Below, one piece after another: positions 1 through 64,000 of a stretch of DNA of 64,000 nt. This DNA comes from Phreatobacter aquaticus (GTDB lineage Bacteria; Pseudomonadota; Alphaproteobacteria; Rhizobiales; Phreatobacteraceae), in NCBI RefSeq assembly GCF_005160265.1, contig NZ_CP039865.1, forward strand, positions 1,946,828 through 2,010,827, in the 5' to 3' direction. The position numbers were made by a program, and so were the translations under genes. Numbering within the stretch: position 1 is the first letter of the stretch; every line of letters begins with the position of its first letter. The notes beneath the pieces are model-generated. The model ran no database searches, was not told the origin of the DNA, and saw nothing but the letters and a program-made list of their open reading frames with translations.

Positions 1-334
1 CTTGCCGGCCACATTCCATCCGCGGCGGGATCAGACGCTGCGCCTTGCAAATGGCTCCACGTCTGCCCACACCGCTAAACCCGCCCGAGACGGTCAAACC
101 AATTTCCGGAACGAACTCAAGGCTGGATAGAAGCTGGGGGGCAACGTTGAGCAAGCGGCATAAGCTGTAGCCTGCCGACTTCTATCGGCAGGCTACCGTC
201 TAGCTCCGTTTACTCGGGCAAGTAACTCGATAACCGGAGCGGCAAGAACTCCCGCTCAAGCATAGTGAGATGCCGTGCTTAGCGCTTGGGATAGCTCGTC
301 CGAAACGTACCGTCTTGAGGGTCGACAATGAGGA
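1..334. other. Left-edge stretch without a recognisable gene
   Basis: No reading frame here resembles a protein; the short frames at 256-510 and 270-533 are low-complexity Arg/Ser-rich shadows of the protease gene. The only clear structure is the 12-bp perfect inverted repeat at 167-196. Confidence 0.5.
167..196. terminator. Perfect 12-bp stem hairpin
   Basis: GTAGCCTGCCGA (167-178) and its exact complement TCGGCAGGCTAC (185-196) flank a 6-nt loop. It lies downstream of the protease gene that ends at 335 on the minus strand, so it could terminate that transcript. No T-run follows on either strand, so a protein-binding or stabilising role is also possible. Confidence 0.45.
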
Positions 335-952
335 TCAATCGGTGATCCGATGGACGAGCCCCAGTGCTTGGGCCGTCCGCGCGTTGATCGCTGTTTCGGT
401 CGACGCCTCGCGTCGGAAGCGTTCGATCGGCAGCCCGGTGCGCGCGGCAAGTCGGAGCGCGTTTTCCTCGTCGATCTCGCGAAGCATCTGTGCCGCGCCC
501 GCGAGCACATGCGATGTCACCCGATGCCCTTGAATGGGTTTGACGGCTTCCATCGCGGAAAGCGCACAGCTGTGGATCAAGAACTTGCAGGAGCGGGACG
601 CAAAGCGCTCGGTGCCCTCGCCGAAAATCATGATGGCGGACGATGCGCATACGCCGCGAGCTACCGTTCGGACGTGCCGCCCACGCTCACGTTCAGTTCG
701 GATCAGTGCCGAGATTCTTCGCTCCACAGCGACCGATCCGCCTGGTGAGTCGATGCTGACCTCGATGATCGCCGGGTCATCCGCCAGTTTGAGCGCCCGC
801 TCGAACGCCTCCGCTGTCACTTGCCGGCCGATTTCGCCACGGATAGCGATGGCGAGCACCGGCCGTTGCACGACGAGAGCGTGCACCGGGGCAGCCGGCA
901 GTTGAAGGCCGGCGATGATGCGTCTGAGATCACTGCCCCTACTCCGGCTCAT
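335..952 (-). CDS. ClpP-fold serine protease (phage head-maturation/ClpP-like)
   Basis: A 205-aa protein with the crotonase-like ClpP/S14 fold. IDSPGGSV (about 67-74) is the oxyanion/handle segment, GVCASS carries the candidate catalytic Ser104, and FLIHS carries His127. In the C-terminal segment that aligns with the ClpP DNFMSAEEA region the usual Asp is replaced by Glu186. The ATG at 952 has a GGAGG 7 bp upstream; a TTG two codons earlier is less likely. It is the last minus-strand gene of the integrated element visible here. ClpP-related proteases process capsid scaffolds in many phages and capsid-forming satellites, so a head-maturation role is plausible, but no capsid or portal gene is visible in the window. 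Fold confident, role inferred. Confidence 0.7.
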   Translation of the reverse strand: MSRSRGSDLRRIIAGLQLPAAPVHALVVQRPVLAIAIRGEIGRQVTAEAFERALKLADDPAIIEVSIDSPGGSVAVERRISALIRTERERGRHVRTVARGVCASSAIMIFGEGTERFASRSCKFLIHSCALSAMEAVKPIQGHRVTSHVLAGAAQMLREIDEENALRLAARTGLPIERFRREASTETAINARTAQALGLVHRITD

Positions 953-1060
953 CGACAACCTCCCATCTTGGCACGCCCCTCGACGTCCGTTGCGCGGGAC
1001 GGGCGAGAGGAACCCCCGTCCCGCGCGCGCTACCGCCGGATGCGAGCGACGGCCGCGAAC

Positions 1061-1663
1061 TCAGATCCCGTCAGCGAAGCGGCTCCGAAAGGCGGCTTCG
1101 AGCTGGCCCAGGTGGCCGTGAGGTAGCCGGGGTGGGCGTGCTCGAGCATCTGCGCGCTCGATCTCGACGGCCGCCTCGAGCTCGCGAAGCACGATCGCTC
1201 GCAGCCGCGCGATGATCTCGATCGCGACCGTCGCGTCTTCGTGCAGCGTGGGCGCCAAGACCTCGATGACCCGCTCGGCGTGCTGTGCGCGAAGCGGCAA
1301 GATTTCGCCGCGCAACCGGCCAATTTCTCCATCCAGCGCATCGCGCTCTGCGACCAACTGGCGAAGCCGCCTCTCGGCCGCGCGGTCGCCCGCACCTTCG
1401 CGAACCCGAGCGACGAGCGTGCCCGCCTCGGCCTGAAGAGTGTCCCTCGCTTGGATCGCCGCTGAGCGCTCCCGCTCCAGGCGAAGCAGCTGGGCCGGCC
1501 GCGGCGCCTTCGCCGCTACGATCGCGGCGGGTGATGGCCGGTTGAGCTCGTGAGAGGTCGGGAAATCCAATTTCGGGCGGAAAAGCACGTGGAAGCCTCC
1601 GGTTCGATCCGAAGAATCGCACACTTGGTCAGGCATCCGACGACACGCGTCCGGTATTTTCAA
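1061..1663 (-). CDS. Coiled-coil hypothetical protein of the integrated element
   Basis: A protein of up to 200 aa rich in Ala, Arg, Glu and Leu; a long heptad-like stretch from about residue 60 to 165 predicts coiled coil. The N-terminus has no recognised domain. The TTG at 1663 overlaps the stop codon of the upstream 69-aa gene by 4 bp (TTGA), suggesting coupling; the ATG at 1636 is an alternative and neither has a strong ribosome binding site. Overlapping frames on the same strand (1030-1395, 1071-1622) are Arg-rich shadows. No function can be assigned. Confidence 0.55.
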   Translation of the reverse strand: MKIPDACRRMPDQVCDSSDRTGGFHVLFRPKLDFPTSHELNRPSPAAIVAAKAPRPAQLLRLERERSAAIQARDTLQAEAGTLVARVREGAGDRAAERRLRQLVAERDALDGEIGRLRGEILPLRAQHAERVIEVLAPTLHEDATVAIEIIARLRAIVLRELEAAVEIERADARARPPRLPHGHLGQLEAAFRSRFADGI

Positions 1664-1869
1664 AGCCGACGCAGGTGACGTTCGACCGCAGTCCGCAGAG
1701 CTTCTGCGCTGACTTCGCCATCTGCGTCCGGCGTGAGCTCTCCGGAATCGATGAGCCGGTTGGCCAACTCGGCCAGATCGACGACCACGGCGAGGACAGC
1801 GAGACCAAGCCGAGCACGCTCTCGGGCTCGTCGATTGCGCTTCGCCGAACCGGACTGAGAAGAAGCCAT
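1660..1869 (-). CDS. Small hypothetical protein (69 aa)
   Basis: Starts at the ATG at 1869 (AGGAT-like ribosome site a few bases upstream), shorter than the longest frame, whose first 69 codons are not protein-like. It has a basic N-terminus (SAKRNRRARER), a hydrophobic helix (LGLAVLAVVVDLAELANRL) and an acidic to basic tail. The stop overlaps the start of the coiled-coil gene. It could be a small helical adaptor or DNA-associated protein; no family recognised. Confidence 0.5.
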   Translation of the reverse strand: MASSQSGSAKRNRRARERARLGLAVLAVVVDLAELANRLIDSGELTPDADGEVSAEALRTAVERHLRRL

Positions 1870-2085
1870 TCGGGATCCTCGTTTTTCGATTTCTTGTAAG
1901 TCCAAAGCTGGCCTTCGTGGCGATCCAAACGCCTGGGGTTGCTGGCTTTGAGAGTTTTCTGAATTGCCAAAAAGACCCGATCCTGAGATTTCGGCCCCTC
2001 TCGCCTCAAAAGATTTTTTCTGTACAAGAGCCCGGGAGCGGTGCGCGCCCCCGTAGCTGTAGAGACGCGGACCCACCCCACTCCA

Positions 2086-2409
2086 TTAGTCGCCGAGCGC
2101 GAACTCCACCTCGAGTTGCTCGACATCGAAATCCCACCAACCGCTCTCTAGCCACTGGACCAGCGACAATGGTGGCCAGCTTCCGTGAAGCGCCACGAGC
2201 AAACGTCGAGTCCCGGAAATGATGGTGTCGCCGCGATCGTTGCCATCGATGTGCGCGAAGGCGTTTCGCGCATCGCGGAGGGTAGAGCGATCGAGATGAT
2301 GGCCTCCGGGCCAGATGTTGAGCAGGTGCTCGAACGGATCGCCGTCGTGGTCGATCGGTCTTGGCTGCTCACCGGTGCACGGGCGTAAGGGCCGGGAACA
2401 GGGCGACAC
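2086..2409 (-). CDS. Hypothetical protein with HEPN-like RNxxxH motif
   Basis: A 107-aa frame with balanced composition and Trp-rich C-terminus (ESGWWDFD). The segment LRDARNAFAHI contains R-N-A-F-A-H, which fits the RX4-6H signature of HEPN ribonuclease domains, but the protein is short and the match rests on one motif. The start is a GTG at 2409 without a clear ribosome binding site. It sits between the replication-type gene and the small genes of the element, a place where satellites often carry accessory or defence genes. Confidence 0.4.
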   Translation of the reverse strand: MSPCSRPLRPCTGEQPRPIDHDGDPFEHLLNIWPGGHHLDRSTLRDARNAFAHIDGNDRGDTIISGTRRLLVALHGSWPPLSLVQWLESGWWDFDVEQLEVEFALGD

Positions 2410-2486
2410 CGCGAGTTCGGCTTTCAGTTCGATTTGATGATCAATGTTATGTTTGGCCCTCCCGTTTTGGGGTGTCTGTCCCCCAG

Positions 2487-2963
2487 CTATTTGGGGGGGC
2501 TGAGTCCTCGATCTTGCTGGGGGGGCGCCTGCGATCTTGCTGGGGGCTCGATTTCAGTTAGGGCCCCTGAAGATGGGGGAGGCTGCCCCCCCGCAAAGTG
2601 AGGGGGCTGATCAATCAAATTCGGTGAGAAGCCTCGCTCGAGCTGGTAGTGTGACGACACCCGACCGCTGCCTGGCCGAAGGGTGAGATAGCCGGCAGCG
2701 ACCAGTGGCTTGAGCCAGATTCGAATCTGGTCCAAGTCGTCCGCGGCAAGCGCTTTTGCCAGTGTCGTGCGGCTCGGCCAGCAGAGCCCGGAGCGGCCGT
2801 CCGCGAAGCGCCCGATGGCAAATCCCACGCACTTCGACGAGGCGCCCAGGGCTGGGTCCGCCATGATCGCGTCGATCCATGCCGCGACCCCTGCGTGGAT
2901 CCACCTGCCGCCCCTCGGCCGTCCGGTATGCCGGTCTCGACTTTGATCGTCACGCGTCGACAT
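2487..2963 (-). CDS. Winged-helix (HTH_36-like) replication-type protein
   Basis: A 158-aa protein starting at the ATG at 2963, which has GAGGA about 7 bp upstream; a second ATG at 2978 is possible. Residues 20-100 resemble the helix-turn-helix domain of plasmid and phage replication initiators: a Lys/Gly-rich entry, CWPSRTTLAKAL as the recognition-helix region and LKPLVAAGYLTL as the wing. The C-terminal 50 residues are Pro/Gln-rich and encoded by G/C-run repeats. The start overlaps the preceding 73-aa gene by 14 bp. A role in element replication or regulation is inferred from family and position after an AlpA-like gene. Confidence 0.6.
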   Translation of the reverse strand: MSTRDDQSRDRHTGRPRGGRWIHAGVAAWIDAIMADPALGASSKCVGFAIGRFADGRSGLCWPSRTTLAKALAADDLDQIRIWLKPLVAAGYLTLRPGSGRVSSHYQLERGFSPNLIDQPPHFAGGQPPPSSGALTEIEPPARSQAPPQQDRGLSPPK

Positions 2964-3171
2964 CGGCGTCCTCGCCATCGTCGGCTTCAAGCCCGGCCGC
3001 GTGCCGGACCGCCAACAACGCGTCGCCCCGCGTCGCGAAGGTTCCGAGCGCCCGCGGATCGCCGGCAGCGTCGAACGCGAACGCCCGGATCCGCCTGCCG
3101 CGGATTTCGACGCGGCCGATGCGCCGGAGTCCGGCCCGCACGTCGAGATCGCCATCCTTCAGCCGGCTCAC
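2950..3171 (-). CDS. Small hypothetical protein (73 aa)
   Basis: GTG start at 3171 overlaps the TGA of the AlpA-like gene in the sequence GTGA, giving tight translational coupling; its own stop overlaps the start of the winged-helix gene. The product is charged, with repeated Arg/Asp/Gly and an acidic tail (LEADDGEDADVDA). No domain recognised; the double overlap argues that it is a real gene. Confidence 0.6.
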   Translation of the reverse strand: MSRLKDGDLDVRAGLRRIGRVEIRGRRIRAFAFDAAGDPRALGTFATRGDALLAVRHAAGLEADDGEDADVDA

Positions 3172-3455
3172 GACTGGCCTCCGCCGGTGAGCTTGCGTGG
3201 TCTGCCCCGGCCGCGGCGGGGCGCCTCAGCGGTAGCGGCGACCGGGTCGACCGCACCGGGCGCGACCCGGCGGCGTGACGCCAGCCAGGCTAGCAAATCC
3301 GCATTGAGTATCCCGAAGCGCCTGGGTGACATTCGAACGGTAGCCGGCCCTCTGCCGGCTTCGATTTCGCGCAAAATTGTCCTCGCGGAACAGCCGCACG
3401 CAGCGGCCGCCTCGCGAAGGTTCAGAACGACGGGGGGAGCGATATGATGGACCAT
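3168..3455 (-). CDS. AlpA/Xis-like DNA-binding regulator with AT-hook-like tail
   Basis: A 95-aa protein from the ATG at 3455 (AGGAG 8 bp upstream); a longer frame to 3524 adds an unlikely N-terminus. Residues 10-60 form a MerR/AlpA-type helix-turn-helix: LREAAAACGCSARTILREIEAG, then a wing ending in LNADLLAWLASRR. The C-terminus carries RRGRGRPRKL, an AT-hook-like motif. AlpA-family proteins act as excisionase or as activators of integrase and replication genes in prophages and satellites. It is followed without a gap by two overlapping small genes. Confidence 0.7.
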   Translation of the reverse strand: MVHHIAPPVVLNLREAAAACGCSARTILREIEAGRGPATVRMSPRRFGILNADLLAWLASRRRVAPGAVDPVAATAEAPRRGRGRPRKLTGGGQS

Positions 3456-3531
3456 GAGGAAGCTCCTAGTGACTTCGGAGCCCCCTCGATGCCACGATCC
3501 CCCGCGCGATGATGCGGCAGGCAAATGGGAA

Positions 3532-4200
3532 TTAGTGCAAGCTCTCTGCGCGGGATAAGCGCCTGTATTCGTTGAGAACTCTGTCCGTCAAACGTTCTAC
3601 TTCGTCAGGAGAGTCGCGGCGAGAATCTTCGGAAAAAACCGCCTGCAATTCGCGCTCGAACGAACCTCGGGAGGTCCCGGCGAGACGGTGCGCGGCCATC
3701 CGGCGATGGAGAGCGCGGACCTCGGCTAGCAGCCAGTGATGCGGGTCCGCGAGCGGGTGGACTCGAGCCCGACCGCCGCGAGGGTTCCTGAGCCGTACCG
3801 CGCCGGCGCCAAGGAGATTGGTAAGTGCAGCGAGATCCTGGGCGTCGGCGCGGGGGGCGTTCCGCAAAGCTCGCGCCAGACGGGGCAAAAATTCACGCCC
3901 TCCCGTTGTCGCGACGACGGCGCGGATGGACCTGAGCCGATTGCTTGCTTTTGGCGGCGGGCCGCGCCCTCGCTTGATCGCCAAAAGCAAATGCCGCTCG
4001 ACGAAGTCGGCCAGGGCCCCCAGCGCGCTCTTGTCAGCCGAGCGGGCCCCGCGGAGCAGGGACCAAAGCGGGTGGAGTTCTCCCCAGCGTTGGACCCGGT
4101 CAATTTCGGCGGTAATGTCCGAGCCGGACAGGTCGCGCCGGGTGAAATCGTCGAACGACCCGAAAGTCGCAACTGTTGGATCCGCTGCCGCGATGGTCAC
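3532..4200 (-). CDS. Hypothetical protein coupled to the integrase
   Basis: A 222-aa protein starting at the GTG at 4200, which overlaps the integrase stop as GTGA; the longer frame to 4287 would lie inside the integrase gene. It is Arg-, Leu- and Ala-rich and probably helical, with many charged helices and no membrane segment, signal or known motif. Direct coupling to the recombinase suggests a partner in integration/excision or control, but this is only context. Confidence 0.6.
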   Translation of the reverse strand: MTIAAADPTVATFGSFDDFTRRDLSGSDITAEIDRVQRWGELHPLWSLLRGARSADKSALGALADFVERHLLLAIKRGRGPPPKASNRLRSIRAVVATTGGREFLPRLARALRNAPRADAQDLAALTNLLGAGAVRLRNPRGGRARVHPLADPHHWLLAEVRALHRRMAAHRLAGTSRGSFERELQAVFSEDSRRDSPDEVERLTDRVLNEYRRLSRAESLH

Positions 4201-5495
4201 TGCCGGGAGCCCTTGCGCGCGATCGGGATGACCTGCGCGCTGCCGGCGGGTGGCGGGTCTAGAAGACCCTGCAGGCGAGTGCTCCACAAATGGACCGCCG
4301 AGCGCTGCTCCTGCTGGTATTCATGGGTCTGATAAACCCGCATCAGCCCCGTCTGCGTCGACCCTACGTGACCTAGCAGACGCTCCGTCACGGGCATCGC
4401 GACACCAAGCGCTTGCAACTGCGCGGCGAACGCTCTTCTAAGGTCGTGAAAGCGCCAGGCCGGCATTGCCTCGACTGTTGCCGGATTTTCGCCTGCGGCC
4501 TCTGAGGCACTTCTGCGCCGATCGAGGATTGCCGCGTCGAGAGAGGTCTTCGCCTTCGACCATCCCGAGAAACCCCGGCCGTCGCTTGGGAACACCAATG
4601 CCTCCGGCCTTGGATTTCCCAAATTTGGCAGCAGCGACCGCAGGATTTCGACCGCCTGTACCGCGATCGGCCGGAGGACAAACTCTCCGTTCTTGGATCT
4701 AGCTGCTGGAAGCGCCCAAGTCGCATTGTCGAGGTCGACCTCCCTCCAACGAAGCTGTGCGGCCTCCTCTCGCCGACAGCCCGTCGCGACCATGAAACGG
4801 AGGATTTTGCCAAAAGTTGTTGTGGCGTCGGTCGCGTTCCAAATCTCGACGATCTCGACGCTGGTCGGGGTCCGGTCGCGTGGCGGCGGTATGGCGATCG
4901 GAATTCTGTCGAACGGATTGGTGGCGATTCGGCCCCGAGCCATGCCCCATCTGAACAACGCGGAGCCGACCCGCTTCGTCGCGGCGGCCATGGCTGGGTG
5001 GCCGGCTGAGGCGAGCCGGTCGAACGTGTCGACAACATGTCGACGGGTGAGGTCTTCCGCCGGTCGATCAAGGTGCCGGGCGAAGGCGTGACGGAGCGAC
5101 CGCTGCGCTTCCTCGCGATACTTCGGTCGGCGGGTTGCGAGGTGAAGCGCCGCCCAATCGTCGATGAACCGGCTGAGCGTAAATTGCTCGCGTTCCTTCC
5201 TCTCTCGTGCCGCCTTGACCTTCGCCTTGCGCTCGACCGCCGGGTCGATGCCCTGAGCCGCTTTGCCGAGGTAAGCCCTGGCGGCCTCGCGCGCCTGGGC
5301 GAGGCCTATTCCGCTTGCGGAGCCAATGGGTAAGCGGCGGCGCTGCCCGTCGATGGTGAACTGGAGCACGTACGATCGCGTTCCGGCCGATGTAACGCGA
5401 ACCCCAAGACCCTTCTGATCGTCGTCGAAGTAGAGCGCGTCCTTGCGGCCGGCAGGGCAGGCGAGCTGATCAACAACGCGTTGGGTGAGCTTCAC
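4197..5495 (-). CDS. int: Tyrosine recombinase / integrase (DUF4102 arm domain)
   Basis: A 432-aa P4-type integrase. Residues 1-90 are the arm-binding DUF4102 domain (KDALYFDDDQKGLGVRV), 105-195 the core-binding SAM-like domain, and 210-410 the catalytic domain. Visible catalytic residues are Arg241 (TGCRREE), Lys268, His350 and Arg353 (HDLRR), His376 (LGHVG) and Tyr388 (VYQ). All expected residues are present, so it is probably active. The gene points away from the tRNA-Lys fragment at 5706-5751, its likely attachment site, and its stop overlaps the next gene by 4 bp. The 210 bp between integrase and att contain three GCGGACC repeats that could be arm sites or promoter elements. Confidence 0.95.
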   Translation of the reverse strand: MKLTQRVVDQLACPAGRKDALYFDDDQKGLGVRVTSAGTRSYVLQFTIDGQRRRLPIGSASGIGLAQAREAARAYLGKAAQGIDPAVERKAKVKAARERKEREQFTLSRFIDDWAALHLATRRPKYREEAQRSLRHAFARHLDRPAEDLTRRHVVDTFDRLASAGHPAMAAATKRVGSALFRWGMARGRIATNPFDRIPIAIPPPRDRTPTSVEIVEIWNATDATTTFGKILRFMVATGCRREEAAQLRWREVDLDNATWALPAARSKNGEFVLRPIAVQAVEILRSLLPNLGNPRPEALVFPSDGRGFSGWSKAKTSLDAAILDRRRSASEAAGENPATVEAMPAWRFHDLRRAFAAQLQALGVAMPVTERLLGHVGSTQTGLMRVYQTHEYQQEQRSAVHLWSTRLQGLLDPPPAGSAQVIPIARKGSRQ

Positions 5496-5703
5496 CGGAT
5501 CCCCCTTTGGCGACCCGCTGATCGTGCGGACCTCGACTATTTCAGCGGACCTTTAGCGGACCTCCTCAAACGACATTCTGTGTCATTCGGAGTCATAACA
5601 GACGCTGACAAAATCAGAGGGTAGTTCGAAAAAGAGCGTGTTATCAAGTGTTTTTGGCAGGTCTGCGCATTTCGTGTCACGACGTGCCGAGATGCCAGCT
5701 CCT

Positions 5704-5751
<48 letters not shown>

Positions 5752-6094
5752 CTTTTCAAGGACTTGTGGCTGTTCGGTCTTGTCGTTTGACAGGCCGGAC
5801 GGGCCTGTTCCGGCAAACCTCCACGTTTCAGTCTCGACGCCAGGTGCTGCCCGCCTCCGCTCGCCGGTGTCTGCCGGGGAGCATGGCAGCTTTGGTCCCG
5901 ATCAAGTGTCGGCAGGCCGTCACATAGGGTCGATAGCGTCCTGTGTTGCAGTGCAATGTAGGGCAATGTGACCGTGCCCACTGGACCTTCCGCGCAGTCG
6001 ACCTTGGGGGCCACGTCAGGTGTGCCGCCGGTCAAGTTCGCGCCGGGCCGGCCCATTTCGATGTCGGACACTCGGCTCCGGGAGCAATCACAGC
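5752..6094. other. Chromosomal flank without a gene
   Basis: Sequence between the att site and the MaoC-FabI gene. A minus-strand frame across 5712-6071 ends in GLEPTTR, the classic artefact of translating a tRNA end. A weak 7-bp stem ACAGGCC/GGCCTGT lies at 5790-5808. The promoter of the following gene should be here, but no clear box is recognised. Confidence 0.5.
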
Positions 6095-7375
6095 ATGAAT
6101 TGGGTTGAAAACCCGGCGCAGGGTCCTGCCCTGATCGAGAACCGCACCTTCGACGAACTTGTCGTGGGCGACAGCGCGAGTTCCACGCGCGTGCTGACGA
6201 TGCGAGACATCAGCCTGTTCGCCATCGTCTCGGGGGACGTGAACCCGGCTCACCTCGATCCGGCTTTTGCCGAAACCGACCTGTTTCACGGTATCGTTGC
6301 TCATGGCATGTGGGGCGGCGCGCTGATCTCGGCCCTGCTTGGAACAGCCTTGCCCGGTCCCGGGACCATTTATCTCGGCCAGGACCTGACGTTCCGCAGG
6401 CCGGTTCGGCCCGGAGACACCGTCACCACCACCGTGACACTCGCCGAGAAGCACAGCGAGAAGTCGATCGCCGTCTTCGACTGCCGCTGCACGAACCAGT
6501 CTGGCGAGGACGTGATTGTCGGACGGGCGCGCGTCATCGCGCCGAGCGAGAAGATCGTGCGGCCGAGGACAGTGCTCCCGAGCGTGGCCCTGCATGCCCA
6601 CGGCATCGATCCGTTTGATCTGACGGGCAAGCGCGGGCTGATCGTGGGGATCGCCAATGACCAATCGATCGCCTATGGCTGCGCTCAGGAACTGAGCAAT
6701 GCCGGTGCCGAACTCGCGGTCACCTATCTGAACGCCAAGGCCGAGCCCCATGTGCGGCCCTTGGCCGAAGCCCTCGGGTGCAAGCTGATCCTGCCCTGCG
6801 ACGTGCGCGAGCCCGGCCAGCTTGAGCAGGTCTTCGACAAGCTGACGAGCGAATGGGGGCGCCTGGACTTCGTCCTCCATTCGATCGCCTTTGCGCCGCG
6901 GGAAGACCTGATCGGCCGGGTGACTGATGCCTCGGCGGCAGGTTTTGGCATCGCCATGGACGTTTCCTGCCATTCCTTCCTGCGCATGGCGCGTCTTGCC
7001 GAGCCGCTGATGACCGAGGGCGGAACATTGCTGACGGTCACGTTCTTCGGCTCGGCCCGGGTTGTCGACCACTACAACCTGATGGGCCCGGTGAAGGCCG
7101 CCCTGGAGAGCGCGGTTCGTTATGTCGCGGCCGAACTTGGACCCAAGGGGATCCGCGCCCATGCCATTTCGCCTGGGCCTATTCGAACCCGTGCGGCGAG
7201 CGGCATTGACCGGTTCGACGAGCTCCTTGCCGAAGCGGCCGCCCGGTCGCCGCAGCATCAGTTGGCCGATATTGCCGATGTCGGAGCGGTCGCACGATTT
7301 CTCGTCAGCGATGCAGCAAAGCGCATCACCGGCACGACCATTCCCGTGGATGGTGGACAGCACATTCAGGGCTGA
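6095..7375 (+). CDS. MaoC hydratase-FabI enoyl reductase fusion
   Basis: A 426-aa two-domain protein. Residues 15-155 are a MaoC/hydratase-2 hot-dog domain with SGDVNPAH (Asp48, His53 as catalytic pair). Residues 172-426 are a FabI-type enoyl-ACP reductase: GIANDQSIAYG nucleotide loop, LHSIAFAP, and the YNLMGPVK motif with Tyr327 and Lys334. The Tyr corresponding to E. coli FabI Tyr146 is Phe317. The pairing would let one polypeptide dehydrate (R)-3-hydroxyacyl and reduce the enoyl product. Start chosen at the ATG at 6095 with GGGAG upstream; the longer frame lacks homology. It stands alone downstream of the att site. Acyl-ACP versus acyl-CoA substrate cannot be decided. Confidence 0.85.
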   Translation: MNWVENPAQGPALIENRTFDELVVGDSASSTRVLTMRDISLFAIVSGDVNPAHLDPAFAETDLFHGIVAHGMWGGALISALLGTALPGPGTIYLGQDLTFRRPVRPGDTVTTTVTLAEKHSEKSIAVFDCRCTNQSGEDVIVGRARVIAPSEKIVRPRTVLPSVALHAHGIDPFDLTGKRGLIVGIANDQSIAYGCAQELSNAGAELAVTYLNAKAEPHVRPLAEALGCKLILPCDVREPGQLEQVFDKLTSEWGRLDFVLHSIAFAPREDLIGRVTDASAAGFGIAMDVSCHSFLRMARLAEPLMTEGGTLLTVTFFGSARVVDHYNLMGPVKAALESAVRYVAAELGPKGIRAHAISPGPIRTRAASGIDRFDELLAEAAARSPQHQLADIADVGAVARFLVSDAAKRITGTTIPVDGGQHIQG

Positions 7376-7461
7376 CCTCAGCATCCACGGGTGTTCAGGC
7401 GCCCCCCATCGGCGGCCGGCGCCAATGGCGCGGGCATTTCCCGTCCCCGTGCATCGAGCAG

Positions 7462-10400
7462 CTAGCGCGCGCCCTCGCCCTCGCCGCGCAGGACCACGTA
7501 GATGGCCGGGATGACCAGCACGGTCAGCAGCGTCGATGACGCGAGTCCGAACAGCAGCGACACGGCGAGCCCCTGGAAGATCGGGTCGGTCAGGATGGTG
7601 GCCGCTCCGATCATCGCGGCAAGCGCGGTGAGCAGGATCGGCTTGAAGCGGACCGCTCCCGCTTCGAGCAATACATCGACCAGCGGACGACCCGGCCGCC
7701 TTGCATGGCGGATGAAGTCGACCAGCAGGATCGAGTTCCTGACGATGATGCCGGCCAATGCGATGAAGCCGATCATCGATGTCGCCGAGAAGGGGGCGGC
7801 AAACAGCCAATGGCCGATCAGGATGCCGATGAAGGTCAGCGGGATGGGCGTCAGGATCACCAGCGGCAGCTTGAACGAGCCGAACTGCGCCACCACCAGG
7901 ATGTAGATGCCAAGCAGGGCGACGGCGAAGGCTGCGCCCATGTCGCGGAACGTCACCCAGGTGACCTCCCATTCGCCATCCCACAGCAGGACGGGTTTCG
8001 ACGTGTCGGCGGGTTGCCCGTGCAGCGCGACCGTGGGGCGGGGCACGGTGCCCCAATCGATCCGGTCGAAGGCCCGGTTCACCTCGATCATGCCGTAGAG
8101 CGGCGCCTCGAAGGCACCCGCCAGCTCCGCCGTCACCATCTCGGCCGGCCGTCCGTCGCGCCGATAGATCGGGAAGGAGGCCCGCTCGCGGGTCAGCCGA
8201 ACGACGTCGCCGAGTTCGACCACGCCGCGGTCGCCGGGCAGGAGATTTGACGGTACCGGCGTGGACAATGCGCGTTCATCGATGACCCGGTCGCCCTTGG
8301 CACGGGCAAGCCGGATCGGGATGGGCTGGCGTCCACCGCCGCGATGGGAATAGCCGACCGTGGTCGTGCCATAGAGCGCGCGGATCGTGTCATAGACGTC
8401 GCGGTGCTCGACACCATGGAACTCGAGATTGTCCTCGCTGACCGCAAGCCTTGCCCGCTCCGGCTGGGTGCCGAAGCTGTCGTCGATGTCGACGATGAAG
8501 GGCACCGCGGCGAAGGCCTGACGGACCTTCGCTGCCACCGCACGCCGCGTGTCGGCGTCGGGACCGTAGATCTCCGCGAGCAGCGTTGCCATGACCGGTG
8601 GGCCCGGCGGTGGCTCGACCACCTTGAGCGAGGTGCCCGCCGGCACCGACACGGATGCGATGCGCCGGCGCAGTTCGATCGCGATATCGTGGCTTGCCCG
8701 GCTGCGGTGCGCCTTGTCGGAGAGATTGACCTGGACGTCGCCGAGCTCGGGCTGGGTGCGGACATAGGAATGGCGGACGAGGCCGTTGAAGTTGAACGGC
8801 GCCGCTGTGCCGGCATGGGTCTGGAACGAGACGATCTCAGGCACCCCGGCGAGGCTCGCCGCGATGTCCTGCAGCACCCGGTCGGTCGCCTCCACGGATG
8901 AGCCCTTGGGGAGGTCGACCATGATGGCGAGTTCCGACTTGTTGTCGAAGGGCAGCAGCTTCACTGTGACGTCGCGGGTGTAGAACAGCACCATCGAGCC
9001 GAGCGTGGCGATGCCGACGAGGATCAGGAAGATCCAGGCGCTGCGACGGCTCCTGAGGATGGGCACAGCCGCACGGCGGTAGAGCCGGCCGAGCAGGCCG
9101 CCATCGGCTGCATCATGGCCGTGGCCGTGAGCGGCAGCGCCACTGCCGAACTTCACCATGAGCCACGGCGTCACGATGACCGCGACGAAGAACGAGAACA
9201 CCATGGCCGCCGAGGCATTGGCCGGGATCGGGCTCATATAGGGCCCCATCATGCCGGACACGAACAGCATGGGCAGAAGGGCGGCAACCACGGTGAGAGT
9301 TGCGACGATGGTCGGATTGCCGACCTCCGCCACCGCATCGATGGCCGCCTTTTGGCGCGAGCGGCCGTCGCCCATGCCCCAGTGGCGCGCGATGTTCTCG
9401 ATCACCACGATGGCATCATCGACGAGGATGCCGATGGAGAAGATCAGCGCGAACAGGCTGACGCGGTTCAGCGTGTAGCCCATCGCCTTGGCGGCGAAGA
9501 GCGTCAGCAGGATCGTGACGGGGATCACCACGGCCACAACCAGAGCCTCCCGCCAGCCGATGGCGACGAGCACGAGCATGACGATGGAGATAGTCGCGAG
9601 CCCCAGGTGGAACAGAAGCTCGTTCGCCTTGTCGTTGGCCGTGGCGCCATAGTCGCGGGTGACATGGACGGTGATATCGGCTGGGACGATCGTGCCACGG
9701 GCCCGCTCGACCGCCTCGGCGATCTCACGGCCGATCGTCACGGCATTGGCGCCAGCACGCTTGGCAACCGCCAGCGAGACGGCAGGCACGCGGGCAAGCG
9801 CGCCATCGGTGCCGCGCTGGAGATGGGCCACGCGCGTCTCAGCCGCATCACCCGCCAGGACGATGCGCGCGACATCGCGGACATAGACGGGTCGGCCGTC
9901 GCGGGTCGTCACCAGCAGATTGCCAATGTCCGCCAGGCCGTTCAGCGTCTGACCGGCCACGAGGCCGATCTGCTGGCCGCCGGACCGAATGGTCCCCGCC
10001 GGGAATGCCTTGTTGGCACCTTCCACCTTGGTGCTCAGCTGCTGCAGGGTGACGCCGGCCAGAGCAAGCTTCTCGGGGTCCGGCTCGACCCGGATTTCCT
10101 CCTGCTGATCACCGACCAGATAGGTCAGGCCGACATCGTCGAGGCGGGCGATCTCTACGCGCAATTCGCGCGCGATGCGCGTGAGATCATTGGCAGTCCA
10201 GCGGTCGGCGACCTCCGGCTTCGGCGCCAGCGTGAGAACGGTGATGGCCACGTCATCGATGCCGCGACCGACGATCAGCGGCTCGGGAATGCCGACCGGG
10301 ATCCGGTCGAGATTGGCCCGGATCTTTTCATGGACGCGCAGGATCGCCGCATCAGGGCTGGTTCCGACCAGAAAACGCGCAGTGACCATCACGCTGTCGT

Positions 10401-10704
10401 CGCGCGTCTGGGAATAAACATGCTCGACCCCAGCAATCGACTTGACGATCGTCTCCAGCGGTTCGGTGACAAGCTTGGCCGCGTCCTCGGCCTTGAGGCC
10501 TTCGGCGCGGACGTGGATGTCGACCATCGGCACCGAAATCTGCGGTTCTTCCTCCCGAGGAAGGCTGGCCAGGGCGACGAGACCGAGGGCGAGTGCGGCC
10601 AGCAGAAACAGCGGTGTGAGCGGAGAGCCGATGAAAGCCTGGGTCAGGCGGCCGGCGAGGCCAAGTGGCGCAGCGCCATCATGATGGTTCGAGGGGCTGG
10701 TCAT
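7462..10704 (-). CDS. RND efflux transporter permease
   Basis: A 1080-aa inner-membrane proton-driven RND pump with the expected two halves: TM1 near 28-48, porter domains, TM2-6 from 362 with the conserved proton-relay pair Asp429-Asp430 (GILVDDAIVVIEN), a second TM1-like helix near 565, and TM8-12 near the C-terminus (ALAGIIVRNSILLVDF). A His-rich cytoplasmic loop (AAHGHGHDAADGG) lies between halves. It overlaps its adaptor gene by 4 bp (10701-10704). Substrate unknown. No outer-membrane TolC-type gene is adjacent. Confidence 0.93.
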   Translation of the reverse strand: MTSPSNHHDGAAPLGLAGRLTQAFIGSPLTPLFLLAALALGLVALASLPREEEPQISVPMVDIHVRAEGLKAEDAAKLVTEPLETIVKSIAGVEHVYSQTRDDSVMVTARFLVGTSPDAAILRVHEKIRANLDRIPVGIPEPLIVGRGIDDVAITVLTLAPKPEVADRWTANDLTRIARELRVEIARLDDVGLTYLVGDQQEEIRVEPDPEKLALAGVTLQQLSTKVEGANKAFPAGTIRSGGQQIGLVAGQTLNGLADIGNLLVTTRDGRPVYVRDVARIVLAGDAAETRVAHLQRGTDGALARVPAVSLAVAKRAGANAVTIGREIAEAVERARGTIVPADITVHVTRDYGATANDKANELLFHLGLATISIVMLVLVAIGWREALVVAVVIPVTILLTLFAAKAMGYTLNRVSLFALIFSIGILVDDAIVVIENIARHWGMGDGRSRQKAAIDAVAEVGNPTIVATLTVVAALLPMLFVSGMMGPYMSPIPANASAAMVFSFFVAVIVTPWLMVKFGSGAAAHGHGHDAADGGLLGRLYRRAAVPILRSRRSAWIFLILVGIATLGSMVLFYTRDVTVKLLPFDNKSELAIMVDLPKGSSVEATDRVLQDIAASLAGVPEIVSFQTHAGTAAPFNFNGLVRHSYVRTQPELGDVQVNLSDKAHRSRASHDIAIELRRRIASVSVPAGTSLKVVEPPPGPPVMATLLAEIYGPDADTRRAVAAKVRQAFAAVPFIVDIDDSFGTQPERARLAVSEDNLEFHGVEHRDVYDTIRALYGTTTVGYSHRGGGRQPIPIRLARAKGDRVIDERALSTPVPSNLLPGDRGVVELGDVVRLTRERASFPIYRRDGRPAEMVTAELAGAFEAPLYGMIEVNRAFDRIDWGTVPRPTVALHGQPADTSKPVLLWDGEWEVTWVTFRDMGAAFAVALLGIYILVVAQFGSFKLPLVILTPIPLTFIGILIGHWLFAAPFSATSMIGFIALAGIIVRNSILLVDFIRHARRPGRPLVDVLLEAGAVRFKPILLTALAAMIGAATILTDPIFQGLAVSLLFGLASSTLLTVLVIPAIYVVLRGEGEGAR

Positions 10705-11741
10705 GGCGTCACCACGAGGTCGCCAGCGACCAGGCCGGTCAGAACCTCGACGCGTGGCCCGCCTTCCGTTTCGATCCCCGGACCGAGGACGACGGCCACC
10801 TCATGGTGCTCGCCGTTCGCCCGGCGAAGCCGCACGAGGTCGACGCCGGCCCGGTTGATCACCGCGCCGACCGGGATCGCCAGAGCCTGGCGGGTGGCGA
10901 TGGGAACATGGACCGGAATGCGTTCCCCGACGAAGAAGTCGCCGAGCGTCTCGACCTCGACGTCGGCAATGACGCGGCCATTCTCGATCTGGGGGTAGAG
11001 CTTGACCAGCCGGCCGGAACCGACCGCAGCACCATCGACATTGCCGCGCTCGCCGACCGAGACCCGCGAGCCCTCGCGCAGGAGCGGAGCATGGCGCTCG
11101 GGCAGGGCGAGCCTCAGGAAGAAGCCGCCGCCTGCCACCTGGGCGACCGGTTCGCCGGGCAGCAGAACGGATCCGCGGGCGACCGGGACCTTCAACACCC
11201 GGCCGGCGATCGGTGCGAGGACCTGGCCTTCTTCGGTTTGCTGGGCAATGACCGACCGGTCAGCCAGGGCCGCGTTGAGCTGATTGGTCAGGACGTCGAC
11301 CTGCGTGCGCGTCTGGTCGACACGCTGCTGGGTGCCTGCCCCGCGCGCGATCAGCGATTGTGAACGTTCGAATTCGGTCTGGGCGTTGGCGAGCTCGGAA
11401 CGCACCGCCGCGATGCGGGCGTCTGACGCCTTCATCTGCAAGGCGAGCTTGGGGTCGATCACCAGGGCGACGACCTGCCCGGCCGTGACAGCCGAGCCCT
11501 CCGTGACATCCAGGCTGATCAACGTGCCGCCGATGCGCGCGCGCGCCGGGATGAGGAAGCGCGTTTCGACCCGCGCGAAGACCGCCTTTGTCTCCGTGAC
11601 CGTGACGGGCTCCAGCCGGAAGTCCGCGGCCTCTGCCGCGCCGCCCGACAAGGCCAAGGCGACAAGGGTAGCGATGAGATGGGATGGATGCGATGCGGCG
11701 GACCGGCCTGTCCTCGCTGGGTGTTCGCTCCGTCGGGTCAT
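10701..11741 (-). CDS. RND periplasmic adaptor (membrane fusion protein)
   Basis: A 346-aa HlyD/AcrA-type adaptor. It has an N-terminal signal-like segment (LIATLVALALSGGAAEA), two biotinyl-lipoyl-like halves (GGTLISLDVTEGSAVTAGQVV and VLAPIAGRVLKVPVARGSVL) separated by an alpha-hairpin of about 70 residues, and a beta-barrel plus membrane-proximal domain. The ATG at 11741 has GAGG 8 bp upstream; a TTG at 11765 is less likely. It links the pump encoded by the overlapping downstream gene to an outer-membrane channel. Divergent from the rhodanese gene. Confidence 0.9.
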   Translation of the reverse strand: MTRRSEHPARTGRSAASHPSHLIATLVALALSGGAAEAADFRLEPVTVTETKAVFARVETRFLIPARARIGGTLISLDVTEGSAVTAGQVVALVIDPKLALQMKASDARIAAVRSELANAQTEFERSQSLIARGAGTQQRVDQTRTQVDVLTNQLNAALADRSVIAQQTEEGQVLAPIAGRVLKVPVARGSVLLPGEPVAQVAGGGFFLRLALPERHAPLLREGSRVSVGERGNVDGAAVGSGRLVKLYPQIENGRVIADVEVETLGDFFVGERIPVHVPIATRQALAIPVGAVINRAGVDLVRLRRANGEHHEVAVVLGPGIETEGGPRVEVLTGLVAGDLVVTP

Positions 11742-11796
11742 GGCTTGCCTCACGTGTCGTCTCAACCGTCAGCTGCACATAATCGTAATTGCATGA

Positions 11797-11804
11797 TTGC
11801 GCAA
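11797..11804. promoter_or_regulatory. Palindrome in the adaptor/rhodanese divergent promoter
   Basis: TTGCGCAA, an 8-bp perfect palindrome, sits in an AT-rich 40-bp stretch between the divergent adaptor and rhodanese genes. It could be half of an operator for a shared regulator; the regulator is not in the window. Confidence 0.25.
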
Positions 11805-11853
11805 GTAAGGATATATGGTTGCCGATACGAGACTGACCCTATGAGGATCCGTG

Positions 11854-12189
11854 ATGTTTGGTTTGTTTGGGCGCAAGGCCGTTGGACAGATTTCGCCCGA
11901 AGACGCTCACCGGCGCCATACCGCTGGCGAAGTCGAGCTGGTCGATGTGCGCGAGGCGCATGAATGGGAGAGCGGCCACATTCCCGGTGCGCGCCATGCC
12001 GCCTTGTCGACGCTTGACGCCAAGATCCACGAGTTGCCGCGCGATCGGCCTCTCGTGCTGTATTGCCTATCAGGGATGCGGTCGGGACGTGCGCTCAAGA
12101 TGTGCCAGAACGCAGGCTTCACCGACGTGGCGAGCATGGCCGGCGGAATCGGCGCCTGGCGGCATCGCGGCTATCCCGTTCGGCGCTGA
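11854..12189 (+). CDS. Rhodanese-like single-domain protein
   Basis: A 111-aa cytoplasmic rhodanese domain. VDVREAHEWESGHIPGA is the CH2A region and LYCLSGMRS the active-site loop with persulfide-forming Cys71. It would transfer sulfane sulfur to a thiol acceptor or act as a sulfur-responsive partner. The ATG at 11854 is preferred over a GTG one codon earlier; GAGGA lies 7-8 bp upstream. Divergent to the RND efflux genes with 112 bp between the starts, so co-regulation is possible. Confidence 0.88.
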   Translation: MFGLFGRKAVGQISPEDAHRRHTAGEVELVDVREAHEWESGHIPGARHAALSTLDAKIHELPRDRPLVLYCLSGMRSGRALKMCQNAGFTDVASMAGGIGAWRHRGYPVRR

Positions 12190-12332
12190 TCGCACTTCTC
12201 GGCAGAACATCCCGCGCAGGGCGACGCGGATGCGCTCGCCTTCGACCGTCAGGCACAGGATGCAGCGACCGTTGCCAAGCGGGCTTGCAGGAACAGCCAG
12301 GCGCGAGTGCACATCCGGGAACCGATGACGGG

Positions 12333-12812
12333 TCAGGTCGCGGGCCCGAGGGTTCCTGGGAGCGGGTCCGCCGCAATCAGCACGGAATTGCGGTAGCGCG
12401 GATCATGGGTCACCTCCGCGCCGATCCAGGGCGGCAGGGTGATCTCGTCCGCCTCGCTGGCGAGCTCAATCTCTGCGATGATCAGGCCGGTATGCCGGCC
12501 GGCAAATTCATCGACCTCCCAGAGCCTGCCTGCGAACAGAACGTCGTGGCGGGTCTTGATGATGGGCGGCAAGACGCAGAGAGCGAGCATGGTGCGCGCC
12601 TCGTCGAGCGGGATCGGGTATTCGAACTCGTCCCGCGTGAGACCGGAGCGCTCACCCTTGACGGTGAGGCTTGCCGCCTGGTCGCGGATGCGGACACGCA
12701 CGGAGACATCCGGCGAGTTCGAGAGATAGCCCTGCTCGATGCGCGAGGCACGGGCGCCCGCACGCCAGCCGTCACCCTCAACCAGGAACTTGCGTTCGAT
12801 CTCGATCGCCAT
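12333..12812 (-). CDS. CYTH-domain protein (triphosphatase-like)
   Basis: A 159-aa protein covering almost exactly one CYTH domain. It begins with the ExExK signature (EIERKFLV) and has the alternating charged strands of the triphosphate tunnel: RVRIRD, LTVKGE, RDEFEYPI, KTRHDV, WEVDEF, IAEIELAS. Family members hydrolyse inorganic triphosphate or thiamine triphosphate, and a few make cAMP. Start at the ATG at 12812; the longer frame to 12986 is not conserved-looking. It lies 112 bp downstream of the phosphodiesterase gene on the same strand and may share its transcript. Confidence 0.85.
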   Translation of the reverse strand: MAIEIERKFLVEGDGWRAGARASRIEQGYLSNSPDVSVRVRIRDQAASLTVKGERSGLTRDEFEYPIPLDEARTMLALCVLPPIIKTRHDVLFAGRLWEVDEFAGRHTGLIIAEIELASEADEITLPPWIGAEVTHDPRYRNSVLIAADPLPGTLGPAT

Positions 12813-12924
12813 TGGCTGACCTCGCCGCGCCTTGACAGATGCACTGCCCGCGCCTGATCGCGAGCTCCCGGGTTGGCGGACAAAGTCCGGGAGCGCCTGT
12901 CGGAGTGTCTTTATCCGGCCTGCA

Positions 12925-13749
12925 TCAGACTCCCGGATAGTCGGGGTCGCGCAGGAACGGGAACGGCCCCGGCGCCCTCTCCACATAAGCGGTGTGGGTT
13001 ACGAGGCCGGTGCCTTTGATCCATGTGTGGAGATGGTATGCAGCCGGTTCCAGATTGAAGTGTGCCGTCAGCTTATCGGTGAGGTCGAGCACCACCTGAT
13101 GAGCAACGCTCGGCGCAACCATGGCCAGCGTGCCGCCAAACACAGTCTGGATCGGCCGATGATGATGCCCGGCCAGAACCCGCACGATCTGCGGATTGCG
13201 CCGGACGATCGCCTCGAACTCGGCCTTGCCCTCGATCAGGCTGATGCGATCCATGTGCTGCAATCCGCACAGGAAGGCCGGGTGATGCATGGCCACGATC
13301 GTCGGCTTGGCCTTGTCCTCGGCCAGCCGCTCTTCCAGCCAGGCCAGCCGCTCGGCGCAGAGCCGCCCGGCGCCTGATCCAGGGATCACGGTATCGAGGC
13401 CGATCATTCGAACCGGGCCGAGATCGGTTACCCACTGGGCGAAGGTCGGATGCTGGGACAGACCGGGATAGTCGGCGAGCAGCGCCTTCAGGTTCTCCCG
13501 CCGGTCATGGTTGCCGGGGATGAGCCAGACGGGCATCGGCAGGCGGCCGAGCATGCGCTTCAGGTTATCATATTCGGCTGGCAGCCCATTATCGGTCAGA
13601 TCGCCAGTGATCAGAACAAGGTCCGGGCGCGGATTGAGCGCGAGAACAGCCTCGATGGCCCGCTCCGTCAGCATGTTGGTCTCCGCTTTCCGATAGGCCG
13701 GAAGGCCGTGCGGACGCACATGAAGATCGGTCAGGTGGGCGATGAGCAT
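12925..13749 (-). CDS. Calcineurin-like phosphodiesterase (GpdQ/CpdA type)
   Basis: A 274-aa binuclear metallophosphoesterase with all metal-binding motifs: TDLH (Asp8, His10), TGDLTD (Asp50), GNHD (Asn80, His81, Asp82), MHHP (His155), GHHHR (His195, His197). The length and GHHH motif fit class III enzymes such as glycerophosphodiester phosphodiesterase GpdQ or cAMP phosphodiesterase CpdA. ATG at 13749 chosen. It is divergent from a Ugp-type ABC importer gene set, which favours a role in cleaving an imported phosphodiester such as a glycerophosphodiester, though cAMP cannot be excluded. Confidence 0.85.
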   Translation of the reverse strand: MLIAHLTDLHVRPHGLPAYRKAETNMLTERAIEAVLALNPRPDLVLITGDLTDNGLPAEYDNLKRMLGRLPMPVWLIPGNHDRRENLKALLADYPGLSQHPTFAQWVTDLGPVRMIGLDTVIPGSGAGRLCAERLAWLEERLAEDKAKPTIVAMHHPAFLCGLQHMDRISLIEGKAEFEAIVRRNPQIVRVLAGHHHRPIQTVFGGTLAMVAPSVAHQVVLDLTDKLTAHFNLEPAAYHLHTWIKGTGLVTHTAYVERAPGPFPFLRDPDYPGV

Positions 13750-13936
13750 GGTCGGTTTCCCCAAGGGTCGGTCTGACCGCTGCCTAAGCCACGCTCCATG
13801 ACAGTGCGACGACAGGTAGCCGGCCCGCGACTCTCGTCATGGTCACGTCGTCCAACCGTCTGGGAAATGTCACGGGGACGTTGCCGTTCTGTCGTCCGAT
13901 CCGCGTAACCCGGCTCCATCACGGAGTTTGGAAGTC

Positions 13937-15121
13937 ATGCCCGGCATCGTCCTCGACCGGATCGAGAAATCGTTTGGCGAAACCCGCGTCCTGAAGGGCG
14001 TGTCGCTCGCTTTCGATGCCGGATCCTTCGTCTCGCTGGTCGGCCCCTCGGGCTGCGGCAAGACCACGCTGCTGCGCATCATCGCCGGTCTCGAACAGGC
14101 CGATCGCGGCACGGTCACCATTGCCGGCCGCGCCGTCAGCGGCATGCGCGCCGCCGACCGTGATGTCGCCATGGTGTTCCAGAATTACGCGCTCTATCCG
14201 CATCTGACGGTGGAGCAGAACATGGCGCTGCCGCTGGTCATGCGCCGCCTGTCGACGCTTGAACGGACGCCGTTCATCGGCCGTCTGGTCTCCGGCACGG
14301 ATCAGCGCCGCTCCGCCATCCGGGCAGAGGTCGAGGAGGCCGCTCGCCTTCTCTCGATCGACCATCTGATGGAGCGCCGCCCAGGCCAGCTCTCCGGCGG
14401 CCAGCGCCAGCGCGTGGCGCTCGGCCGCGCCATCGTGCGCCATCCCAAGGCCTTCCTGATGGACGAGCCGCTGTCGAACCTCGACGCCGCGCTGCGCCAC
14501 GACATGCGCCGCGAACTGGTGGAGCTGCACCGGCGCGTCGGCGTCACCACGGTCTATGTCACCCACGACCAGGCCGAGGCCATGACCATGTCGGACCGCG
14601 TGGCGGTCATGCTCGGCGGCAATGTCCTGCAGTTCGGATCGCCGCGTGAGGTCTATGACCAGCCAGCGACGATCGATGTCGCGCGGTTCATCGGCTCGCC
14701 GCGGATCAACATCCTGCCGGCCGAGATCGGCCCGGAAGGCCAGGTCATGATTGCCGGCCACGCGACCGGACAGGTCGGGCCCCGCTCAGGCGGCAAACTC
14801 GACATCGGCATCCGCCCCGAACATCTGACGGTTGGCGAGATCGGCTTTGCGGTCGATGTCCGCCATGTCGAGTTTCTCGGCTCCGAAGTTCTGGTTTATG
14901 CCCGCGAGCCGCGCCAGGGCAGCGACATCATCCTGCGTCTCGCACCGGAAGCGTGGGAGAGCGCGCCGTCGCGCCAGGTCCTGCGGGTCACCCCGATGGC
15001 GGGGCGCATGCTGGCTTTCGACACCTCGGGCAAGCGCGTCGAACTCGTCGCCGCCGGCATCCAGGCGGCCGTACCGGCCAGCGAACGCGACATCATTCCC
15101 CGCGTGCCGCGCTATGTCTGA
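13937..15121 (+). CDS. ABC importer ATPase (UgpC/MalK family)
   Basis: A 394-aa carbohydrate-type ABC ATPase: Walker A GPSGCGKTT (36-44), Q-loop Gln82, signature LSGGQ (152-156), Walker B FLMDEP (173-178), switch His210, and a C-terminal OB-like MalK regulatory domain (about 240-394). There is an insertion of about 20 residues (near 108-128, LERTPFIGRLVSGTDQRRS) between Q-loop and signature, absent from typical MalK/UgpC. ATG at 13937 is preferred. Its stop overlaps the next permease by 8 bp, so ATPase, two permeases and two binding proteins form one operon. Confidence 0.92.
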   Translation: MPGIVLDRIEKSFGETRVLKGVSLAFDAGSFVSLVGPSGCGKTTLLRIIAGLEQADRGTVTIAGRAVSGMRAADRDVAMVFQNYALYPHLTVEQNMALPLVMRRLSTLERTPFIGRLVSGTDQRRSAIRAEVEEAARLLSIDHLMERRPGQLSGGQRQRVALGRAIVRHPKAFLMDEPLSNLDAALRHDMRRELVELHRRVGVTTVYVTHDQAEAMTMSDRVAVMLGGNVLQFGSPREVYDQPATIDVARFIGSPRINILPAEIGPEGQVMIAGHATGQVGPRSGGKLDIGIRPEHLTVGEIGFAVDVRHVEFLGSEVLVYAREPRQGSDIILRLAPEAWESAPSRQVLRVTPMAGRMLAFDTSGKRVELVAAGIQAAVPASERDIIPRVPRYV

Positions 15122-16043
15122 CGCGACCTTTCCCCACGGACTTGCCACCGCCGGCCCCGCTGTCCAGGTCCGGCTCAGCGAATCTCTCGCCGCCTGGCTG
15201 CTGACGGCGCCATCCATCATCGCCTTCGTGCTGATGCTGCTCATCCCGACGCTCGCCGTCGTGGCGATCGCCTTCAGCGACTACGAACTGGGTGCATCCA
15301 GCCTGCGCTTCGTGGGCCTGGCCAATTTCGCCGAGCTGATGGAAGACCGGGGCTTTCTGACCTCGTTCCGCAACACCGCCTTCTTCGTCGCAGTCACGAC
15401 GCCGGCTTCCGTGATCGGCGGGCTGATGCTGGCCCTGCTGATCGAGAGCGGCACGCGCGGGCGCACCTTCTTCCGCGCCGTGTTCTTCCTGCCTGTCGTC
15501 TCGCTCATGGTCGCGATGGCGACGGCCTTCCAATACATGTTCCACCCGACCATCGGCCCGGTGAACGCGGCGCTCCGCACCCTCGGCATCGTCGGCCCCA
15601 ACTGGCTCGGCTCCTCCGACAGCGTCATGTGGACCCTCGCCGTCATCGGCGTGTGGGAGCAGATCGGCTTCAACATGGTGCTGTTCCTGGCGGGGCTCAC
15701 CGCCATCCCGCGCGACCTCTATGCGGCCGCCGAAGTCGATGGCGTGCGCTCCGCCTGGTCGCGGTTCTGGACGGTCACCTGGCCACTGCTCGGCCCCACC
15801 AGCCTGTTCGTGCTCACCATCACCATGATCCGGTCGCTGCGGGTCTTCGACATCGTCGCAACCTTGACGCAAGGCGGCCCCAACAAGGCGTCCGAAGTGC
15901 TGCTCTACACGATGTACACCGAGGGCTTCACTTTCTTCCGCATGGGCTATTCGGCCGCCATCACGGTCGTTTTCCTCATCGCCGTGGTGATCCTCATGCT
16001 GCTCCAGACGCGCGTGCTCGACCGCCGCGTTCATTACGGGTGA
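15114..16043 (+). CDS. ABC sugar-type permease (UgpA/MalF-like)
   Basis: A 309-aa inner-membrane subunit with six predicted helices (first: LLTAPSIIAFVLMLLIPTLAVVAIAF) and the EAA-type cytoplasmic loop AAEVDGVRSAWSRFWTVTWPLLGP that contacts the ATPase. Start ATG at 15114, overlapping the ATPase stop by 8 bp. It pairs with the permease at 16051. Confidence 0.92.
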   Translation: MSDATFPHGLATAGPAVQVRLSESLAAWLLTAPSIIAFVLMLLIPTLAVVAIAFSDYELGASSLRFVGLANFAELMEDRGFLTSFRNTAFFVAVTTPASVIGGLMLALLIESGTRGRTFFRAVFFLPVVSLMVAMATAFQYMFHPTIGPVNAALRTLGIVGPNWLGSSDSVMWTLAVIGVWEQIGFNMVLFLAGLTAIPRDLYAAAEVDGVRSAWSRFWTVTWPLLGPTSLFVLTITMIRSLRVFDIVATLTQGGPNKASEVLLYTMYTEGFTFFRMGYSAAITVVFLIAVVILMLLQTRVLDRRVHYG

Positions 16044-16050
16044 GGCGCCG

Positions 16051-16902
16051 ATGACCCCGTCCTCCCCGCATGACAAGAGCCTTGTCGCCGACTTGCCGCG
16101 CCTCGCGCTGCTCTCGATCCTCGGCCTTCTGTTTCTGCTGCCCTACATCTGGATGGTGTCGGTCTCGCTGAAGCCTCTGGACGAGGTCTGGCGCGCGTCG
16201 ATGTCGCTGATCCCGGAGACCTTCGCCATCGACAAGAACTACGGCCGGGTGTTCCGCGAGGTGCCGATCGGCCGATATCTCCTCAATGGCGTCATCGTCT
16301 GCGGCGGCATTCTCGTCTTCCAGCTCGCCTTCGCCCTGCCGGCCGGCTACGCGCTGGCCAAGCTCAACTTCCGCGGTCGCGAAACCCTGTTCGCCTTCGT
16401 GATGCTCGGCCTGCTGATCCCGGCCCATGTGCCGGCGATCCCGCTCTACATCGCCTTTGCCAAGACCGGCGTGCTCAACACCTATGCGGCGCTGATTGCC
16501 CCCTCGACCATCTCGGTCTTCGCCATCTTCATGTTCCGCCAGTTCTTCCGCGCCATGCCGGACGAACTGATCCACGCCGCCCGCATGGACGGGCTTGGCG
16601 AATGGTCGATCGTCTGGCGCATCATCATTCCGAATGCCTGGCCGGCCGCCACCGCCTTCGCGATCTTCTCGGTGGTGGCCCATTGGAACGACCTGTTCTG
16701 GCCGCTGATCGCCGTCTCGGGCAAGGGCGAGCTCGCAACGCCTGCCCTCGGCGTCATCTATTTCCGCACCGAAGAGGCCGGCGACGATTTCGGCGCGCTG
16801 ATGGCGGCCGCCACCATCACCACGATCCCGCTGGTTGCCGCCTTCCTCATCGCTCAGCGCCGCTTCATCGAAGGCATCACGATGACCGGTCTCAAGGGAT
16901 GA
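16051..16902 (+). CDS. ABC sugar-type permease (UgpE/MalG-like)
   Basis: A 283-aa second permease with six helices and the EAA loop AARMDGLGEWSIVWRIIIPNAWP. The C-terminus (RRFIEGITMTGLKG) is the typical MalG/UgpE ending. It follows the first permease by 7 bp and precedes the first binding protein by 38 bp. Confidence 0.92.
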   Translation: MTPSSPHDKSLVADLPRLALLSILGLLFLLPYIWMVSVSLKPLDEVWRASMSLIPETFAIDKNYGRVFREVPIGRYLLNGVIVCGGILVFQLAFALPAGYALAKLNFRGRETLFAFVMLGLLIPAHVPAIPLYIAFAKTGVLNTYAALIAPSTISVFAIFMFRQFFRAMPDELIHAARMDGLGEWSIVWRIIIPNAWPAATAFAIFSVVAHWNDLFWPLIAVSGKGELATPALGVIYFRTEEAGDDFGALMAAATITTIPLVAAFLIAQRRFIEGITMTGLKG

Positions 16903-16940
16903 GCCCGGTTCCGCAATCGCCCGTCCATCCGGAGATCGCC

Positions 16941-18215
16941 ATGACCATCCGACTGACACGACGCACCGTCCTTGCCGCGGCCGCCGGCCTTGTCGCCGCA
17001 CCGCGCGTCGCGCTGGCAGCTCCCGTCGAGATCGACGTCCACTACGCCATGCCGGCGGTCTACAAGGACGTCATGGATCGCCTGGCGGCCGACTTCATGG
17101 CCCGTCACGCCGACATCAAGGTGACCTATCGCCAGGCCAGCGCCGGCTATGACGACGGCACCCAGCTGGTGCTGCGCGAGGCAGTGACCGGCCGCCAGCC
17201 GGATCTGACCTTCCAGGGGCTCAACCGCCTGCGGGTCGTCACCGAGCGCGGGCTCGCCGTCGATCTCGCTCCCCTGCTGAAGGCGGAAGGTGACAGCGCC
17301 AAATTCGGCTACACGCCGGAACTGCTCGGCCTTGGCAAGGCCGGTGGCATCCAGTCGGGCCTGGCCTTCGCCACCTCCAATCCGATCGTCTTCGTGAATG
17401 CCGATCTGTTCCGCCGGGCCGGGCTCGACCCCGACCGGAAGCTGACGACCTGGGACGAGATCATCGAGGCCTCGCGCAAGATCTCGGCTCTCGGCGATGG
17501 CATCCATGGCGCCTATTACCGCTGGCAGGGCGACTGGATCTATTCCGCCCTGCTGTTCGGCTTCGGCGGCCGGATGATGAGCGAGGACGAGCGCGAGATC
17601 GGCTTTGCCGGTCCCGAGGGCCGTGCCTCCATGACAGTTCTGGATCGTCTGGTACGCGAGGGCGGCATGCCGGCGCTTGCCGGCGAAGCCGGGGCCCAGG
17701 CCTTCGCCGCCGGCAAGGTCGGCATGTATTTCTGGTCGACCGCCTTCCTGCGACAGGCCCTGAATTCGCTCGGCTCGAACTTCAAGCTGACGACCTGGGA
17801 GTTTCCGCTCGGCGACAAGGCCCGCGGACGGCTGCCGACGGGCGGCGCGGCCGGCATGGTGCTGGCCAAGGATCCGGCCAAGCAGCAGGCGGCCTATCGG
17901 TTCCTGCGGCATTGCACCTCGCCCGAGGGCACGGCGGTCATGGTCAAGGGCACGGGCTATGTGCCGGTCAACCAGATCGCGACCGAGGATCCCCGCCATC
18001 TCGGCGACTTCTACCGCGACAATCCGCTGTTCATGACCGGGGTCCGCCAGATGCCGATCATGGTGCCCTGGTACGCCTTCCCGGGCACCAATGGCGTCCG
18101 GATCACCTCCGTCATCTCCGACAATCTCAGCCGCGTCGTGGAACAAAAGGCCAGCGTCGATGTCGCGCTGGCCGACATGGCCCGCGAAGTGACGCGCCTC
18201 CTGCCGCGCGCCTGA
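16941..18215 (+). CDS. ABC substrate-binding protein 1 (Ugp-type, family 1)
   Basis: A 424-aa periplasmic binding protein. The N-terminus RLTRRTVLAAAAGLVAAPRV looks like a twin-arginine signal cleaved near ALA-APV. The mature part has the UgpB-like fold: HYAMPAVYKDVMDRLAADF, DLTFQGLNRLR, YYRWQGDWIYSALLF, and a conserved GTNGVRIT near the C-terminus. ATG at 16941 has GGAG upstream. It is a close paralogue of the next gene, with shared blocks throughout (FQGLNRLR, GLPTGGA-like, VPWYAFPG). Confidence 0.9.
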   Translation: MTIRLTRRTVLAAAAGLVAAPRVALAAPVEIDVHYAMPAVYKDVMDRLAADFMARHADIKVTYRQASAGYDDGTQLVLREAVTGRQPDLTFQGLNRLRVVTERGLAVDLAPLLKAEGDSAKFGYTPELLGLGKAGGIQSGLAFATSNPIVFVNADLFRRAGLDPDRKLTTWDEIIEASRKISALGDGIHGAYYRWQGDWIYSALLFGFGGRMMSEDEREIGFAGPEGRASMTVLDRLVREGGMPALAGEAGAQAFAAGKVGMYFWSTAFLRQALNSLGSNFKLTTWEFPLGDKARGRLPTGGAAGMVLAKDPAKQQAAYRFLRHCTSPEGTAVMVKGTGYVPVNQIATEDPRHLGDFYRDNPLFMTGVRQMPIMVPWYAFPGTNGVRITSVISDNLSRVVEQKASVDVALADMAREVTRLLPRA

Positions 18216-18299
18216 CAGCCGTTCATGCCCCGCCGCGCCCGCAGGGGCCGGCCGGCGGGTTCACCCCCCACGCCTTTCCGTCCCCGAACCGAGGTTGCC

Positions 18300-19592
18300 A
18301 TGTCCACGACGTTCACCCGCCGCTCGACGCTCGGCCTGATGGCCGGCGCCGCCACCATTGCCATGCCGCATGTGGTGCGTGCCCAGACGATCGAGGTCGT
18401 CGCCCATTATTCCATGCCGCCGATCTTCAAGGCTGCCATGGAGGCCGTTGCGGAGGCCTTCAACAAGACGAGCGACAAGGTGAAGGTCACCTATGTCAAC
18501 CCGACCCCGACCTATGAGGATGGCGCCCAGCTCGTGCTGCGCCAGGCGACCACCGGCGGCCTGCCGGACGTCTCCTTCCAGGGCCTCAACCGCCTGCGCC
18601 TGTTCGCCGAGCGCGGCATCGCCGTCGAACTGAAGCCGTTCCTCGCCCGCGAAGCCGACGTGAAGAAGCTTGGCTATTCCGACCCGATCCTCGGTCTCGG
18701 CTTCCATGGCGGCGTCCAGTGCGGCCTGCCCTTCGCCACTTCCAATCCGATCAGCTACCTCAATGTCGATCTCCTGAAGAAGGTCGGCTCGAGCCTCGAG
18801 ACCTTCCCGAAGACCTGGGACGAGGTGATCGCCCTGTCCGCCAAGATTGCCGCTCTCGGCGACGGCAATTCCGGCATGTTCTTCCGCTGGCCGGGCGACG
18901 ACTGGATGTTCTCGGCTCTCCTCTACGGCCATGGCGGCCGCATGCTGACCGAGGATGAGAGCAAGGTCGCCTTCGACGGCCCCGAGGGCCTCGCCGCCGT
19001 GAAGCTGCTCGACCGCATGGTGAAGGACGGCAAGATGCCGAACCTCGGCACCGGCACGGCCGACCTTCAGGCTTTCGGAGCCGGCAAGATGGGCATGATG
19101 TTCCGCACCACCGCGCAGGTGCGCCAGGTCGCGGGTATGGTCGGCAGCAATTTCGAGCTGCAGACCACGACCCTGCCGGTGATCGACCCGGTCAAGGGCC
19201 GCCTGCCCACCGGTGGCGCCGGCGCCATGATGACCGCCAAGGACCCGGCCCGTCAGGCCGCGGCCTGGGAGTTCATCAAGTTCGCGACCTCGGCCGAGGG
19301 CACGACCCTGATGGCCAAGAACACCGGCTATGTGCCCTGCAACCAGCTCGCCATCGACGATCCGATGTATCTCGGCGAGTTCTACAAGGCCAACCCGCTG
19401 TTCCAAGCCGCGACCAAGCAGGTCCACCTGATGATCCCGTGGTACGCCTTCCCGGGCCAGAACTCGGTGCGTGTCACCCAGGTCATGGTCGATAATCTCG
19501 CCCGCATCGTCGAGCAGAAGGCCTCTCCCGAAGAGGTCCTGCGCGACATGTCGCGCGAAGTGACCCGCCTGATCCCCCGCCGTCAGGGCTGA
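18300..19592 (+). CDS. ABC substrate-binding protein 2 (paralogue of 1)
   Basis: A 430-aa periplasmic binding protein with signal FTRRSTLGLMAGAATIAM and predicted cleavage after VVRA. It aligns along its whole length with the upstream protein: HYSMPPIFKAAMEAVAEAF, DVSFQGLNRLRLFAERGIA, FFRWPGDDWMFSALLY, IPWYAFPGQNSVR. A tandem duplication followed by divergence lets one transporter accept two ligands or affinities. A hairpin follows at 19617-19652. Confidence 0.9.
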   Translation: MSTTFTRRSTLGLMAGAATIAMPHVVRAQTIEVVAHYSMPPIFKAAMEAVAEAFNKTSDKVKVTYVNPTPTYEDGAQLVLRQATTGGLPDVSFQGLNRLRLFAERGIAVELKPFLAREADVKKLGYSDPILGLGFHGGVQCGLPFATSNPISYLNVDLLKKVGSSLETFPKTWDEVIALSAKIAALGDGNSGMFFRWPGDDWMFSALLYGHGGRMLTEDESKVAFDGPEGLAAVKLLDRMVKDGKMPNLGTGTADLQAFGAGKMGMMFRTTAQVRQVAGMVGSNFELQTTTLPVIDPVKGRLPTGGAGAMMTAKDPARQAAAWEFIKFATSAEGTTLMAKNTGYVPCNQLAIDDPMYLGEFYKANPLFQAATKQVHLMIPWYAFPGQNSVRVTQVMVDNLARIVEQKASPEEVLRDMSREVTRLIPRRQG

Positions 19593-19616
19593 TCAGTCGC
19601 CCCGACCGACTAACGG

Positions 19617-19652
19617 CTCCCCCCGGAGGATCATCATCTTCCGGGGGAGTTT
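19617..19652 (+). terminator. Rho-independent-like terminator of the ABC operon
   Basis: CTCCCCCCGGAGGA and TTCCGGGGGAG form a GC-rich stem of about 10 bp with an 8-nt loop, followed by TTT. It lies 25 bp after the second binding-protein gene. Confidence 0.7.
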
Positions 19653-19725
19653 CTGGATGCAGCGAAGCGGAGATCCGTGGCGCGAGAGCCGGGCCCGTCC
19701 ACCGGTCTGCCGCGGTTCGAGCATG

Positions 19726-20034
19726 TCACCACCTGACCGGTGGCTTGCGCAGAAAGAAGCGCATGAACGCATAGGCTGCCACCGCCATTCCTCCCAGCAC
19801 GATCATCACTCGGATCGCGATGATCGCCGTGAACTTCAATGGCTCTTGGGCATAGGCGGCGGGACGGTTGCCGCTGCGCGGCAAGCTCACAGATCCTGTC
19901 TGGTAGGCCTCGACGAAGGCGGCGAGGTTGAAGCCGATGAGGAACACGACGATACCCGCGATCACGAGGGTGCCCACGACAATCTCCAGGATGCGCGTGC
20001 CGGACGTCGGTTCGGGATGTGGATTTTGGACCAT
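19726..20034 (-). CDS. Small membrane protein, two transmembrane helices
   Basis: A 102-aa protein from the ATG at 20034 (GGAGG 6 bp upstream). Helices at about 15-40 (ILEIVVGTLVIAGIVVFLIG) and 72-95 (AIIAIRVMIVLGGMAVAAYA) flank a short polar loop; the C-terminus FLRKPPVRW is basic. No family recognised. It is downstream of the acyl-CoA carboxylase gene on the same strand but separated by 89 bp. Confidence 0.75.
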   Translation of the reverse strand: MVQNPHPEPTSGTRILEIVVGTLVIAGIVVFLIGFNLAAFVEAYQTGSVSLPRSGNRPAAYAQEPLKFTAIIAIRVMIVLGGMAVAAYAFMRFFLRKPPVRW

Positions 20035-20123
20035 CGGCGCCTCCTGAGCCGTCGCGATCTTAGTCGATATCGACATGCCGGCCATTGGCCGCAACATCGC
20101 CGCCGATGATCATCCCGCTGACG

Positions 20124-23100
20124 TCACCTCGGCGCAATGAACGGGCGGCGCTTGCCCGCGGTCCGCTCCGGCCTGGCAGCCGATTTCAGCCCCCGGACGA
20201 TCCAGTGGCGCGAGTCCGTCGGATCGATCACGCCGTCGATCTCGAGGAACGACGCCATGTTGATCGCCTTGCCGAGCTGATAAAGCTCGTCGACATGGCG
20301 CTGGTAGGTCGCCTCCCGCGCGACCGGATCGGTGATTGCGGCAAGCTCGTTGCGATAGCCGAGCCGGACTGCCCCCTCGATGCCCATGCCGCCGAACTCA
20401 CCGGTCGGCCAGGACACGATGAACATGGGCGCCGAGAACGTGCCGGCGGCCATGCCCTGCGCGCCGAGGCCGTAGCCCTTGCGCAGCACGATGGTGAGCA
20501 GCGGCACTGACAGATTGGCGCCCGACAGGAACAGTCGCGCGACGCGCCTGACGAGCGCGGTCTTCTCCGCTTCCGGCCCCACCATGAAGCCGGGCGTGTC
20601 GCAGAGCGACAGGACGGGCAGGCCATAGCCCTCGCAGAGCTCGAGAAAGCGGGCGCCCTTCTCCGCGCCCTCGGCATCGATCGCGCCGCCGAGATGGCGC
20701 GGATTGTTGGCGATGAGGCCCATCGGCCGGCCTTCCACCCGCACCAGGGCGGTGATCATGCCGACGCCATGGGAGGGCCGCAGCTCCAGCACGGAGCCCG
20801 TGTCGCAGAGCAGCTGGATGACCTCGCGGATGTCATAGGCGCGGAGCCGGTTCTCCGGGATCGCGGCCCGCAGGCGGTCCTGGTCGGCGCAGGTCCAGTC
20901 GGCGACCGGGCCCTGGAAATAGGAGAGATAGCGCTTGGCGGCATCCACCGCCTCGGCTTCGTCTTTCACCAGAATGTCCACCACGCCGTTCGGCGCCTGA
21001 ACGCTCATCGGGCCGACCTCCTCCGGCGCGAAGACGCCAAGGCCGCCGCCTTCGATCATGGCCGGGCCGCCCATGCCGAGATTGGCATTCTCGGTTGCTA
21101 TGATTACGTCGCAGCAACCGGCGACCGCCGCATTGCCGGCAAAGCACCGGCCGGACACGATGGCGATGGTCGGGGCAAGACCACTCAGGGCTGCGAGCAT
21201 CCTGAAGGTCGGCACATCGAGGCCGGACACGCCCATATGGTCGGTCTCGCCCGGCCGCCCGCCACCACCCTCGGCGAACACCACCACTGGCAGCCGCTGT
21301 TCCTGGGCAATCCGGAACATGCGGTCCATCTTCTTGTGGTTCATGAAGCCCTGGGTGCCGGCAAACACCGTGTAGTCGTAGGACATCAGGATGCAGCGGG
21401 CCGCGTCGTCTTCGAACAGATGGCCGTTCACCGCGCCGATGCCGGTGATGAGCCCATCGGTGGGGCTCATCTCACGCAGTTCCTCGACGCTTCTGCGGCG
21501 GCGCTGGGCCGCCAGCACGAAGGCGCCATATTCCAGGAACGTGCCCTCGTCGCACAGATCGTCCATGTTTTCGCGGGCGGTGCGCTGGCCGGTCTTCCGG
21601 CGGCGGGCAACCGCCTTCGGCCGGTTCTCGTCGAGCAGTTCGGCCTGCCGCTGCCGAAGCTCTGCAAGGTCGGGCCGGACATAGTCCGGATCGTGGGCGG
21701 CCGTGTCGCTGGCGGCGGCTTCCACCTCAGCCGGCTCGACATGCAGGAGCGGGTCGTCGGCATCCACATTCTCGCCGGCTGCGCGGGCAACCAACCGGAC
21801 GATGCCGGCGATCGTCGCATGCACCACATGCTCCATCTTCATCGCCTCGATGATGGCGACAGGCGCTCCGATCGCGACGAGTGCGCCCTCGGCAACTTCG
21901 ATCGACACGATCCGTCCGCCGGTCGGCGAGATGATTGGCTCGGTTCCGTCGGGGCCGCTCAGCGCCGACGCCCGTAAGGCCTGATCGGCAGCCACAGGCA
22001 TGCTCGCAGAGAAGCGGTCTACCTGTTTCGCGCCTGCGGTCAGGCCCGCCGCCCGGCGTTCCACCAGGCCGGTGTCGAAGTGGCCAGCCATGACGTCGGG
22101 GTCGTCGAGCAGGTTCTGCAGGAAGCTGCGATTGGTCTCCACGCCGGCAATCCGGAACTCCGACAGGGCGCGGGCAACCTTTGCGCGCGCATCGTCCCAC
22201 CGTCCCGACGGCGCAAGGGCGACCACCTTGGCAAGTAGGGAATCGAAGCTCGTCGTCGTGCGATAGCCCGAATAGCCGAAGGTCTCGATGCGGATGCCGG
22301 CGCCGCCCGGCGGATCGAAGGCGGAAAGCGTGCCGCCGGTCGGTACGGCCGATCCGTCCGCTGCTACCCGCTCCATGTTGACGCGCACCTGCACCGCCAT
22401 GCCGCGGGTCGCGATGTCAGCCTGTGCGAGGCCGAGCCCTGCCAATGTCTCGCCGGCGGCAAGCCGGATCTGGGTCTGGACCAGATCGACGCCGGTGACC
22501 TCTTCGGTCACCGTGTGCTCCACCTGCAGGCGCGGATTGGCCTCCATGAAGACGAAGCGGTTCTGCGCCTCGTCGACCAGGAACTCGACCGTCGTCAGCG
22601 TCACGACCCTCGCGGCGCGGGCAAGCGTCAGGGCGGCGGCGCAGACGGCGTCGCGCAGAGCCGGCGCCAGATTGGGAGCCGGCGCGATTTCCACCAGCTT
22701 CTGGTGGCGGCGCTGCAGGCTGCATTCGCGTTCGAACAGATGGACGATCGCACCGCTCCGGTCGCCCGCGACCTGCACCTCGATATGGCGGGCGGGGCGG
22801 ATCAGTTCCTCGACATAAAGCGCATCTGATCCGAAGGCGGCGCGCGCCTCGGACCCGGCCCGGCGATAGGCCTCGGCAAGGTCTTCCGCGCGCTCCACCA
22901 TGCGCATGCCGCGCCCGCCGCCGCCGGCCAGCGCCTTGACCATCACGGGACGTCCGCCGAGCGACGCCATGAAGGCCTCCGCCTCGGCAAGGCTGGTGGC
23001 GCCTTCCGTGCCCGCCGCCAGCGGCACGCCGGCCTCGCGGGCAAGGCGTCGTGCCTCGGCCTTGTCGCCGAAGCGCTCCAGCGTCTCGGGTGAGGGGCCG

Positions 23101-23417
23101 ATGAAGGTGATGCCGGCACTCGCACAGGCCCGCGCCAGCACGGCATTTTCCGAGAGGAACCCGTAGCCCGGATGAATGGCATCGCAGCCGGTGGCAAGCG
23201 CCGCGCCGACCACCGCATCGACATCGAGATAGGCCGCAGCGCCCGATCCGGGCAGCTGCACGGCCTCATCGGCCCGCGAGACGTGAAGCGATGTCGTGTC
23301 TTCCGGTGCATAGACGGCGACGGTGCCGATGCCGAGTTCGGATGCCGCACGCGCAATCCGGATTGCAACTTCACCCCGGTTCGAAATCAGCAATCGGCGA
23401 AACATCGGATGTGTCAT
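20124..23417 (-). CDS. Single-chain biotin-dependent acyl-CoA carboxylase
   Basis: A 1097-aa protein fusing three parts. Residues 1-455 are biotin carboxylase (ISNRGEVAIRI, ATP-grasp KALAGGGGRGM 161-171, EANPRLQVEH). Residues 493-562 are a biotinyl carrier with EAMKM, biotinylated Lys527. Residues about 600-1097 are a carboxyltransferase with both N and C crotonase-like halves (DDLCDEGTFLEYG, GGGGRPGE, TPGFMVGP, MAAGTFSAPMF). This matches the long-chain acyl-CoA carboxylase (LCC) single-polypeptide class rather than split ACC/PCC subunits. The substrate acyl-CoA cannot be read from sequence. ATG at 23417 used; an in-frame ATG lies at 23405. Divergent from the amine-dehydrogenase operon. Confidence 0.92.
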   Translation of the reverse strand: MTHPMFRRLLISNRGEVAIRIARAASELGIGTVAVYAPEDTTSLHVSRADEAVQLPGSGAAAYLDVDAVVGAALATGCDAIHPGYGFLSENAVLARACASAGITFIGPSPETLERFGDKAEARRLAREAGVPLAAGTEGATSLAEAEAFMASLGGRPVMVKALAGGGGRGMRMVERAEDLAEAYRRAGSEARAAFGSDALYVEELIRPARHIEVQVAGDRSGAIVHLFERECSLQRRHQKLVEIAPAPNLAPALRDAVCAAALTLARAARVVTLTTVEFLVDEAQNRFVFMEANPRLQVEHTVTEEVTGVDLVQTQIRLAAGETLAGLGLAQADIATRGMAVQVRVNMERVAADGSAVPTGGTLSAFDPPGGAGIRIETFGYSGYRTTTSFDSLLAKVVALAPSGRWDDARAKVARALSEFRIAGVETNRSFLQNLLDDPDVMAGHFDTGLVERRAAGLTAGAKQVDRFSASMPVAADQALRASALSGPDGTEPIISPTGGRIVSIEVAEGALVAIGAPVAIIEAMKMEHVVHATIAGIVRLVARAAGENVDADDPLLHVEPAEVEAAASDTAAHDPDYVRPDLAELRQRQAELLDENRPKAVARRRKTGQRTARENMDDLCDEGTFLEYGAFVLAAQRRRRSVEELREMSPTDGLITGIGAVNGHLFEDDAARCILMSYDYTVFAGTQGFMNHKKMDRMFRIAQEQRLPVVVFAEGGGGRPGETDHMGVSGLDVPTFRMLAALSGLAPTIAIVSGRCFAGNAAVAGCCDVIIATENANLGMGGPAMIEGGGLGVFAPEEVGPMSVQAPNGVVDILVKDEAEAVDAAKRYLSYFQGPVADWTCADQDRLRAAIPENRLRAYDIREVIQLLCDTGSVLELRPSHGVGMITALVRVEGRPMGLIANNPRHLGGAIDAEGAEKGARFLELCEGYGLPVLSLCDTPGFMVGPEAEKTALVRRVARLFLSGANLSVPLLTIVLRKGYGLGAQGMAAGTFSAPMFIVSWPTGEFGGMGIEGAVRLGYRNELAAITDPVAREATYQRHVDELYQLGKAINMASFLEIDGVIDPTDSRHWIVRGLKSAARPERTAGKRRPFIAPR

Positions 23418-23727
23418 TCCATGACATGAGGATCAAGAGGGGACACGTTCTCGCAATAATACCGACCTGGCAATGGTCTTCCGTGCGGCTGGCGCGGTGC
23501 CCTTGTTTCGTTGCCAAGCCTATCGCGCTCCCCTGCAATCGCCAGATCGGTCAAACGGCCCGCGCCCCGCAGGCCAGTTGCTCGCTCACCGCAAAGCTGA
23601 CCCGGGCGCCGCTCCGATCGTTGCCCTGTCCCTGCATTTGATCGCGACAGGGGCACCGCCAGCGCATGTGGTCAGTCCCGGTCACGAGCGATATGGAAGA
23701 CCGCAAGGTGCAGAGCGGAGGAACGCG
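23418..23727. other. Divergent intergenic region, no gene
   Basis: Lies between the carboxylase (minus) and the iron-sulfur subunit gene (plus) and must hold both promoters. An imperfect inverted repeat TGCCCTGTC/GACAGGGGCA at 23622-23655 is the only structure noted. Confidence 0.45.
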
Positions 23728-24048
23728 ATGGCAACTGACCCCAGCGCGCGATTTCAGCGGCTCGGCGAAACAGACCGTCCGCCCGTCCACTTCGAGGTGG
23801 ATGGCGCGCCTGTGACGGCACTTGCCGGCGACAGTCTGATGGTCGCCATCCTGACCAACCGTCCGGCATTGCGCCGTTCCGAATTCGGGCCCCACAAGCG
23901 GGCTGGCTTCTGCATGATGGCGGCCTGCCAGGATTGCTGGGTCTGGACCCGCGACGGCGAGCGTCTGCGCGCCTGCGACACACCGGTTCGCGCCGGGCTT
24001 TCCATTCTGACCGAACAACCGGACATCACATGGCCGATCCGCGCGTGA
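23728..24048 (+). CDS. [2Fe-2S] small subunit (HcnA/OoxA-gamma-like)
   Basis: A 106-aa ferredoxin-like protein of the HcnA type: VHFEVDGAPVTALAGDSL, FGPHKRAGFC, then Cys62, Cys67, Cys70 and Cys83, a C-x4-C-x2-C-x12-C plant-ferredoxin-like cluster. Start at the ATG at 23728 with GGAGG upstream; the long frame to 23473 lacks homology. The stop overlaps the next gene by 19 bp. It acts as the electron-transfer small subunit of a three-subunit flavoprotein dehydrogenase. Confidence 0.85.
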   Translation: MATDPSARFQRLGETDRPPVHFEVDGAPVTALAGDSLMVAILTNRPALRRSEFGPHKRAGFCMMAACQDCWVWTRDGERLRACDTPVRAGLSILTEQPDITWPIRA

Positions 24049-25406
24049 TCATCGTTGGCGCAGGCCCGGCCGGCGTGCGCGCCGCCGAGGTCCTGGTGGC
24101 CGCGGGTCTCCGACCCGTTCTGGTCAATGAGGGACCGCGCGACGGCGGTCAGATCTATCGCCGGCAGCCCGATGGTTTCCGCCGCCCCCCAAGCGCGCTC
24201 TACGGCACGGAGACCGCGCGGGCCGAAGCTCTCCACAGCACGTTCGATGCGCTGAAGGACAAGATCGATTACCGGCCGAACCATCTCGCCTGGAACGTCA
24301 CGGCAGGCGCCCTGCATACGGTCTCTGACGGCGTGGCCGACGAGATCCCATTCGATCGCCTGATCGTCGCATCCGGTGCGACCGACCGGCTGATGCCGGT
24401 GAAGGGCTGGGAACATGCCGGCGTCTACAGCTTGGGTGCCGCGCAGATCGCCTTGAAGGCCCAGGCCTGTGCCATCGGCCGCAGGGTCGTGTTCCTCGGC
24501 ACCGGGCCGCTTCTGCAACTCGTTGCCTCGCAATATCGCAAGGCTGGCGTTGATGTCGTGGCGCTGCTCGACACGTCGCCCCTGTCGGCGCAGATCCGGA
24601 CGCTGCCGAAGCTTGCGGCACGTCCCGATGTGCTGCTGAAGGGTGTCCGCCTGGTCGCAGGCCTCATGCTGTCAGGCGTCCCGATCCATCGCGGCGTCAC
24701 GCCCGTGGAGATCCAGGGCGACAGCGAAACTGGAGTGTCCGGCGTCACTGTGCGACTGGCCAGCGGCGCCCTCCGACACTTCGACTGCGATGCCGTCGGC
24801 CTCGGCTATCATCTGCGTCCCGAAACCCAGTTGGCCGATCTCGCACGCTGCAGCTTCTCTTTCGATCCTCAAACGCGGCAGTTCCGCCCCGACATCGACG
24901 TGGACGGCCGCTCGACCACCCCCGGCGTCTATCTCGCTGGCGACGGCGTGCTGACCCAAGGCGCCGACGGCGCCGAGATCGCCGGCAAGCTTGCCGCCTA
25001 TGCCGCGCTTGCCGATGCCGGGCGGACCGTGCCGCAGGCTGAGATCGCAAGGCTGCGGGCGGAGCGTGCCACCATGGAGCGCTTCCGCATTGGCCTCGTG
25101 GATGCCTATCCCTGGCCGCATGACCTTGCTGCTGGCCTGCCTGACGAGACCGTTCTCTGCCGCTGTGAAGGTGTGCTGGTCGGCGAGGTCCGTGACACCG
25201 CGCTCGCCAAGGGCGCCAGCGAGATCAACCGCGCCAAGGCGCTGAGCCGGGTCGGCATGGGCCGCTGCCAGGGGCGCTATTGCGGTCATGCCGCCGCCGA
25301 GGTCGTGGCGGCCGCGACGGGCGCATCGCTTGAGAGCGTCGGCCGCTTGCGCAGCCAGGCACCGGTCAAGCCGCTGGCCATCCGCACCCGGAAGGCCGTG
25401 CCATGA
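24030..25406 (+). CDS. FAD/[2Fe-2S] oxidoreductase subunit (HcnB/OoxA-like)
   Basis: A 458-aa flavoprotein: N-terminal Rossmann GxGxxG (10-15), a second nucleotide-binding site GTGPLLQLVA, and a C-terminal BFD-like cluster with Cys377, Cys379, Cys413 and Cys418 (LCRCEGV, GRCQGRYCG). Homologues are the second subunit of cyanide synthase, opine oxidases and D-hydroxyproline dehydrogenase. It overlaps the upstream subunit by 19 bp and the downstream one by 4 bp (ATGA). Confidence 0.88.
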   Translation: MADPRVIIVGAGPAGVRAAEVLVAAGLRPVLVNEGPRDGGQIYRRQPDGFRRPPSALYGTETARAEALHSTFDALKDKIDYRPNHLAWNVTAGALHTVSDGVADEIPFDRLIVASGATDRLMPVKGWEHAGVYSLGAAQIALKAQACAIGRRVVFLGTGPLLQLVASQYRKAGVDVVALLDTSPLSAQIRTLPKLAARPDVLLKGVRLVAGLMLSGVPIHRGVTPVEIQGDSETGVSGVTVRLASGALRHFDCDAVGLGYHLRPETQLADLARCSFSFDPQTRQFRPDIDVDGRSTTPGVYLAGDGVLTQGADGAEIAGKLAAYAALADAGRTVPQAEIARLRAERATMERFRIGLVDAYPWPHDLAAGLPDETVLCRCEGVLVGEVRDTALAKGASEINRAKALSRVGMGRCQGRYCGHAAAEVVAAATGASLESVGRLRSQAPVKPLAIRTRKAVP

Positions 25407-26542
25407 GCGAACCCATCCGGAGCGATGTCATCATTGTCGGCGGCGGCATCATGGGCGCCGCCACCGCGTTCTTTCTTGCGAAGCGCGGCCGCAGCGTCGC
25501 CCTCATCGAGCGCGGTCTGATCGGCCAGCAGGCGAGCGGCACCAATTTCGGCAATGTGCGACGGCAGGGGCGTTTCCTGCCCCAATTGCCACTGGCGAAC
25601 CGCTCGCGTGCGATCTGGGGCCGGCTTGGCGAACTGCTCGGCGAGGATGCCGAGTTCCTGGCCTCCGGCCATATCCGGGTCGCCTATGCCGAGGACATGA
25701 TCGGGGTCATGGAGACCTATGCGCGCGATGCCCGTGCCTATGATCTCGAGCTTGAGATGCTGTCAGGCAATGCGCTGCGCGACCGGTTTCCGTTTCTAGG
25801 CCCCGAGGTGCGCGGCGGCTCCTATTCGCCCCATGACGGCCATGCCAATCCGCGCCTGGCGGCCCCCGCCTTCGGCCGCGCGGCAGCGCGGGCCGGTGCC
25901 CAGATCTTCGAGAATACCGAGATCGTGCAGGTCGAGAAGGACGGCGCGGGGTTCAGGGTCGAAAGCGCATCGGGCCAGGTGTTCCGGGCGCCTGTGCTGA
26001 TGATCTCGGCCGGCGCCTGGGCGAACCGCCTGTCGGCCCAGTTCGGCGAGCCGGTCGCGGTCGTCGCGCACGGCCCCCAGATGGCGGTGACCGAGCCGGT
26101 GCCCTATGCGATCGAGCCGGTGATCGGCGTCTCCTCCACCAATGTGGCGGAAGGGCTCTATCTGAGGCAGGTGAAGCGCGGCAACATCGTGTTCGGTGGC
26201 GGCGGCCGCGGGCCGGCCGATACCGAGACCCGGCGCGCCACTGTCGAGCCGATGTTCACGCTGCGCAAGATCGAACAGATCGCGCGTGTTGTGCCAGCGC
26301 TGAGCCGGCTCTCGATCATCCGGGTCTGGAGCGGCATCGAGGGCTACCCGCCCGATGAATTGCCGATCATCGGTCCCTCGGCCAAAGTCGACGGCCTGCA
26401 CTACGCCTTCGGTTTTTCCGGCCACGGCTTCCAACTGGGTCCGGGCGTCGGCGACGTCATGGCGGAATTGATCGACACCGGCCAGACATCGACGCCGATC
26501 GAGGCCTTCAGCATCAGGCGCTTCCTGCAGCCGGGGGCGTAA
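25403..26542 (+). CDS. FAD-dependent amino-acid/amine dehydrogenase catalytic subunit (HcnC/OoxB-like)
   Basis: A 379-aa DAO-family flavoprotein: DVIIVGGGIMGAATAFFLAKRG at the N-terminus, GTNFGNVRRQGR as the flavin motif, and GFSGHGFQLGPGVG near the C-terminus. This catalytic subunit oxidises the C-N bond of an amino acid or opine-like imino compound. Starts inside the stop of the previous gene. The trio most likely is an amino acid/opine dehydrogenase; cyanide synthesis is unlikely because homologues with that role are restricted and the context is catabolic. Confidence 0.88.
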   Translation: MSEPIRSDVIIVGGGIMGAATAFFLAKRGRSVALIERGLIGQQASGTNFGNVRRQGRFLPQLPLANRSRAIWGRLGELLGEDAEFLASGHIRVAYAEDMIGVMETYARDARAYDLELEMLSGNALRDRFPFLGPEVRGGSYSPHDGHANPRLAAPAFGRAAARAGAQIFENTEIVQVEKDGAGFRVESASGQVFRAPVLMISAGAWANRLSAQFGEPVAVVAHGPQMAVTEPVPYAIEPVIGVSSTNVAEGLYLRQVKRGNIVFGGGGRGPADTETRRATVEPMFTLRKIEQIARVVPALSRLSIIRVWSGIEGYPPDELPIIGPSAKVDGLHYAFGFSGHGFQLGPGVGDVMAELIDTGQTSTPIEAFSIRRFLQPGA

Positions 26543-26557
26543 TCCGCCGCTTGCCCG

Positions 26558-27253
26558 TCAGACGGCGTGGCCGACCAGCGCGCCGATCGCGGCACTCGCC
26601 GCCATGGCGAAGGCTCCCCAGAAGGTGACGCGGATGGTCGGCTTCAGGATGCCGGCGCCGCCCACATAGGCGCCAGCGGCCCCAAGAGCCGCGAGGCTGA
26701 CCAGCGACCCCGACGACACGACGATCGATGTCCAGGCGGTCGGTGTGAAGAACGCCATCGCCACGGGCAGCGCTGCACCCACCGCGAAAGTCGCAGCCGA
26801 GGTCAGCGCGGCCTGGACCGGACGGGCCACCACATGGGCCGACAGGCCGAGTTCGTCGCGGGCATGGGCGGCAAACGCATCCTTGGCGGTCAATTGCTCG
26901 GCCACCTGGCGGGCCAGATCGGGCTCGATGCCGCGGTCGACATAGATCTGCGTCAGTTCGGCGAGTTCCGCCTCCGGGGTCTCGGCCAACTCGCGCCGTT
27001 CGCGGGCGAGATCGGCCGCCTCGGTGTCGGCCTGCGAACTGACCGAGACATATTCGCCAGCTGCCATCGACATGGCGCCTGCGACCATTCCGGCGACGCC
27101 TGCGACCATGACCTCGCTTGACGTCGTCGCTGCCGCCGCCACGCCGACCACCAGGCTGGCCGTCGAGATGATGCCGTCATTGGCGCCCAGCACCGCGGCG
27201 CGCAGCCAGCCAATCCGCTCGATGAGGTGATTTTCGCGATGCAGCGGGCGCAT
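26558..27253 (-). CDS. VIT1/CCC1 family iron/manganese transporter
   Basis: A 231-aa membrane protein with the VIT signature: WLRAAVLGANDGIISTASLVVGV (TM1), MVAGAMSMAAGEYVSVSSQ, a cytoplasmic metal-binding region rich in Glu/Asp (about 78-135), and three C-terminal helices. Family members move ferrous iron or manganese out of the cytosol. The start is 3 bp after the stop of the P-type ATPase, so they form one transcription unit behind the Irr-like box at 29250. Confidence 0.92.
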   Translation of the reverse strand: MRPLHRENHLIERIGWLRAAVLGANDGIISTASLVVGVAAAATTSSEVMVAGVAGMVAGAMSMAAGEYVSVSSQADTEAADLARERRELAETPEAELAELTQIYVDRGIEPDLARQVAEQLTAKDAFAAHARDELGLSAHVVARPVQAALTSAATFAVGAALPVAMAFFTPTAWTSIVVSSGSLVSLAALGAAGAYVGGAGILKPTIRVTFWGAFAMAASAAIGALVGHAV

Positions 27254-27255
27254 GG

Positions 27256-29214
27256 TCAGGCCTCTCGGGCAGGAGCTTGGGGAGCGGGCGCGGGGCTGCC
27301 TGCCGAGAAGCGCTCGCCAAAGGACAGAAGCCTGGCCGAATTGGACAGGAAGGCCAGTTCCGACCCCACATGGATGAAGGCCGCGAACAGCGGACTGAGG
27401 TGGCCGGTTGCGGCGAGCACCATGCCCACCGCATCCACGATGAGCGTGCCGGCAAAGTTCTGCCAGATGATGCTGCGGGTGCGCCGCGCGATCTTCAGCG
27501 TTTCGACCAGCTTGCCGAGATCGCTGCCGATCAGCACCACGTCGGCGCTTTCCTTGGCGATGTCGGTGCCCGAGCCCATGGCGATGCCGAGGCTGGCGGC
27601 GGTCAGCGCCGGCGCATCATTGACGCCGTCGCCGACCATGGCGACGAGGCGGCCAGCGGCCACCAATTGCTTGACGCGGGCAAGCTTGTCCTCAGGCAGC
27701 ATCCCGGCCTGCACCTCGGCAATGCCGAGATCGGCCGCCACGCGATCGGCAACCGTCTGGGTGTCGCCGGTCAGCAGCAGCGTGCGAATGCCGAGCGCGC
27801 CAAGGGCCGCCATGGCCTGCTTGGCTTCGGGCCGGATTGGATCGGCCACCACGATGTCGCCGAGGAAGCGGCCATCAGCGGCGACCAGGATCTCCGAGCC
27901 GGTCGCATCGTCGGGGATCTCCGGCACCGCGATTCCAGCCTCGGCCAGCAGCTTGCGATTGCCGACGAGAACGATCCGGCCGTCGACCTCGGCCGTGATG
28001 CCCCGTCCGAGCGTGTAGGCGAAGGTCTTCGGCTCGACAACGGCAAGCTTGCGGCGGCGGGCTTCCGCAACAACGGACTTCGCCAGCGGGTGTTCGGAAT
28101 GAAGTTCAGCCGAGGCCGCGAGTGCCAGGAGTGTGTCCTGATCCCCTGCATCCGCCGGCCGGATCGCCTGCAAGGCCGGTTCGCCGTGGGTCAGCGTGCC
28201 GGTCTTGTCGAGAACCACCGTGTCAATGCGGCCGAGGGTCTCCAGATGGATGCCGCCCTTGATGATGGAGCCGAGCCGTGCCGCGCGGCCGATGCCGCCG
28301 AGGATGGCGAGCGGCGTGCCGGCGGCGATGCCGCAGGCGCCAGCCACGATCACGACCGAGATCGTGTCGCGGATATCGCGTGTGATCAGGAACGTGATGG
28401 CCGCCGCCGCCATGGCGACATAGACGAGATAGCCGGCCAGCCGGTCGGCGAGCTTCTGGACCGGCGCGCGCGACTTTTCGGCCGTCTCGACCGCCTCGAT
28501 GATCCGCCCATAGCTCGTGTCCCGGCCCACATGCTCGACCAGGATGTCGAGCGTGCCCATCTGGTTGATCGAGCCGGCGAACACCGCATCGCCCGGCAAT
28601 TTCTCCGCCGGCATGGATTCACCGGTGATGCGCGACTGGTCGACATAGGAATGGCCCTCCGAGACCGCTCCGTCGACCGGCACCTTTTCGCCGGGATGGA
28701 CGACCGCGACATCGCCGATCGCCACATCGCCAATCGCGACCTGGATCAATTCGCCGTTCCGGCGCACCCGCGCCTCCTGGGGCACGAACTCCACGAGGTC
28801 GAGGATGGCCTGCCGCCCGCGCGCGATCGTCAGGTGCTCCAGCTCCTCGGCGATCAGCACGAAAAGGGTGACGACCAAGGCGGTGAAAAACTCCGAGATT
28901 GCCGCCGCCGCGATGATCGCGATGGTCATCGACAATTCCATCGTCATCCGGCGCGCCACCAGATTGTCGAACGCCTCCCGGAAGATCGGCCATCCCGCGA
29001 TGGCCAGCGCTGTGATTCCGATGACGCTCACGCGTGGGAATGGCTCGTAGACGGCGAACCAGACCAGCGCCGCGCCGATGGCCGCCACCGCGATGCGCAC
29101 GATGGAGAGCATTTCGAACGGCGCATGCTCATGCACATTGTCCGGCGCCGGGTCGGCGTCGGGCACCGGTTGCATCTGGGCTGTCGAAGCGGTCGAGCCG
29201 GTTGCGGATGTCAT
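27256..29214 (-). CDS. Heavy-metal P1B-type ATPase with atypical TM metal motif
   Basis: A 652-aa P-type ATPase from the ATG at 29214 (GAGGG upstream); the 742-aa frame adds a non-homologous N-terminus. Visible: TGES (197-200, actuator), phosphorylated Asp336 in DKTGTLT, SEHPLAKS in the nucleotide domain and GDGVNDAPAL. No N-terminal Cys-x-x-Cys metal domain. The transmembrane motif that is CPC, SPC or TPC in other P1B classes reads GACG here (Ala293-Cys294-Gly295, no Pro). Transcribed with the VIT1/CCC1 gene and preceded by an Irr-like box, so iron (or manganese) export is inferred. Confidence 0.9.
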   Translation of the reverse strand: MTSATGSTASTAQMQPVPDADPAPDNVHEHAPFEMLSIVRIAVAAIGAALVWFAVYEPFPRVSVIGITALAIAGWPIFREAFDNLVARRMTMELSMTIAIIAAAAISEFFTALVVTLFVLIAEELEHLTIARGRQAILDLVEFVPQEARVRRNGELIQVAIGDVAIGDVAVVHPGEKVPVDGAVSEGHSYVDQSRITGESMPAEKLPGDAVFAGSINQMGTLDILVEHVGRDTSYGRIIEAVETAEKSRAPVQKLADRLAGYLVYVAMAAAAITFLITRDIRDTISVVIVAGACGIAAGTPLAILGGIGRAARLGSIIKGGIHLETLGRIDTVVLDKTGTLTHGEPALQAIRPADAGDQDTLLALAASAELHSEHPLAKSVVAEARRRKLAVVEPKTFAYTLGRGITAEVDGRIVLVGNRKLLAEAGIAVPEIPDDATGSEILVAADGRFLGDIVVADPIRPEAKQAMAALGALGIRTLLLTGDTQTVADRVAADLGIAEVQAGMLPEDKLARVKQLVAAGRLVAMVGDGVNDAPALTAASLGIAMGSGTDIAKESADVVLIGSDLGKLVETLKIARRTRSIIWQNFAGTLIVDAVGMVLAATGHLSPLFAAFIHVGSELAFLSNSARLLSFGERFSAGSPAPAPQAPAREA

Positions 29215-29249
29215 GATGAGCCCTCGAAGGCGCAGGTCGGCGTCACAGA

Positions 29250-29264
29250 TTAGAATAATTCTAA
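29250..29264 (-). promoter_or_regulatory. Irr-box-like iron control element
   Basis: A perfect 7-1-7 inverted repeat, TTAGAAT-A-ATTCTAA, 36 bp upstream of the ATPase ATG. On the gene strand it reads TTTAGAATTATTCTAAT, 16 of 17 positions of the rhizobial Irr/ICE pattern TTTAGAA-N3-TTCTAAA as I recall it. Irr is the heme/iron regulator of Rhizobiales; placement this close to the start fits repression under iron limitation. Confidence 0.75.
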
Positions 29265-29384
29265 ATAAGGACTCCGCGACAGCAATGCAACTGCAAGCTG
29301 CCCTGCTTCCGAATAGCGCCTTTGGAGCGTTCGGCCCTTGACCGATGACAAGTGTCGCTGCCGTGCCGTGTGCCAGTGCCAGTG

Positions 29385-30443
29385 CTAGGGCAGGTTCTCG
29401 CGGAGCACGATCTCGGTGCGCGGTCGTTCGATTCCCTGGCTGGCTGGCCGTCCAGCCCTGAGATTCGAAAAGATCGTCATGCAATCCATCAGGGAGGCAT
29501 GCGGATTCTGGGTGATCACGGCGTCCATCGTGCCATCGATCAGCAGGGCACGTGTGGTGTCGGTCAACCCATGGCCGACCAGGACGATGTCCCGGCGTCC
29601 CGCCTCGGTCATCGCGCGCGCGATCCCCTCCGGACCTCCGCCGATATTGTAGATCCCGGCGAGATCAGGATGGCGTGCCAGCAGCATCTTGGTCTGCCGG
29701 TAGTTCTTGGCTTCGTCGTCGTGCCCCTCCCGGAGGCCCACGACCTCGATGGTTGGAAATAGCTCCTGGAACAGGTGCAGGAACCCCATTTCGCGCTCCT
29801 CATGGGCGCGATAGCTGAGGCTTCCGGCAATGATCGCCACCTTGGCCGGCCTGGGGCCGATGAAGCGCGCGATGAGATAGCCCGCCGTGCGGCCGGCAGC
29901 GCGATTGTCGAGACCGACATAGGCCGCACGCCGGGAACTCGCGATGTCGGAGATCAGGGTGACGGTCGGCACGCCGCGATCGGCCAGCCCGTCGACGGCC
30001 TCGCGCACGGCCGGGTGCTCCAGCGCCATGAAGGCGATGCCATCCGCCTCGCGGGCGGCCTGGCGCAGGTGGTTGGCGAGAAGTTCCGGCTTGAAGCCCT
30101 CGATATAATCGACACGGGCGCGGATGCTCAGTGCCGCAAACTGGTCATGCAAGGTGCCGACGAGGCGCCCGAGCATGGTCAGGAAACGGTTGTTGCCGGC
30201 TGGCAACAGGAAGGCCAGCCGCAAGGGCCTGAGCGCTGCCGCAGGCAAGGTCCCGTGTTCCGGCACATAGCCCAGCGCACCGGCGACCTTCAGCACCCGC
30301 TGGACCGTGACCGGACGCACGCCCGGCCGCTCGTTCAGCACCCGGTCGACGGTTGCGGTCGAGACGCCGGCGAGCCGCGCCACATCGACAATGCGCGGCA
30401 GGTGGCGACGGGGCGGATCCGGATCATGCATCGCAGACAACAT
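29385..30443 (-). CDS. LacI-family transcriptional regulator
   Basis: A 352-aa repressor: HTH IVDVARLAGVSTATVDRVLN (about 17-36), hinge helix, then a periplasmic-binding-like sugar domain (LAFLLPAGNNRF, DIVLVGHGL, ALLIDGTMDAVITQNP). The last motif is typical of members sensing sugars or sugar acids. ATG at 30443 or 30428-30431 possible. Divergent from the TRAP/RuBisCO-like set, so it probably controls it. Confidence 0.9.
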   Translation of the reverse strand: MLSAMHDPDPPRRHLPRIVDVARLAGVSTATVDRVLNERPGVRPVTVQRVLKVAGALGYVPEHGTLPAAALRPLRLAFLLPAGNNRFLTMLGRLVGTLHDQFAALSIRARVDYIEGFKPELLANHLRQAAREADGIAFMALEHPAVREAVDGLADRGVPTVTLISDIASSRRAAYVGLDNRAAGRTAGYLIARFIGPRPAKVAIIAGSLSYRAHEEREMGFLHLFQELFPTIEVVGLREGHDDEAKNYRQTKMLLARHPDLAGIYNIGGGPEGIARAMTEAGRRDIVLVGHGLTDTTRALLIDGTMDAVITQNPHASLMDCMTIFSNLRAGRPASQGIERPRTEIVLRENLP

Positions 30444-30518
30444 CAAAAACCATCAGGAAATGAGTTTGACGCACCTCACGCGCGATTCCTATCGTGATCG
30501 CGCGCCATCATCAAAAAC
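30442..30518. promoter_or_regulatory. Candidate LacI operator region
   Basis: ATCAAAAAC occurs twice in the same orientation (30442-30450 and 30510-30518), with an inverted repeat CGCGAT-N10-ATCGCG (30481-30502) between. The region separates the divergent regulator and TRAP binding-protein genes and also carries the latter's start-proximal leader. Confidence 0.35.
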
Positions 30519-30551
30519 GTCAATCGCCCCAGCGATGGCCGGGAGGAAACC

Positions 30552-31568
30552 ATGACCAGCCTGACCCGCCGCACCCTCGTGGGTGCGATCGCCGCCGCGC
30601 CTGCAGTTTCCATCGTCGCCAGCCCGCGCGTGGCGCGCGCTGCCGAATTCGAACTGAAATATGGCAACAACCTGCCACTGAGCCATCCGCTCAACATCCG
30701 CGCGGAGCAGGCGGCCGAGCGCATCAAGAGCCGGTCCGGCGGGCGAGTGGAGATCAAGATCTTCCCGAACAACCAGCTCGGCGGCGATACCGACATGCTG
30801 AGCCAGGTGCGCTCGGGCGGCATCACCTTCTTCACCCCCTCGGCGCTGGTCATCGCAACCCTCGTGCCTGTTGCCGCGATCAATGCGGTGGGTTTTGCCT
30901 TCACCGATTACAATCAGGTCTGGAAGGCGATGGATGGCGGCCTGGGCAGCCATGTTCGCGAGGCTATCGCCAAGCTGAACCTCTTCGCATTCGAGAAGAT
31001 GTGGGACAACGGCTTCCGCCAGATGACCACCAGCGGTCGCCCGATCCAGACCGCCAAGGACATGGATGGCCTGAAGATCCGGGTGCCGGTCAGCCCGCTG
31101 TCGATTTCCATGTTCAAGGCCCTGTCTGCTGCGCCTGCCAGCCTGCAGTTCAGCGAGGTCTATTCCGCGCTGCAGACCAGGGTCGTCGACGCCCAGGAAA
31201 ACCCGCTGCCGATCATCCAGGTCGCCAAGCTCTACGAGGTGCAGAAGAGCTGCGCGATCAGCAACCACATCTGGGATGGCTTCTGGTTCATCGCCAATGG
31301 CCGCGCCTGGCGCGGCCTGCCGGCTGATCTCCAGAAGGTCGTCGGCGATGCCATCAACGATGCCGGCATGGCCCAGCGCGCCGATATCAAGGGGCTGAAC
31401 GAGACGGTGCAGGCCGATCTCACGTCGAAGGGCCTCACCTTCAACGCCACCGATTCCGACAGCTTCCGTGCGAAGTTGCGCGACGGCGGCTTCTATGGCG
31501 AGTGGAAGAGCCGCTTCGGCGATGAAGCCTGGGGCCTGCTCGAGGGCGCCGTCGGCAAGCTGGCCTGA
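30552..31568 (+). CDS. TRAP transporter substrate-binding protein (DctP family)
   Basis: A 338-aa periplasmic DctP-type protein with twin-arginine-like signal (LTRRTLVGAIAAAPAVSIVAS; cleavage near ARA-AEF). The fold shows NNLPLSHPLNIRAEQAAE, LGGDTDMLSQVRSGG, DGLKIRVPVS and NPLPIIQ blocks, binding an organic acid through a conserved Arg. GGAGG precedes the ATG. No DctQ/DctM membrane subunits are in the window, so the partner must be encoded elsewhere. A strong hairpin follows. Confidence 0.9.
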   Translation: MTSLTRRTLVGAIAAAPAVSIVASPRVARAAEFELKYGNNLPLSHPLNIRAEQAAERIKSRSGGRVEIKIFPNNQLGGDTDMLSQVRSGGITFFTPSALVIATLVPVAAINAVGFAFTDYNQVWKAMDGGLGSHVREAIAKLNLFAFEKMWDNGFRQMTTSGRPIQTAKDMDGLKIRVPVSPLSISMFKALSAAPASLQFSEVYSALQTRVVDAQENPLPIIQVAKLYEVQKSCAISNHIWDGFWFIANGRAWRGLPADLQKVVGDAINDAGMAQRADIKGLNETVQADLTSKGLTFNATDSDSFRAKLRDGGFYGEWKSRFGDEAWGLLEGAVGKLA

Positions 31569-31594
31569 GCCCGCCGCGTCCGAATCGATCGCAT

Positions 31595-31617
31595 CCGGGG
31601 CATGATCCATGCCCCGG
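31595..31617 (+). terminator. Perfect 10-bp hairpin after the TRAP gene
   Basis: CCGGGGCATG-ATC-CATGCCCCGG between the TRAP gene and the VOC gene. No T-run follows, so it more likely limits read-through or protects the upstream mRNA, giving higher binding-protein expression than the enzymes downstream. Confidence 0.6.
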
Positions 31618-31655
31618 TAGCCTTCCCGTCTGATCGTCAAACGAAAGCAAATGCC

Positions 31656-32195
31656 ATGAGCCGCTTCTTCGGCCAGATCCGCCAGGCGGGTTATGTCGTC
31701 CCCGATATCGAGGCGGCGATGGACTACTGGAGCCGCGTCCTCGGCGTGGGGCCGTTTTTCTACAACGATCGCGTTCCGATCAGGAACTACCGCTATCGCG
31801 GCGAGGCCTACGAGCCGCACAATTCGGTGGCGCTCGCCAATTCCGGCCCGCTGCAGATCGAACTGATCCAGTGCCGCAACGACGTGCCCTCGATGTATCG
31901 CGACTTCACCCGGGCCGGGAACACGGGCCTGCAGCACGTGGCGTACTGGACCGAGAGCTATGATGCCGATCTCGCGCGGCTCACCGCCCAGGGCTTCGTT
32001 CCGGTGATGAGCGGAGAGGTCGGCGAGCGCGGCCGCTTCATCTATTTCGACACGGAATTCCATCCGGGAACGGTGATAGAACTGTCCGAGGTCGCAGGCC
32101 CCAAGGGCGAGATGTTCCGTCTCATCCGCGAGGCGGCCGAAACCTGGGACGGGTCCGACCCAGTCCGGCCTTTCCCCGACCTGAGCAAGCTCTGA
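31656..32195 (+). CDS. VOC (glyoxalase/bleomycin-resistance fold) family protein
   Basis: A 179-aa protein with the vicinal oxygen chelate fold: FGQIRQAGYVVPDIEAAMDYW, then a second beta-alpha-beta-beta-beta half (GLQHVAYWTESYDADLARL). Candidate metal ligands include Gln7, Glu61, His94 and Glu142. It is followed 3 bp later by the RuBisCO-like protein gene, so it probably acts in the same pathway, perhaps as an isomerase or epimerase; the reaction is unknown. Confidence 0.82.
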   Translation: MSRFFGQIRQAGYVVPDIEAAMDYWSRVLGVGPFFYNDRVPIRNYRYRGEAYEPHNSVALANSGPLQIELIQCRNDVPSMYRDFTRAGNTGLQHVAYWTESYDADLARLTAQGFVPVMSGEVGERGRFIYFDTEFHPGTVIELSEVAGPKGEMFRLIREAAETWDGSDPVRPFPDLSKL

Positions 32196-32198
32196 CCC

Positions 32199-33470
32199 AT
32201 GACGTCCGCACGCTTCACCGCATCCTATCTGATCGAGACGCCGCTCGATCCCGCCAAGGTGGCGGAGGTGATGGCGGGGGAGCAGTCCTGCGGCACGTTC
32301 AAGCGCGTGGCAGGCGAGACGGATGCGCTGCGTGAGCGTGCCCGTGCCGATGTCATCGGCATCGAGGATCTTGGCCAATCGGACATCCCGGGCCTGCCCA
32401 ATGCCTGGCTGGCGCGCTCGGGCATTACAGGTCCCTACCGCCGGGCGCGCGTGACGATTTCCTTCCCGATCGACAATGTTGGCGCCAATCTCGCAACGCT
32501 CGCCTCGATTGTCGCCGGCAACCTCTTCGATCTCGGCGAGGTCACGGGCCTCCGCCTCGACACGATCAGCCTGCCGGCCGAGTACCGCCGCCGCTTCCCC
32601 ATGCCCAGCCAGGGTGTAGCGGGCACCCGTCGCCTGGCGGGGGTGCCAAACGGACCGCTGATCGGCTCGATCATCAAGCCCAATGTCGGCCTGACCGTTG
32701 CGGACACCGCCAGCCTCGTCGACACGCTGTGTGCGGCGGGGCTCGACTTCATCAAGGACGACGAGATTTCCGCCGATCCGGTCCACGCGCCATTGGCCGA
32801 GCGCATCCCCGCTGTGATGGCCGTCGTGCGCCGCCATGCCGACCGCACGGGGCGCAAGGTGATGGTCGCCTTCAACATCACCGACGAGACCGACGCCATG
32901 CGCCGCCATGCGGACCTCGTCGAGCGTGAAGGCGGTACCTGCGTCATGGTCAGCCTCAACTGGTGTGGCTTCTCAGGCGTCGAGACGCTGCGCCGCTCTA
33001 CCGGCCTCGCGTTGCACGGCCATCGCAATGGCTATGGCGGCTTCTCGCGTCACCCGCTGCTCGGCATCTCGTTCCAGGCCTATCAGGTGCTCTGGCGGCT
33101 GGCCGGCGTCGACCACATGCATGTCCATGGCATGCAGGGCAAGTTTGCCCAGGAGGACGGCGAGGTCGTCGCCTCCGCCCGCGATTGTCTCAGCCCCCTC
33201 GCCGATGGCGTCGATGACGCGGTGATGCCGGCCTTCTCGTCAGGACAATGGGCCGGCACTGCACCCGTCACCTACGCCGCGACCGGCACCACCGATCTCC
33301 TGTTCATGGCGGGTGGCGGCATCATGGCCCATCCGGCAGGGCCTGCGGCAGGCGTCGCCAGCATCCGCCAGGCCTGGGACGCTGTCGCAGCCGGTGAGGA
33401 TCTGGCAACCGCTGCCATTCGTCATTCAGAGCTTCGTGCCGCCCTCGATTTCTTCGGAGACAAGGGGTGA
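32199..33470 (+). CDS. RuBisCO-like protein (form IV, acid-sugar pathway)
   Basis: A 423-aa RuBisCO large-subunit homologue. The carbamylation site and metal ligands are kept: FIKDDE with Lys186, Asp188 and Glu189 (RuBisCO Lys201, Asp203, Glu204). Also present are Lys160 (Lys175), His275-Arg276 (His294-Arg295) and loop-6 Lys315 (Lys334). The Lys177 equivalent is Asn162, so it is not a CO2-fixing enzyme. Adjacency to a DUF1537 kinase points to the apionate/3-oxo-isoapionate pathways, where such proteins act as phosphate-sugar decarboxylase or transcarboxylase-isomerase (OiaX/OiaT types). Which reaction applies is not decidable. The stop overlaps the kinase start as GTGA. Confidence 0.9.
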   Translation: MTSARFTASYLIETPLDPAKVAEVMAGEQSCGTFKRVAGETDALRERARADVIGIEDLGQSDIPGLPNAWLARSGITGPYRRARVTISFPIDNVGANLATLASIVAGNLFDLGEVTGLRLDTISLPAEYRRRFPMPSQGVAGTRRLAGVPNGPLIGSIIKPNVGLTVADTASLVDTLCAAGLDFIKDDEISADPVHAPLAERIPAVMAVVRRHADRTGRKVMVAFNITDETDAMRRHADLVEREGGTCVMVSLNWCGFSGVETLRRSTGLALHGHRNGYGGFSRHPLLGISFQAYQVLWRLAGVDHMHVHGMQGKFAQEDGEVVASARDCLSPLADGVDDAVMPAFSSGQWAGTAPVTYAATGTTDLLFMAGGGIMAHPAGPAAGVASIRQAWDAVAAGEDLATAAIRHSELRAALDFFGDKG

Positions 33471-34768
33471 TCCCGGCCGGCCCGCGCCTCGGCTGGTACG
33501 GCGACGATTTCACCGGCGCAACCGACACGCTGGCGGTGCTGGCCCAGAGCGGCTTGCGCGCGCTGTTGTTCCTCGACATCCCGACAGACGAGCATCTGGC
33601 CGCTGCCGGCCCGCTCGATGCCCTTGGTGTCGCCGGCGCGACCCGCGCCATGGCGCCGGAACCGATGGCCGAGGAACTGACGCGGGCAGGGCGCTTCTTC
33701 GCCGATCTCGGCGTCGATATCCTGCACTACAAGTGCTGCTCCACCTTCGACAGCGCGCCCCATATCGGCAGTATCGGCCAGGCGGTTCAGACTCTGCGCC
33801 GGCGGTTTCGCAACGCAATCGTGCCGATCGTTGGCGGCCAGCCCAATCTCGGGCGCTACTGCCTGTTCGGCAACCTTTTCGCGGCGGCCGGCATCGGCGG
33901 CGAGGTGCATCGCATCGACCGCCATCCCACCATGAGTGGCCATCCCGTGACGCCGATGGGCGAGGGCGATCTTCGCAAACATCTGGCACAGCAGGGTTTG
34001 GGCTCGATCGGGCTGATCGACTATCGCAGCTATGAGGGTGACGACGTCGACAATGTCGTATCCCGGCTAAAGACATCAGGCCTCAACGCCCTCCTCATGG
34101 ATGTCTCGCGGGTATCCGACCTTCCCGTCATCGGCCGTTTTCTCTGGCAAAGTGCCGCTGCCACACCCTTGCTGGCTGTCGGTCCGAGCAGTGTCGCGCA
34201 GGCGCTGGTCGCCGACTGGCCGCACACCCGCATTGACGACGCCGATTCCGAAGCCCGCGCAATCGACCAGCGCACAGGCCCGGTTCTGGCACTCGTCGGC
34301 AGCCTGTCGCCTGTGACGCGCGCTCAGGCAGACCGAGCCACGCATTTTGACAAGATCGCTGTCGAGGCCTCGCAGCTGGTGGCCGATCCCGCCTATGCCG
34401 CGTCGCTGGCTGGCGAAGCCTGCGCGCTGCTCGCCGCTGGACGGAACGCCATGCTGATTACCGACCGTCCGGCAGGCAGTCCGGAGGGCTCGGCGGCAAC
34501 CGCCTTTGCCACCGCGGCATTGCTCAATTCGGTGCTAGAGCACGCGTCGATCTCGCGCCTCGTGGTCGCGGGCGGCGACACCTCGAGCATGGCGATCAAG
34601 GCGACCCGCATCTGGGGCCTGTCCTATCGCGCGCCCATGGTGCCCGGCGCGCCGCTCTGCCGGGCCCATAGCGACGATCCGCGGCTAGATGGTCTCGATA
34701 TCGTGCTGAAGGGCGGGCAGATGGGGCCGCCTACGTTCTTCGATGATGTCATGCCGGGCAGGTCCTGA
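33467..34768 (+). CDS. DUF1537 four-carbon acid-sugar kinase (OiaK/OtnK-like)
   Basis: A 433-aa protein of the DUF1537 kinase family. The N-terminal substrate domain has WYGDDFTGATDTLAVL, and the C-terminal nucleotide-binding domain shows VALVGSLSPVTRAQ-like and VVAGGDTSSMA blocks with GGGQMGPPTFFDD-like ending. It phosphorylates a four-carbon or oxo-isoapionate-type acid with ATP to supply the RuBisCO-like protein. GTG start at 33467, coupled by 4-bp overlap. Convergent with the aminotransferase gene. Confidence 0.88.
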   Translation: MIPAGPRLGWYGDDFTGATDTLAVLAQSGLRALLFLDIPTDEHLAAAGPLDALGVAGATRAMAPEPMAEELTRAGRFFADLGVDILHYKCCSTFDSAPHIGSIGQAVQTLRRRFRNAIVPIVGGQPNLGRYCLFGNLFAAAGIGGEVHRIDRHPTMSGHPVTPMGEGDLRKHLAQQGLGSIGLIDYRSYEGDDVDNVVSRLKTSGLNALLMDVSRVSDLPVIGRFLWQSAAATPLLAVGPSSVAQALVADWPHTRIDDADSEARAIDQRTGPVLALVGSLSPVTRAQADRATHFDKIAVEASQLVADPAYAASLAGEACALLAAGRNAMLITDRPAGSPEGSAATAFATAALLNSVLEHASISRLVVAGGDTSSMAIKATRIWGLSYRAPMVPGAPLCRAHSDDPRLDGLDIVLKGGQMGPPTFFDDVMPGRS

Positions 34769-34783
34769 CGCCGCAACAGGCTC

Positions 34784-36109
34784 TCAGTGCGCCGTCTGCA
34801 TAGCCGCATTGTGCTCGCGGTCAGCCAGAGCGAGGCTCTCGTCCAGGATCGCCAGGAGTTGCTCGGACTCCGCCTCCGAAATGATGAGCGGCGGCGCCAG
34901 AAACAGGGAGATCTGCTCGCCGCTGGTGCCGATCACGGCGCCGGACGCCAGCGCATGGGCCGAGACCCGGGAGGCGATCGGCGCATCGGGGGTATCGGCG
35001 AGCCAGTTCCGCCAGTCGGGGCCATGCAGCTCGATGGTCCAGTGCAGACCCTGGCCGGCAACCCGCGCGACGCTCGGATGGCGTTCGGCGATCTCCTTGA
35101 GCCGGCGGGCATAGAGCCCTTCGAGCGCATGGACGCGCGCCAGCAGGTCTTCGTCGCGGACGATGCCGAGATAGGCCGAGACCGCCGCCATGGCCATGGG
35201 GTGGCCGCGAAGCGTCCCGTAATTCTGCCAGCTCTTGCCGTCGAGCTCGGCCGCCACATCCTTCGACAGCACGATGGCCGCGACCGATACCATGCCGCCG
35301 CCTAGCCCCTTGCCGAGCGTCACGATATCCGGCCGGCTTTTGCCCCCCTGGAAGGCGAAGCCGCGGCCGGCGCGCCCGATGCCGGTCACCACCTCGTCGG
35401 CGATCCAGTAGGCACCTTCGCGCCGCGCGATGGTGGCCACCGCGTCCTGATAGGCGCCGTCGTGGTAGTAGCCGCCCTGCGTGTAATCGAGGATGACCGC
35501 CGCGGAATCGCGGAGCTGTTCCGGAGCGCCGGCAAGGGCCTGGTCCAGCGACGGGCGCGGGCGCATGGCCTCGGTGCCCGACAGATAGACCGCGCCCTCG
35601 GGCGCCGGCAGCACATGAACCGGCGCGCAGGGCGGCGGTACCTTGGTCCCGCCATTCGGCGCGGCAAGGCCGCCATGCCAGTGCGGTTGCACGGTGACGT
35701 CGCGGCTGAGCCCCACAAGCCCGTGATAGGCGCGCTCGCGGGTGGCAATCGCCTTGCGGCCGGTCAGTGCCTGCGACAGCGACAAGGCGACGTCGTTGGC
35801 CTCGCTGCCCGACAGACAGAAGCGCACGGCACCGGCCCAGTGATGCTCGCCGGCAAGGCCGATCTCGAACAGATCCTCCGCCGCCTGGTCGCGGCCCTTC
35901 CAGCTCCAGCCTTCGCTCACCATGGGCAGATCGGCAGCCTTGCGCAGTGCTTCCGCCATCACCGGATGGCCATGGCCGAGCGGTCCGCCGGTATTCGATC
36001 CGTCGAGAACCTTCTGGCCGTTGCTCAGGTGAAAGTGGACGCCCTTGCCACCGACGACCTGGGGCGCCTCGGTGCCGGCATTGAGGCCCGTCCGCAACAG
36101 CCTGCTCAT
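34784..36109 (-). CDS. Class III PLP aminotransferase (GSAM/omega-transaminase-like)
   Basis: A 441-aa fold-type I enzyme: SNGQKVLDGSNTGGPLGHGHP, RFCLSGSEANDVAL, YWIADEVVTGIGRAG with cofactor Asp, and TLGKGLGGG with the Schiff-base Lys. Family members move amino groups between amino acids, beta-alanine-like substrates or glutamate-1-semialdehyde. It lies downstream of a MocR regulator, itself an aminotransferase-domain sensor, suggesting regulation by the aldehyde/amine or PLP state. Exact substrate unknown. Confidence 0.88.
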   Translation of the reverse strand: MSRLLRTGLNAGTEAPQVVGGKGVHFHLSNGQKVLDGSNTGGPLGHGHPVMAEALRKAADLPMVSEGWSWKGRDQAAEDLFEIGLAGEHHWAGAVRFCLSGSEANDVALSLSQALTGRKAIATRERAYHGLVGLSRDVTVQPHWHGGLAAPNGGTKVPPPCAPVHVLPAPEGAVYLSGTEAMRPRPSLDQALAGAPEQLRDSAAVILDYTQGGYYHDGAYQDAVATIARREGAYWIADEVVTGIGRAGRGFAFQGGKSRPDIVTLGKGLGGGMVSVAAIVLSKDVAAELDGKSWQNYGTLRGHPMAMAAVSAYLGIVRDEDLLARVHALEGLYARRLKEIAERHPSVARVAGQGLHWTIELHGPDWRNWLADTPDAPIASRVSAHALASGAVIGTSGEQISLFLAPPLIISEAESEQLLAILDESLALADREHNAAMQTAH

Positions 36110-36206
36110 AGCCTGTGTCCTTGAATGTGAGGGTGCCAGACTACGTCCGCCGGATGGCCTGCGACAGCGCCAGAAGTCACGGCCGTCGGTGGGCCAGATG
36201 CGTCAC

Positions 36207-37709
36207 TCATGCCGGAAACGCGCCGATCACCTGGGCGAGACGCCGATGCGCCTCTTCGGTCGGCAAGCGGCCATAGCCGACCAGCAGCCCCTGGCGGTCG
36301 GGTTCGCCGAGATAGCATTGCGACAGCGGCTGGATGAAATTGCCCGAGCTTCGGCTGAGGTGGGAGGCCTCGCGATCGCTGATGCGGGACGCGAGCGAGG
36401 GCTTGAACAGGGCGGTCAGATGCAGGCCTGCCGGCGTCGGCGGTATCTCCAGTTCATCCGGCAACAGCGCCTGCAAGGCATCGATCACGGCGCGCTGGCG
36501 ATCGCCATAGACCTTCCGCATGCGCCGGAGGTAACGCAAGAGATGGCCCTGGCGCAGAAACTCGGCGAGCGCCGGCTGCGCCGTGCCGGCGGTATGGACG
36601 TCGATCCGGCCGCGGCCTCGCCCAAAGGCCTCAAGAAACTGCGTGCTGGCGACGAGATAGCCGATGCGCAGGCTGGGCAGCATCACCTTCGAGAACGTGC
36701 CGAGATAGACGACGCGCCCCATGCGATCGAGCGACTTCAGCGAGGCCGTCATGCTGTCGCGGTGGCGGAATTCCGAGTTGTAGTCGTCCTCGATGATCCA
36801 GGCGCCGGTGCGGTTGGCCCATTCCAGCAATTCCTGCCGGCGCTCCAGCCCCATGGCGATGCCGAGCGGAAACTGGTGCGACGGTGTCACCACCGCGAGC
36901 TTCGCATTGGGCGCGCGCCGGATGCCCTCGGCGACGCAGAGGCCCTGGTCGTCGACCGGCACCGGCACGAGCTTCGCGCCGGCGGCCTTCAGGCTCCAGC
37001 GTGCCTCGATGAAGCCTGGCTCCTCCACCCACACCTCGTCGCCGGGATCGAGCAACATGCGGCAGCAGAGATCGAGCGCGCCGGAACTGGCGGAGGTGAT
37101 CGCAACCTCCTGCGGGTGGCAGAGCAGGCCGCGCACCGTGCCGAGATATTCGGCGGTCGCCTCGCGCAGTGGCTGCCATCCCAGCGGCGACATGTCGAAC
37201 GAGGCCGAACGCTGCGGATTGCTCCAGGTCTGCCGCAAGAGCCTGGACCAGACATCGAAGGGAAAGCCGGAAATGTCCGGCGTACCCGTCGAGAACGGCG
37301 ATCCCAGATCGAAGTCGTAGGCGGTGTCGAGGACGGAGCGCCAGCGCTGCGACAGCCATTGGTCGTCGGTCGCGGCCGTCGAGGGTGGCGCGGCCGGCCC
37401 CGAGGCGCGGGCGGCTGCCGCCACCTCCACGCCACCGCGCGGCACGGAGCGCAGATAGCCCTCGGAATAGAGCAGGTCGAAGGCGGTGAGCACGATGGCG
37501 CGCGAGCAGCCGAGCTCGGCGGAGAGCTTGCGCGATCCCAGCAGCTTGGTTCCCGCCGGCAGCCTGCCATCGAGGATCTGGTTGCGTAGATGGGCTGCCA
37601 CCTGCTGGTAGAGCGGCAGATCCGAGGCGCGGTCGAGCCCCATCCCGGCCATCGACATACGCTGGCCGGTGGCGCTGGCTTTCCTGGGTCGTGCCGCCGC
37701 CTTTGCCAT
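36207..37709 (-). CDS. MocR/PdxR-type regulator (GntR HTH + aminotransferase domain)
   Basis: A 500-aa regulator. Residues 25-95 are a GntR winged helix (LYQQVAAHLRNQILDGRLPAGTKLLGSRKLSAELG). The rest is a fold-type I aminotransferase domain with ASSGALDLCCRMLLDPGDEVWVEEPGF, EDDYNSEFRH and GTFSKVMLPSLR, where the PLP Lys sits. Start at the ATG at 37709 (GAGGG upstream). It lies between the hydantoinase genes and the aminotransferase gene on the same strand and probably activates one of them using PLP and an amino-compound as signal. Confidence 0.9.
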   Translation of the reverse strand: MAKAAARPRKASATGQRMSMAGMGLDRASDLPLYQQVAAHLRNQILDGRLPAGTKLLGSRKLSAELGCSRAIVLTAFDLLYSEGYLRSVPRGGVEVAAAARASGPAAPPSTAATDDQWLSQRWRSVLDTAYDFDLGSPFSTGTPDISGFPFDVWSRLLRQTWSNPQRSASFDMSPLGWQPLREATAEYLGTVRGLLCHPQEVAITSASSGALDLCCRMLLDPGDEVWVEEPGFIEARWSLKAAGAKLVPVPVDDQGLCVAEGIRRAPNAKLAVVTPSHQFPLGIAMGLERRQELLEWANRTGAWIIEDDYNSEFRHRDSMTASLKSLDRMGRVVYLGTFSKVMLPSLRIGYLVASTQFLEAFGRGRGRIDVHTAGTAQPALAEFLRQGHLLRYLRRMRKVYGDRQRAVIDALQALLPDELEIPPTPAGLHLTALFKPSLASRISDREASHLSRSSGNFIQPLSQCYLGEPDRQGLLVGYGRLPTEEAHRRLAQVIGAFPA

Positions 37710-37742
37710 CCGGTCCCTCGTCAAGGCCTCTGCATGAGCGGA

Positions 37743-39329
37743 TCAGGCCCGGTCAGCCGGATTGCCGAAGCCGCCGCCGCCGCAGCTTTCCAGCGTGACG
37801 AGATCGCCCGCCTTCAGCAGCATGTTGGTCTTGCCGGGGATTGTCTCACTCTTCCCGTCGCGCTCCAGCCGGATCGTGTAGGGCTTGCCGGGCTGGCCAC
37901 CCTTCAGCCCGAAGGTCGGCATCACCGAGCGCTCGACGCAGGTTGTCAGCCACATCGAGGGCGAAAGCACCCGGTAGCTGCGGACCACGCCGTCGCCGCC
38001 GTTGAACTGGCCCTTGCCGCCGGCATCCCGGCGGATCGCCTGCCGCTCGACGCGGATCGCATAATTCGCCTCCACCACTTCGGCAGGCGTGTTCGACGTG
38101 TTGGTGAGATGGACGCGGGTCGCGGGGCAACCGTCGCGGTCGTGCCGGGCGCCTTCGCCGCCGCCATGGACCTCGTAGAACATGCGCCACGATTGATCGG
38201 GCATAGGTTCTGCGAATGCCATCAGTCCTGAGGTAGCCGGTCCGCCGGCCGACAGCCGTTCGGGAATCACATGTTCCATGGCCATGAACACCGCATCGAC
38301 GATGCGCATCGAGGTCTCATGATTGCCGGCGGCGACCGCGGCATTCCAGCCCGGTTCGAAGATCGAGCCGGGGCGGGTGATGATGGTCAGCGGGCGCAAC
38401 GCGCCGGCATTCTGCTGCATGTCGCGGCCGCTCAGGATGCGGGCGGCATAGGCCACAGCCGAGCGCGCGATGAACGGCGTCGTGTTGCAGAAATTGGCGA
38501 TCCGGTCGCTGGAACCCGAGAGGTCGAAGGTCGCCTCGTCGCCTTCGATCTTGATCAGCACATGGATGCGCGCCGGCTCACCGTTCGGCCCGCCATCGTC
38601 GAGGAAATCTTCGCCCTCATAGGTGCCGTCCGGCAACTCGGCGATCGCCGCGCGCATCTCGGCTTCCGAGAGATCGTGCAGGCGCGTCATCGCGGCGATG
38701 AACGTGTCGGTGCCATATTGCGCGCACATCTCGCGGATGCGTCGCTCGGCGGCGGTGGTTGCTGCGAGCTGTGCCATCAGGTCGCCCTCGCAGGAGACGG
38801 GATCGCGCACATTGGCCAGGATGAAGTCGAGTACCGGCTTGTTGATGCCGGCTGCTGTCGTGATCGGCATCGGCGGGATGCGGATCGCCTCCTGGAACGT
38901 GTCGAAGGCTTGCGCCAGATAGCTGCCGGGCCAGGTGCCGCCAACATCGGGCCAATGGGCGAGGCTGAGCGCGAAGGCGGTGAGCTTGCCGTCGACGAAG
39001 ACGGGCCTCGCGACCTTCACGTCATTGAGGTGGTTCCCGCCGAGCGCGCCGACATTGTAGATGATCGCATCGCCCTCCTTCATGTCCGCCGCCGGGCAGA
39101 CCTTGAGGAGTTCCTTGATCGTATAGGCCATGGCGCCGAGATGGATCGGGATGTCGCGGCCCTGGCCGACCAGCCCGCCCTCGGCATCGGTGATCGCCGA
39201 CGACAGGTCGCCGGCCTCGCGCAGCAGCGGCGAGCGCGCCGAACGCGTCATCACCAGGCTCATCTCTTCCGCCGCAGCCGACAGGCCGTGGCGGATCACT
39301 TCGACGACGAAGGGGTCGAGCGTGCTCAT
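37743..39329 (-). CDS. hyuB: Hydantoinase B / oxoprolinase-type beta subunit
   Basis: A 528-aa HyuB subunit starting at the ATG at 39329, which overlaps the HyuA stop (ATGA). Motifs: DPFVVEVIRHGLSAAAEEMSL at the N-terminus, LSSAITDAEGGLVGQGRDIPIHLG, DAIIYNVGALGGNHLNDVKVARPV, GGGEGARHDRDGCP and the glycine-rich end LESCGGGGFGNP. Pairs with HyuA to hydrolyse a cyclic amide/imide or N-methylhydantoin using ATP, or acts as a carboxylase in some family members. The bond acted on cannot be inferred. Confidence 0.92.
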   Translation of the reverse strand: MSTLDPFVVEVIRHGLSAAAEEMSLVMTRSARSPLLREAGDLSSAITDAEGGLVGQGRDIPIHLGAMAYTIKELLKVCPAADMKEGDAIIYNVGALGGNHLNDVKVARPVFVDGKLTAFALSLAHWPDVGGTWPGSYLAQAFDTFQEAIRIPPMPITTAAGINKPVLDFILANVRDPVSCEGDLMAQLAATTAAERRIREMCAQYGTDTFIAAMTRLHDLSEAEMRAAIAELPDGTYEGEDFLDDGGPNGEPARIHVLIKIEGDEATFDLSGSSDRIANFCNTTPFIARSAVAYAARILSGRDMQQNAGALRPLTIITRPGSIFEPGWNAAVAAGNHETSMRIVDAVFMAMEHVIPERLSAGGPATSGLMAFAEPMPDQSWRMFYEVHGGGEGARHDRDGCPATRVHLTNTSNTPAEVVEANYAIRVERQAIRRDAGGKGQFNGGDGVVRSYRVLSPSMWLTTCVERSVMPTFGLKGGQPGKPYTIRLERDGKSETIPGKTNMLLKAGDLVTLESCGGGGFGNPADRA

Positions 39330-41323
39330 GCGGGCCTCCGGGTCAGGAAGAGATTGCCGAGATCGTCGGGCCTTGCCTCCCAACCGGGCGGCAGCACGAC
39401 GGTCGACCAGGCATCCTCGATGATGGCGGGCCCGGCGATCGTGCCGGCCAGCGTCTCGCGGGCGAGCACCTGGGTCTGGACCTCCTTGGCCCCGGCAAAG
39501 ATGCAGGCGCGGCTGCGTCCGGCGACCGGCGGGCGGCCGATATCGGGCCTGGAGAACGGCGTGGACGAGGGCTTCACCGCCTTGATGCGGATGGATTCGA
39601 TCACGCAGGTCTCTTGCGTCGCATAGCCGAAGAGGTCGCGGTGGCGGGCATGGAAATCCGCCTGCAGCTTTGCCGTGTCGAGCGGCACGAAGAAGGGGAT
39701 CGGGATCGAATCCGACTGCGCCGCGTAACGCATCAGCGCGACATGCTCGACTGTGATGTCGGCCTCGGCAATGCCGTTGGCGATCAGCGGCGTGGTGGCT
39801 TCCAGCGTCAGTTCGGCGACGCGCTCCGCGAACAGCTCTGACTGGAAGCCCGCAAGCGACATGCGCACGGTGCGCTGCTGCAGGAACGAGAAATCCGCCG
39901 TCAGGCAGCCGAGCGCTGAGAACGCACTCGAGGCCGCCGGCACGATGATCTCGTTCAGCCCATACATGTCGGCAAGGCCGCTTGCATGCATCGGTCCCCC
40001 GCCGCCGAAGGCGAGCAGCGTACAGTCGCGGCCATCGACGCCGCGCTCCACCGTGACGCGCCGGAGCGCCCGCGCCATAGCGGCATTGGCGACCTGGATG
40101 ATGCCGAGCGCTGTCTCGGCGAGGCCAAGGCCGAGCTTGTCGGCAATGGGCTGGATGGCACGCTTCGAGGCCTCGACATCGATTGTGATCGTGTCGCCGA
40201 GCCGGGCTTCCGGATCGAGATAGCCGAGCACCGCATTGGCGTCGGTGATGGTGGCAGCCGTACCCCCGCGCCCGTAGCAGGCGGGGCCCGGCACGGAGCC
40301 GGCGCTCTTCGGGCCAACCGTCAGCCCGCCCGGCCCGAGATTGACGATGGAGCCGCCGCCCGCACCGATCGAATGGACGGCGAGCATGGGTTGGCGCAGC
40401 GGACGCCCCCCCATCATCCGGGTATCGGTCATCTCGGCGGCGCCATCGACGATCAGGCAGACATCGGTGGTGGTGCCGCCCATGTCGAAGGTCAGCACGC
40501 GCGGGCGCTTCAGGTCACGCGCGATGCGCGCCGAGGCCGAGACGCCGGCCGCCGGTCCCGACATGGCCATGACCAGCGGGCGGCGCTTCACCGCCGGCAG
40601 GGGCACCATGGCGCCGGCCGAATGGAATACCTGGAGGCCCGCGCCGATCGGCAGCCGCTCTTCCAGCTCGGTCAGATACTCGACCGCAATCGGCATGGCC
40701 GCCGCGTTGAATGCCGTCGAAGACGCCCGCTCGTACTCGCGTGCTTCCGGGTTGATCTCGTGGGAGACGCAGACATGCGGCACGGCGCCGGCAATGCGCT
40801 CGGCCAGCAGCTTCTCGTGCGCAGGATTGGCGTAGGAATGGAGCAGGCAGATCGCGACGCTCTGCACGGCGTTGGCCTTCAGCCAGGCGAGCAGGCGCTC
40901 GATCTCGCTTTCCGCCAGCGGTTCCAGCACGGCGCCCGTATGGTCCAGCCGCTCCTTGATGCCGAAGCAGAGCGAGGGCGGCACCAGCGGCGGCGCCTTT
41001 GGCGGGATGTCCAGCCGGTAAAGCTCCTGCCGGCGATAGCGCGCGATCTCCAGCACGTCCTCGAAGCCTGCGGTCGCGACCAGCGCCACGCGCGGCAGGC
41101 GCTCTTCCACTAGCGCGTTGGTGACGCGCGTCGTGCCATGGACGAAGCGCCTGACATCGTCGGCGCCGAGGCCGACAGCCGCCAGCGCTTCCATCATGGC
41201 CTGCACCGGCGCATCGGGCCTGGACGGCACCTTGGCGATGCGGGTCTCATTGGTCCCAGATTTCACGGCAATGATGTCGGTGAACGTGCCGCCGATATCG
41301 GTTCCGATGTCCCACGACCTCAT
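39326..41323 (-). CDS. hyuA: Hydantoinase A / oxoprolinase-type alpha subunit
   Basis: A 665-aa HyuA subunit with an ASKHA ATP-binding fold: WDIGTDIGGTFTDIIAV (phosphate 1) at the N-terminus, TFDMGGTTTDVCLI (phosphate 2) and IGAGGGSIVNLG (adenosine). ATG at 41323 chosen because the homology starts there; the longer frame is not conserved. It couples ATP hydrolysis to hydrolysis of a cyclic substrate together with HyuB. Translationally coupled downstream gene; 417 bp upstream is the dihydropyrimidinase, separated by a palindromic repeat. Confidence 0.92.
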   Translation of the reverse strand: MRSWDIGTDIGGTFTDIIAVKSGTNETRIAKVPSRPDAPVQAMMEALAAVGLGADDVRRFVHGTTRVTNALVEERLPRVALVATAGFEDVLEIARYRRQELYRLDIPPKAPPLVPPSLCFGIKERLDHTGAVLEPLAESEIERLLAWLKANAVQSVAICLLHSYANPAHEKLLAERIAGAVPHVCVSHEINPEAREYERASSTAFNAAAMPIAVEYLTELEERLPIGAGLQVFHSAGAMVPLPAVKRRPLVMAMSGPAAGVSASARIARDLKRPRVLTFDMGGTTTDVCLIVDGAAEMTDTRMMGGRPLRQPMLAVHSIGAGGGSIVNLGPGGLTVGPKSAGSVPGPACYGRGGTAATITDANAVLGYLDPEARLGDTITIDVEASKRAIQPIADKLGLGLAETALGIIQVANAAMARALRRVTVERGVDGRDCTLLAFGGGGPMHASGLADMYGLNEIIVPAASSAFSALGCLTADFSFLQQRTVRMSLAGFQSELFAERVAELTLEATTPLIANGIAEADITVEHVALMRYAAQSDSIPIPFFVPLDTAKLQADFHARHRDLFGYATQETCVIESIRIKAVKPSSTPFSRPDIGRPPVAGRSRACIFAGAKEVQTQVLARETLAGTIAGPAIIEDAWSTVVLPPGWEARPDDLGNLFLTRRPA

Positions 41324-41540
41324 CAGCACGTCTCTCGTCTTCTCGGGCGGCCGCGGCGCCGCGTGGCGCGCAGGCTCGACCCTCAATGGGGTTCACGCCC
41401 ATGAGGAAAGGCGGAACGCTGGCTCAAAGGAAGTGCCAGTTCAAGGGCAAAGACGTGAGCCAGTTGTTGCGGTGCGGCAAAATCAGTGCGTTGCTCCTGT
41501 CCGGTATCGTTTGAGCCCGCTCTTGACCAGGCAGCCCCGA

Positions 41541-41677
41541 CGTCACCCCCGGCGAGCGAAGCGAGGGAAGGGGGTCCAGGAGTCGCTGGCGCAAATCTCT
41601 CCAACTCGGGGATGGCCCGCACCGGGCGGCCCCTGGATCCCCTTCCCTCGACGCTGCGCGTCTCGCCGGGGATGACG
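41541..41677. repeat. REP-like palindromic element C
   Basis: Left arm (41541-41580, CGTCACCCCCGGCGAG...GGGGGTCCAGG) and right arm (41632-41677) are imperfect inverted repeats of about 40-46 bp around a 51-bp spacer, lying in the intergenic gap between HyuA and dihydropyrimidinase. Likely a non-autonomous intergenic repeat of the genome. Confidence 0.75.
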
Positions 41678-41740
41678 GATGTCCTCGCGGGGAGGGTGTG
41701 CTCCGAAGCGATTGCTCGACCGAGCGCCGCGCCTCAATCG

Positions 41741-43123
41741 TCAGCCCACAGCCACCGGCTTGCGATGGAGATAGCGCCCGTCGCCGGCCTTGCCGAGGAA
41801 GCGGTCATTCTCCACCGCGATCTCGCCGCGCCGGATGGTCATGACCGGCCATCCCGTCAGATCCATGCCGTCGAACGGATTGTAGCCGATCGGCCCGTAA
41901 TGGCTGTCGACGGTCATCTTCCGGCGCGTGTGGGGATCGATGATGACGAGATCGGCATCGGCGCCCGCGGCAATCGCGCCCTTTTCCGGGGCGAGGCCGA
42001 AGAGCCGCGCGGCACTGCCCGCCCAGGCATCAGTGAAGCGCTCCAGCGTCATGCGGCCGGAAGCAACGCCCTGCGTGTAAAGCACCGGCAGGCGGGCCTC
42101 GACGCCTGGCATGCCATTGGCGATCGTGTCGAACCGGTCCTTGCCCAGCGCCTTGGCATGGGCGTCGTAGGAAGCATCGTCCGAGGTGACGATGGAAAGC
42201 GAACCCGAGGCAAGTCCGCGCCACAGCCGGTCCTGGGTCGCCTTGTCGCGCAAGGGCGGGCTCGCCACGAACAGATGGCCGTCGGGCCGGTCATAGACCT
42301 CGTCGGTCAGCGCCAGGTAATGGGTGCAGGTCTCGGCGCTGACCTTCCGGCCCTTCGCCTGGGCCGCCTCGATCAGGTCGAGCGCGGGGCCAGAGGCGAG
42401 GTGGAAGATGTGGATCTGCGCGCCCGCGTCATCGGCCAGCAGCATGGCGCGCGACACGGCTTCGGTCTCGGCGAGTGCCGGCCGCGACAGGGCGTGAAAG
42501 CGCGGCGCGAAATCTCCCGCCGCGACATGGCGGGCGATGGCGCGCTCGATGATCGAGGCGTTCTCCGCATGCAGCACGAAGTTCTGCCCGGTCTTCGCCG
42601 CCGCATGCATCAGCTCCAGCAGCGGGCCGTCCTTCACCTCGAGCCCTTCGGACTCGTAGATCATGTAGACCTTGAACGAGCTGGCACCCGCCGCCAGCAG
42701 GCCCGGCGCCTCGGCCAGCGTCTGGTCGTTGATGTCGGTTGCGATCAGATGCAGGCCATAGTCGCAGGCGACGTTGCCGTCGGCCTGTTTGCGGCGATAG
42801 GCGAGGCCGTCGAGCATGGAGCGGCCGCGCCGCTGCAGCGCGAAGTCGATGACGGTCGTCACCCCGCCGCGCAGCGCCGCCGCCGTGCCGGACGTGAAGT
42901 CATAGACGCTCTTCTGTCCCATGAAGGAGATGAGGAAATGCACGTGCGGGTCGATGCCGCCCGGCAGCACGATGCGGTCGCGCGCCTCGACGATGCGGGT
43001 GCCCCGACCGGTGCCGGGGCCCACGATGTCGAGGATGCGGCCGTCCTTCACCAGCACGTCGCCAAGCGCAGCACCGTCCGGCTTCGCCACCATGCCGCCG
43101 GCAATCACCAGATCAGCGTTCAT
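41741..43123 (-). CDS. hydA: Dihydropyrimidinase / D-hydantoinase
   Basis: A 460-aa amidohydrolase of the hydantoinase subfamily. Zn ligands: DPHVH (His60, His62), Lys151 carboxylate (FKVYMIYESEG), His185 (VLHAEN), His241 (IFHLAS) and Asp315 (TSDD). All are in place, so active enzyme is expected. It opens a cyclic ureide or imide to an N-carbamoyl or open amide acid. GGAG precedes the ATG at 43123. It is flanked by hydantoinase A/B genes downstream and acyl-CoA dehydrogenases upstream. Confidence 0.92.
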   Translation of the reverse strand: MNADLVIAGGMVAKPDGAALGDVLVKDGRILDIVGPGTGRGTRIVEARDRIVLPGGIDPHVHFLISFMGQKSVYDFTSGTAAALRGGVTTVIDFALQRRGRSMLDGLAYRRKQADGNVACDYGLHLIATDINDQTLAEAPGLLAAGASSFKVYMIYESEGLEVKDGPLLELMHAAAKTGQNFVLHAENASIIERAIARHVAAGDFAPRFHALSRPALAETEAVSRAMLLADDAGAQIHIFHLASGPALDLIEAAQAKGRKVSAETCTHYLALTDEVYDRPDGHLFVASPPLRDKATQDRLWRGLASGSLSIVTSDDASYDAHAKALGKDRFDTIANGMPGVEARLPVLYTQGVASGRMTLERFTDAWAGSAARLFGLAPEKGAIAAGADADLVIIDPHTRRKMTVDSHYGPIGYNPFDGMDLTGWPVMTIRRGEIAVENDRFLGKAGDGRYLHRKPVAVG

Positions 43124-43178
43124 CACCGTCTCCGTGGTTCTCGGACCCTCGGCGTTTAACGAGCGCCACCTCAACGCT

Positions 43179-43273
43179 CGTCATGCCCGGGCTTGTCCCG
43201 GGCATCCACGACTTTGGTTCCGCTCGCTCAAGTGTCGAAGGCGTGGATGCCCGCCACCAGGGCGGGCATGACG
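43179..43273. repeat. REP-like palindromic element A (copy 1)
   Basis: Arms CGTCATGCCCGGGCTTGTCC...(43179-43210) and its complement-like copy ending GCGGGCATGACG (43242-43273) form an inverted repeat with a 31-bp spacer. A second copy is at 51818-51914. It lies between the dihydropyrimidinase and the acyl-CoA dehydrogenase. Confidence 0.85.
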
Positions 43274-43324
43274 TTGGATAGTGCTGTTCAGGTCGTTTCG
43301 GATGTTCCTGAACGCGACCGGCAC

Positions 43325-44467
43325 CTACCGCAGCATCTCGCGCGAAATCACGATACGCAGGATTTCCGACGTGCCGCCGCCGATCTCGGCGAGCTTGGCA
43401 TCGCGGTAGTGCCGCTGCATGTCGAATTCCATCAGATAGCCCCAGCCGCCCATCATGCGCATGCCGTTGAGGGCCGCCCGCATATAGGTCTCGGACGAGG
43501 CCAGATTGGCGATCGCGCTCTGCTTGTTATTGGGGATGTGGCGGTCGACCAGATTGGCGCTGCGATAGAGCAGCAGGCGCGCCGCATCGATCTCCATCTC
43601 CATGTCGGCGAGCTTGGCGCGGGTCAGCTGGAAATCGGCGATCCGCTGGCCGAACTGCTGGCGCTCCTTGGTATAGGTCAGCGACTTGTCGAGGCAGGAC
43701 TGCGCCGCCCCCACATTGACCGCCGAGAGGCAGCAGCGCTCGTAGTCGAGCGTCTTCAGCACGTTGCGCCAGCCGCGGTTGACCTCGCCGATCAGGCTGT
43801 CCTTCGGGATGCGGACGTCGGTGAGGAAGATCTCGTTGAGATCCATCGGCTTCAGGCCGAGCTTCTTCAGCCGCCGGATTTCGACGCCGGGCGTTTTCGG
43901 ATCGAGCAGGAACATGGTGATGCCGTCATGCTTCGGCGCGTCCACGTCGGAACGGGCCATCAGCAGGATGTAGTCGGCGACCTGGGCGCAGGAGCAGAAC
44001 ATCTTCTGCCCGTTGATCACCCATTCATTGCCCTCCAGCACCGCGCGGGTCTTGAGGGATGCCGCATCCGACCCGGAATTGGGTTCCGACAGCGAGAAGG
44101 CGAAGCGGATCTCGCCGCGCGCGATCTTCGGCAGGAGCGTCTTCTTCTGCTCCTCGGTGCCGAAATGGGCGATCGCGTCGGCGGCGATGATGACGGACGT
44201 GTAGTAGCAATTGGCACCGGCCTCGAAGTGCCAGGCGAATTCCTCGAGGAACACCGCGATATCGGTGCACGAGCCGCCGGTGCCGCCATATTCTTCCGAT
44301 ATCGGCAGGCCGAGCCAGCCCTGCTTGGCCAGCTTGTCGAACAGCTCGACCGGAAAGCGCTCCTGCTCGTCGCATTCGCGGACATATTCGATCGGGCATT
44401 CGCGCGTCAGGAACTGGCGGAGCGCGTCGCGCATGGCGCGCTGGTTGTCATTCAGCTCAAAGTCCAT
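43325..44467 (-). CDS. Acyl-CoA dehydrogenase
   Basis: A 380-aa FAD acyl-CoA dehydrogenase: FAFSLSEPNSGSDAAS substrate/flavin segment, INGQKMFCSCAQVADYILLMAR, and the C-terminal GGTSEILRIVISREML. Substrate-specific Glu cannot be placed by eye. It introduces a double bond in a CoA thioester. GAGGG precedes the ATG at 44467; the enoyl-CoA hydratase gene lies 28 bp upstream on the same strand. Confidence 0.92.
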   Translation of the reverse strand: MDFELNDNQRAMRDALRQFLTRECPIEYVRECDEQERFPVELFDKLAKQGWLGLPISEEYGGTGGSCTDIAVFLEEFAWHFEAGANCYYTSVIIAADAIAHFGTEEQKKTLLPKIARGEIRFAFSLSEPNSGSDAASLKTRAVLEGNEWVINGQKMFCSCAQVADYILLMARSDVDAPKHDGITMFLLDPKTPGVEIRRLKKLGLKPMDLNEIFLTDVRIPKDSLIGEVNRGWRNVLKTLDYERCCLSAVNVGAAQSCLDKSLTYTKERQQFGQRIADFQLTRAKLADMEMEIDAARLLLYRSANLVDRHIPNNKQSAIANLASSETYMRAALNGMRMMGGWGYLMEFDMQRHYRDAKLAEIGGGTSEILRIVISREMLR

Positions 44468-44495
44468 GTCGAACCCTCGCGTCCATCTCGCATCA

Positions 44496-45281
44496 TCATT
44501 TGCCGGTCCAGCGCGGCGGTCTTTTCTCGGCGAAGGCGCGCGGGCCTTCCAGAAAATCGTCGGAGGCGCGCATGCGCTTATGGGCGGGCAGACCCCGCTT
44601 CAGCACCGCGAAGGCCTCGGCATCGGAGAGCGCCTCCACCTCGCGGGTAATCTCCAGCAGCGCCTCGACGGCGAGCGGAGCGCACGAGACGATCTGCGCG
44701 GCAATGGCGCGGGCCTCATCCATCAGCTGGTCGCGCGGCACAATCCGATTGACGAAGCCGAGACGCAGGCCTTCCTCGGCTGAGAGCCGGCGCCCGGTGA
44801 GCAGCAGTTCGGAGGCGATATTGACCGGCAGGCGGCGATGCGCGCGCCACAGGCCGCCGGCTTCCGGAATGAAGCCGCGCTGCAGCTCCGGCAGGGCGAA
44901 TTCGACATGCGGCGCGCAGATGACCAGCGTCGCCATCAGCGAGAACTCGAAGCCCCCGCCGACCGCCAATCCGTTCACCGCCGCGATCACCGGCTTGATG
45001 AGATCGGTGCGCTTCAGGCCCATGAAGCCGTTGGGCCCGAAATTCTCCGAGGTCTCGCCGGCGGCCACCGCCTTCAGGTCCCAGCCTGCCGAGAACATCC
45101 GGTCGCCGGTGGCGGTGACGATGGCGCAGCGCAGTTCCGGCGTGTCGTTCAGGCGGGTGAGCGCCGCGTCGAGATCCTGGCTTGCCTGTTCGTTGAAGGC
45201 ATGGGCCGGCGGGTGGTCGAAGGTGATCTCGAGGACCGGTCCCTTCGCCTCGATCCGGACCCGCGACGGCTGGGCGCTCAT
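44496..45281 (-). CDS. Enoyl-CoA hydratase/isomerase (crotonobetainyl-CoA hydratase CaiD-like)
   Basis: A 261-aa crotonase: SAGWDLKAVAAGE oxyanion region, AVNGLAVGGGFEFSL, LPELQRGFIPEAGGL, with catalytic Glu in the PEAGG stretch. SAGWDLK and the overall layout are closest to CaiD of carnitine metabolism, but the same signature is used for other polar acyl-CoAs. Its ATG overlaps the stop of the upstream acyl-CoA dehydrogenase gene by 4 bp. Confidence 0.88.
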   Translation of the reverse strand: MSAQPSRVRIEAKGPVLEITFDHPPAHAFNEQASQDLDAALTRLNDTPELRCAIVTATGDRMFSAGWDLKAVAAGETSENFGPNGFMGLKRTDLIKPVIAAVNGLAVGGGFEFSLMATLVICAPHVEFALPELQRGFIPEAGGLWRAHRRLPVNIASELLLTGRRLSAEEGLRLGFVNRIVPRDQLMDEARAIAAQIVSCAPLAVEALLEITREVEALSDAEAFAVLKRGLPAHKRMRASDDFLEGPRAFAEKRPPRWTGK

Positions 45282-46435
45282 GCGTGGAACTCCCGCAGCA
45301 CATCCTTCGAGATGATGTCGCGGTGGATTTCGGAAGTACCTTCCCAGATGCGCTCGACGCGGGCATCGCGCCAGAACCGCTCCAGCGGCATGTCCTTGGT
45401 GACACCCATGCCGCCGAGGATCTGAAGCGCGTTGTCCGTCACGCGGCCGACCATTTCCGAGCCGAACAGGTTGACCTGCGAGGCCTCACGCTGGGTGATG
45501 ATGCCGGCATCCATCTTGGCGGCGGCATCCAGAACCATCAGGCGGGTCGCGTGGATCTCGGTCGCCATGTCGGCGAGCTTGAAGGCCGTGCCCTGATATT
45601 GCCCGATGGTCTGGCCGAAGGCCTTGCGGGTATTGGCCCATTGGGCGGCAATGCCCATGGCCCGCTCGGCGAGGCCGACGCAATTGCCGGCGAGCATCAC
45701 GCGGCCGGAAAAGATCCAGCTCTTGGCGATGGCGAAGCCACCGCCTTCCTGTCCAAGGATGTTGCGCGCCGGCACGCGCACGTCCTCGAACGAGATGATG
45801 CAGCTCTTCATGCCGCGGTTCGACAGCACGTCGAGCGGCGTGACCGTGATGCCGGGCGTCGCCTTGTCGACCAAGAGCGCGGTGATCCGCTTCTGCGGTC
45901 CGCGCGGCGTTTCCGCCATGCCGGTCACCGCGAACAGGATGATGAAATCCGCCCGCATCGCCATGGTGATGAACTGCTTGGTGCCGTTGACGATGAAATC
46001 ATCGCCGCGCCGCTCTGCCTTGGTGGTGATGGCGCGGGCGTCGGAGCCGGCGCCCGGCTCGGTCAATGCAAAGCACTCCCAGCGCTCGCCGCGGATCGTC
46101 GGCTTGAGATAGGTCTCGATCTGGTCGCCCTCGCAGGCCTTCAGGATCGGAGCAGGGCGATTGCAGGCCATGGCGAGTGCGCGCGACGTGCGGCCGAACT
46201 CGATCTCGGCGATGCAGCGCTGGCTCGCGCCAAGCCCGCCGCCGCCATATTCCTCCGGCATGTTCAGCGCGTAATAGCCGGCGGCGATCGCCTTGTCCTG
46301 CAGCTCGCGGAACAGGTCGTCGGGCACCGCATCCAGCTTCTCGACGAGGTCCTCGTGCGGCTGCAGCTCCTTCTCGACGAAGCCGCGCACGCCCTCGGCG
46401 ATCATCTTCTGCTCGTCCGTCATCGCAAGACTCAT
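45278..46435 (-). CDS. Acyl-CoA dehydrogenase (CaiA-like)
   Basis: A 385-aa acyl-CoA dehydrogenase: CFALTEPGAGSDARAITTKAERRGDDFIVNGTKQFIT segment, SFEDVRVPARNILGQEGGGFAIAK, C-terminal ERIWEGTSEIHRDIISKDVL. It is the first gene of the minus-strand catabolic operon, overlapping the CaiD-like gene. Upstream lies a 293-bp divergent promoter with an AAAC-N3-GTTTC palindrome at 46504-46514. Confidence 0.92.
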   Translation of the reverse strand: MSLAMTDEQKMIAEGVRGFVEKELQPHEDLVEKLDAVPDDLFRELQDKAIAAGYYALNMPEEYGGGGLGASQRCIAEIEFGRTSRALAMACNRPAPILKACEGDQIETYLKPTIRGERWECFALTEPGAGSDARAITTKAERRGDDFIVNGTKQFITMAMRADFIILFAVTGMAETPRGPQKRITALLVDKATPGITVTPLDVLSNRGMKSCIISFEDVRVPARNILGQEGGGFAIAKSWIFSGRVMLAGNCVGLAERAMGIAAQWANTRKAFGQTIGQYQGTAFKLADMATEIHATRLMVLDAAAKMDAGIITQREASQVNLFGSEMVGRVTDNALQILGGMGVTKDMPLERFWRDARVERIWEGTSEIHRDIISKDVLREFHA

Positions 46436-46501
46436 GGCGAAACCATCCGGTGGCGGTCAATTCTGGCGGGCGATGCAAGATCGCACTGCCGTTTCAATTC
46501 T

Positions 46502-46517
46502 GAAAACGTCGTTTCGA
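46502..46517. promoter_or_regulatory. Candidate IclR operator (AAAC-N3-GTTT)
   Basis: AAAC-GTC-GTTT (46504-46514) within TGAAAACGTCGTTTCGA, in the divergent promoter of the CaiA-like operon and the MaoC/molybdoenzyme operon. The same AAAC-N3-GTTTC pattern is upstream of the ABC transporter operon at 60638-60650. KdgR-type IclR boxes have a related TGAAAC-N3-GTTTCA shape. Confidence 0.45.
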
Positions 46518-46728
46518 CATATGAGCTATCGCCCAAAAGCTGTCAACGCGACGAAACGGTTTGGACGGGCCGTCTCCGGGAGGAGGCGAAAGCGAGCAAA
46601 ACGGCCTCCAGACTGACCCTTTCGCAGCAAGACATCAGCGTTGCGTTTTAATATGTGAGACGGCGTTGCAAAAATGGAAGGGCCATTGCATCCTCGTAGA
46701 CGTGAGATGACCAGCAGCCGGATTCATC

Positions 46729-47577
46729 GTGCCTCTCGACGCTCAGCGCCTCCTTTCCATCGACATGCTACCGCGCTCCGTTGCCTACGGCGACCGCGAA
46801 GCGATGCTTTATGCGCTGGCCGTCGGCCTCGGGCGAACGGGTGGCGATAGCGATCTTCGCTTCGTCTACGAAGACGGCCTCGCCGTCGTGCCGAGCTTCG
46901 CAACCGTTCTCGCCTTTGACGACAGCTGGCTCGCCGATGCGGGTATCGACCTCGCCCATGTCGTTCATGGCGCGCTTGATATTGCGTTCGAACAGCCCTT
47001 CGCGCCGGCGGGCGCCGTTGATGTCGCCTTCAGGATCGCCGGGCTCTCCGACAAGGGCGCCGGCAAGGGCGGACTGGTTCATCAGGAGACCATCCTGAGC
47101 CAGAATGGTGCTGCCGCCTGCACGGTGCTTTCTAGCCTGTTCGTGCGCGGCGGTGGCGGCTTCGGCGGCTCGGTTGGCCGCGACATTCCCTCCGAACGCC
47201 TGCCGGACCGCACGGCCGACGACAGCGTCGTGGTCGAAACCCGCCTCGAGCAGGCGCTGCTGTTCCGCCTGCTCGGCGACCGCAATCCGCTCCATGCCGA
47301 TCCGGCGATCGCCAGGGCCAGCAGCTTCGACCGGCCGATCCTCCATGGCGCCTGCACCTTCGGCATTGCCTGCGCGACCGTGCTGCGTCGCTTCTGCGCC
47401 CTTGATCCCGCCCGGCTCGGCCGTTTCGCAGCCCGCTTCGCCGGCCCGCTCTATCCCGGCGAGACGCTGGGCTTCTCGTTCTGGATCGACGGCGACCGGA
47501 TCGGATTTCGCGCTGTGGCCGTCGAACGCGGCGCCATCGTGCTCGACAACGGCCTCGCCATCGTCAGAGAGGCCTGA
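46729..47577 (+). CDS. MaoC-like hydratase, double hot-dog type
   Basis: A 282-aa protein with two hot-dog halves as in peroxisomal hydratase-2 proteins. The N-terminal half is degenerate; the C-terminal half has LLGDRNPLHADPAIARASSFDRPILHG, with the Asp/Asn-Pro-x-His pair. GTG start at 46729, with no strong ribosome binding site and no clear alternative. It hydrates a trans-2-enoyl-CoA to an (R)-3-hydroxyacyl-CoA, the opposite stereochemistry to crotonases in this region. Adjacent to the molybdoenzyme. Confidence 0.78.
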   Translation: MPLDAQRLLSIDMLPRSVAYGDREAMLYALAVGLGRTGGDSDLRFVYEDGLAVVPSFATVLAFDDSWLADAGIDLAHVVHGALDIAFEQPFAPAGAVDVAFRIAGLSDKGAGKGGLVHQETILSQNGAAACTVLSSLFVRGGGGFGGSVGRDIPSERLPDRTADDSVVVETRLEQALLFRLLGDRNPLHADPAIARASSFDRPILHGACTFGIACATVLRRFCALDPARLGRFAARFAGPLYPGETLGFSFWIDGDRIGFRAVAVERGAIVLDNGLAIVREA

Positions 47578-47589
47578 GGGACAGACCGG

Positions 47590-49905
47590 ATGAGCGCGAG
47601 CGGCACCTATATGCTGACCCATTGGGGCGCCTACCGGGCGCAGACCGTGGGCGGCCGCCTCCTCGCACTGGATCCGCTGGAGACCGACCGGGACCCGTCG
47701 CCCATCGGCGCATCGATCCCCGGCGCGCTCACCGACGGCATGCGCATCACCCAGCCGATGGTGCGCACGTCCTATCTCGACCACGGCCCGGCCTCGCGGG
47801 AGAAGCGTGGCCGCGACACGTTCACGCCGGTCTCATGGGACATTGCGATCAAGCTGGTGTCCGACGAGATCGCCCGCGTCAGGCGCGACCACGGCCATGC
47901 CTCGGTCTTCGGCGGCTCCTATGGCTGGGCGAGCGCCGGCCGCTTCCACCATGCGCTAAGCCAGATCCACCGGTTTCTGAGGCTCGGCGGCGGCTATACC
48001 GATCAGGTCAACACGCACAGCTACGCTGCGGCTGAAGTCTTGCTGCCCCATGTGCTCGGCAGCCGGGACAGCCTGGACGGCAATCACACGCCCTGGGAAC
48101 TGATCATCGGCCACACCGAGCTGTTCGTCGCCTTTGGCGGGCTGCCGCTCAAGAACGCCCAGGTGAGTGCTGGTGGCGTCGGCCATCACAATGTTCGCGA
48201 TCGCCTGATGGCGGCGCGCGCGGCTGGTACCGATTTTGTCAATATCAGCCCGATCGCCGCCGACATGGACCCGGCACTCCAGGCGGAGTGGCTGGCGGTG
48301 AGGCCCAATACCGACACCGCCCTGATGATGGGCCTTGCCCATACGCTGGTCGCCGAGGGCCTGCACGACCGGGCCTTCCTCGACCGCTACACGACAGGCT
48401 TCGACCGTTTCCTGCCCTACCTCATGGGTGAGACCGACGGTCAGCCCAAGAATGCGGACTGGGCCGCCGCCATCACCGGCCTCCCGCCCGAGACCATCCG
48501 CACGCTGGCCCGCCGAATGGCGAAGAGCCGCACGATGATCGCGGTCGCCTGGGCGCTTCAGCGCGCCGACCACGGCGAGCAGCCGCTCTGGATGGCCATA
48601 ACGCTGGCCTGCATGCTCGGCCAGATCGGTCTTCCCGGCGGCGGTTTCGGCTTCGGCTATGGCGGCAGCAACCGCATCGGCACCTCACCCCACGGCTTCT
48701 CCTGGCCGGCGCTGCCGCAGGGCGAGAACCCGATCGATTCCTTCATTCCCGTCGCCCGCGTCGCCGACATGCTGCTCAATCCCGGCGCGCCATTCGACTA
48801 TGACGGGAAGGAATACACCTATCCCGATATCCGGCTGATCTATTGGCTTGGCGGCAACCCGTTCCATCACCAGCAGGACGTGAACAAGCTGATGCAGGCC
48901 TGGCGCCGGCCCGAGACGGTGATCGTCCACGAGCCCTGGTGGAACGCGCTGGCGAAAAACGCCGACATCGTCCTGCCCTGTACCACCTCCTTCGAGCGCA
49001 ATGACCTCGGCATCGCCCGTGGCGAGGCGCATCTCTTCGCCATGCGCCAGGCGGTCGAACCGGTCGGCGAGGCGCGCAGCGACTACACCATTCTCGCCGA
49101 TATCGCCGGCCGTCTCGGCTATGGCCAGACCTTCACCGACGGCCTCGACGAGATGGGCTGGGTGCGCCACCTCTACGCCCTGTCGCGCCAGCGCGCGGCC
49201 GCCAACGACCTGTCGCTGCCCGATTTCGAAACGTTCTGGGAGATGGGCCACGTCCGGCTACCGCCGCCGACCGAGTACCGCAGCCTGTTCCAGTCGTTCC
49301 GCGAAGACCCTTTGGGGCAGCCCCTCGCCACGCCGTCGGGCCGGATCGAGATCTATTCGGAGCGGATTGCCAGCTTTGCCTATGCCGATTGTCCGGGACA
49401 TCCGGTCTGGCTGGAACCGGCGGAATGGCTCGGCAGCCCGGAGACCGCGCGCTTCCCGCTGCACCTGATCTCGAACCAGCCGACGACCCGGCTGCACAGC
49501 CAGTATGACAACGGCGCGGTGAGCCGCGCCTCCAAGATCAGCTGCCGCGAGCCCGTCTCGATCCATCCCGTCGATGCGGCGGCGCGCGGCATTGTCGCGG
49601 GCGATGTGGTGCGCCTGTTCAACGATCGCGGCGCCTGCCTCGCCGGCGTCATCATCACAGAGACCGTCTCGCCCGGTGTCGTCCAGCTATCGACCGGCGC
49701 CTGGTCCGATCCAGACCCCGCGACCGACGACCGGCCGCTCGACCGCCACGGCAACCCCAACGTGCTGACGCTGGATATCGGCACCTCGCGCCTGGCCCAG
49801 GGGCCGATCGCCCACAGCACGCTGGTGGAGATCGAGCGCTTTGCCGGCGAACTGCCGCCGGTCGGCGCCTTCACACCGCCGGTCATCGAGGCTCCGCGCC
49901 CATGA
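47590..49905 (+). CDS. Molybdopterin oxidoreductase, DMSO reductase family (BisC/TorA-like)
   Basis: A 771-aa enzyme with the DMSO-reductase layout. The Mo ligand is a Ser, Ser115 in GGSYGWASAGRFHHA, placing it with DorA/TorA/BisC rather than Cys or Asp types. No N-terminal Cys-x2-Cys iron-sulfur site and no Tat signal (starts MSASGTYMLTHWG), so a cytoplasmic BisC-type reductase of S-oxide or N-oxide groups is likely. It is the second gene of a plus-strand operon with MaoC hydratase, SDR and BKACE, which is an unusual partner set and suggests an oxidised sulfur or nitrogen group in the substrate. Confidence 0.88.
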   Translation: MSASGTYMLTHWGAYRAQTVGGRLLALDPLETDRDPSPIGASIPGALTDGMRITQPMVRTSYLDHGPASREKRGRDTFTPVSWDIAIKLVSDEIARVRRDHGHASVFGGSYGWASAGRFHHALSQIHRFLRLGGGYTDQVNTHSYAAAEVLLPHVLGSRDSLDGNHTPWELIIGHTELFVAFGGLPLKNAQVSAGGVGHHNVRDRLMAARAAGTDFVNISPIAADMDPALQAEWLAVRPNTDTALMMGLAHTLVAEGLHDRAFLDRYTTGFDRFLPYLMGETDGQPKNADWAAAITGLPPETIRTLARRMAKSRTMIAVAWALQRADHGEQPLWMAITLACMLGQIGLPGGGFGFGYGGSNRIGTSPHGFSWPALPQGENPIDSFIPVARVADMLLNPGAPFDYDGKEYTYPDIRLIYWLGGNPFHHQQDVNKLMQAWRRPETVIVHEPWWNALAKNADIVLPCTTSFERNDLGIARGEAHLFAMRQAVEPVGEARSDYTILADIAGRLGYGQTFTDGLDEMGWVRHLYALSRQRAAANDLSLPDFETFWEMGHVRLPPPTEYRSLFQSFREDPLGQPLATPSGRIEIYSERIASFAYADCPGHPVWLEPAEWLGSPETARFPLHLISNQPTTRLHSQYDNGAVSRASKISCREPVSIHPVDAAARGIVAGDVVRLFNDRGACLAGVIITETVSPGVVQLSTGAWSDPDPATDDRPLDRHGNPNVLTLDIGTSRLAQGPIAHSTLVEIERFAGELPPVGAFTPPVIEAPRP

Positions 49906-49987
49906 CATCGGCCCTCATCAACCCGCCGGAGCCAGAACCCGGCAAGCAGAGCATCGGGCGGTCCTTCCGCCCATCAGGAGTGTCTTG

Positions 49988-50770
49988 ATGACCGAGAAGA
50001 CCTATTGGGCGGGAAAGCGCGCCATCGTCACGGCGGGCGCCGCCGGCATCGGCCTGTCCATTGCCGAGGCGCTCCACAAGGAGGGCGTCAAGGTCTGGAT
50101 CTGCGATGTCGCCGCCGACAAGCTGGCTGAGGCCAAGGCGAAGCTGCCGGGTATCGGCGCCGTTGTCTGCGACGTCGCCGATCCGGCAGCCGTTGATAGC
50201 TTCGTCGCCGAGGCCGTGGCCGGCATGGGCGGTCTCGACTTCCTCATCAACAATGCCGGCATTGCCGGTCCTGCCGCGCCCGTCGAGGAAATCTCGACCG
50301 AGGATTGGCTGCGCACCATGGCGATCAACGTCAACGGCCAGTTCTTCGTGGCCCGTGCCGCCGTGCCGCATCTGAAGAAGAACGGCGAAGGCGTCATCGT
50401 CTGCATGGCCTCCGTTGCCGGCAAATATGCCTTCCCGCTCCGCTCGCCCTATGCCAGCTCCAAGGCGGCCGTCATCTCATTCGCGCGCGGCCTGTCGGTC
50501 GAGCTCGGGCCGCACAAGATCCGCGTCAATGCTATCGCGCCGGGCGTGGTCAGCGGCGATCGCATCCAGCGCGTCTTCACCGACCGGGCCAAGACCCGCG
50601 GCATCACCTACGAGGAGATGGAGGCGCTGGCGCTGAAGGCGGTGTCGCTCAAGACCATGGTCGATCCAGAAGAGATCGCCGAGCTCGTCAAGTTCCTTTG
50701 CGCGCCGACCGGTCGCGCCATTACCGGCCAGGTGCTCAGCATCTGCGGCGGCCTCGAATATACCGAATAA
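49988..50770 (+). CDS. Short-chain dehydrogenase/reductase
   Basis: A 260-aa SDR: nucleotide loop TAGAAGIG (15-22), NNAG (88-91), Ser142, Tyr155 and Lys159 (YASSK). It probably oxidises the 3-hydroxy intermediate to a 3-oxo acid. AGGAG lies upstream of the ATG at 49988; the longer frame overlaps the molybdoenzyme and is not conserved. The BKACE gene follows by 11 bp, consistent with 3-oxo product transfer. Confidence 0.92.
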   Translation: MTEKTYWAGKRAIVTAGAAGIGLSIAEALHKEGVKVWICDVAADKLAEAKAKLPGIGAVVCDVADPAAVDSFVAEAVAGMGGLDFLINNAGIAGPAAPVEEISTEDWLRTMAINVNGQFFVARAAVPHLKKNGEGVIVCMASVAGKYAFPLRSPYASSKAAVISFARGLSVELGPHKIRVNAIAPGVVSGDRIQRVFTDRAKTRGITYEEMEALALKAVSLKTMVDPEEIAELVKFLCAPTGRAITGQVLSICGGLEYTE

Positions 50771-50781
50771 GGCGGGCAACC

Positions 50782-51717
50782 ATGGCGAAATCACCGAAAG
50801 TCATCATCACCTGCGCCATCACCGGCGCGACCCATACCCCGACCATGTCGGAATATCTGCCGGTGACGCCCGACGCGATCATCGAGCAGGCGGCGGGTGC
50901 GGCGGAGGCGGGTGCTGCCATCCTCCATCTCCATGCGCGCGACGCCAAGACCAACCGCCCGACCGGCGATCTCGACACCTGGTTCCACATCCTGAAGTCG
51001 CTGAAGGGCCGCACCGACGCCGTCCTCAACATGACGACCGGCGGTTCCACCTACATGTCGATCGAGGAGCGCCTGGCCCCGCCGCTCGCCGCCGAGCCGG
51101 AACTCTGCTCGTGCAATATGGGCTCGATGAACTTCGGCACCTACACGATGATCCCGCGCTACCAGGGCAAGTGGAAGCACGACTGGGAGGAGGGCTATCT
51201 CGAGGCGAGCCGTGGCGCGATCTTCCGCAACACCTTCGCCGATATCGAGACGATCCTGACCAAGCTCGGCGACAAGGGCACCCGCTTCGAGTTCGAGTGC
51301 TATGACGTCGGCCACCTCTACAATCTCGCTCACATGGTGGATCGCGGCCTCGTCAAGCTGCCCATGTTCGTGCAGCTGATCATCGGGACGCTCGGCGGCA
51401 TCGGCGCCGACCCCGAGAACCTGATGTTCATGAAGAAGACCGCCGACAAGCTGTTCGGCGATCAATATCGCTGGTCGGTTCTGGCCGGCGGCCGCAACCA
51501 GATTCCCCGCTGCACCATGTCGGCCTCGATGGGCGGCAATGTGCGTGTCGGCCTGGAGGACAGCCTCTATGCCGGGCCGGGCCGGCTCGCCACCTCCAAT
51601 GCCGAGCAGGTGACGATGATCCGCAAGATCATCGAGGACCTGAGCCTGGAGGTCGCAAGCCCCGACGAGGCGCGCGCGATGCTCGGGCTGAAGGGCAAGG
51701 ACAAGGTGGCGTTCTGA
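50782..51717 (+). CDS. Beta-keto acid cleavage enzyme (DUF849/BKACE)
   Basis: A 311-aa TIM-barrel enzyme with the Zn pair in ILHLHARD (His49, His51), Glu region ECYDVGHL and C-terminal GLEDSLYAGPGRLATSNAEQV-type block. BKACEs condense a 3-keto acid with acetyl-CoA to give acetoacetate and a new acyl-CoA. Substrates include 3-keto-5-aminohexanoate and dehydrocarnitine; the polar residues that choose between them cannot be read here. Directly after the SDR. Confidence 0.92.
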   Translation: MAKSPKVIITCAITGATHTPTMSEYLPVTPDAIIEQAAGAAEAGAAILHLHARDAKTNRPTGDLDTWFHILKSLKGRTDAVLNMTTGGSTYMSIEERLAPPLAAEPELCSCNMGSMNFGTYTMIPRYQGKWKHDWEEGYLEASRGAIFRNTFADIETILTKLGDKGTRFEFECYDVGHLYNLAHMVDRGLVKLPMFVQLIIGTLGGIGADPENLMFMKKTADKLFGDQYRWSVLAGGRNQIPRCTMSASMGGNVRVGLEDSLYAGPGRLATSNAEQVTMIRKIIEDLSLEVASPDEARAMLGLKGKDKVAF

Positions 51718-51817
51718 GGAGACGGGCTGACGGGCGACCGCTGCCAGGTCGCTCATTCGGCCTGCCTGCCTTCGATCCGATCCTCGTCGATGCCCGCAGC
51801 GTGTGAACGCCTCTTTC

Positions 51818-51914
51818 CGTCATGGCCGGGCTTGTCCCGGCCATCCACGTCTTGGGCTTCGGCGGTGGTCTTTCAGAAGGCGTGGATGCCCGCGCACCAA
51901 GGGCGGGCATGACG
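51818..51914. repeat. REP-like palindromic element A (copy 2)
   Basis: Arms CGTCATGGCCGGGCTTGTCC...(from 51818) and CGTGGATGCCCGCGCACC...GGCATGACG (to 51914), closely matching the copy at 43179-43273. Confidence 0.85.
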
Positions 51915-51958
51915 CACGTGAGGTGAGACGTCTTCGCCTAGCTTTCTCGCACTCCATC

Positions 51959-52083
51959 CTGACCTCATCCTGAGGTGCGAGGCGAAGCCGAGCTCGAAGG
52001 ACCATTGCTCTCCGCCGGCGGAAAGGCGTCCTTCGAGACACGTTCGGCTGACGCCTCACGTGCACCTCAGGATGAGGTCAGGA
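51959..52083. repeat. REP-like palindromic element B
   Basis: CCTGACCTCATCCTGAGGTGC at 51959-51979 and GCACCTCAGGATGAGGTCAGG at 52062-52083 are near-perfect inverted arms; inner arms CTCGAAGGAC and GTCCTTCGAG also pair. A second repeat family typical of Rhizobiales intergenic regions. Confidence 0.85.
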
Positions 52084-52127
52084 GAGAACCGGCTCTCTCA
52101 CGCAGGGGCCCTGTGGCCGCAGTGGCC

Positions 52128-52580
52128 TCACTCCGGCCGGTTCAGCAGCACGATTACATGGTCGCCGGAGGTGATCTTGGTGCCATCGCTGCGCACCAGC
52201 ACGCCGCGCTCGGTAGCTATGCCGCGTCCGGGCTTGGAGCTTGGCCGCTTGTCGACCAATTCCAGTTCCAGATGAACAAGGTCTCCTGGCGCCAGCGGCG
52301 CATGGAACCGCACCTTGTCCCAACCGAGCGACGCCACCACGCTCTCCTCGAAACAGCCGATCTCGGCCTTGAGCCCCTCGATCAGGGCGAGGCCGAACAG
52401 CCCGTGGGCGATGCGGCCGGGAAAGCCGGCGCGCTTCGCAAAGGCCTCGTCCATGTGGACGGGATGGCGCTCGCCGGTGAGGTCGGCATAGCGGTCGATG
52501 TCATCGAGCGTGATCAGCCGCTCGGGGCTCCTCAGCACGGTACCGGGCACGAAGTCCTCGAACCAGATCTGCTCCGTCAT
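52128..52580 (-). CDS. MaoC-family hydratase (single hot-dog)
   Basis: A 150-aa MaoC protein: YADLTGERHPVHMDEAFA with the Asp/Glu-x-His hydratase motif, and RIAHGLFGLALIEG. ATG at 52580 overlaps the stop of the CoA ligase gene (ATGA), so it is the last gene of the ABC/CoA operon. Confidence 0.88.
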   Translation of the reverse strand: MTEQIWFEDFVPGTVLRSPERLITLDDIDRYADLTGERHPVHMDEAFAKRAGFPGRIAHGLFGLALIEGLKAEIGCFEESVVASLGWDKVRFHAPLAPGDLVHLELELVDKRPSSKPGRGIATERGVLVRSDGTKITSGDHVIVLLNRPE

Positions 52581-54274
52581 GCCGTGCCTCCCGCGACCGC
52601 CGCGCGCTCCTGGTCCTGGAGCTTGCGCCAGTCGATCTTGTTGGAGCCCGAACGCGGCAGGGCGCTGACGAACTCCACCTGCCGCGGCGCCTTGTAGGCC
52701 GCCATGATGCCGCGCGCCCACTGGATCAGCTCTGCCGCTGTCAGTGACTGCCCGGCTTTCAGCACCACGAAGGCCTTGACCAGTTCGCCGCTATGGGAAT
52801 CCGGTGCCGCGATGACGCAGCATTCCTGGATCGCGGGATGGCGATAGAGCATGGCCTCGCACTCGGCCGGCCACACCTTGAAACCGCTGACGCTGATCAT
52901 CCGCTTCAGGCGGTCAACGAGGAAATAATAGCCGTCCTCGTCCCGGTAGCCGAGGTCGCCCGTGCGCAGAAAGAGATGTCCGTCCTGTTCCAGGAAAACT
53001 CCGGCATCCGCGTCGGGCCGGTTCCAGTAGCCGCGCATGATCTGCGGCCCGGCAATGATGATCTCACCCACCGTGCCATCGGGGACATTGTCCAGCGTTT
53101 CCGGGTCGATGACCTTGGAGATCGTCTCGTGGATGGGGATGCCGAGACACTGGGGCTTCGCCCGGTCCGGCGGGTTGATATGGGTCGCCGACAGGCTCTC
53201 GCTGAGGCCGTAGCCCTCCACGAAGGTCAGCCCATAGCGCTGCTGCAATTCCTCGACGACGGCCGCCGGCATGGTCGCGCCGCCGCCGGTCAGCGTCCGC
53301 AAATGCTTGAAATCGCTGGGTTCAAAACTGCTGGCTGCCAGCACGTCGACCACCATGGTGGGAGCAGCGCTCCAGCCGGTGACGTGATAGCGACGGAACA
53401 GTGGCCCGATCAGGTCGCGGTCCCAGCGGCACATGACGATGAGGGTCGCGCCGGCCGACAGCCCGCCATTCATCGAGAACTGCATGCCGGCGACATGGAA
53501 CATCGGCATGAAGGCGGTGAGCACGCTGTCCTCGCCGAAGCCATACCATTCGGCCTGTGCGACGGCGGTGAACACCGCGCTCGCGTGGGGATGCATGCAC
53601 GCTTTTGGCTTGCCGGTCGTGCCGGACGTGTAGGGCATGACGCAGAGATCGTTCCATCCGGCCGTATCGGGCCGGGGCGGCCGGGTTTCGCTCATCGCTG
53701 CAGCCCAACTGACGAATCCGGGGGGCAATTCGGCGGGCAGAACGCATTCTGCGATCACGGCCGGCAGCGTGAACGGCGCGGGGACGGGAATATCCTCACC
53801 ATAGGCGGCAACCACGATCCTGAGCCCGTTCGCGGACAATGTCTTGAACCGCGCAATGAGCTCCGCCCCGATCAGCGCGATCTTCGCGCCGCTGTCTTCG
53901 GCGAGATAGGCGAGCTCGTCGGCGAGGTTCATCGGATTGACCGGCACGACGACACCGCCAGCACGCAGGATCGCCTGATAGGCGATGATGAAGTGCGGCG
54001 AGTTCTGCATGTCGAGCAGAACCCGGTCGCCGAAGGCGAGGCCCGCCTCATGCTGCAGCCAGGCGGCCAGCGTCTCGACCCTCGAAAGCAGATCGCGATA
54101 GCTGATCTCGGCGCCATAGAACACGATCGCTGTGCGGTCGGGCACGCGGGCGGCGGAGCGGCGCAGTGCCTCGCACATGGACTGGGGCAGGGGCCTGAGG
54201 CCGCGGCGCAAGCCCTTCGGCCAGAACGGACGCGGATCGGTGTCGGCGATGAAGGGCTCTCTATGTCCGGTCAC
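52577..54274 (-). CDS. Acyl-CoA synthetase (AMP-dependent ligase, CaiC-like)
   Basis: A 565-aa ANL-superfamily ligase: P-loop YTSGTTGKPKA, GYGLSE, TGDLGYRDEDGYYFLVDR and the C-terminal catalytic Lys in SGSNKIDWRK. It activates the imported carboxylate with ATP and CoA. Both ends overlap neighbours by 4 bp. Position directly behind an ABC importer and a crotonase suggests it is the entry step of the pathway. Confidence 0.92.
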   Translation of the reverse strand: MTGHREPFIADTDPRPFWPKGLRRGLRPLPQSMCEALRRSAARVPDRTAIVFYGAEISYRDLLSRVETLAAWLQHEAGLAFGDRVLLDMQNSPHFIIAYQAILRAGGVVVPVNPMNLADELAYLAEDSGAKIALIGAELIARFKTLSANGLRIVVAAYGEDIPVPAPFTLPAVIAECVLPAELPPGFVSWAAAMSETRPPRPDTAGWNDLCVMPYTSGTTGKPKACMHPHASAVFTAVAQAEWYGFGEDSVLTAFMPMFHVAGMQFSMNGGLSAGATLIVMCRWDRDLIGPLFRRYHVTGWSAAPTMVVDVLAASSFEPSDFKHLRTLTGGGATMPAAVVEELQQRYGLTFVEGYGLSESLSATHINPPDRAKPQCLGIPIHETISKVIDPETLDNVPDGTVGEIIIAGPQIMRGYWNRPDADAGVFLEQDGHLFLRTGDLGYRDEDGYYFLVDRLKRMISVSGFKVWPAECEAMLYRHPAIQECCVIAAPDSHSGELVKAFVVLKAGQSLTAAELIQWARGIMAAYKAPRQVEFVSALPRSGSNKIDWRKLQDQERAAVAGGTA

Positions 54275-55047
54275 GGTTCCCAGTCCGGTTGGCGCTTCTC
54301 GACGAAGGCGCGCGGGCCCTCGACACGGTTCGGCGATGCCCGCATCCGGCGATAGGCCGGCATGGGGCCGGTCCGCATCGCGGCATAGGCCTCCCGGATC
54401 GTCAGATGGCCCGTTTCGCGGATGATTTCCTTGGTGGCTGCGACCGAAGTGGGAGCCGCGCGCACGATCGCCGCGGCCAGTTCCAACGCTGTCGACAGCA
54501 CGGCATCGGCAGCCACCACGCGGTTGACGAAGCCATGGCGGAACAGGTCCTCCGCGGTCAGCGGCAGACCGGTCAGCAGCAGTTCCATGGCGATCATCGG
54601 CGGCAGGATGCGTGGCGCGCGGATCACGCCGCCGCCCTCGGCCACCATGCCGTTTCGCGCCTCCGGCAGAACGAAGCGCGCGCCACTCGCCGCAACGACG
54701 AGATCGCAGGCGAGCGCCAGTTCGAACCCGCCTCCGGCAGCCGTGCCATTCACCGCCGCGATCACCGGCTTGTTCAGGCTGAATCGCTCGGTCAGCCCCA
54801 TATAGCCGCCACGCCCGAACTGGTCCTCGTCATCGCGTCCGGCCGCGACCTCCTTGAGGTCCCAGCCCGCCGAGAAGAAGCGGTCCCCCGCACCGGTCAC
54901 GATCGCCACGCGCAGGCTGGCATCGTCCTCGAACCGGTTGAACGCCGCATCCAGTCCGTCGCTCATCACCTGGTCGATGGCATTGGCCGGCGGCCGATCC
55001 ATCGTGATGACGAGGATCGCGCCTTGCTCGACATGGGTGCGGATCAT
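54271..55047 (-). CDS. Enoyl-CoA hydratase/isomerase (CaiD-like, paralogue of 44496)
   Basis: A 258-aa crotonase with SAGWDLKEVAAG, AVNGTAAGGGFELAL and LPEARNGMVAEGGG. Same signature as the gene at 44496-45281, so a duplicated enzyme in the same regulon. Overlaps the ABC ATPase gene and the CoA ligase gene by 4 bp. Confidence 0.9.
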   Translation of the reverse strand: MIRTHVEQGAILVITMDRPPANAIDQVMSDGLDAAFNRFEDDASLRVAIVTGAGDRFFSAGWDLKEVAAGRDDEDQFGRGGYMGLTERFSLNKPVIAAVNGTAAGGGFELALACDLVVAASGARFVLPEARNGMVAEGGGVIRAPRILPPMIAMELLLTGLPLTAEDLFRHGFVNRVVAADAVLSTALELAAAIVRAAPTSVAATKEIIRETGHLTIREAYAAMRTGPMPAYRRMRASPNRVEGPRAFVEKRQPDWEP

Positions 55048-56072
55048 GACGTCACCCCTTCGGCACCTGCGACATCGACCGGGAAATGGCAGCGCACCCG
55101 GTGCCCCGGCGTGATCTCGTCGAGACGCGGCGGATGGCTGGCGCAGAAGCCAGTCTGGCGCGGGCAGCGTCCGTAGAAGCGGCAGGATGCGGGATCCGGA
55201 TCGATCGGGCTGCGCGGCTCGCCGTCCAGTCGTTCGGCGGGAGGCTTCGGCGCACCCGGCAGGCGCGGAATGGCCGAGAGCAGGGCGCGCGTATAGGGAT
55301 GGCGAGGCGCGCGGAACACCTCTTCCGCCGGTCCCTGCTCGACGATCTGGCCGAGATACATGACGACGATCCGGTCGCAGAGCAGGCGCACCACGTTGAG
55401 GTCGTGGCTGACGAACAGCTGCGCGATGCCTTCTTCGCGGCGCAGTCGTACGAGCAGCTTCAGGACCAGCGACTGCACGGAGACATCGAGCGCCGATGTC
55501 GGTTCGTCCAGAACCAGCAGGCTCGGCTCAACCGCCATGGCCCGCGCAATGCCGACGCGCGCCTTCTGGCCCCCGGACAGCTGGTGCGGATAGCGCGAGA
55601 ACAGCTCGGGCGGCAGGCCGACCTGCGCTGCCGCGCGCGTCACCCGCTCGTCGATCGCCTGGCGGCTTTCCTTGCGGAACAGCTGGCGTGCCGGATCGGC
55701 AATGGCATCGCGCACCGAAAAGCGTGGATTGAGGCTTTCGGTCGGGTCCTGGAACACCATCTGGATGCGGCGGCGCAGCGCCGACCGCGCGAAGGCATTG
55801 GGACTGGTGCCGTGGATCGGCTCGCCATCCAGCAGGATCTGCCCGCGGTCCGGCTGGATCAGGCGGCTGATCAGGCGCGCAAGCGTCGACTTGCCGCAAC
55901 CGGATTCGCCGACCAGGCCTACCGCCTCGCCCGGCATGATGGCGAGGTCGACGCCGTCGACGGCGTAGAGTTTCGGGACAGCCTGCTTGTTCAGCAACCG
56001 CTTCAACAGGCCAGCCTGCCTGCGCATCGGGAAGATCTTGGTCAGGCCGGTGGCTTCGATCACCGGTTTCAT
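55044..56072 (-). CDS. Dipeptide/nickel-type ABC ATPase (DppF/OppF-like)
   Basis: A 342-aa ATPase: GESGCGKST Walker A, ELFSRYPHQLSGGQKARVGIARA signature, LLVLDEPTSALD Walker B, and the C-terminal RCPRQTGFC-type Cys cluster typical of OppF/DppF. It overlaps the CaiD-like gene and the partner ATPase gene. Confidence 0.93.
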   Translation of the reverse strand: MKPVIEATGLTKIFPMRRQAGLLKRLLNKQAVPKLYAVDGVDLAIMPGEAVGLVGESGCGKSTLARLISRLIQPDRGQILLDGEPIHGTSPNAFARSALRRRIQMVFQDPTESLNPRFSVRDAIADPARQLFRKESRQAIDERVTRAAAQVGLPPELFSRYPHQLSGGQKARVGIARAMAVEPSLLVLDEPTSALDVSVQSLVLKLLVRLRREEGIAQLFVSHDLNVVRLLCDRIVVMYLGQIVEQGPAEEVFRAPRHPYTRALLSAIPRLPGAPKPPAERLDGEPRSPIDPDPASCRFYGRCPRQTGFCASHPPRLDEITPGHRVRCHFPVDVAGAEGVTS

Positions 56073-57046
56073 AGCGGCAGCCTGCAGGCAACGCTGTGGC
56101 CGGGGCCGCAGGGGGTGAGCGTGAGAGGCGCCGGGTCGCAGACGGCGCTGCGCCGTTCACAGCGCTCGGCGAAGCGGCAGGCGGGCAGATGGAGCCGGCG
56201 AAGATCCGGCAGCGAGCCCTCGATCGGCTGCAACTGATCGATGCTCTCGACAGCCGACGGCACGCTTGCCAGCAGCTTGGCCGTGTAGGGATGGCGCGGC
56301 GCACTGAACAGCGAGCTGACCGGCGCCGTCTCCACCACGTGGCCGGCATGCATCACGACGATCCGGTCGCAATATTCCGATGCCAGAGCCAGATCGTGGG
56401 TGATCAGGATGGCGCTCGCGCCCTCCGCCTTCACCGCATCGCGGAACAGGTCCATCACCACCGCCTGGGTGGTCACGTCGAGCCCGGTCGTCGGTTCGTC
56501 GGCGATCAGCAGCTTCGGCCGGCAGGCGAGCGCCATGGCGATGCCGACGCGCTGGCACATGCCGCCGGAGAGTTCGTAGGGGAAGGCCCGCGCGCGCCGC
56601 TCGGGGTCGGGAATGCGCACCTCGCGCAGCGCGGCCAGCGTCCGCTCGCGGATCTGCGTTGCGGGGCCTGGATCATGACGGGCAATGACATCGGCGATCT
56701 GCGTGCCGACGGCGCGGATCGGATTGAGCGCGGTGCGTGGGTTCTGGAACACGATCGACAGGTCGCGGCCGCGCAATTCGTCGAGTTCGGCTGTCTTGAG
56801 TGTCAGGAGGTCCTGGCCGGCGAACATGGCCCGCCCGGATGTCACGCGCGCTGCGGCGTCCAGCAGCCCCATCAGCGCGAAGGCGGTCACTGACTTTCCC
56901 GAACCGCTCTCGCCGACAATGCCGATCATCTCGCGCGGCTGGACGCGGAACGAGACATGCTCGAGGGCATGCACCACGCCGCTCCGCGTGCGGAACGAGA
57001 CCGAGAGGTCATCGACCTCCAGCAAGGGCTGCACTGTCTCAGTCAC
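56069..57046 (-). CDS. Dipeptide/nickel-type ABC ATPase (DppD/OppD-like)
   Basis: A 325-aa ATPase: GESGSGKSV, PYELSGGMCQRVGIAMAL, LLIADEPTTGLD, and C-terminal CRFAERCERRSAVC. The start is the GTG at 57046, overlapping the DppC stop as GTGA. The longer frame to 57199 would overlap DppC with no conserved sequence. Confidence 0.9.
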   Translation of the reverse strand: MTETVQPLLEVDDLSVSFRTRSGVVHALEHVSFRVQPREMIGIVGESGSGKSVTAFALMGLLDAAARVTSGRAMFAGQDLLTLKTAELDELRGRDLSIVFQNPRTALNPIRAVGTQIADVIARHDPGPATQIRERTLAALREVRIPDPERRARAFPYELSGGMCQRVGIAMALACRPKLLIADEPTTGLDVTTQAVVMDLFRDAVKAEGASAILITHDLALASEYCDRIVVMHAGHVVETAPVSSLFSAPRHPYTAKLLASVPSAVESIDQLQPIEGSLPDLRRLHLPACRFAERCERRSAVCDPAPLTLTPCGPGHSVACRLPL

Positions 57047-57888
57047 GTCCGGCTCCGCGGGTCGACAATGTCGCGCAACCCGTCGCCGAGAAGATTGAAC
57101 GAAAAGACGGCCAGCATCAGCGCCAGCCCCGGAAACAGCGCCAGCCACCAGCGTCCCGAGACGATGAATTGCGCGCCCTCGGCCACCATGATGCCCCATT
57201 CCGGCGTCGGCGCCCGCACGCCAAGCCCGATGAACGACAAGCCGGCGGCATTGAGCACGGCCCAGCCGAGATTGAGCGAGGCCTGGACCACCAGCGATGG
57301 CAACACGTTCGGTATGAGGATGGCGGTGAGGATGCGGCCATGGCCTGAGCCTCCCACGCGGGCCGCCTCAACATAGCCGAGCCCCCTGCGCACGCTGACC
57401 TCGGCGCGCGCAAGGCGGATATAGAAGGGCAGGTTGATGACGGCGGTGGCATAGACAACGCTCGACACCGAATTGCCCAAGGCTGCCACCATGGCCATGG
57501 CGAGCACGAAGAGCGGGAAGGCCATCAGCACGTCGACGACGCGACTGACGGTGGCATCCAGCCCGCCGCCGAAATAGCCGATCGTCGCGCCGATCATCGC
57601 GCCCGCCGCCATCGACAGGATGACCGCCGAAAAGGCGATCAGGAAATCCAGCCGGGTCGCGACAACGACGCGGGAGAACACGTCGCGGCCGAGTTGGTCA
57701 GTGCCGAACCAGTGGGCGAGCGACGGCGGCTGCAGCGCCACCGATGTCTGGGTGGCGATCGGGTCATAGGGAACGATCGACGGGCCGAAGATGGCACAGC
57801 CGAGTAGCGCCAGGAACAGCACCAGCGCCACGAGGTTCAGGGGGTTCTCGGCCAGGATGTAGCGCGCCAGCGCCAGCCGCTCATTCAT
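57043..57888 (-). CDS. Peptide-type ABC permease (DppC-like)
   Basis: A 281-aa permease of the DppC/OppC type: VPYDPIATQTSVALQPPS entry, VVDVLMAFPLFVLAMAMVAALG, and LSFIGLGVRAPTPEWGIMVAEG as the EAA-like loop. ATG at 57888 overlaps the DppB stop by 8 bp. Confidence 0.93.
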   Translation of the reverse strand: MNERLALARYILAENPLNLVALVLFLALLGCAIFGPSIVPYDPIATQTSVALQPPSLAHWFGTDQLGRDVFSRVVVATRLDFLIAFSAVILSMAAGAMIGATIGYFGGGLDATVSRVVDVLMAFPLFVLAMAMVAALGNSVSSVVYATAVINLPFYIRLARAEVSVRRGLGYVEAARVGGSGHGRILTAILIPNVLPSLVVQASLNLGWAVLNAAGLSFIGLGVRAPTPEWGIMVAEGAQFIVSGRWWLALFPGLALMLAVFSFNLLGDGLRDIVDPRSRT

Positions 57889-58900
57889 GGGACGAGAGCC
57901 CCGCGCGCGGGTCGACCACGGAATAGGCGAGATCGACCAGAAGGTTCACCAGCACGAAGATCGCGGCCATGACCAGCATGAAGCCCTGGACCGGCGCGTA
58001 ATCGAGATTGATCAGCGCATCGAGCGCATAGGAGCCGACGCCCGGCCAGGCGAAGACGCGCTCCACCAGCACATTGGCGCTCAGCATGTAGGAAAACACC
58101 ATGCCGAGCGTGGTGATGATCGGCAGGAGCGCGTTGCGCAGCGCATAGGACATGACGACGGTGTGCCAGCGCAGGCCATTGGCGCGCGCGGTGCGGATGA
58201 AGTCGCTGCTCAAGGTGCCGAGCATCGCGGCGCGCGTCATGCGTGCCAGCGGCGCAATCGCGAAGATCGCCATGGTGGCTGCCGGCAGGATCAGCTGCGA
58301 CAGCGCCGCCATGAAGGTCGAGCCATCGCGGGCGGCGAGCGCATCGACCAGCAGGAAGCCGGTGATGCGCGGCGGCACGGTGGCGAAGGGGTCGAGCCGA
58401 CCCATCGGCTCGGGCGCAAGCCCCGCTAGATAGTAGAAGATGTAGATCAGCAGCAGACCGGTGACGAAGGTCGGCAGCGACACGCCGGCCGTGCTGACCA
58501 GCCGGCAGGCGTGATCAATGGCTGATCCCGGCTTGAGGGACGCACCGATCCCCAATGGCACGGCAATGGCGACCGCCAGCGCGAAGGCCAGCAGGGTCAG
58601 TTCGGCCGAGGCTGGCAGGCGCTGCAGCAGGTCGGTGACCACCGGTTGGCCGGAGGTGATCGAATTGCCGAGATCGCCATGCACCAGATCACGCAGATAG
58701 ATCAGGAATTGCTGCCAGAGCGGCAGATGCAGGCCGAGCTTCTCGCGCACGGCCTGGATGGTTGCAGCGTCGGCCGTGGGGCTCGACGTGAAGAAAACGG
58801 CAGGGTCACCCGGCAGGATGCGGGTGAGCACGAAGGTCGCGATCGTCACGCCGAACAATGTCGGGACGATGCCGGCAATCCGACGCAGGAAGACGAACAT
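57881..58900 (-). CDS. Peptide-type ABC permease (DppB-like)
   Basis: A 339-aa permease: N-terminal FLRRIAGIVPTLFGVTIATFVLTRILPGDP, MTRAAMLGTLSSDFIRTARANGLR, and VVDPRAGLS at the C-terminus, the usual DppB hallmarks. Follows the binding protein gene by 47 bp. Confidence 0.93.
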   Translation of the reverse strand: MFVFLRRIAGIVPTLFGVTIATFVLTRILPGDPAVFFTSSPTADAATIQAVREKLGLHLPLWQQFLIYLRDLVHGDLGNSITSGQPVVTDLLQRLPASAELTLLAFALAVAIAVPLGIGASLKPGSAIDHACRLVSTAGVSLPTFVTGLLLIYIFYYLAGLAPEPMGRLDPFATVPPRITGFLLVDALAARDGSTFMAALSQLILPAATMAIFAIAPLARMTRAAMLGTLSSDFIRTARANGLRWHTVVMSYALRNALLPIITTLGMVFSYMLSANVLVERVFAWPGVGSYALDALINLDYAPVQGFMLVMAAIFVLVNLLVDLAYSVVDPRAGLSSHE

Positions 58901-58947
58901 TGACGGACCTCATCCTTGCCGGAAGCCGGCCTCGATGCGTGCCGGCA

Positions 58948-60546
58948 TCAGCTTCGCTTGAGGGTGCGCATCTCGAGCTGGCGATGGAACAGGTATTTGT
59001 AGCCATCGACCGACTTCTGCATGCCGGTGTCGAGGGCTGGCTGCCAGAGCAGGATGATCGGGACCTCCTCCTTGGCGAGCGTGATCATCCGCTTGACGTC
59101 CGCCTCGTAGACGGCCTTGTCGGTCTCGAACCGGGTCTTCTCGACTAGCGCCGCGAATTCCGGATTGTTGTAGGTGCCGAAGTTCCAGCGCGTCGGGCCG
59201 TGGTAGAAGATGCGGAAGAAATAGTCGGCATCGGCGAGATAGGCAGCCGATCCCTCGAAGAAGAAGGGCACCTGCTTGTTCTGCAGGAGCGTGCCGAGCT
59301 GGCCGCCGGGCACCTTGTTGATCGTCACCTTGATGCCGACCTTGCCGAGGGCCTCCTGGATGAGCAGCGAGACCGGTTCGCCGATGGTTGCCTGCGACAG
59401 CTCGAACGAGAAGGTCGTCTCGAAGCCATTGGGGAAACCGGCTTCCGTGAGCAGGGCCTTCGCCTTGGCAATGTCGGTGTCATAGCCCAGCGGCTGCGGA
59501 TATTCGGTCGTCTCCGGCACGCCCGGCTTGCCGCCGAACAGCGGCCGGCCGCGCTTGAAGAGAGCCGCCTCGAACATCTGCTGGTAGGGCAGGGCAAACG
59601 CGATGGCCTGGCGTACCTTCACATTGTCGAACGGCTTGATCGAGTTGTTCATGCCGATGAACTGGAACGCGCCGGCCATGGGCACGCCGACGACCTTGAG
59701 CTTGGCATCGGCGGCCAGCGACACGGCATCCTGCGGCGGGAGATCCTGCACGATGTCGGCATCGCCGCGCTCGAGCGAGGTGCGCCGCGACTGCGCATTC
59801 GGCACCACCTGCCACAGCACTCGGCGGAAACCCGGCAGCGTGCCGTTCTTCCAGCCGTCGAAGCGCGACAGCGTCAGGCTCTGGCCGGGTGTGAAGGCTT
59901 CGATCTTGAACGGTCCGCCGCCGGCGGCATTGGTCTTCAGCCACTCGCTGGCCCACGGGTCGGCAGCGGTCGCATTGGCCTTGGCGACCTTGGAATTGAT
60001 GATGATCGGATAGACCGCCGCCATGTTGGGCAGGGTGAAGCGATCGGGCTTCGGCGTCGTGATCTTGATCGTGTGGGTGTCGATGATCTCGAACTGGCTG
60101 GGTTCGGTCATCGAGCCGGTCGAGAACTGCGACTTGCCGATCGCGATGCTGACGACGCGGTCAAGCGACCATTTGACGTCCTCGGCGGTCACCGGCGAGC
60201 CGTCATGGAAGGTCGCGTCGCGGCGCAGGTGAAAGGTGATGCTGCGCTTGTCGTCGGAGATGGTCCAGCGCTCGGCAAGCTCGCCCTCGATGGCGTAATA
60301 ATCGTAATAGAGCGTGCCATCCGGCTGCGTCTTGGTGCCGAAGCGCACAAGCCGGTCATAAACGTTCCAGGTCGCCTGGATGGCGTTGCGGTTGACGCCC
60401 ACGCCGATCGTGTCGAACGAATTGGGGCCGGCCTCGCTGAGGATACGCAGGCTTTCGGCGCGCGTCTGCGCCATCGCCCACTTGGTCGGCAGCATTCCCA
60501 TTCCAGCCGCGCCCGCGGCCAAAGTCATGAAATCCCGGCGTCGCAT
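58948..60546 (-). CDS. ABC substrate-binding protein, family 5 (DppA-like)
   Basis: A 532-aa periplasmic protein from the ATG at 60546 (GGGGAG upstream). The N-terminus MRRRDFMTLAAGAAGMGML is a twin-arginine signal. It has TFHLRRDATFHDGSPVTAEDVKWSL, the family 5 signature, and GAFQFIGMNNSIKPFDNVKVRQAIAFAL. As first gene of the operon it selects the ligand; family 5 proteins bind peptides, opines, nickel complexes and other charged compounds. An AAAC-N3-GTTTC palindrome lies 92 bp upstream. Confidence 0.92.
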   Translation of the reverse strand: MRRRDFMTLAAGAAGMGMLPTKWAMAQTRAESLRILSEAGPNSFDTIGVGVNRNAIQATWNVYDRLVRFGTKTQPDGTLYYDYYAIEGELAERWTISDDKRSITFHLRRDATFHDGSPVTAEDVKWSLDRVVSIAIGKSQFSTGSMTEPSQFEIIDTHTIKITTPKPDRFTLPNMAAVYPIIINSKVAKANATAADPWASEWLKTNAAGGGPFKIEAFTPGQSLTLSRFDGWKNGTLPGFRRVLWQVVPNAQSRRTSLERGDADIVQDLPPQDAVSLAADAKLKVVGVPMAGAFQFIGMNNSIKPFDNVKVRQAIAFALPYQQMFEAALFKRGRPLFGGKPGVPETTEYPQPLGYDTDIAKAKALLTEAGFPNGFETTFSFELSQATIGEPVSLLIQEALGKVGIKVTINKVPGGQLGTLLQNKQVPFFFEGSAAYLADADYFFRIFYHGPTRWNFGTYNNPEFAALVEKTRFETDKAVYEADVKRMITLAKEEVPIILLWQPALDTGMQKSVDGYKYLFHRQLEMRTLKRS

Positions 60547-60901
60547 GTGCGCTCCCCATTCCTGGCTATCGGCCCATCTGCCGGAGGATGCCCGGATCAC
60601 CGGGTTTCCACAAACCTGCAGGGCGTGTGCCAAGTATGAAACCGCGTTTCTGGAATCAAAACAAGTGTCTTGCGGAGTTCCGGATTTTGAATGTCACGGC
60701 AATGCGGAAAGGCTGTTCTCCGCAGGCGTGGCCTGGCGGAAATTCTGATCCAGCATGCGGAGTTGAGCGGTGTTGGCTTGGCCGAAGCAGGTTCCAGGCC
60801 ATGGATCTGGCGGCCGAACGGGCGGACTGGCGCGCCGGCGCGGGACAGTCATGCATGCGGTTGCGCTTGCACGCGTCCACCTCGCCGCTGCCTTGGCGAG
60901 G
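60547..60901. other. Intergenic region with the ABC operon promoter
   Basis: No gene-like frame; the short frames here are Arg/Ser-rich. It contains the candidate IclR operator at 60638-60650, and must hold the promoter of the ABC/CoA operon. Confidence 0.5.
60638..60650. promoter_or_regulatory. Candidate IclR operator (GAAAC-N3-GTTTC)
   Basis: GAAAC-CGC-GTTTC, a perfect 13-bp palindrome 92 bp upstream of the binding-protein start. It resembles the KdgR/IclR type TGAAAC-N3-GTTTCA, and the IclR gene is next to this operon. Confidence 0.5.
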
Positions 60902-61651
60902 TCAGATTTCGCTGCGGCCGAGGGCGCGTGACAGTTCGATGGCTCCTTCACGCACCGCCGCCTTGGCTTTGGCGAGAGGGGCACCCTTCGCCCGCGATGT
61001 AGGCAATGTGATGCCAATCGCGCCAAGGGCCACGCCCTCGACGCCGTGGACAGGGGCGGAAACGCCGCTGACACCCTCGCGATATTCATCGAAGGCGACC
61101 GCCACTCCGTCCTCCAGTGCGACGGCGATATCCTGGCGCAGCTTGGCAAAGGTGGTGACCGTGTTGGGCGTGAAGGCCTGAAGCGGTTCTGTCCGCCCCA
61201 GCAGGAGCCGGTCCAGATTGGTCATCAGGAAGGCCTTGCCGAGCGACGAGCAGTGCAAGGGAGACCGGCTGCCGAGCGGCGAAAACGTCTGCACGGCCTG
61301 CAGGGAATCGATCTTGTCGACGATCACCACCTCGCCGCCGTCGAGGACCGCCAGCACCGTCGTCTCGTTGGTGGCCTGGTGGATCTTTTCCAGATAGGGC
61401 CTGGCCCAGAAGCGCATGTCGAAGCGACGGAACGCGCGGACGCCCACCTCCCACATGCGCACGGTCAGCATGTAGCGGCCATTCGGCTCGTCCTGGCGCA
61501 CATAGCCCAGCTGGCGCATCTTCTCGAGCAGACGATAGGTCGTGCTCTTGTTCATCTTCAGTCCGAGCGACAGATCCACCAGGCGCACGGGCGCATCGTA
61601 GGTGGACAGCAATTCAAGGACCTTGATGGCCTTTTCGGCAGTTTCCGACAC
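60902..61651 (-). CDS. IclR-family transcriptional regulator
   Basis: A 249-aa regulator from the GTG at 61651 (GGAG 7 bp upstream). HTH: AEKAIKVLELLSTYDAPVRLVDLSLGLKMNKSTTYRLLEKM. C-terminal effector domain includes GSRSPLHCSSLGKAFL, VAFDEYREGVSGVSAPV and LGAIGITLP. The longer frame upstream of the GTG has no homology. Placed between the ABC operon and the divergent carbamoylase, it is the likely controller of the catabolic region. Confidence 0.9.
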   Translation of the reverse strand: MSETAEKAIKVLELLSTYDAPVRLVDLSLGLKMNKSTTYRLLEKMRQLGYVRQDEPNGRYMLTVRMWEVGVRAFRRFDMRFWARPYLEKIHQATNETTVLAVLDGGEVVIVDKIDSLQAVQTFSPLGSRSPLHCSSLGKAFLMTNLDRLLLGRTEPLQAFTPNTVTTFAKLRQDIAVALEDGVAVAFDEYREGVSGVSAPVHGVEGVALGAIGITLPTSRAKGAPLAKAKAAVREGAIELSRALGRSEI

Positions 61652-61901
61652 CCTTGTCTCCAACGTGTTCTTGGTCTTGTCGTAACAGGCGCGATCCCGA
61701 AGTCCACTATCAAACCGCTGGCCGCGCTCCTGGCGCATGCGTTCAGCGACGATCGTCGGCTTCGGGAGGGCTGTTGCGCCGTTGACAATAGCCCATGTGG
61801 TCAAAGATAAAACAAGGGTGTGATTATTGAAACGCGCTGGTCTCTCCGGCTCTCGCTGCCCCGACAACATCTGGGCATTGCCTGTTCACCCTGGCCTTTG
61901 C

Positions 61902-63200
61902 ATGACCGCGAACACCCTTCCATCACAGGCGGCCGTGAGTGATGCGAGCCATCCGCGTCTGCGCCGGGATCTCGATGCGCTGGCCGCGATTGGGCGCGAT
62001 CCCGCGGGGGGCTGGTCGCGCCTGGCCTTCGGCGAGGCCGACCGGAAGGTGCACGCCTGGTTCATGGATATCGCCAAAGCCGCCGGGCTTGCGGTGCGCA
62101 TGGACAGTTTCGGCAACGTCATCGCGCGCCTCGAAGGCCCGCCTCAAGCACGGGCTATCGTCATCGGCTCCCATCTCGATACGGTCCAGAATGGCGGTCT
62201 GCTCGATGGCGCTCTCGGCGTGCTCTCCGGGTTGGAGGCGGTCCGGCGCGTGATCGAGACGGGCGCCGAGCGGCGCCATGCGATCGAGGTCATCGCCTTC
62301 CGCGACGAAGAGGGACGCTTCGGTGCGTTCAGCGGCAGTCGTGCCATGATGGGCACACTCTCGCCTGCCGATATCGCCCGGATGCGCGCCAGCGACGGAA
62401 CCGGCTTGTCGGAGGCCATGCGCGAGGCCGGCTTCGACCCGGACCGGGCAGGCGAGGCGCGCCGCGAGCCGGGCGAGATCGGCGCCTATCTCGAACTGCA
62501 TATCGAGCAGGGTCCGGTCCTGGAATCTCAGGCACGCTGCATCGGTGTCGTCAGCGCCATTGCCGGCCAGGAGCGCTTGTCAGTGCGGTTCACTGGCGCC
62601 CCCGATCATGCGGGGACGACGCCCATGGGCCTCCGGCGCGATGCCTTCGCCGCAGCGGCGCGATTTGCCGACCGGTTCAGGTCCTTCATTCTCGCGGAGG
62701 GAGGGCCGGAGACACGCGGGACGATCGGCATCGTCAAGGTTCTGCCGAATGCCGGCAATGTCGTGCCCTCCGAGGTGCGCATCGGGCTGGAGATCCGCGA
62801 CATCGACGCAGTCCGGCTGGCGGCGCTCGCCGGAGCGATGGACGGTCTGGCGGCCGATGCGGCGCAGGCTATGAACGTCGATCACCAGGTCCGGCGGGTG
62901 TATGGCGCAGCGCCCGTGCCGATGAATGGCGAACTGACGGCTCTGCTGGACGCGGCGGCGCGCGATCTTGGTCATGAGCCCCTGTCGCTGCCGTCGGGCG
63001 CCGGACATGACGCGGCGATCATCGCGGAGTTTGCCCCGGCGGCACTCATGTTCGTGCCCTCTGTCGGCGGTCGCAGCCATTGCCCCGAGGAGCATACGGC
63101 CTGGCCTGACATCGTGGCTGGCGTCGCGGTTCTCGAGGCGGCGCTGCGCCGTCTGAGCGCGAGCCCGCTGCCAAACGGCGTGCCGCCCGGCGCGCCATGA
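61902..63200 (+). CDS. Zn-dependent amidase/N-carbamoylase (M20, HyuC/AllC-like)
   Basis: A 432-aa M20-family enzyme: IGSHLDTV (His91), GGLLDGALGV (Asp102), FRDEEG (Glu), LELHIEQGPVLE with a second His/Glu, and SGAGHDAAI with His. These are the binuclear metal and catalytic residues of L-carbamoylases and allantoate amidohydrolase. It would take the N-carbamoyl acid formed by the hydantoinases further to a free amino acid, CO2 and NH3. ATG at 61902 chosen. Divergent from IclR. Confidence 0.9.
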   Translation: MTANTLPSQAAVSDASHPRLRRDLDALAAIGRDPAGGWSRLAFGEADRKVHAWFMDIAKAAGLAVRMDSFGNVIARLEGPPQARAIVIGSHLDTVQNGGLLDGALGVLSGLEAVRRVIETGAERRHAIEVIAFRDEEGRFGAFSGSRAMMGTLSPADIARMRASDGTGLSEAMREAGFDPDRAGEARREPGEIGAYLELHIEQGPVLESQARCIGVVSAIAGQERLSVRFTGAPDHAGTTPMGLRRDAFAAAARFADRFRSFILAEGGPETRGTIGIVKVLPNAGNVVPSEVRIGLEIRDIDAVRLAALAGAMDGLAADAAQAMNVDHQVRRVYGAAPVPMNGELTALLDAAARDLGHEPLSLPSGAGHDAAIIAEFAPAALMFVPSVGGRSHCPEEHTAWPDIVAGVAVLEAALRRLSASPLPNGVPPGAP

Positions 63201-63316
63201 TGCCGGCCAAATGATCCGGCAGGCTTGGCAGCTTCAATCGGGCAGCCGATTCAGGTAAGGGCATGGCTCTGCAGCTGCGGTCCCCCCGGACCTTTGGCTG
63301 ACAGCGGAGTCCTGGA

Positions 63317-64000
63317 TTGACCGGCAGCCTGCCTACCGATGCCCTATCGATGCCGGCCTCCGGGGTAGAGGAGACGCTTGCGCGCGCGGCGGACATCGCA
63401 GCCGGCCCAGCATCCATGCTGCCGATCGTCGTGGATCTCGACGAGACGCTGGTTCTGACAGACACGCTGCATGAGCAGGCCCTTTTCGCCCTGTTCCATC
63501 AGCCGCTGACCCTTCTGCGCGTGCTGCCGCGGCTCAAGGATGGCCGCGCCGCGTTCAAGGCCGGGCTCGCTGCCGATCTGCCCTTCGCCGCGGTCGGCCT
63601 GCCATTGCGCACCGATCTGGTTGCCTGGCTGAAGCAACAGGCGGCGCTGGGTCGCGAGATCCATCTCTGTTCGGCCGCCAACACGGCGATCGTCCAGGCG
63701 GTCGCGGCCCGCCTCGGAATTTTTAAATCCGCCATTGGTTCCTCCGACACCAATCTGAAGGGTCAGGCCAAGGCCGATCTCCTGACCAGACTTTTCCCCG
63801 TTGGCTTCGTCTATGTCGGCGACAGCCGGGCTGATCTCGCCGTCTGGCAGGTGGCCAGCGGCGTCGTGCTGGCCGGGGCATCTCAAGCGGTTGCGGCAGG
63901 GGCGCGGGCGCTTGGCAAGCCGGTCGAGGCCGAGTTCGTCAACACGCCTCTCAGCGCGCGCGAAATCCTGAAGGCGATCCGCGTCCATCATTGGCTGAAG
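63317..64000 (+). CDS. HAD-UbiA prenyltransferase (3' truncated by window end)
   Basis: The reading frame runs off the window. The N-terminal about 200 residues are a HAD phosphatase-like domain: VVDLDETLVLTDTL (catalytic Asp pair), HLCSAANTAI, FVYVGDSRADLAVW. The last visible residues, AIRVHHWLK, are the typical entry to a UbiA prenyltransferase domain (RxHQWxKN). Such HAD-UbiA fusions occur in polyprenyl-phosphate sugar transfer. A TTG at 63317 has GGAG upstream; an ATG at 63350 is the alternative. Confidence 0.8.
   Translation, partial: MTGSLPTDALSMPASGVEETLARAADIAAGPASMLPIVVDLDETLVLTDTLHEQALFALFHQPLTLLRVLPRLKDGRAAFKAGLAADLPFAAVGLPLRTDLVAWLKQQAALGREIHLCSAANTAIVQAVAARLGIFKSAIGSSDTNLKGQAKADLLTRLFPVGFVYVGDSRADLAVWQVASGVVLAGASQAVAAGARALGKPVEAEFVNTPLSAREILKAIRVHHWLK

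Follow-up and report, generated by a model that had tools for sequence, protein, structure and literature searches.

The question raised by this locus of Phreatobacter aquaticus is whether its ring-opening enzymes and its acyl-CoA enzymes belong to one catabolic system, and on which compound such a system could act. All coordinates refer to the window, i.e. the whole stretch of 64,000 nt of contig NZ_CP039865.1 that was analysed, and gene families were assigned by hmmscan with Pfam and with curated TIGR/NCBIfam models that carry cut-offs. An earlier note, covering positions 34784-51717, had described two divergent operons combining both kinds of enzymes. Every enzyme type that it named was found by hmmscan in the window, and most lie in that interval; one crotonase (54271-55047), one MaoC hydratase (52128-52580), the CoA ligase (52577-54274) and the N-carbamoylase (61902-63200) fall outside. 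Its list, correct for the enzymes, had omitted a BisC/DMSO-reductase-like molybdoenzyme, a MocR regulator, a Dpp-type transporter with its binding protein and an IclR regulator.

The region is two units side by side, not one. Unit B (41.7-63.2 kb) contains a hydantoinase, two acyl-CoA dehydrogenases, a crotonase, two MaoC hydratases, an SDR, a BKACE, a CoA ligase, a Dpp-type ABC transporter, the IclR regulator and an L-carbamoylase. Unit A contains HyuA/HyuB, MocR and a class III aminotransferase. The arrangement as two divergent operons is doubtful, as the minus-strand set is broken between the units by a 354-bp gap with a hairpin (41562-41650, 25-nt arms, 88% complementary), and its two parts differ in ancestry and probably in regulator. 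Our main reading, to which we assign a probability of roughly 60%, is that of a composite, in which a rare catabolic unit B for a cyclic-urea carboxylic acid stands beside an older resident unit A.

In the case of unit A, the genes lie on the minus strand. HyuA (39326-41386) was found in 10 of 11 congeners at 79-87%, one copy being partial and at a contig end. HyuB (37743-39383), identified by hmmscan, also occurs at the congener loci, and the MocR-type regulator (36207-37724) and the class III aminotransferase (34784-36109) reach 86% and 87%, respectively, in congeners G005 and G011. These are the two, among the seven congeners whose locus was read, that carry a crotonase, the aminotransferase and MocR beside HyuAB. 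Their order, transporter ... HyuA HyuB MocR aminotransferase, is that of the window, where the unit B block lies between. Judged from these comparisons, unit A would be an older system resident in the genus, with MocR as its own regulator. Like the caprolactamase CapA/CapB and other HyuA/HyuB enzymes, it has both subunits, which unit B is without; an assignment to CapA/CapB was rejected (NF050156 and NF050157, with 435.6 and 245.7 bits; the cut-off is 1000 for each).

Units A and B were never found together in the other genomes searched. No unit B hydantoinase was detected in the HyuA-bearing congeners (11 congeners searched), and the three other genomes with unit B offer only distant HyuA matches (37-40% at best). 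The co-occurrence of the genes, set in advance as a check of the earlier proposal, thus failed for the whole set among the genomes searched, and a single unit joining HyuA/HyuB, MocR and the aminotransferase with the CoA enzymes is not supported. What proved to be real is a CoA-type catabolic set of undescribed substrate that goes with ring-opening enzymes; its CoA ligase, crotonase, dehydrogenases, hydratases, SDR and BKACE stand together in another genome too.

Unit B was found here in four genomes, three of them MAGs. The Methylobacteriaceae MAG has 16 unit B genes in the order of the window, and since both the genes and their order recur, the assembly is not due to chance. Two betaproteobacterial MAGs carry most of the genes. 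In the Kiruna MAG no close BKACE was found across the whole assembly (best 32%) and the SDR was not seen on the cluster contig; in the Ja MAG the M20 gene was not seen, and the contigs end there. The betaproteobacterial clusters (L066 and L067 only, two of four) carry an additional methionine-gamma-lyase-like enzyme of the Cys/Met-metabolism PLP family (PF01053, E 3.6e-134). Its nearest structures are methionine gamma-lyase and cystathionine gamma-lyase, and it stays under the cut-off of every NCBIfam model among the matches listed (25 of 62). Relatives in the two alphaproteobacterial genomes reach 33-40% only. As a whole, unit B looks like a rare, horizontally scattered gene set.

Regarding the ring-opening enzymes, the unit B hydantoinase/dihydropyrimidinase (41741-43174, minus strand) scores 448.5 bits with TIGR02033 (cut-off 393.25), with orthologs at 72% and 65%. 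H77, H79, K168, Y173, H202, H258, S305, D332 and N353 are invariant in three orthologs; this would fit H77, H79, K168, H202, H258 and D332 as putative two-metal ligands, including the carboxylated lysine, and Y173, S305 and N353 as putative ring-binding residues. The M20 N-carbamoyl-L-amino-acid hydrolase (plus strand) scores 383.7 bits with TIGR01879 and its L066 ortholog 349.2 bits, both over the cut-off of 204. Its nearest solved structure is 3n5f, an N-carbamoyl-L-amino acid hydrolase, and the score for this enzyme (274 bits) exceeds those for allantoate amidohydrolase (222) and for N-carbamoyl-beta-alanine amidohydrolase (182).

The acyl-CoA enzymes are similarly conserved. Acyl-CoA dehydrogenase 1 (43325-44467, minus strand, assigned by Pfam; orthologs 82% and 75%) shows GGGTSEI and E243 in LDYER, identical in all four orthologs and presumably the isovaleryl/long-chain-type arrangement of the catalytic base. 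Acyl-CoA dehydrogenase 2 (45278-46435, minus; 79% and 70%) shows WEGTSEI, kept in three of three orthologs, and a short-chain-type catalytic base. Between them lies crotonase 1 (44496-45281, minus; 70% and 65%), best matched by crotonobetainyl-CoA hydratase, under the family cut-off. On the plus strand follow a two-domain MaoC (hotdog) hydratase (46729-47577; 62% and 54%), the SDR (49988-50770; 74% and 58%) and the BKACE (50782-51717; 82% and 65%). The last belongs to the 3,5-dioxohexanoate-type family (NF053538, 522.6 bits, cut-off 430) and falls under the cut-off for 3-keto-5-aminohexanoate cleavage enzyme (NF052387, 225.7 against 382), so that the earlier proposal, in which the BKACE cleaves an amino or imino acid, is not favoured. 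On the minus strand, the start of the single-domain MaoC hydratase (75% and 67%) overlaps the stop of the AMP-forming acyl-CoA ligase, whose subfamily also occurs in each of the other three genomes with unit B. Crotonase 2 (minus), 74% to congener G005 and a relative of the unit A crotonase, was not seen at any other cluster of unit B. The Dpp/Opp-type transporter with two ATPases and two permeases (55044-58900, minus) is 67-79% to the Methylobacteriaceae cluster, and the family 5 solute-binding protein (58948-60633, minus) 77% to that MAG and 47% to the unit A congeners.

Within the MaoC-SDR-BKACE operon lies a BisC-like molybdenum S/N-oxide reductase of 771 aa (47590-49905, plus strand). It narrowly misses TIGR00509 (997.5 bits, cut-off 1017.55), and with identities of 39.8% to E. 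coli BisC, 41.6% to TorA and 39.6% to TorZ it is no nearer to BisC than to the other two, so it was not taken as BisC proper. No Tat signal was seen at its N-terminus. The gene was not found at the three other unit B clusters and has no close copy in the betaproteobacterial MAGs; the Methylobacteriaceae MAG has a 45% copy on a contig other than that of the cluster.

The IclR-family regulator of unit B (60902-61870, minus strand) has an ortholog at 69% whose alignment begins at residue 73, and its true start is probably near 61654. Its identity to the betaproteobacterial IclR is 37-38% only. Candidate operators were scored with a main matrix built from five sites of two of the other unit B genomes and a second one from two betaproteobacterial sites; 20 Markov sequences served as background, with score maxima of 10.4-15.2. 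With the main matrix, three unit B promoter sites rank 1-3 among approximately 64,000 window positions (19.6, 17.8 and 14.7): site 3 (60635-60653, upstream of the binding protein), site 2 (46654-46672) and the IclR/KdgR-type site 1 (46500-46518), the latter two in the divergent promoter region. Of the 20 Markov sequences, 3 contained a score above the 14.7 of site 1. The same sites lead with the betaproteobacterial matrix, narrowly (sites 1, 3 and 2 with 13.5, 13.2 and 13.0; next 12.9). In the reverse search, first place went to the ACAD2 promoter in L066 and to the IclR/MaoC promoter in L083, and the second L066 site ranked fourth only; the third L085 site was absent from the top six with the betaproteobacterial matrix. 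Since the matrix sites were picked by eye after promoter comparison, the ranking is not a wholly independent test. No operator-like site precedes HyuA in the window scanned with both matrices. From the sites shared between genomes we infer that unit B is probably controlled by IclR and that its operons are probably switched on together.

From the observed gene content, conservation and family scores we infer the following substrate type and order of steps. The Dpp-type transporter would import a cyclic-urea carboxylic acid, which the CoA ligase would activate. Chain shortening would fall to the two dehydrogenases, which differ in mechanistic type, and to crotonase, MaoC hydratases, SDR and BKACE; the BKACE would stand in for a thiolase and use acetyl-CoA as its co-substrate. 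The nitrogen-bearing part would arrive at the hydantoin or N-carbamoyl stage; the hydantoinase would open the ring and the M20 L-carbamoylase free an L-alpha-amino acid. In the betaproteobacterial clusters this amino acid would pass to the methionine-gamma-lyase-like enzyme.

The combination of cyclic urea, thioether and acyl chain functions suggests biotin. Bacterial degradation of biotin was described by classical biochemistry decades ago, with beta-oxidation of the side chain to bisnor- and tetranorbiotin, and with sulfoxides. The classical route is known as chemistry, and the unit B enzymes could between them act on the acyl chain, the cyclic urea, the thioether and the sulfoxide. Here, the CoA ligase and the beta-oxidation enzymes would strip the valerate chain. 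On tetranorbiotinyl-CoA, an acyl-CoA dehydrogenase and a hydratase would hydrate the carbon bearing the ureido nitrogen, and opening of the ureido ring would give a cyclic beta-keto thioester. The thiolane ring would then be opened by retro-Claisen cleavage, and the freed ureido group would close to a hydantoin, from which hydantoinase and L-carbamoylase would release S-carboxymethylcysteine. The lyase would split this into pyruvate, ammonia and thioglycolate, and the window molybdoenzyme would recycle biotin sulfoxide. Biotin or a close derivative is our best single guess for the substrate, and a tentative one. A literature search found no bacterial gene set for biotin breakdown, nor one like unit B; that unit B is the first for complete breakdown, with each step a proposal, is likewise put forward tentatively.

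Could both units instead serve one pathway, with HyuA/HyuB and the hydantoinase opening one substrate's ring, the aminotransferase removing the amine and the CoA enzymes finishing? All genes adjoin in the window, which keeps the gene order of G005 and G011, and crotonase 2, MocR and the aminotransferase go with HyuAB in these two of the seven loci read. Moreover, 7 of the 11 congeners have a CoA ligase of the unit B subfamily close to HyuAB. Against this stand the separation of the units in all other genomes examined, the HyuA promoter without an operator-like site, the hairpin-bearing gap and the separate MocR regulator, and we regard one pathway as unlikely. As the ligase subfamily is common to A and B, the units probably handle related compounds.

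Two further readings concern the substrate of unit B. Hydantoinase and carbamoylase are a standard pair, and a hydantoin or pyrimidine with a side chain, other than biotin, is possible but rather unlikely; examples would be a 5-substituted pyrimidine or a hydantoin acid derived from histidine or ergothioneine. By family names, ErtD/ErtE of ergothioneine utilisation likewise place a carbamoylase after a hydantoin-opening enzyme, and the M20 enzyme reaches 384.9 bits with ErtE; yet this is below the cut-off of 520 (NF058540), as is the hydantoinase with ErtD (NF058539, 231.7 against 650), and neither was accepted as such. To our knowledge, ergothioneine utilisation has no counterpart to the unit B CoA enzymes, and histidine- or ergothioneine-hydantoin and pyrimidine routes have no need for CoA ligase, dehydrogenases and BKACE. 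Hydantoinase-family enzymes can also act as imidases. A cyclic imide or lactam acid, opened by an imidase-like hydantoinase and a half-amide hydrolase, would suit the beta-oxidation genes, then acting on a dicarboxylate; but the M20 enzyme passes the cut-off of the hydantoinase/carbamoylase family and comes closest to an L-carbamoylase, and the C-S-lyase-family enzyme would have no obvious role. We consider this quite improbable.

Compared to hydantoin utilisation by a D/L-hydantoinase and an N-carbamoyl-L-amino-acid hydrolase, unit B has both enzymes over curated cut-offs, and adds CoA ligase, two acyl-CoA dehydrogenases, hydratases, SDR, BKACE and a shared operator-like site. A module of SDR and BKACE is reportedly part of a deoxyribonate pathway. 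The two are also adjacent in the phloroglucinol pathway (TfD/TAL, PMC10470551), whereas in unit B ureide and acyl-CoA enzymes accompany them. Among the annotated genes of the window, none for phloroglucinol was noticed.

In conclusion, unit B is a defined, rare and probably co-regulated set that joins hydantoin and acyl-CoA chemistry, with orthologs in two proteobacterial classes. A few purified enzymes would be enough to approach the biotin question directly. Should the substrate be another compound, unit B would still be an undescribed route for an apparent cyclic-urea acid, tied to a genus-wide HyuAB system by the CoA ligase subfamily common to both.

Gene calls and profile scans confirmed that the enzymes named by the earlier note are present in the window. 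Additionally, genes absent from its list were identified: a MocR regulator (36207-37724), a BisC-like molybdoenzyme (47590-49905), a Dpp-type ABC transporter with a family 5 binding protein (55044-60633) and an IclR regulator adjoining the M20 carbamoylase (60902-61870). That note had taken the catabolic genes as one region. The catabolic set stands as real, but the distribution of HyuA versus that of the hydantoinase indicates that a resident operon of separate ancestry (unit A, with HyuA/HyuB, MocR and the class III aminotransferase) had been joined to the hydantoinase and CoA-type set (unit B, 41.7-63.2 kb). A further stretch of the window (30552-34768) is probably a separate cassette. Beside a RuBisCO-like protein, it encodes a DctP-type binding protein, a member of the glyoxalase family and a sugar-acid kinase with similarity to 3-oxo-isoapionate kinase (319.5 bits, cut-off 700). 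A 1097-aa biotin-dependent acyl-CoA carboxylase (20124-23417) combines biotin carboxylase, biotin carrier and carboxyltransferase domains in a single chain.

To find unit B in other organisms, 84,980 species genomes were scanned with the hydantoinase protein, using an exact seed match by which distant orthologs can be missed. This gave 23 stretches, four of them encoding a relative. The relatives were found in a Methylobacteriaceae MAG (72% identity) and in two uncultured betaproteobacterial MAGs, Kiruna and Ja (65%); a 25% match (L068) was set aside as non-orthologous. When the window proteins were compared by tblastn with these loci and further contig sequence, the Methylobacteriaceae MAG showed 16 genes in the same order as the window: M20, IclR, binding protein, DppBCDF, CoA ligase, MaoC / BKACE, SDR, two-domain MaoC / ACAD2, crotonase, ACAD1, hydantoinase, where ACAD1 and ACAD2 are the acyl-CoA dehydrogenases. 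The molybdoenzyme, the second crotonase, HyuAB, MocR and the aminotransferase were not found by tblastn in this cluster. In the case of the betaproteobacterial MAGs, most unit B genes are present, in differing orders and spread across several contigs, and the best BKACE match anywhere in the Kiruna assembly was only 32%. Both carry a CobW GTPase and, between ACAD1 and the hydantoinase, a Cys/Met-type PLP enzyme whose two copies are 95% identical. Paralogous SDR-BKACE loci exist in the window's genome and in the Methylobacteriaceae MAG (L117:9657-18243 and L118), where a second BKACE (60%) is accompanied by an SDR that shares 49-50% identity with the window's, and by unrelated ABC ATPases.

The rarity of unit B was also seen in large genome searches, in which the best few candidates per genome were scored (e.g. 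the best 4 of 20), so that a lower-ranked ortholog could be missed. Among the best candidates from 397 genomes of the order, with the window's own counted in, the window's hydantoinase scored 1062 bits and the best match elsewhere 349 bits (44% identity). On the same basis, 39 of 148 relatives of G398, one of the other unit B genomes, matched at E 1e-100, and above 386 bits only G398 itself (938 bits) and G399, another unit B genome (517 bits, interrupted by a contig end), were left. At E 1e-118, the best candidates gave a match only in G397, the remaining unit B genome, among 198 of its relatives, and only in the window's own genome among 398 genomes of the phylum. On plasmids the top hydantoinase match was 42.5%, and searches there with the two-domain MaoC, the hydantoinase, the molybdoenzyme, ACAD1 and the betaproteobacterial lyase turned up nothing close: each plasmid record stayed below 60% identity at its best position. 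Other genomes of the order gave 29 hydantoinase loci, seen with short flanks; 11 of them had other unit genes at 37% identity or less, and none resembled unit B.

Unit A follows a different distribution. HyuA is 79-87% identical in 10 of 11 congeners (one match partial at a contig end) and 50% in the eleventh, and the unit B hydantoinase was not found among the best candidates of those ten. Conversely, the three other unit B genomes have HyuA relatives of only 32-40% identity, the best per genome being 37-40%. The two-part gene set envisaged by the earlier note thus did not recur in the genomes searched: ten congeners hold unit A's HyuA without the unit B hydantoinase, and the three unit B genomes lack a close HyuA. 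For seven congeners most of the locus was read (G002, G005, G006, G007, G009, G010 and G011) and for G001 a 4.4-kb part, with G003, G004 and G008 outside the reading. G005 and G011 share one gene order: transporter, HyuA, HyuB, MocR, aminotransferase, crotonase, CoA ligase. The other five have HyuAB with a flavoprotein, with a CoA ligase between them in three, and a transporter lies opposite this set in all four whose stretch extends that far. The flavoprotein (about 479 aa, Pyr_redox/K-oxygenase-like; L139:5952-7391 and relatives in L150-L153) was not found at the window locus and had no NCBIfam match at E 1e-20. HyuAB as a caprolactamase was ruled out on family profile scores. A possible further cyclic-urea locus occurs in G255, from another family of the order. 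There, L145 and L155 hold HyuA and HyuB along with a Dpp-type transporter, a class III aminotransferase, an SDR, a hydantoinase of 36% identity, a flavin reductase, a flavoprotein and a protein that among NCBIfam models matches N-carbamoylputrescine amidase best, at 131.6 bits against a cut-off of 410.

The two units nevertheless meet in the CoA ligase. In 7 of the 11 congeners, HyuA has a ligase of the window's subfamily (59-65%) no more than 7 kb away, and the three other unit B genomes all encode one too. A search at E 1e-100 found a single copy in each of these genomes apart from G398, where there is a second at 47%. Two unit A copies are 65% and three unit B copies 60-63% identical to the window's, thus about equally distant. 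Because both units have the same ligase type, they would probably act on one substrate class. The window locus itself looks like a mosaic, in which the transporter belongs with unit B (binding protein 77% vs 47%) and crotonase 2 with unit A (74%).

Regarding regulation, palindromes like TGAAAC-nnn-GTTTCA lie in the divergent promoter region 46436-46728 and upstream of the binding protein. These sites were first picked by eye, which weakens the rank test. A matrix from five sites in two other unit B loci (L085 and L066) placed 60635 (19.6), 46654 (17.8) and 46500 (14.7) as the top three of the window. The maxima of 20 Markov sequences of the same length were 10.4-15.2, and three exceeded 14.7, so that site 46500 alone would not stand out. 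A two-site betaproteobacterial matrix returned the identical top three by a narrow margin (13.5, 13.2, 13.0; next 12.9) and, in L085, two of three chosen sites within the top six. The matrix from the window and L085 ranked first the ACAD2 promoter in L066 and the IclR/MaoC promoter in L083, the Ja MAG locus; the second site picked in L066 came fourth. Between the window and the betaproteobacteria, the IclR proteins share only 37-38% identity. As a whole, unit B is probably one regulon. In the Ja MAG this may be wider, as the second-best site of L083 (9172-9190, score 12.1; region 7221-9190) has BKACE on one side and, on the other, a flavin amine oxidase next to an ABC transporter. No operator-like site precedes HyuA among the 25 best window positions of the L085 and L066 matrix. 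In five unit A stretches from four congeners the top scores ranged from 7.6 to 10.3; L142 alone went higher, at 13.5, in a place beyond the operon. The 10.3 site, found in L154 some 0.7 kb ahead of the unit A binding protein, does not rise above background. Inheritance of the whole region as one unit was rejected on the HyuA and hydantoinase distributions in the genomes searched, the congener loci and the operator-like sites. The gap between hydantoinase and HyuA is 354 bases and contains a hairpin with 25-nt arms. Two unlike long-arm intergenic palindromic elements (41541-41677 and 51957-52083; one 22-nt pair perfectly complementary) are possibly mobile repeats or terminators.

At the protein level, the hydantoinase scores above the TIGR02033 cut-off, and the residues that by the usual numbering would hold its metals and ring are invariant across three orthologs. 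The nearest structures to M20 are N-carbamoyl-L-amino acid hydrolase (3n5f, 274 bits), allantoate amidohydrolase (222) and N-carbamoyl-beta-alanine amidohydrolase (182), a ranking that favours the hydantoin/alpha-amino-acid arm over the dihydropyrimidine arm. For ACAD2, all three orthologs compared retain a catalytic Glu of the short-chain type (WEGTSEI). In ACAD1, GGGTSEI occurs with a Glu in LDYER (4 of 4), an arrangement of the isovaleryl/long-chain type. Since the catalytic types differ, two different desaturations are likely, judging from these motifs. The BKACE lies above the 3,5-dioxohexanoate family cut-off and below that of the 3-keto-5-aminohexanoate family, whose amine-binding Glu14 is replaced in a triacetate enzyme, according to PMC10470551. 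The best family of the molybdoenzyme is BisC-type, 20 bits below the curated cut-off; BisC proper was rejected, as identity to E. coli BisC (39.8%), TorA (41.6%) and TorZ (39.6%) is much alike. For the mechanism class of unit B we estimate a probability of roughly 0.6.

Each group of genes points to one substrate feature: a cyclic urea from the hydantoinase with the L-carbamoylase, a thioether amino acid from the lyase family, an acyl chain from the CoA genes and a sulfoxide from the molybdoenzyme. All four are present in, or readily formed by, biotin. To our knowledge, biotin is the only nameable common natural acid combining cyclic urea, thioether and acyl chain. Its ring opening in the proposed pathway would follow our own chemical proposal. 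Counting against biotin, the lyase is confined to two of the four clusters; the molybdoenzyme, seen in one of four, shows no special likeness to BisC; and hydantoinases do not ordinarily act on cyclic ureas. Biotin is a possible substrate, though less likely than not. Bisnorbiotin, tetranorbiotin and their sulfoxides are listed as biotin metabolites in PMC10670868, and biotin sulfoxide is readily formed by biotin oxidation according to PMC9123166. The ergothioneine route was ruled out on family profile scores. A limited literature search found no paper describing bacterial genes that degrade biotin, or unit B's enzyme combination: the excerpt of PMC9482736 has no biotin degradation genes, and the Candida cluster of PMC2880306 concerns biosynthesis in the part of the text available, though its abstract says catabolism. 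Altogether, unit B is a real, rare and conserved catabolic gene set for an undescribed substrate.
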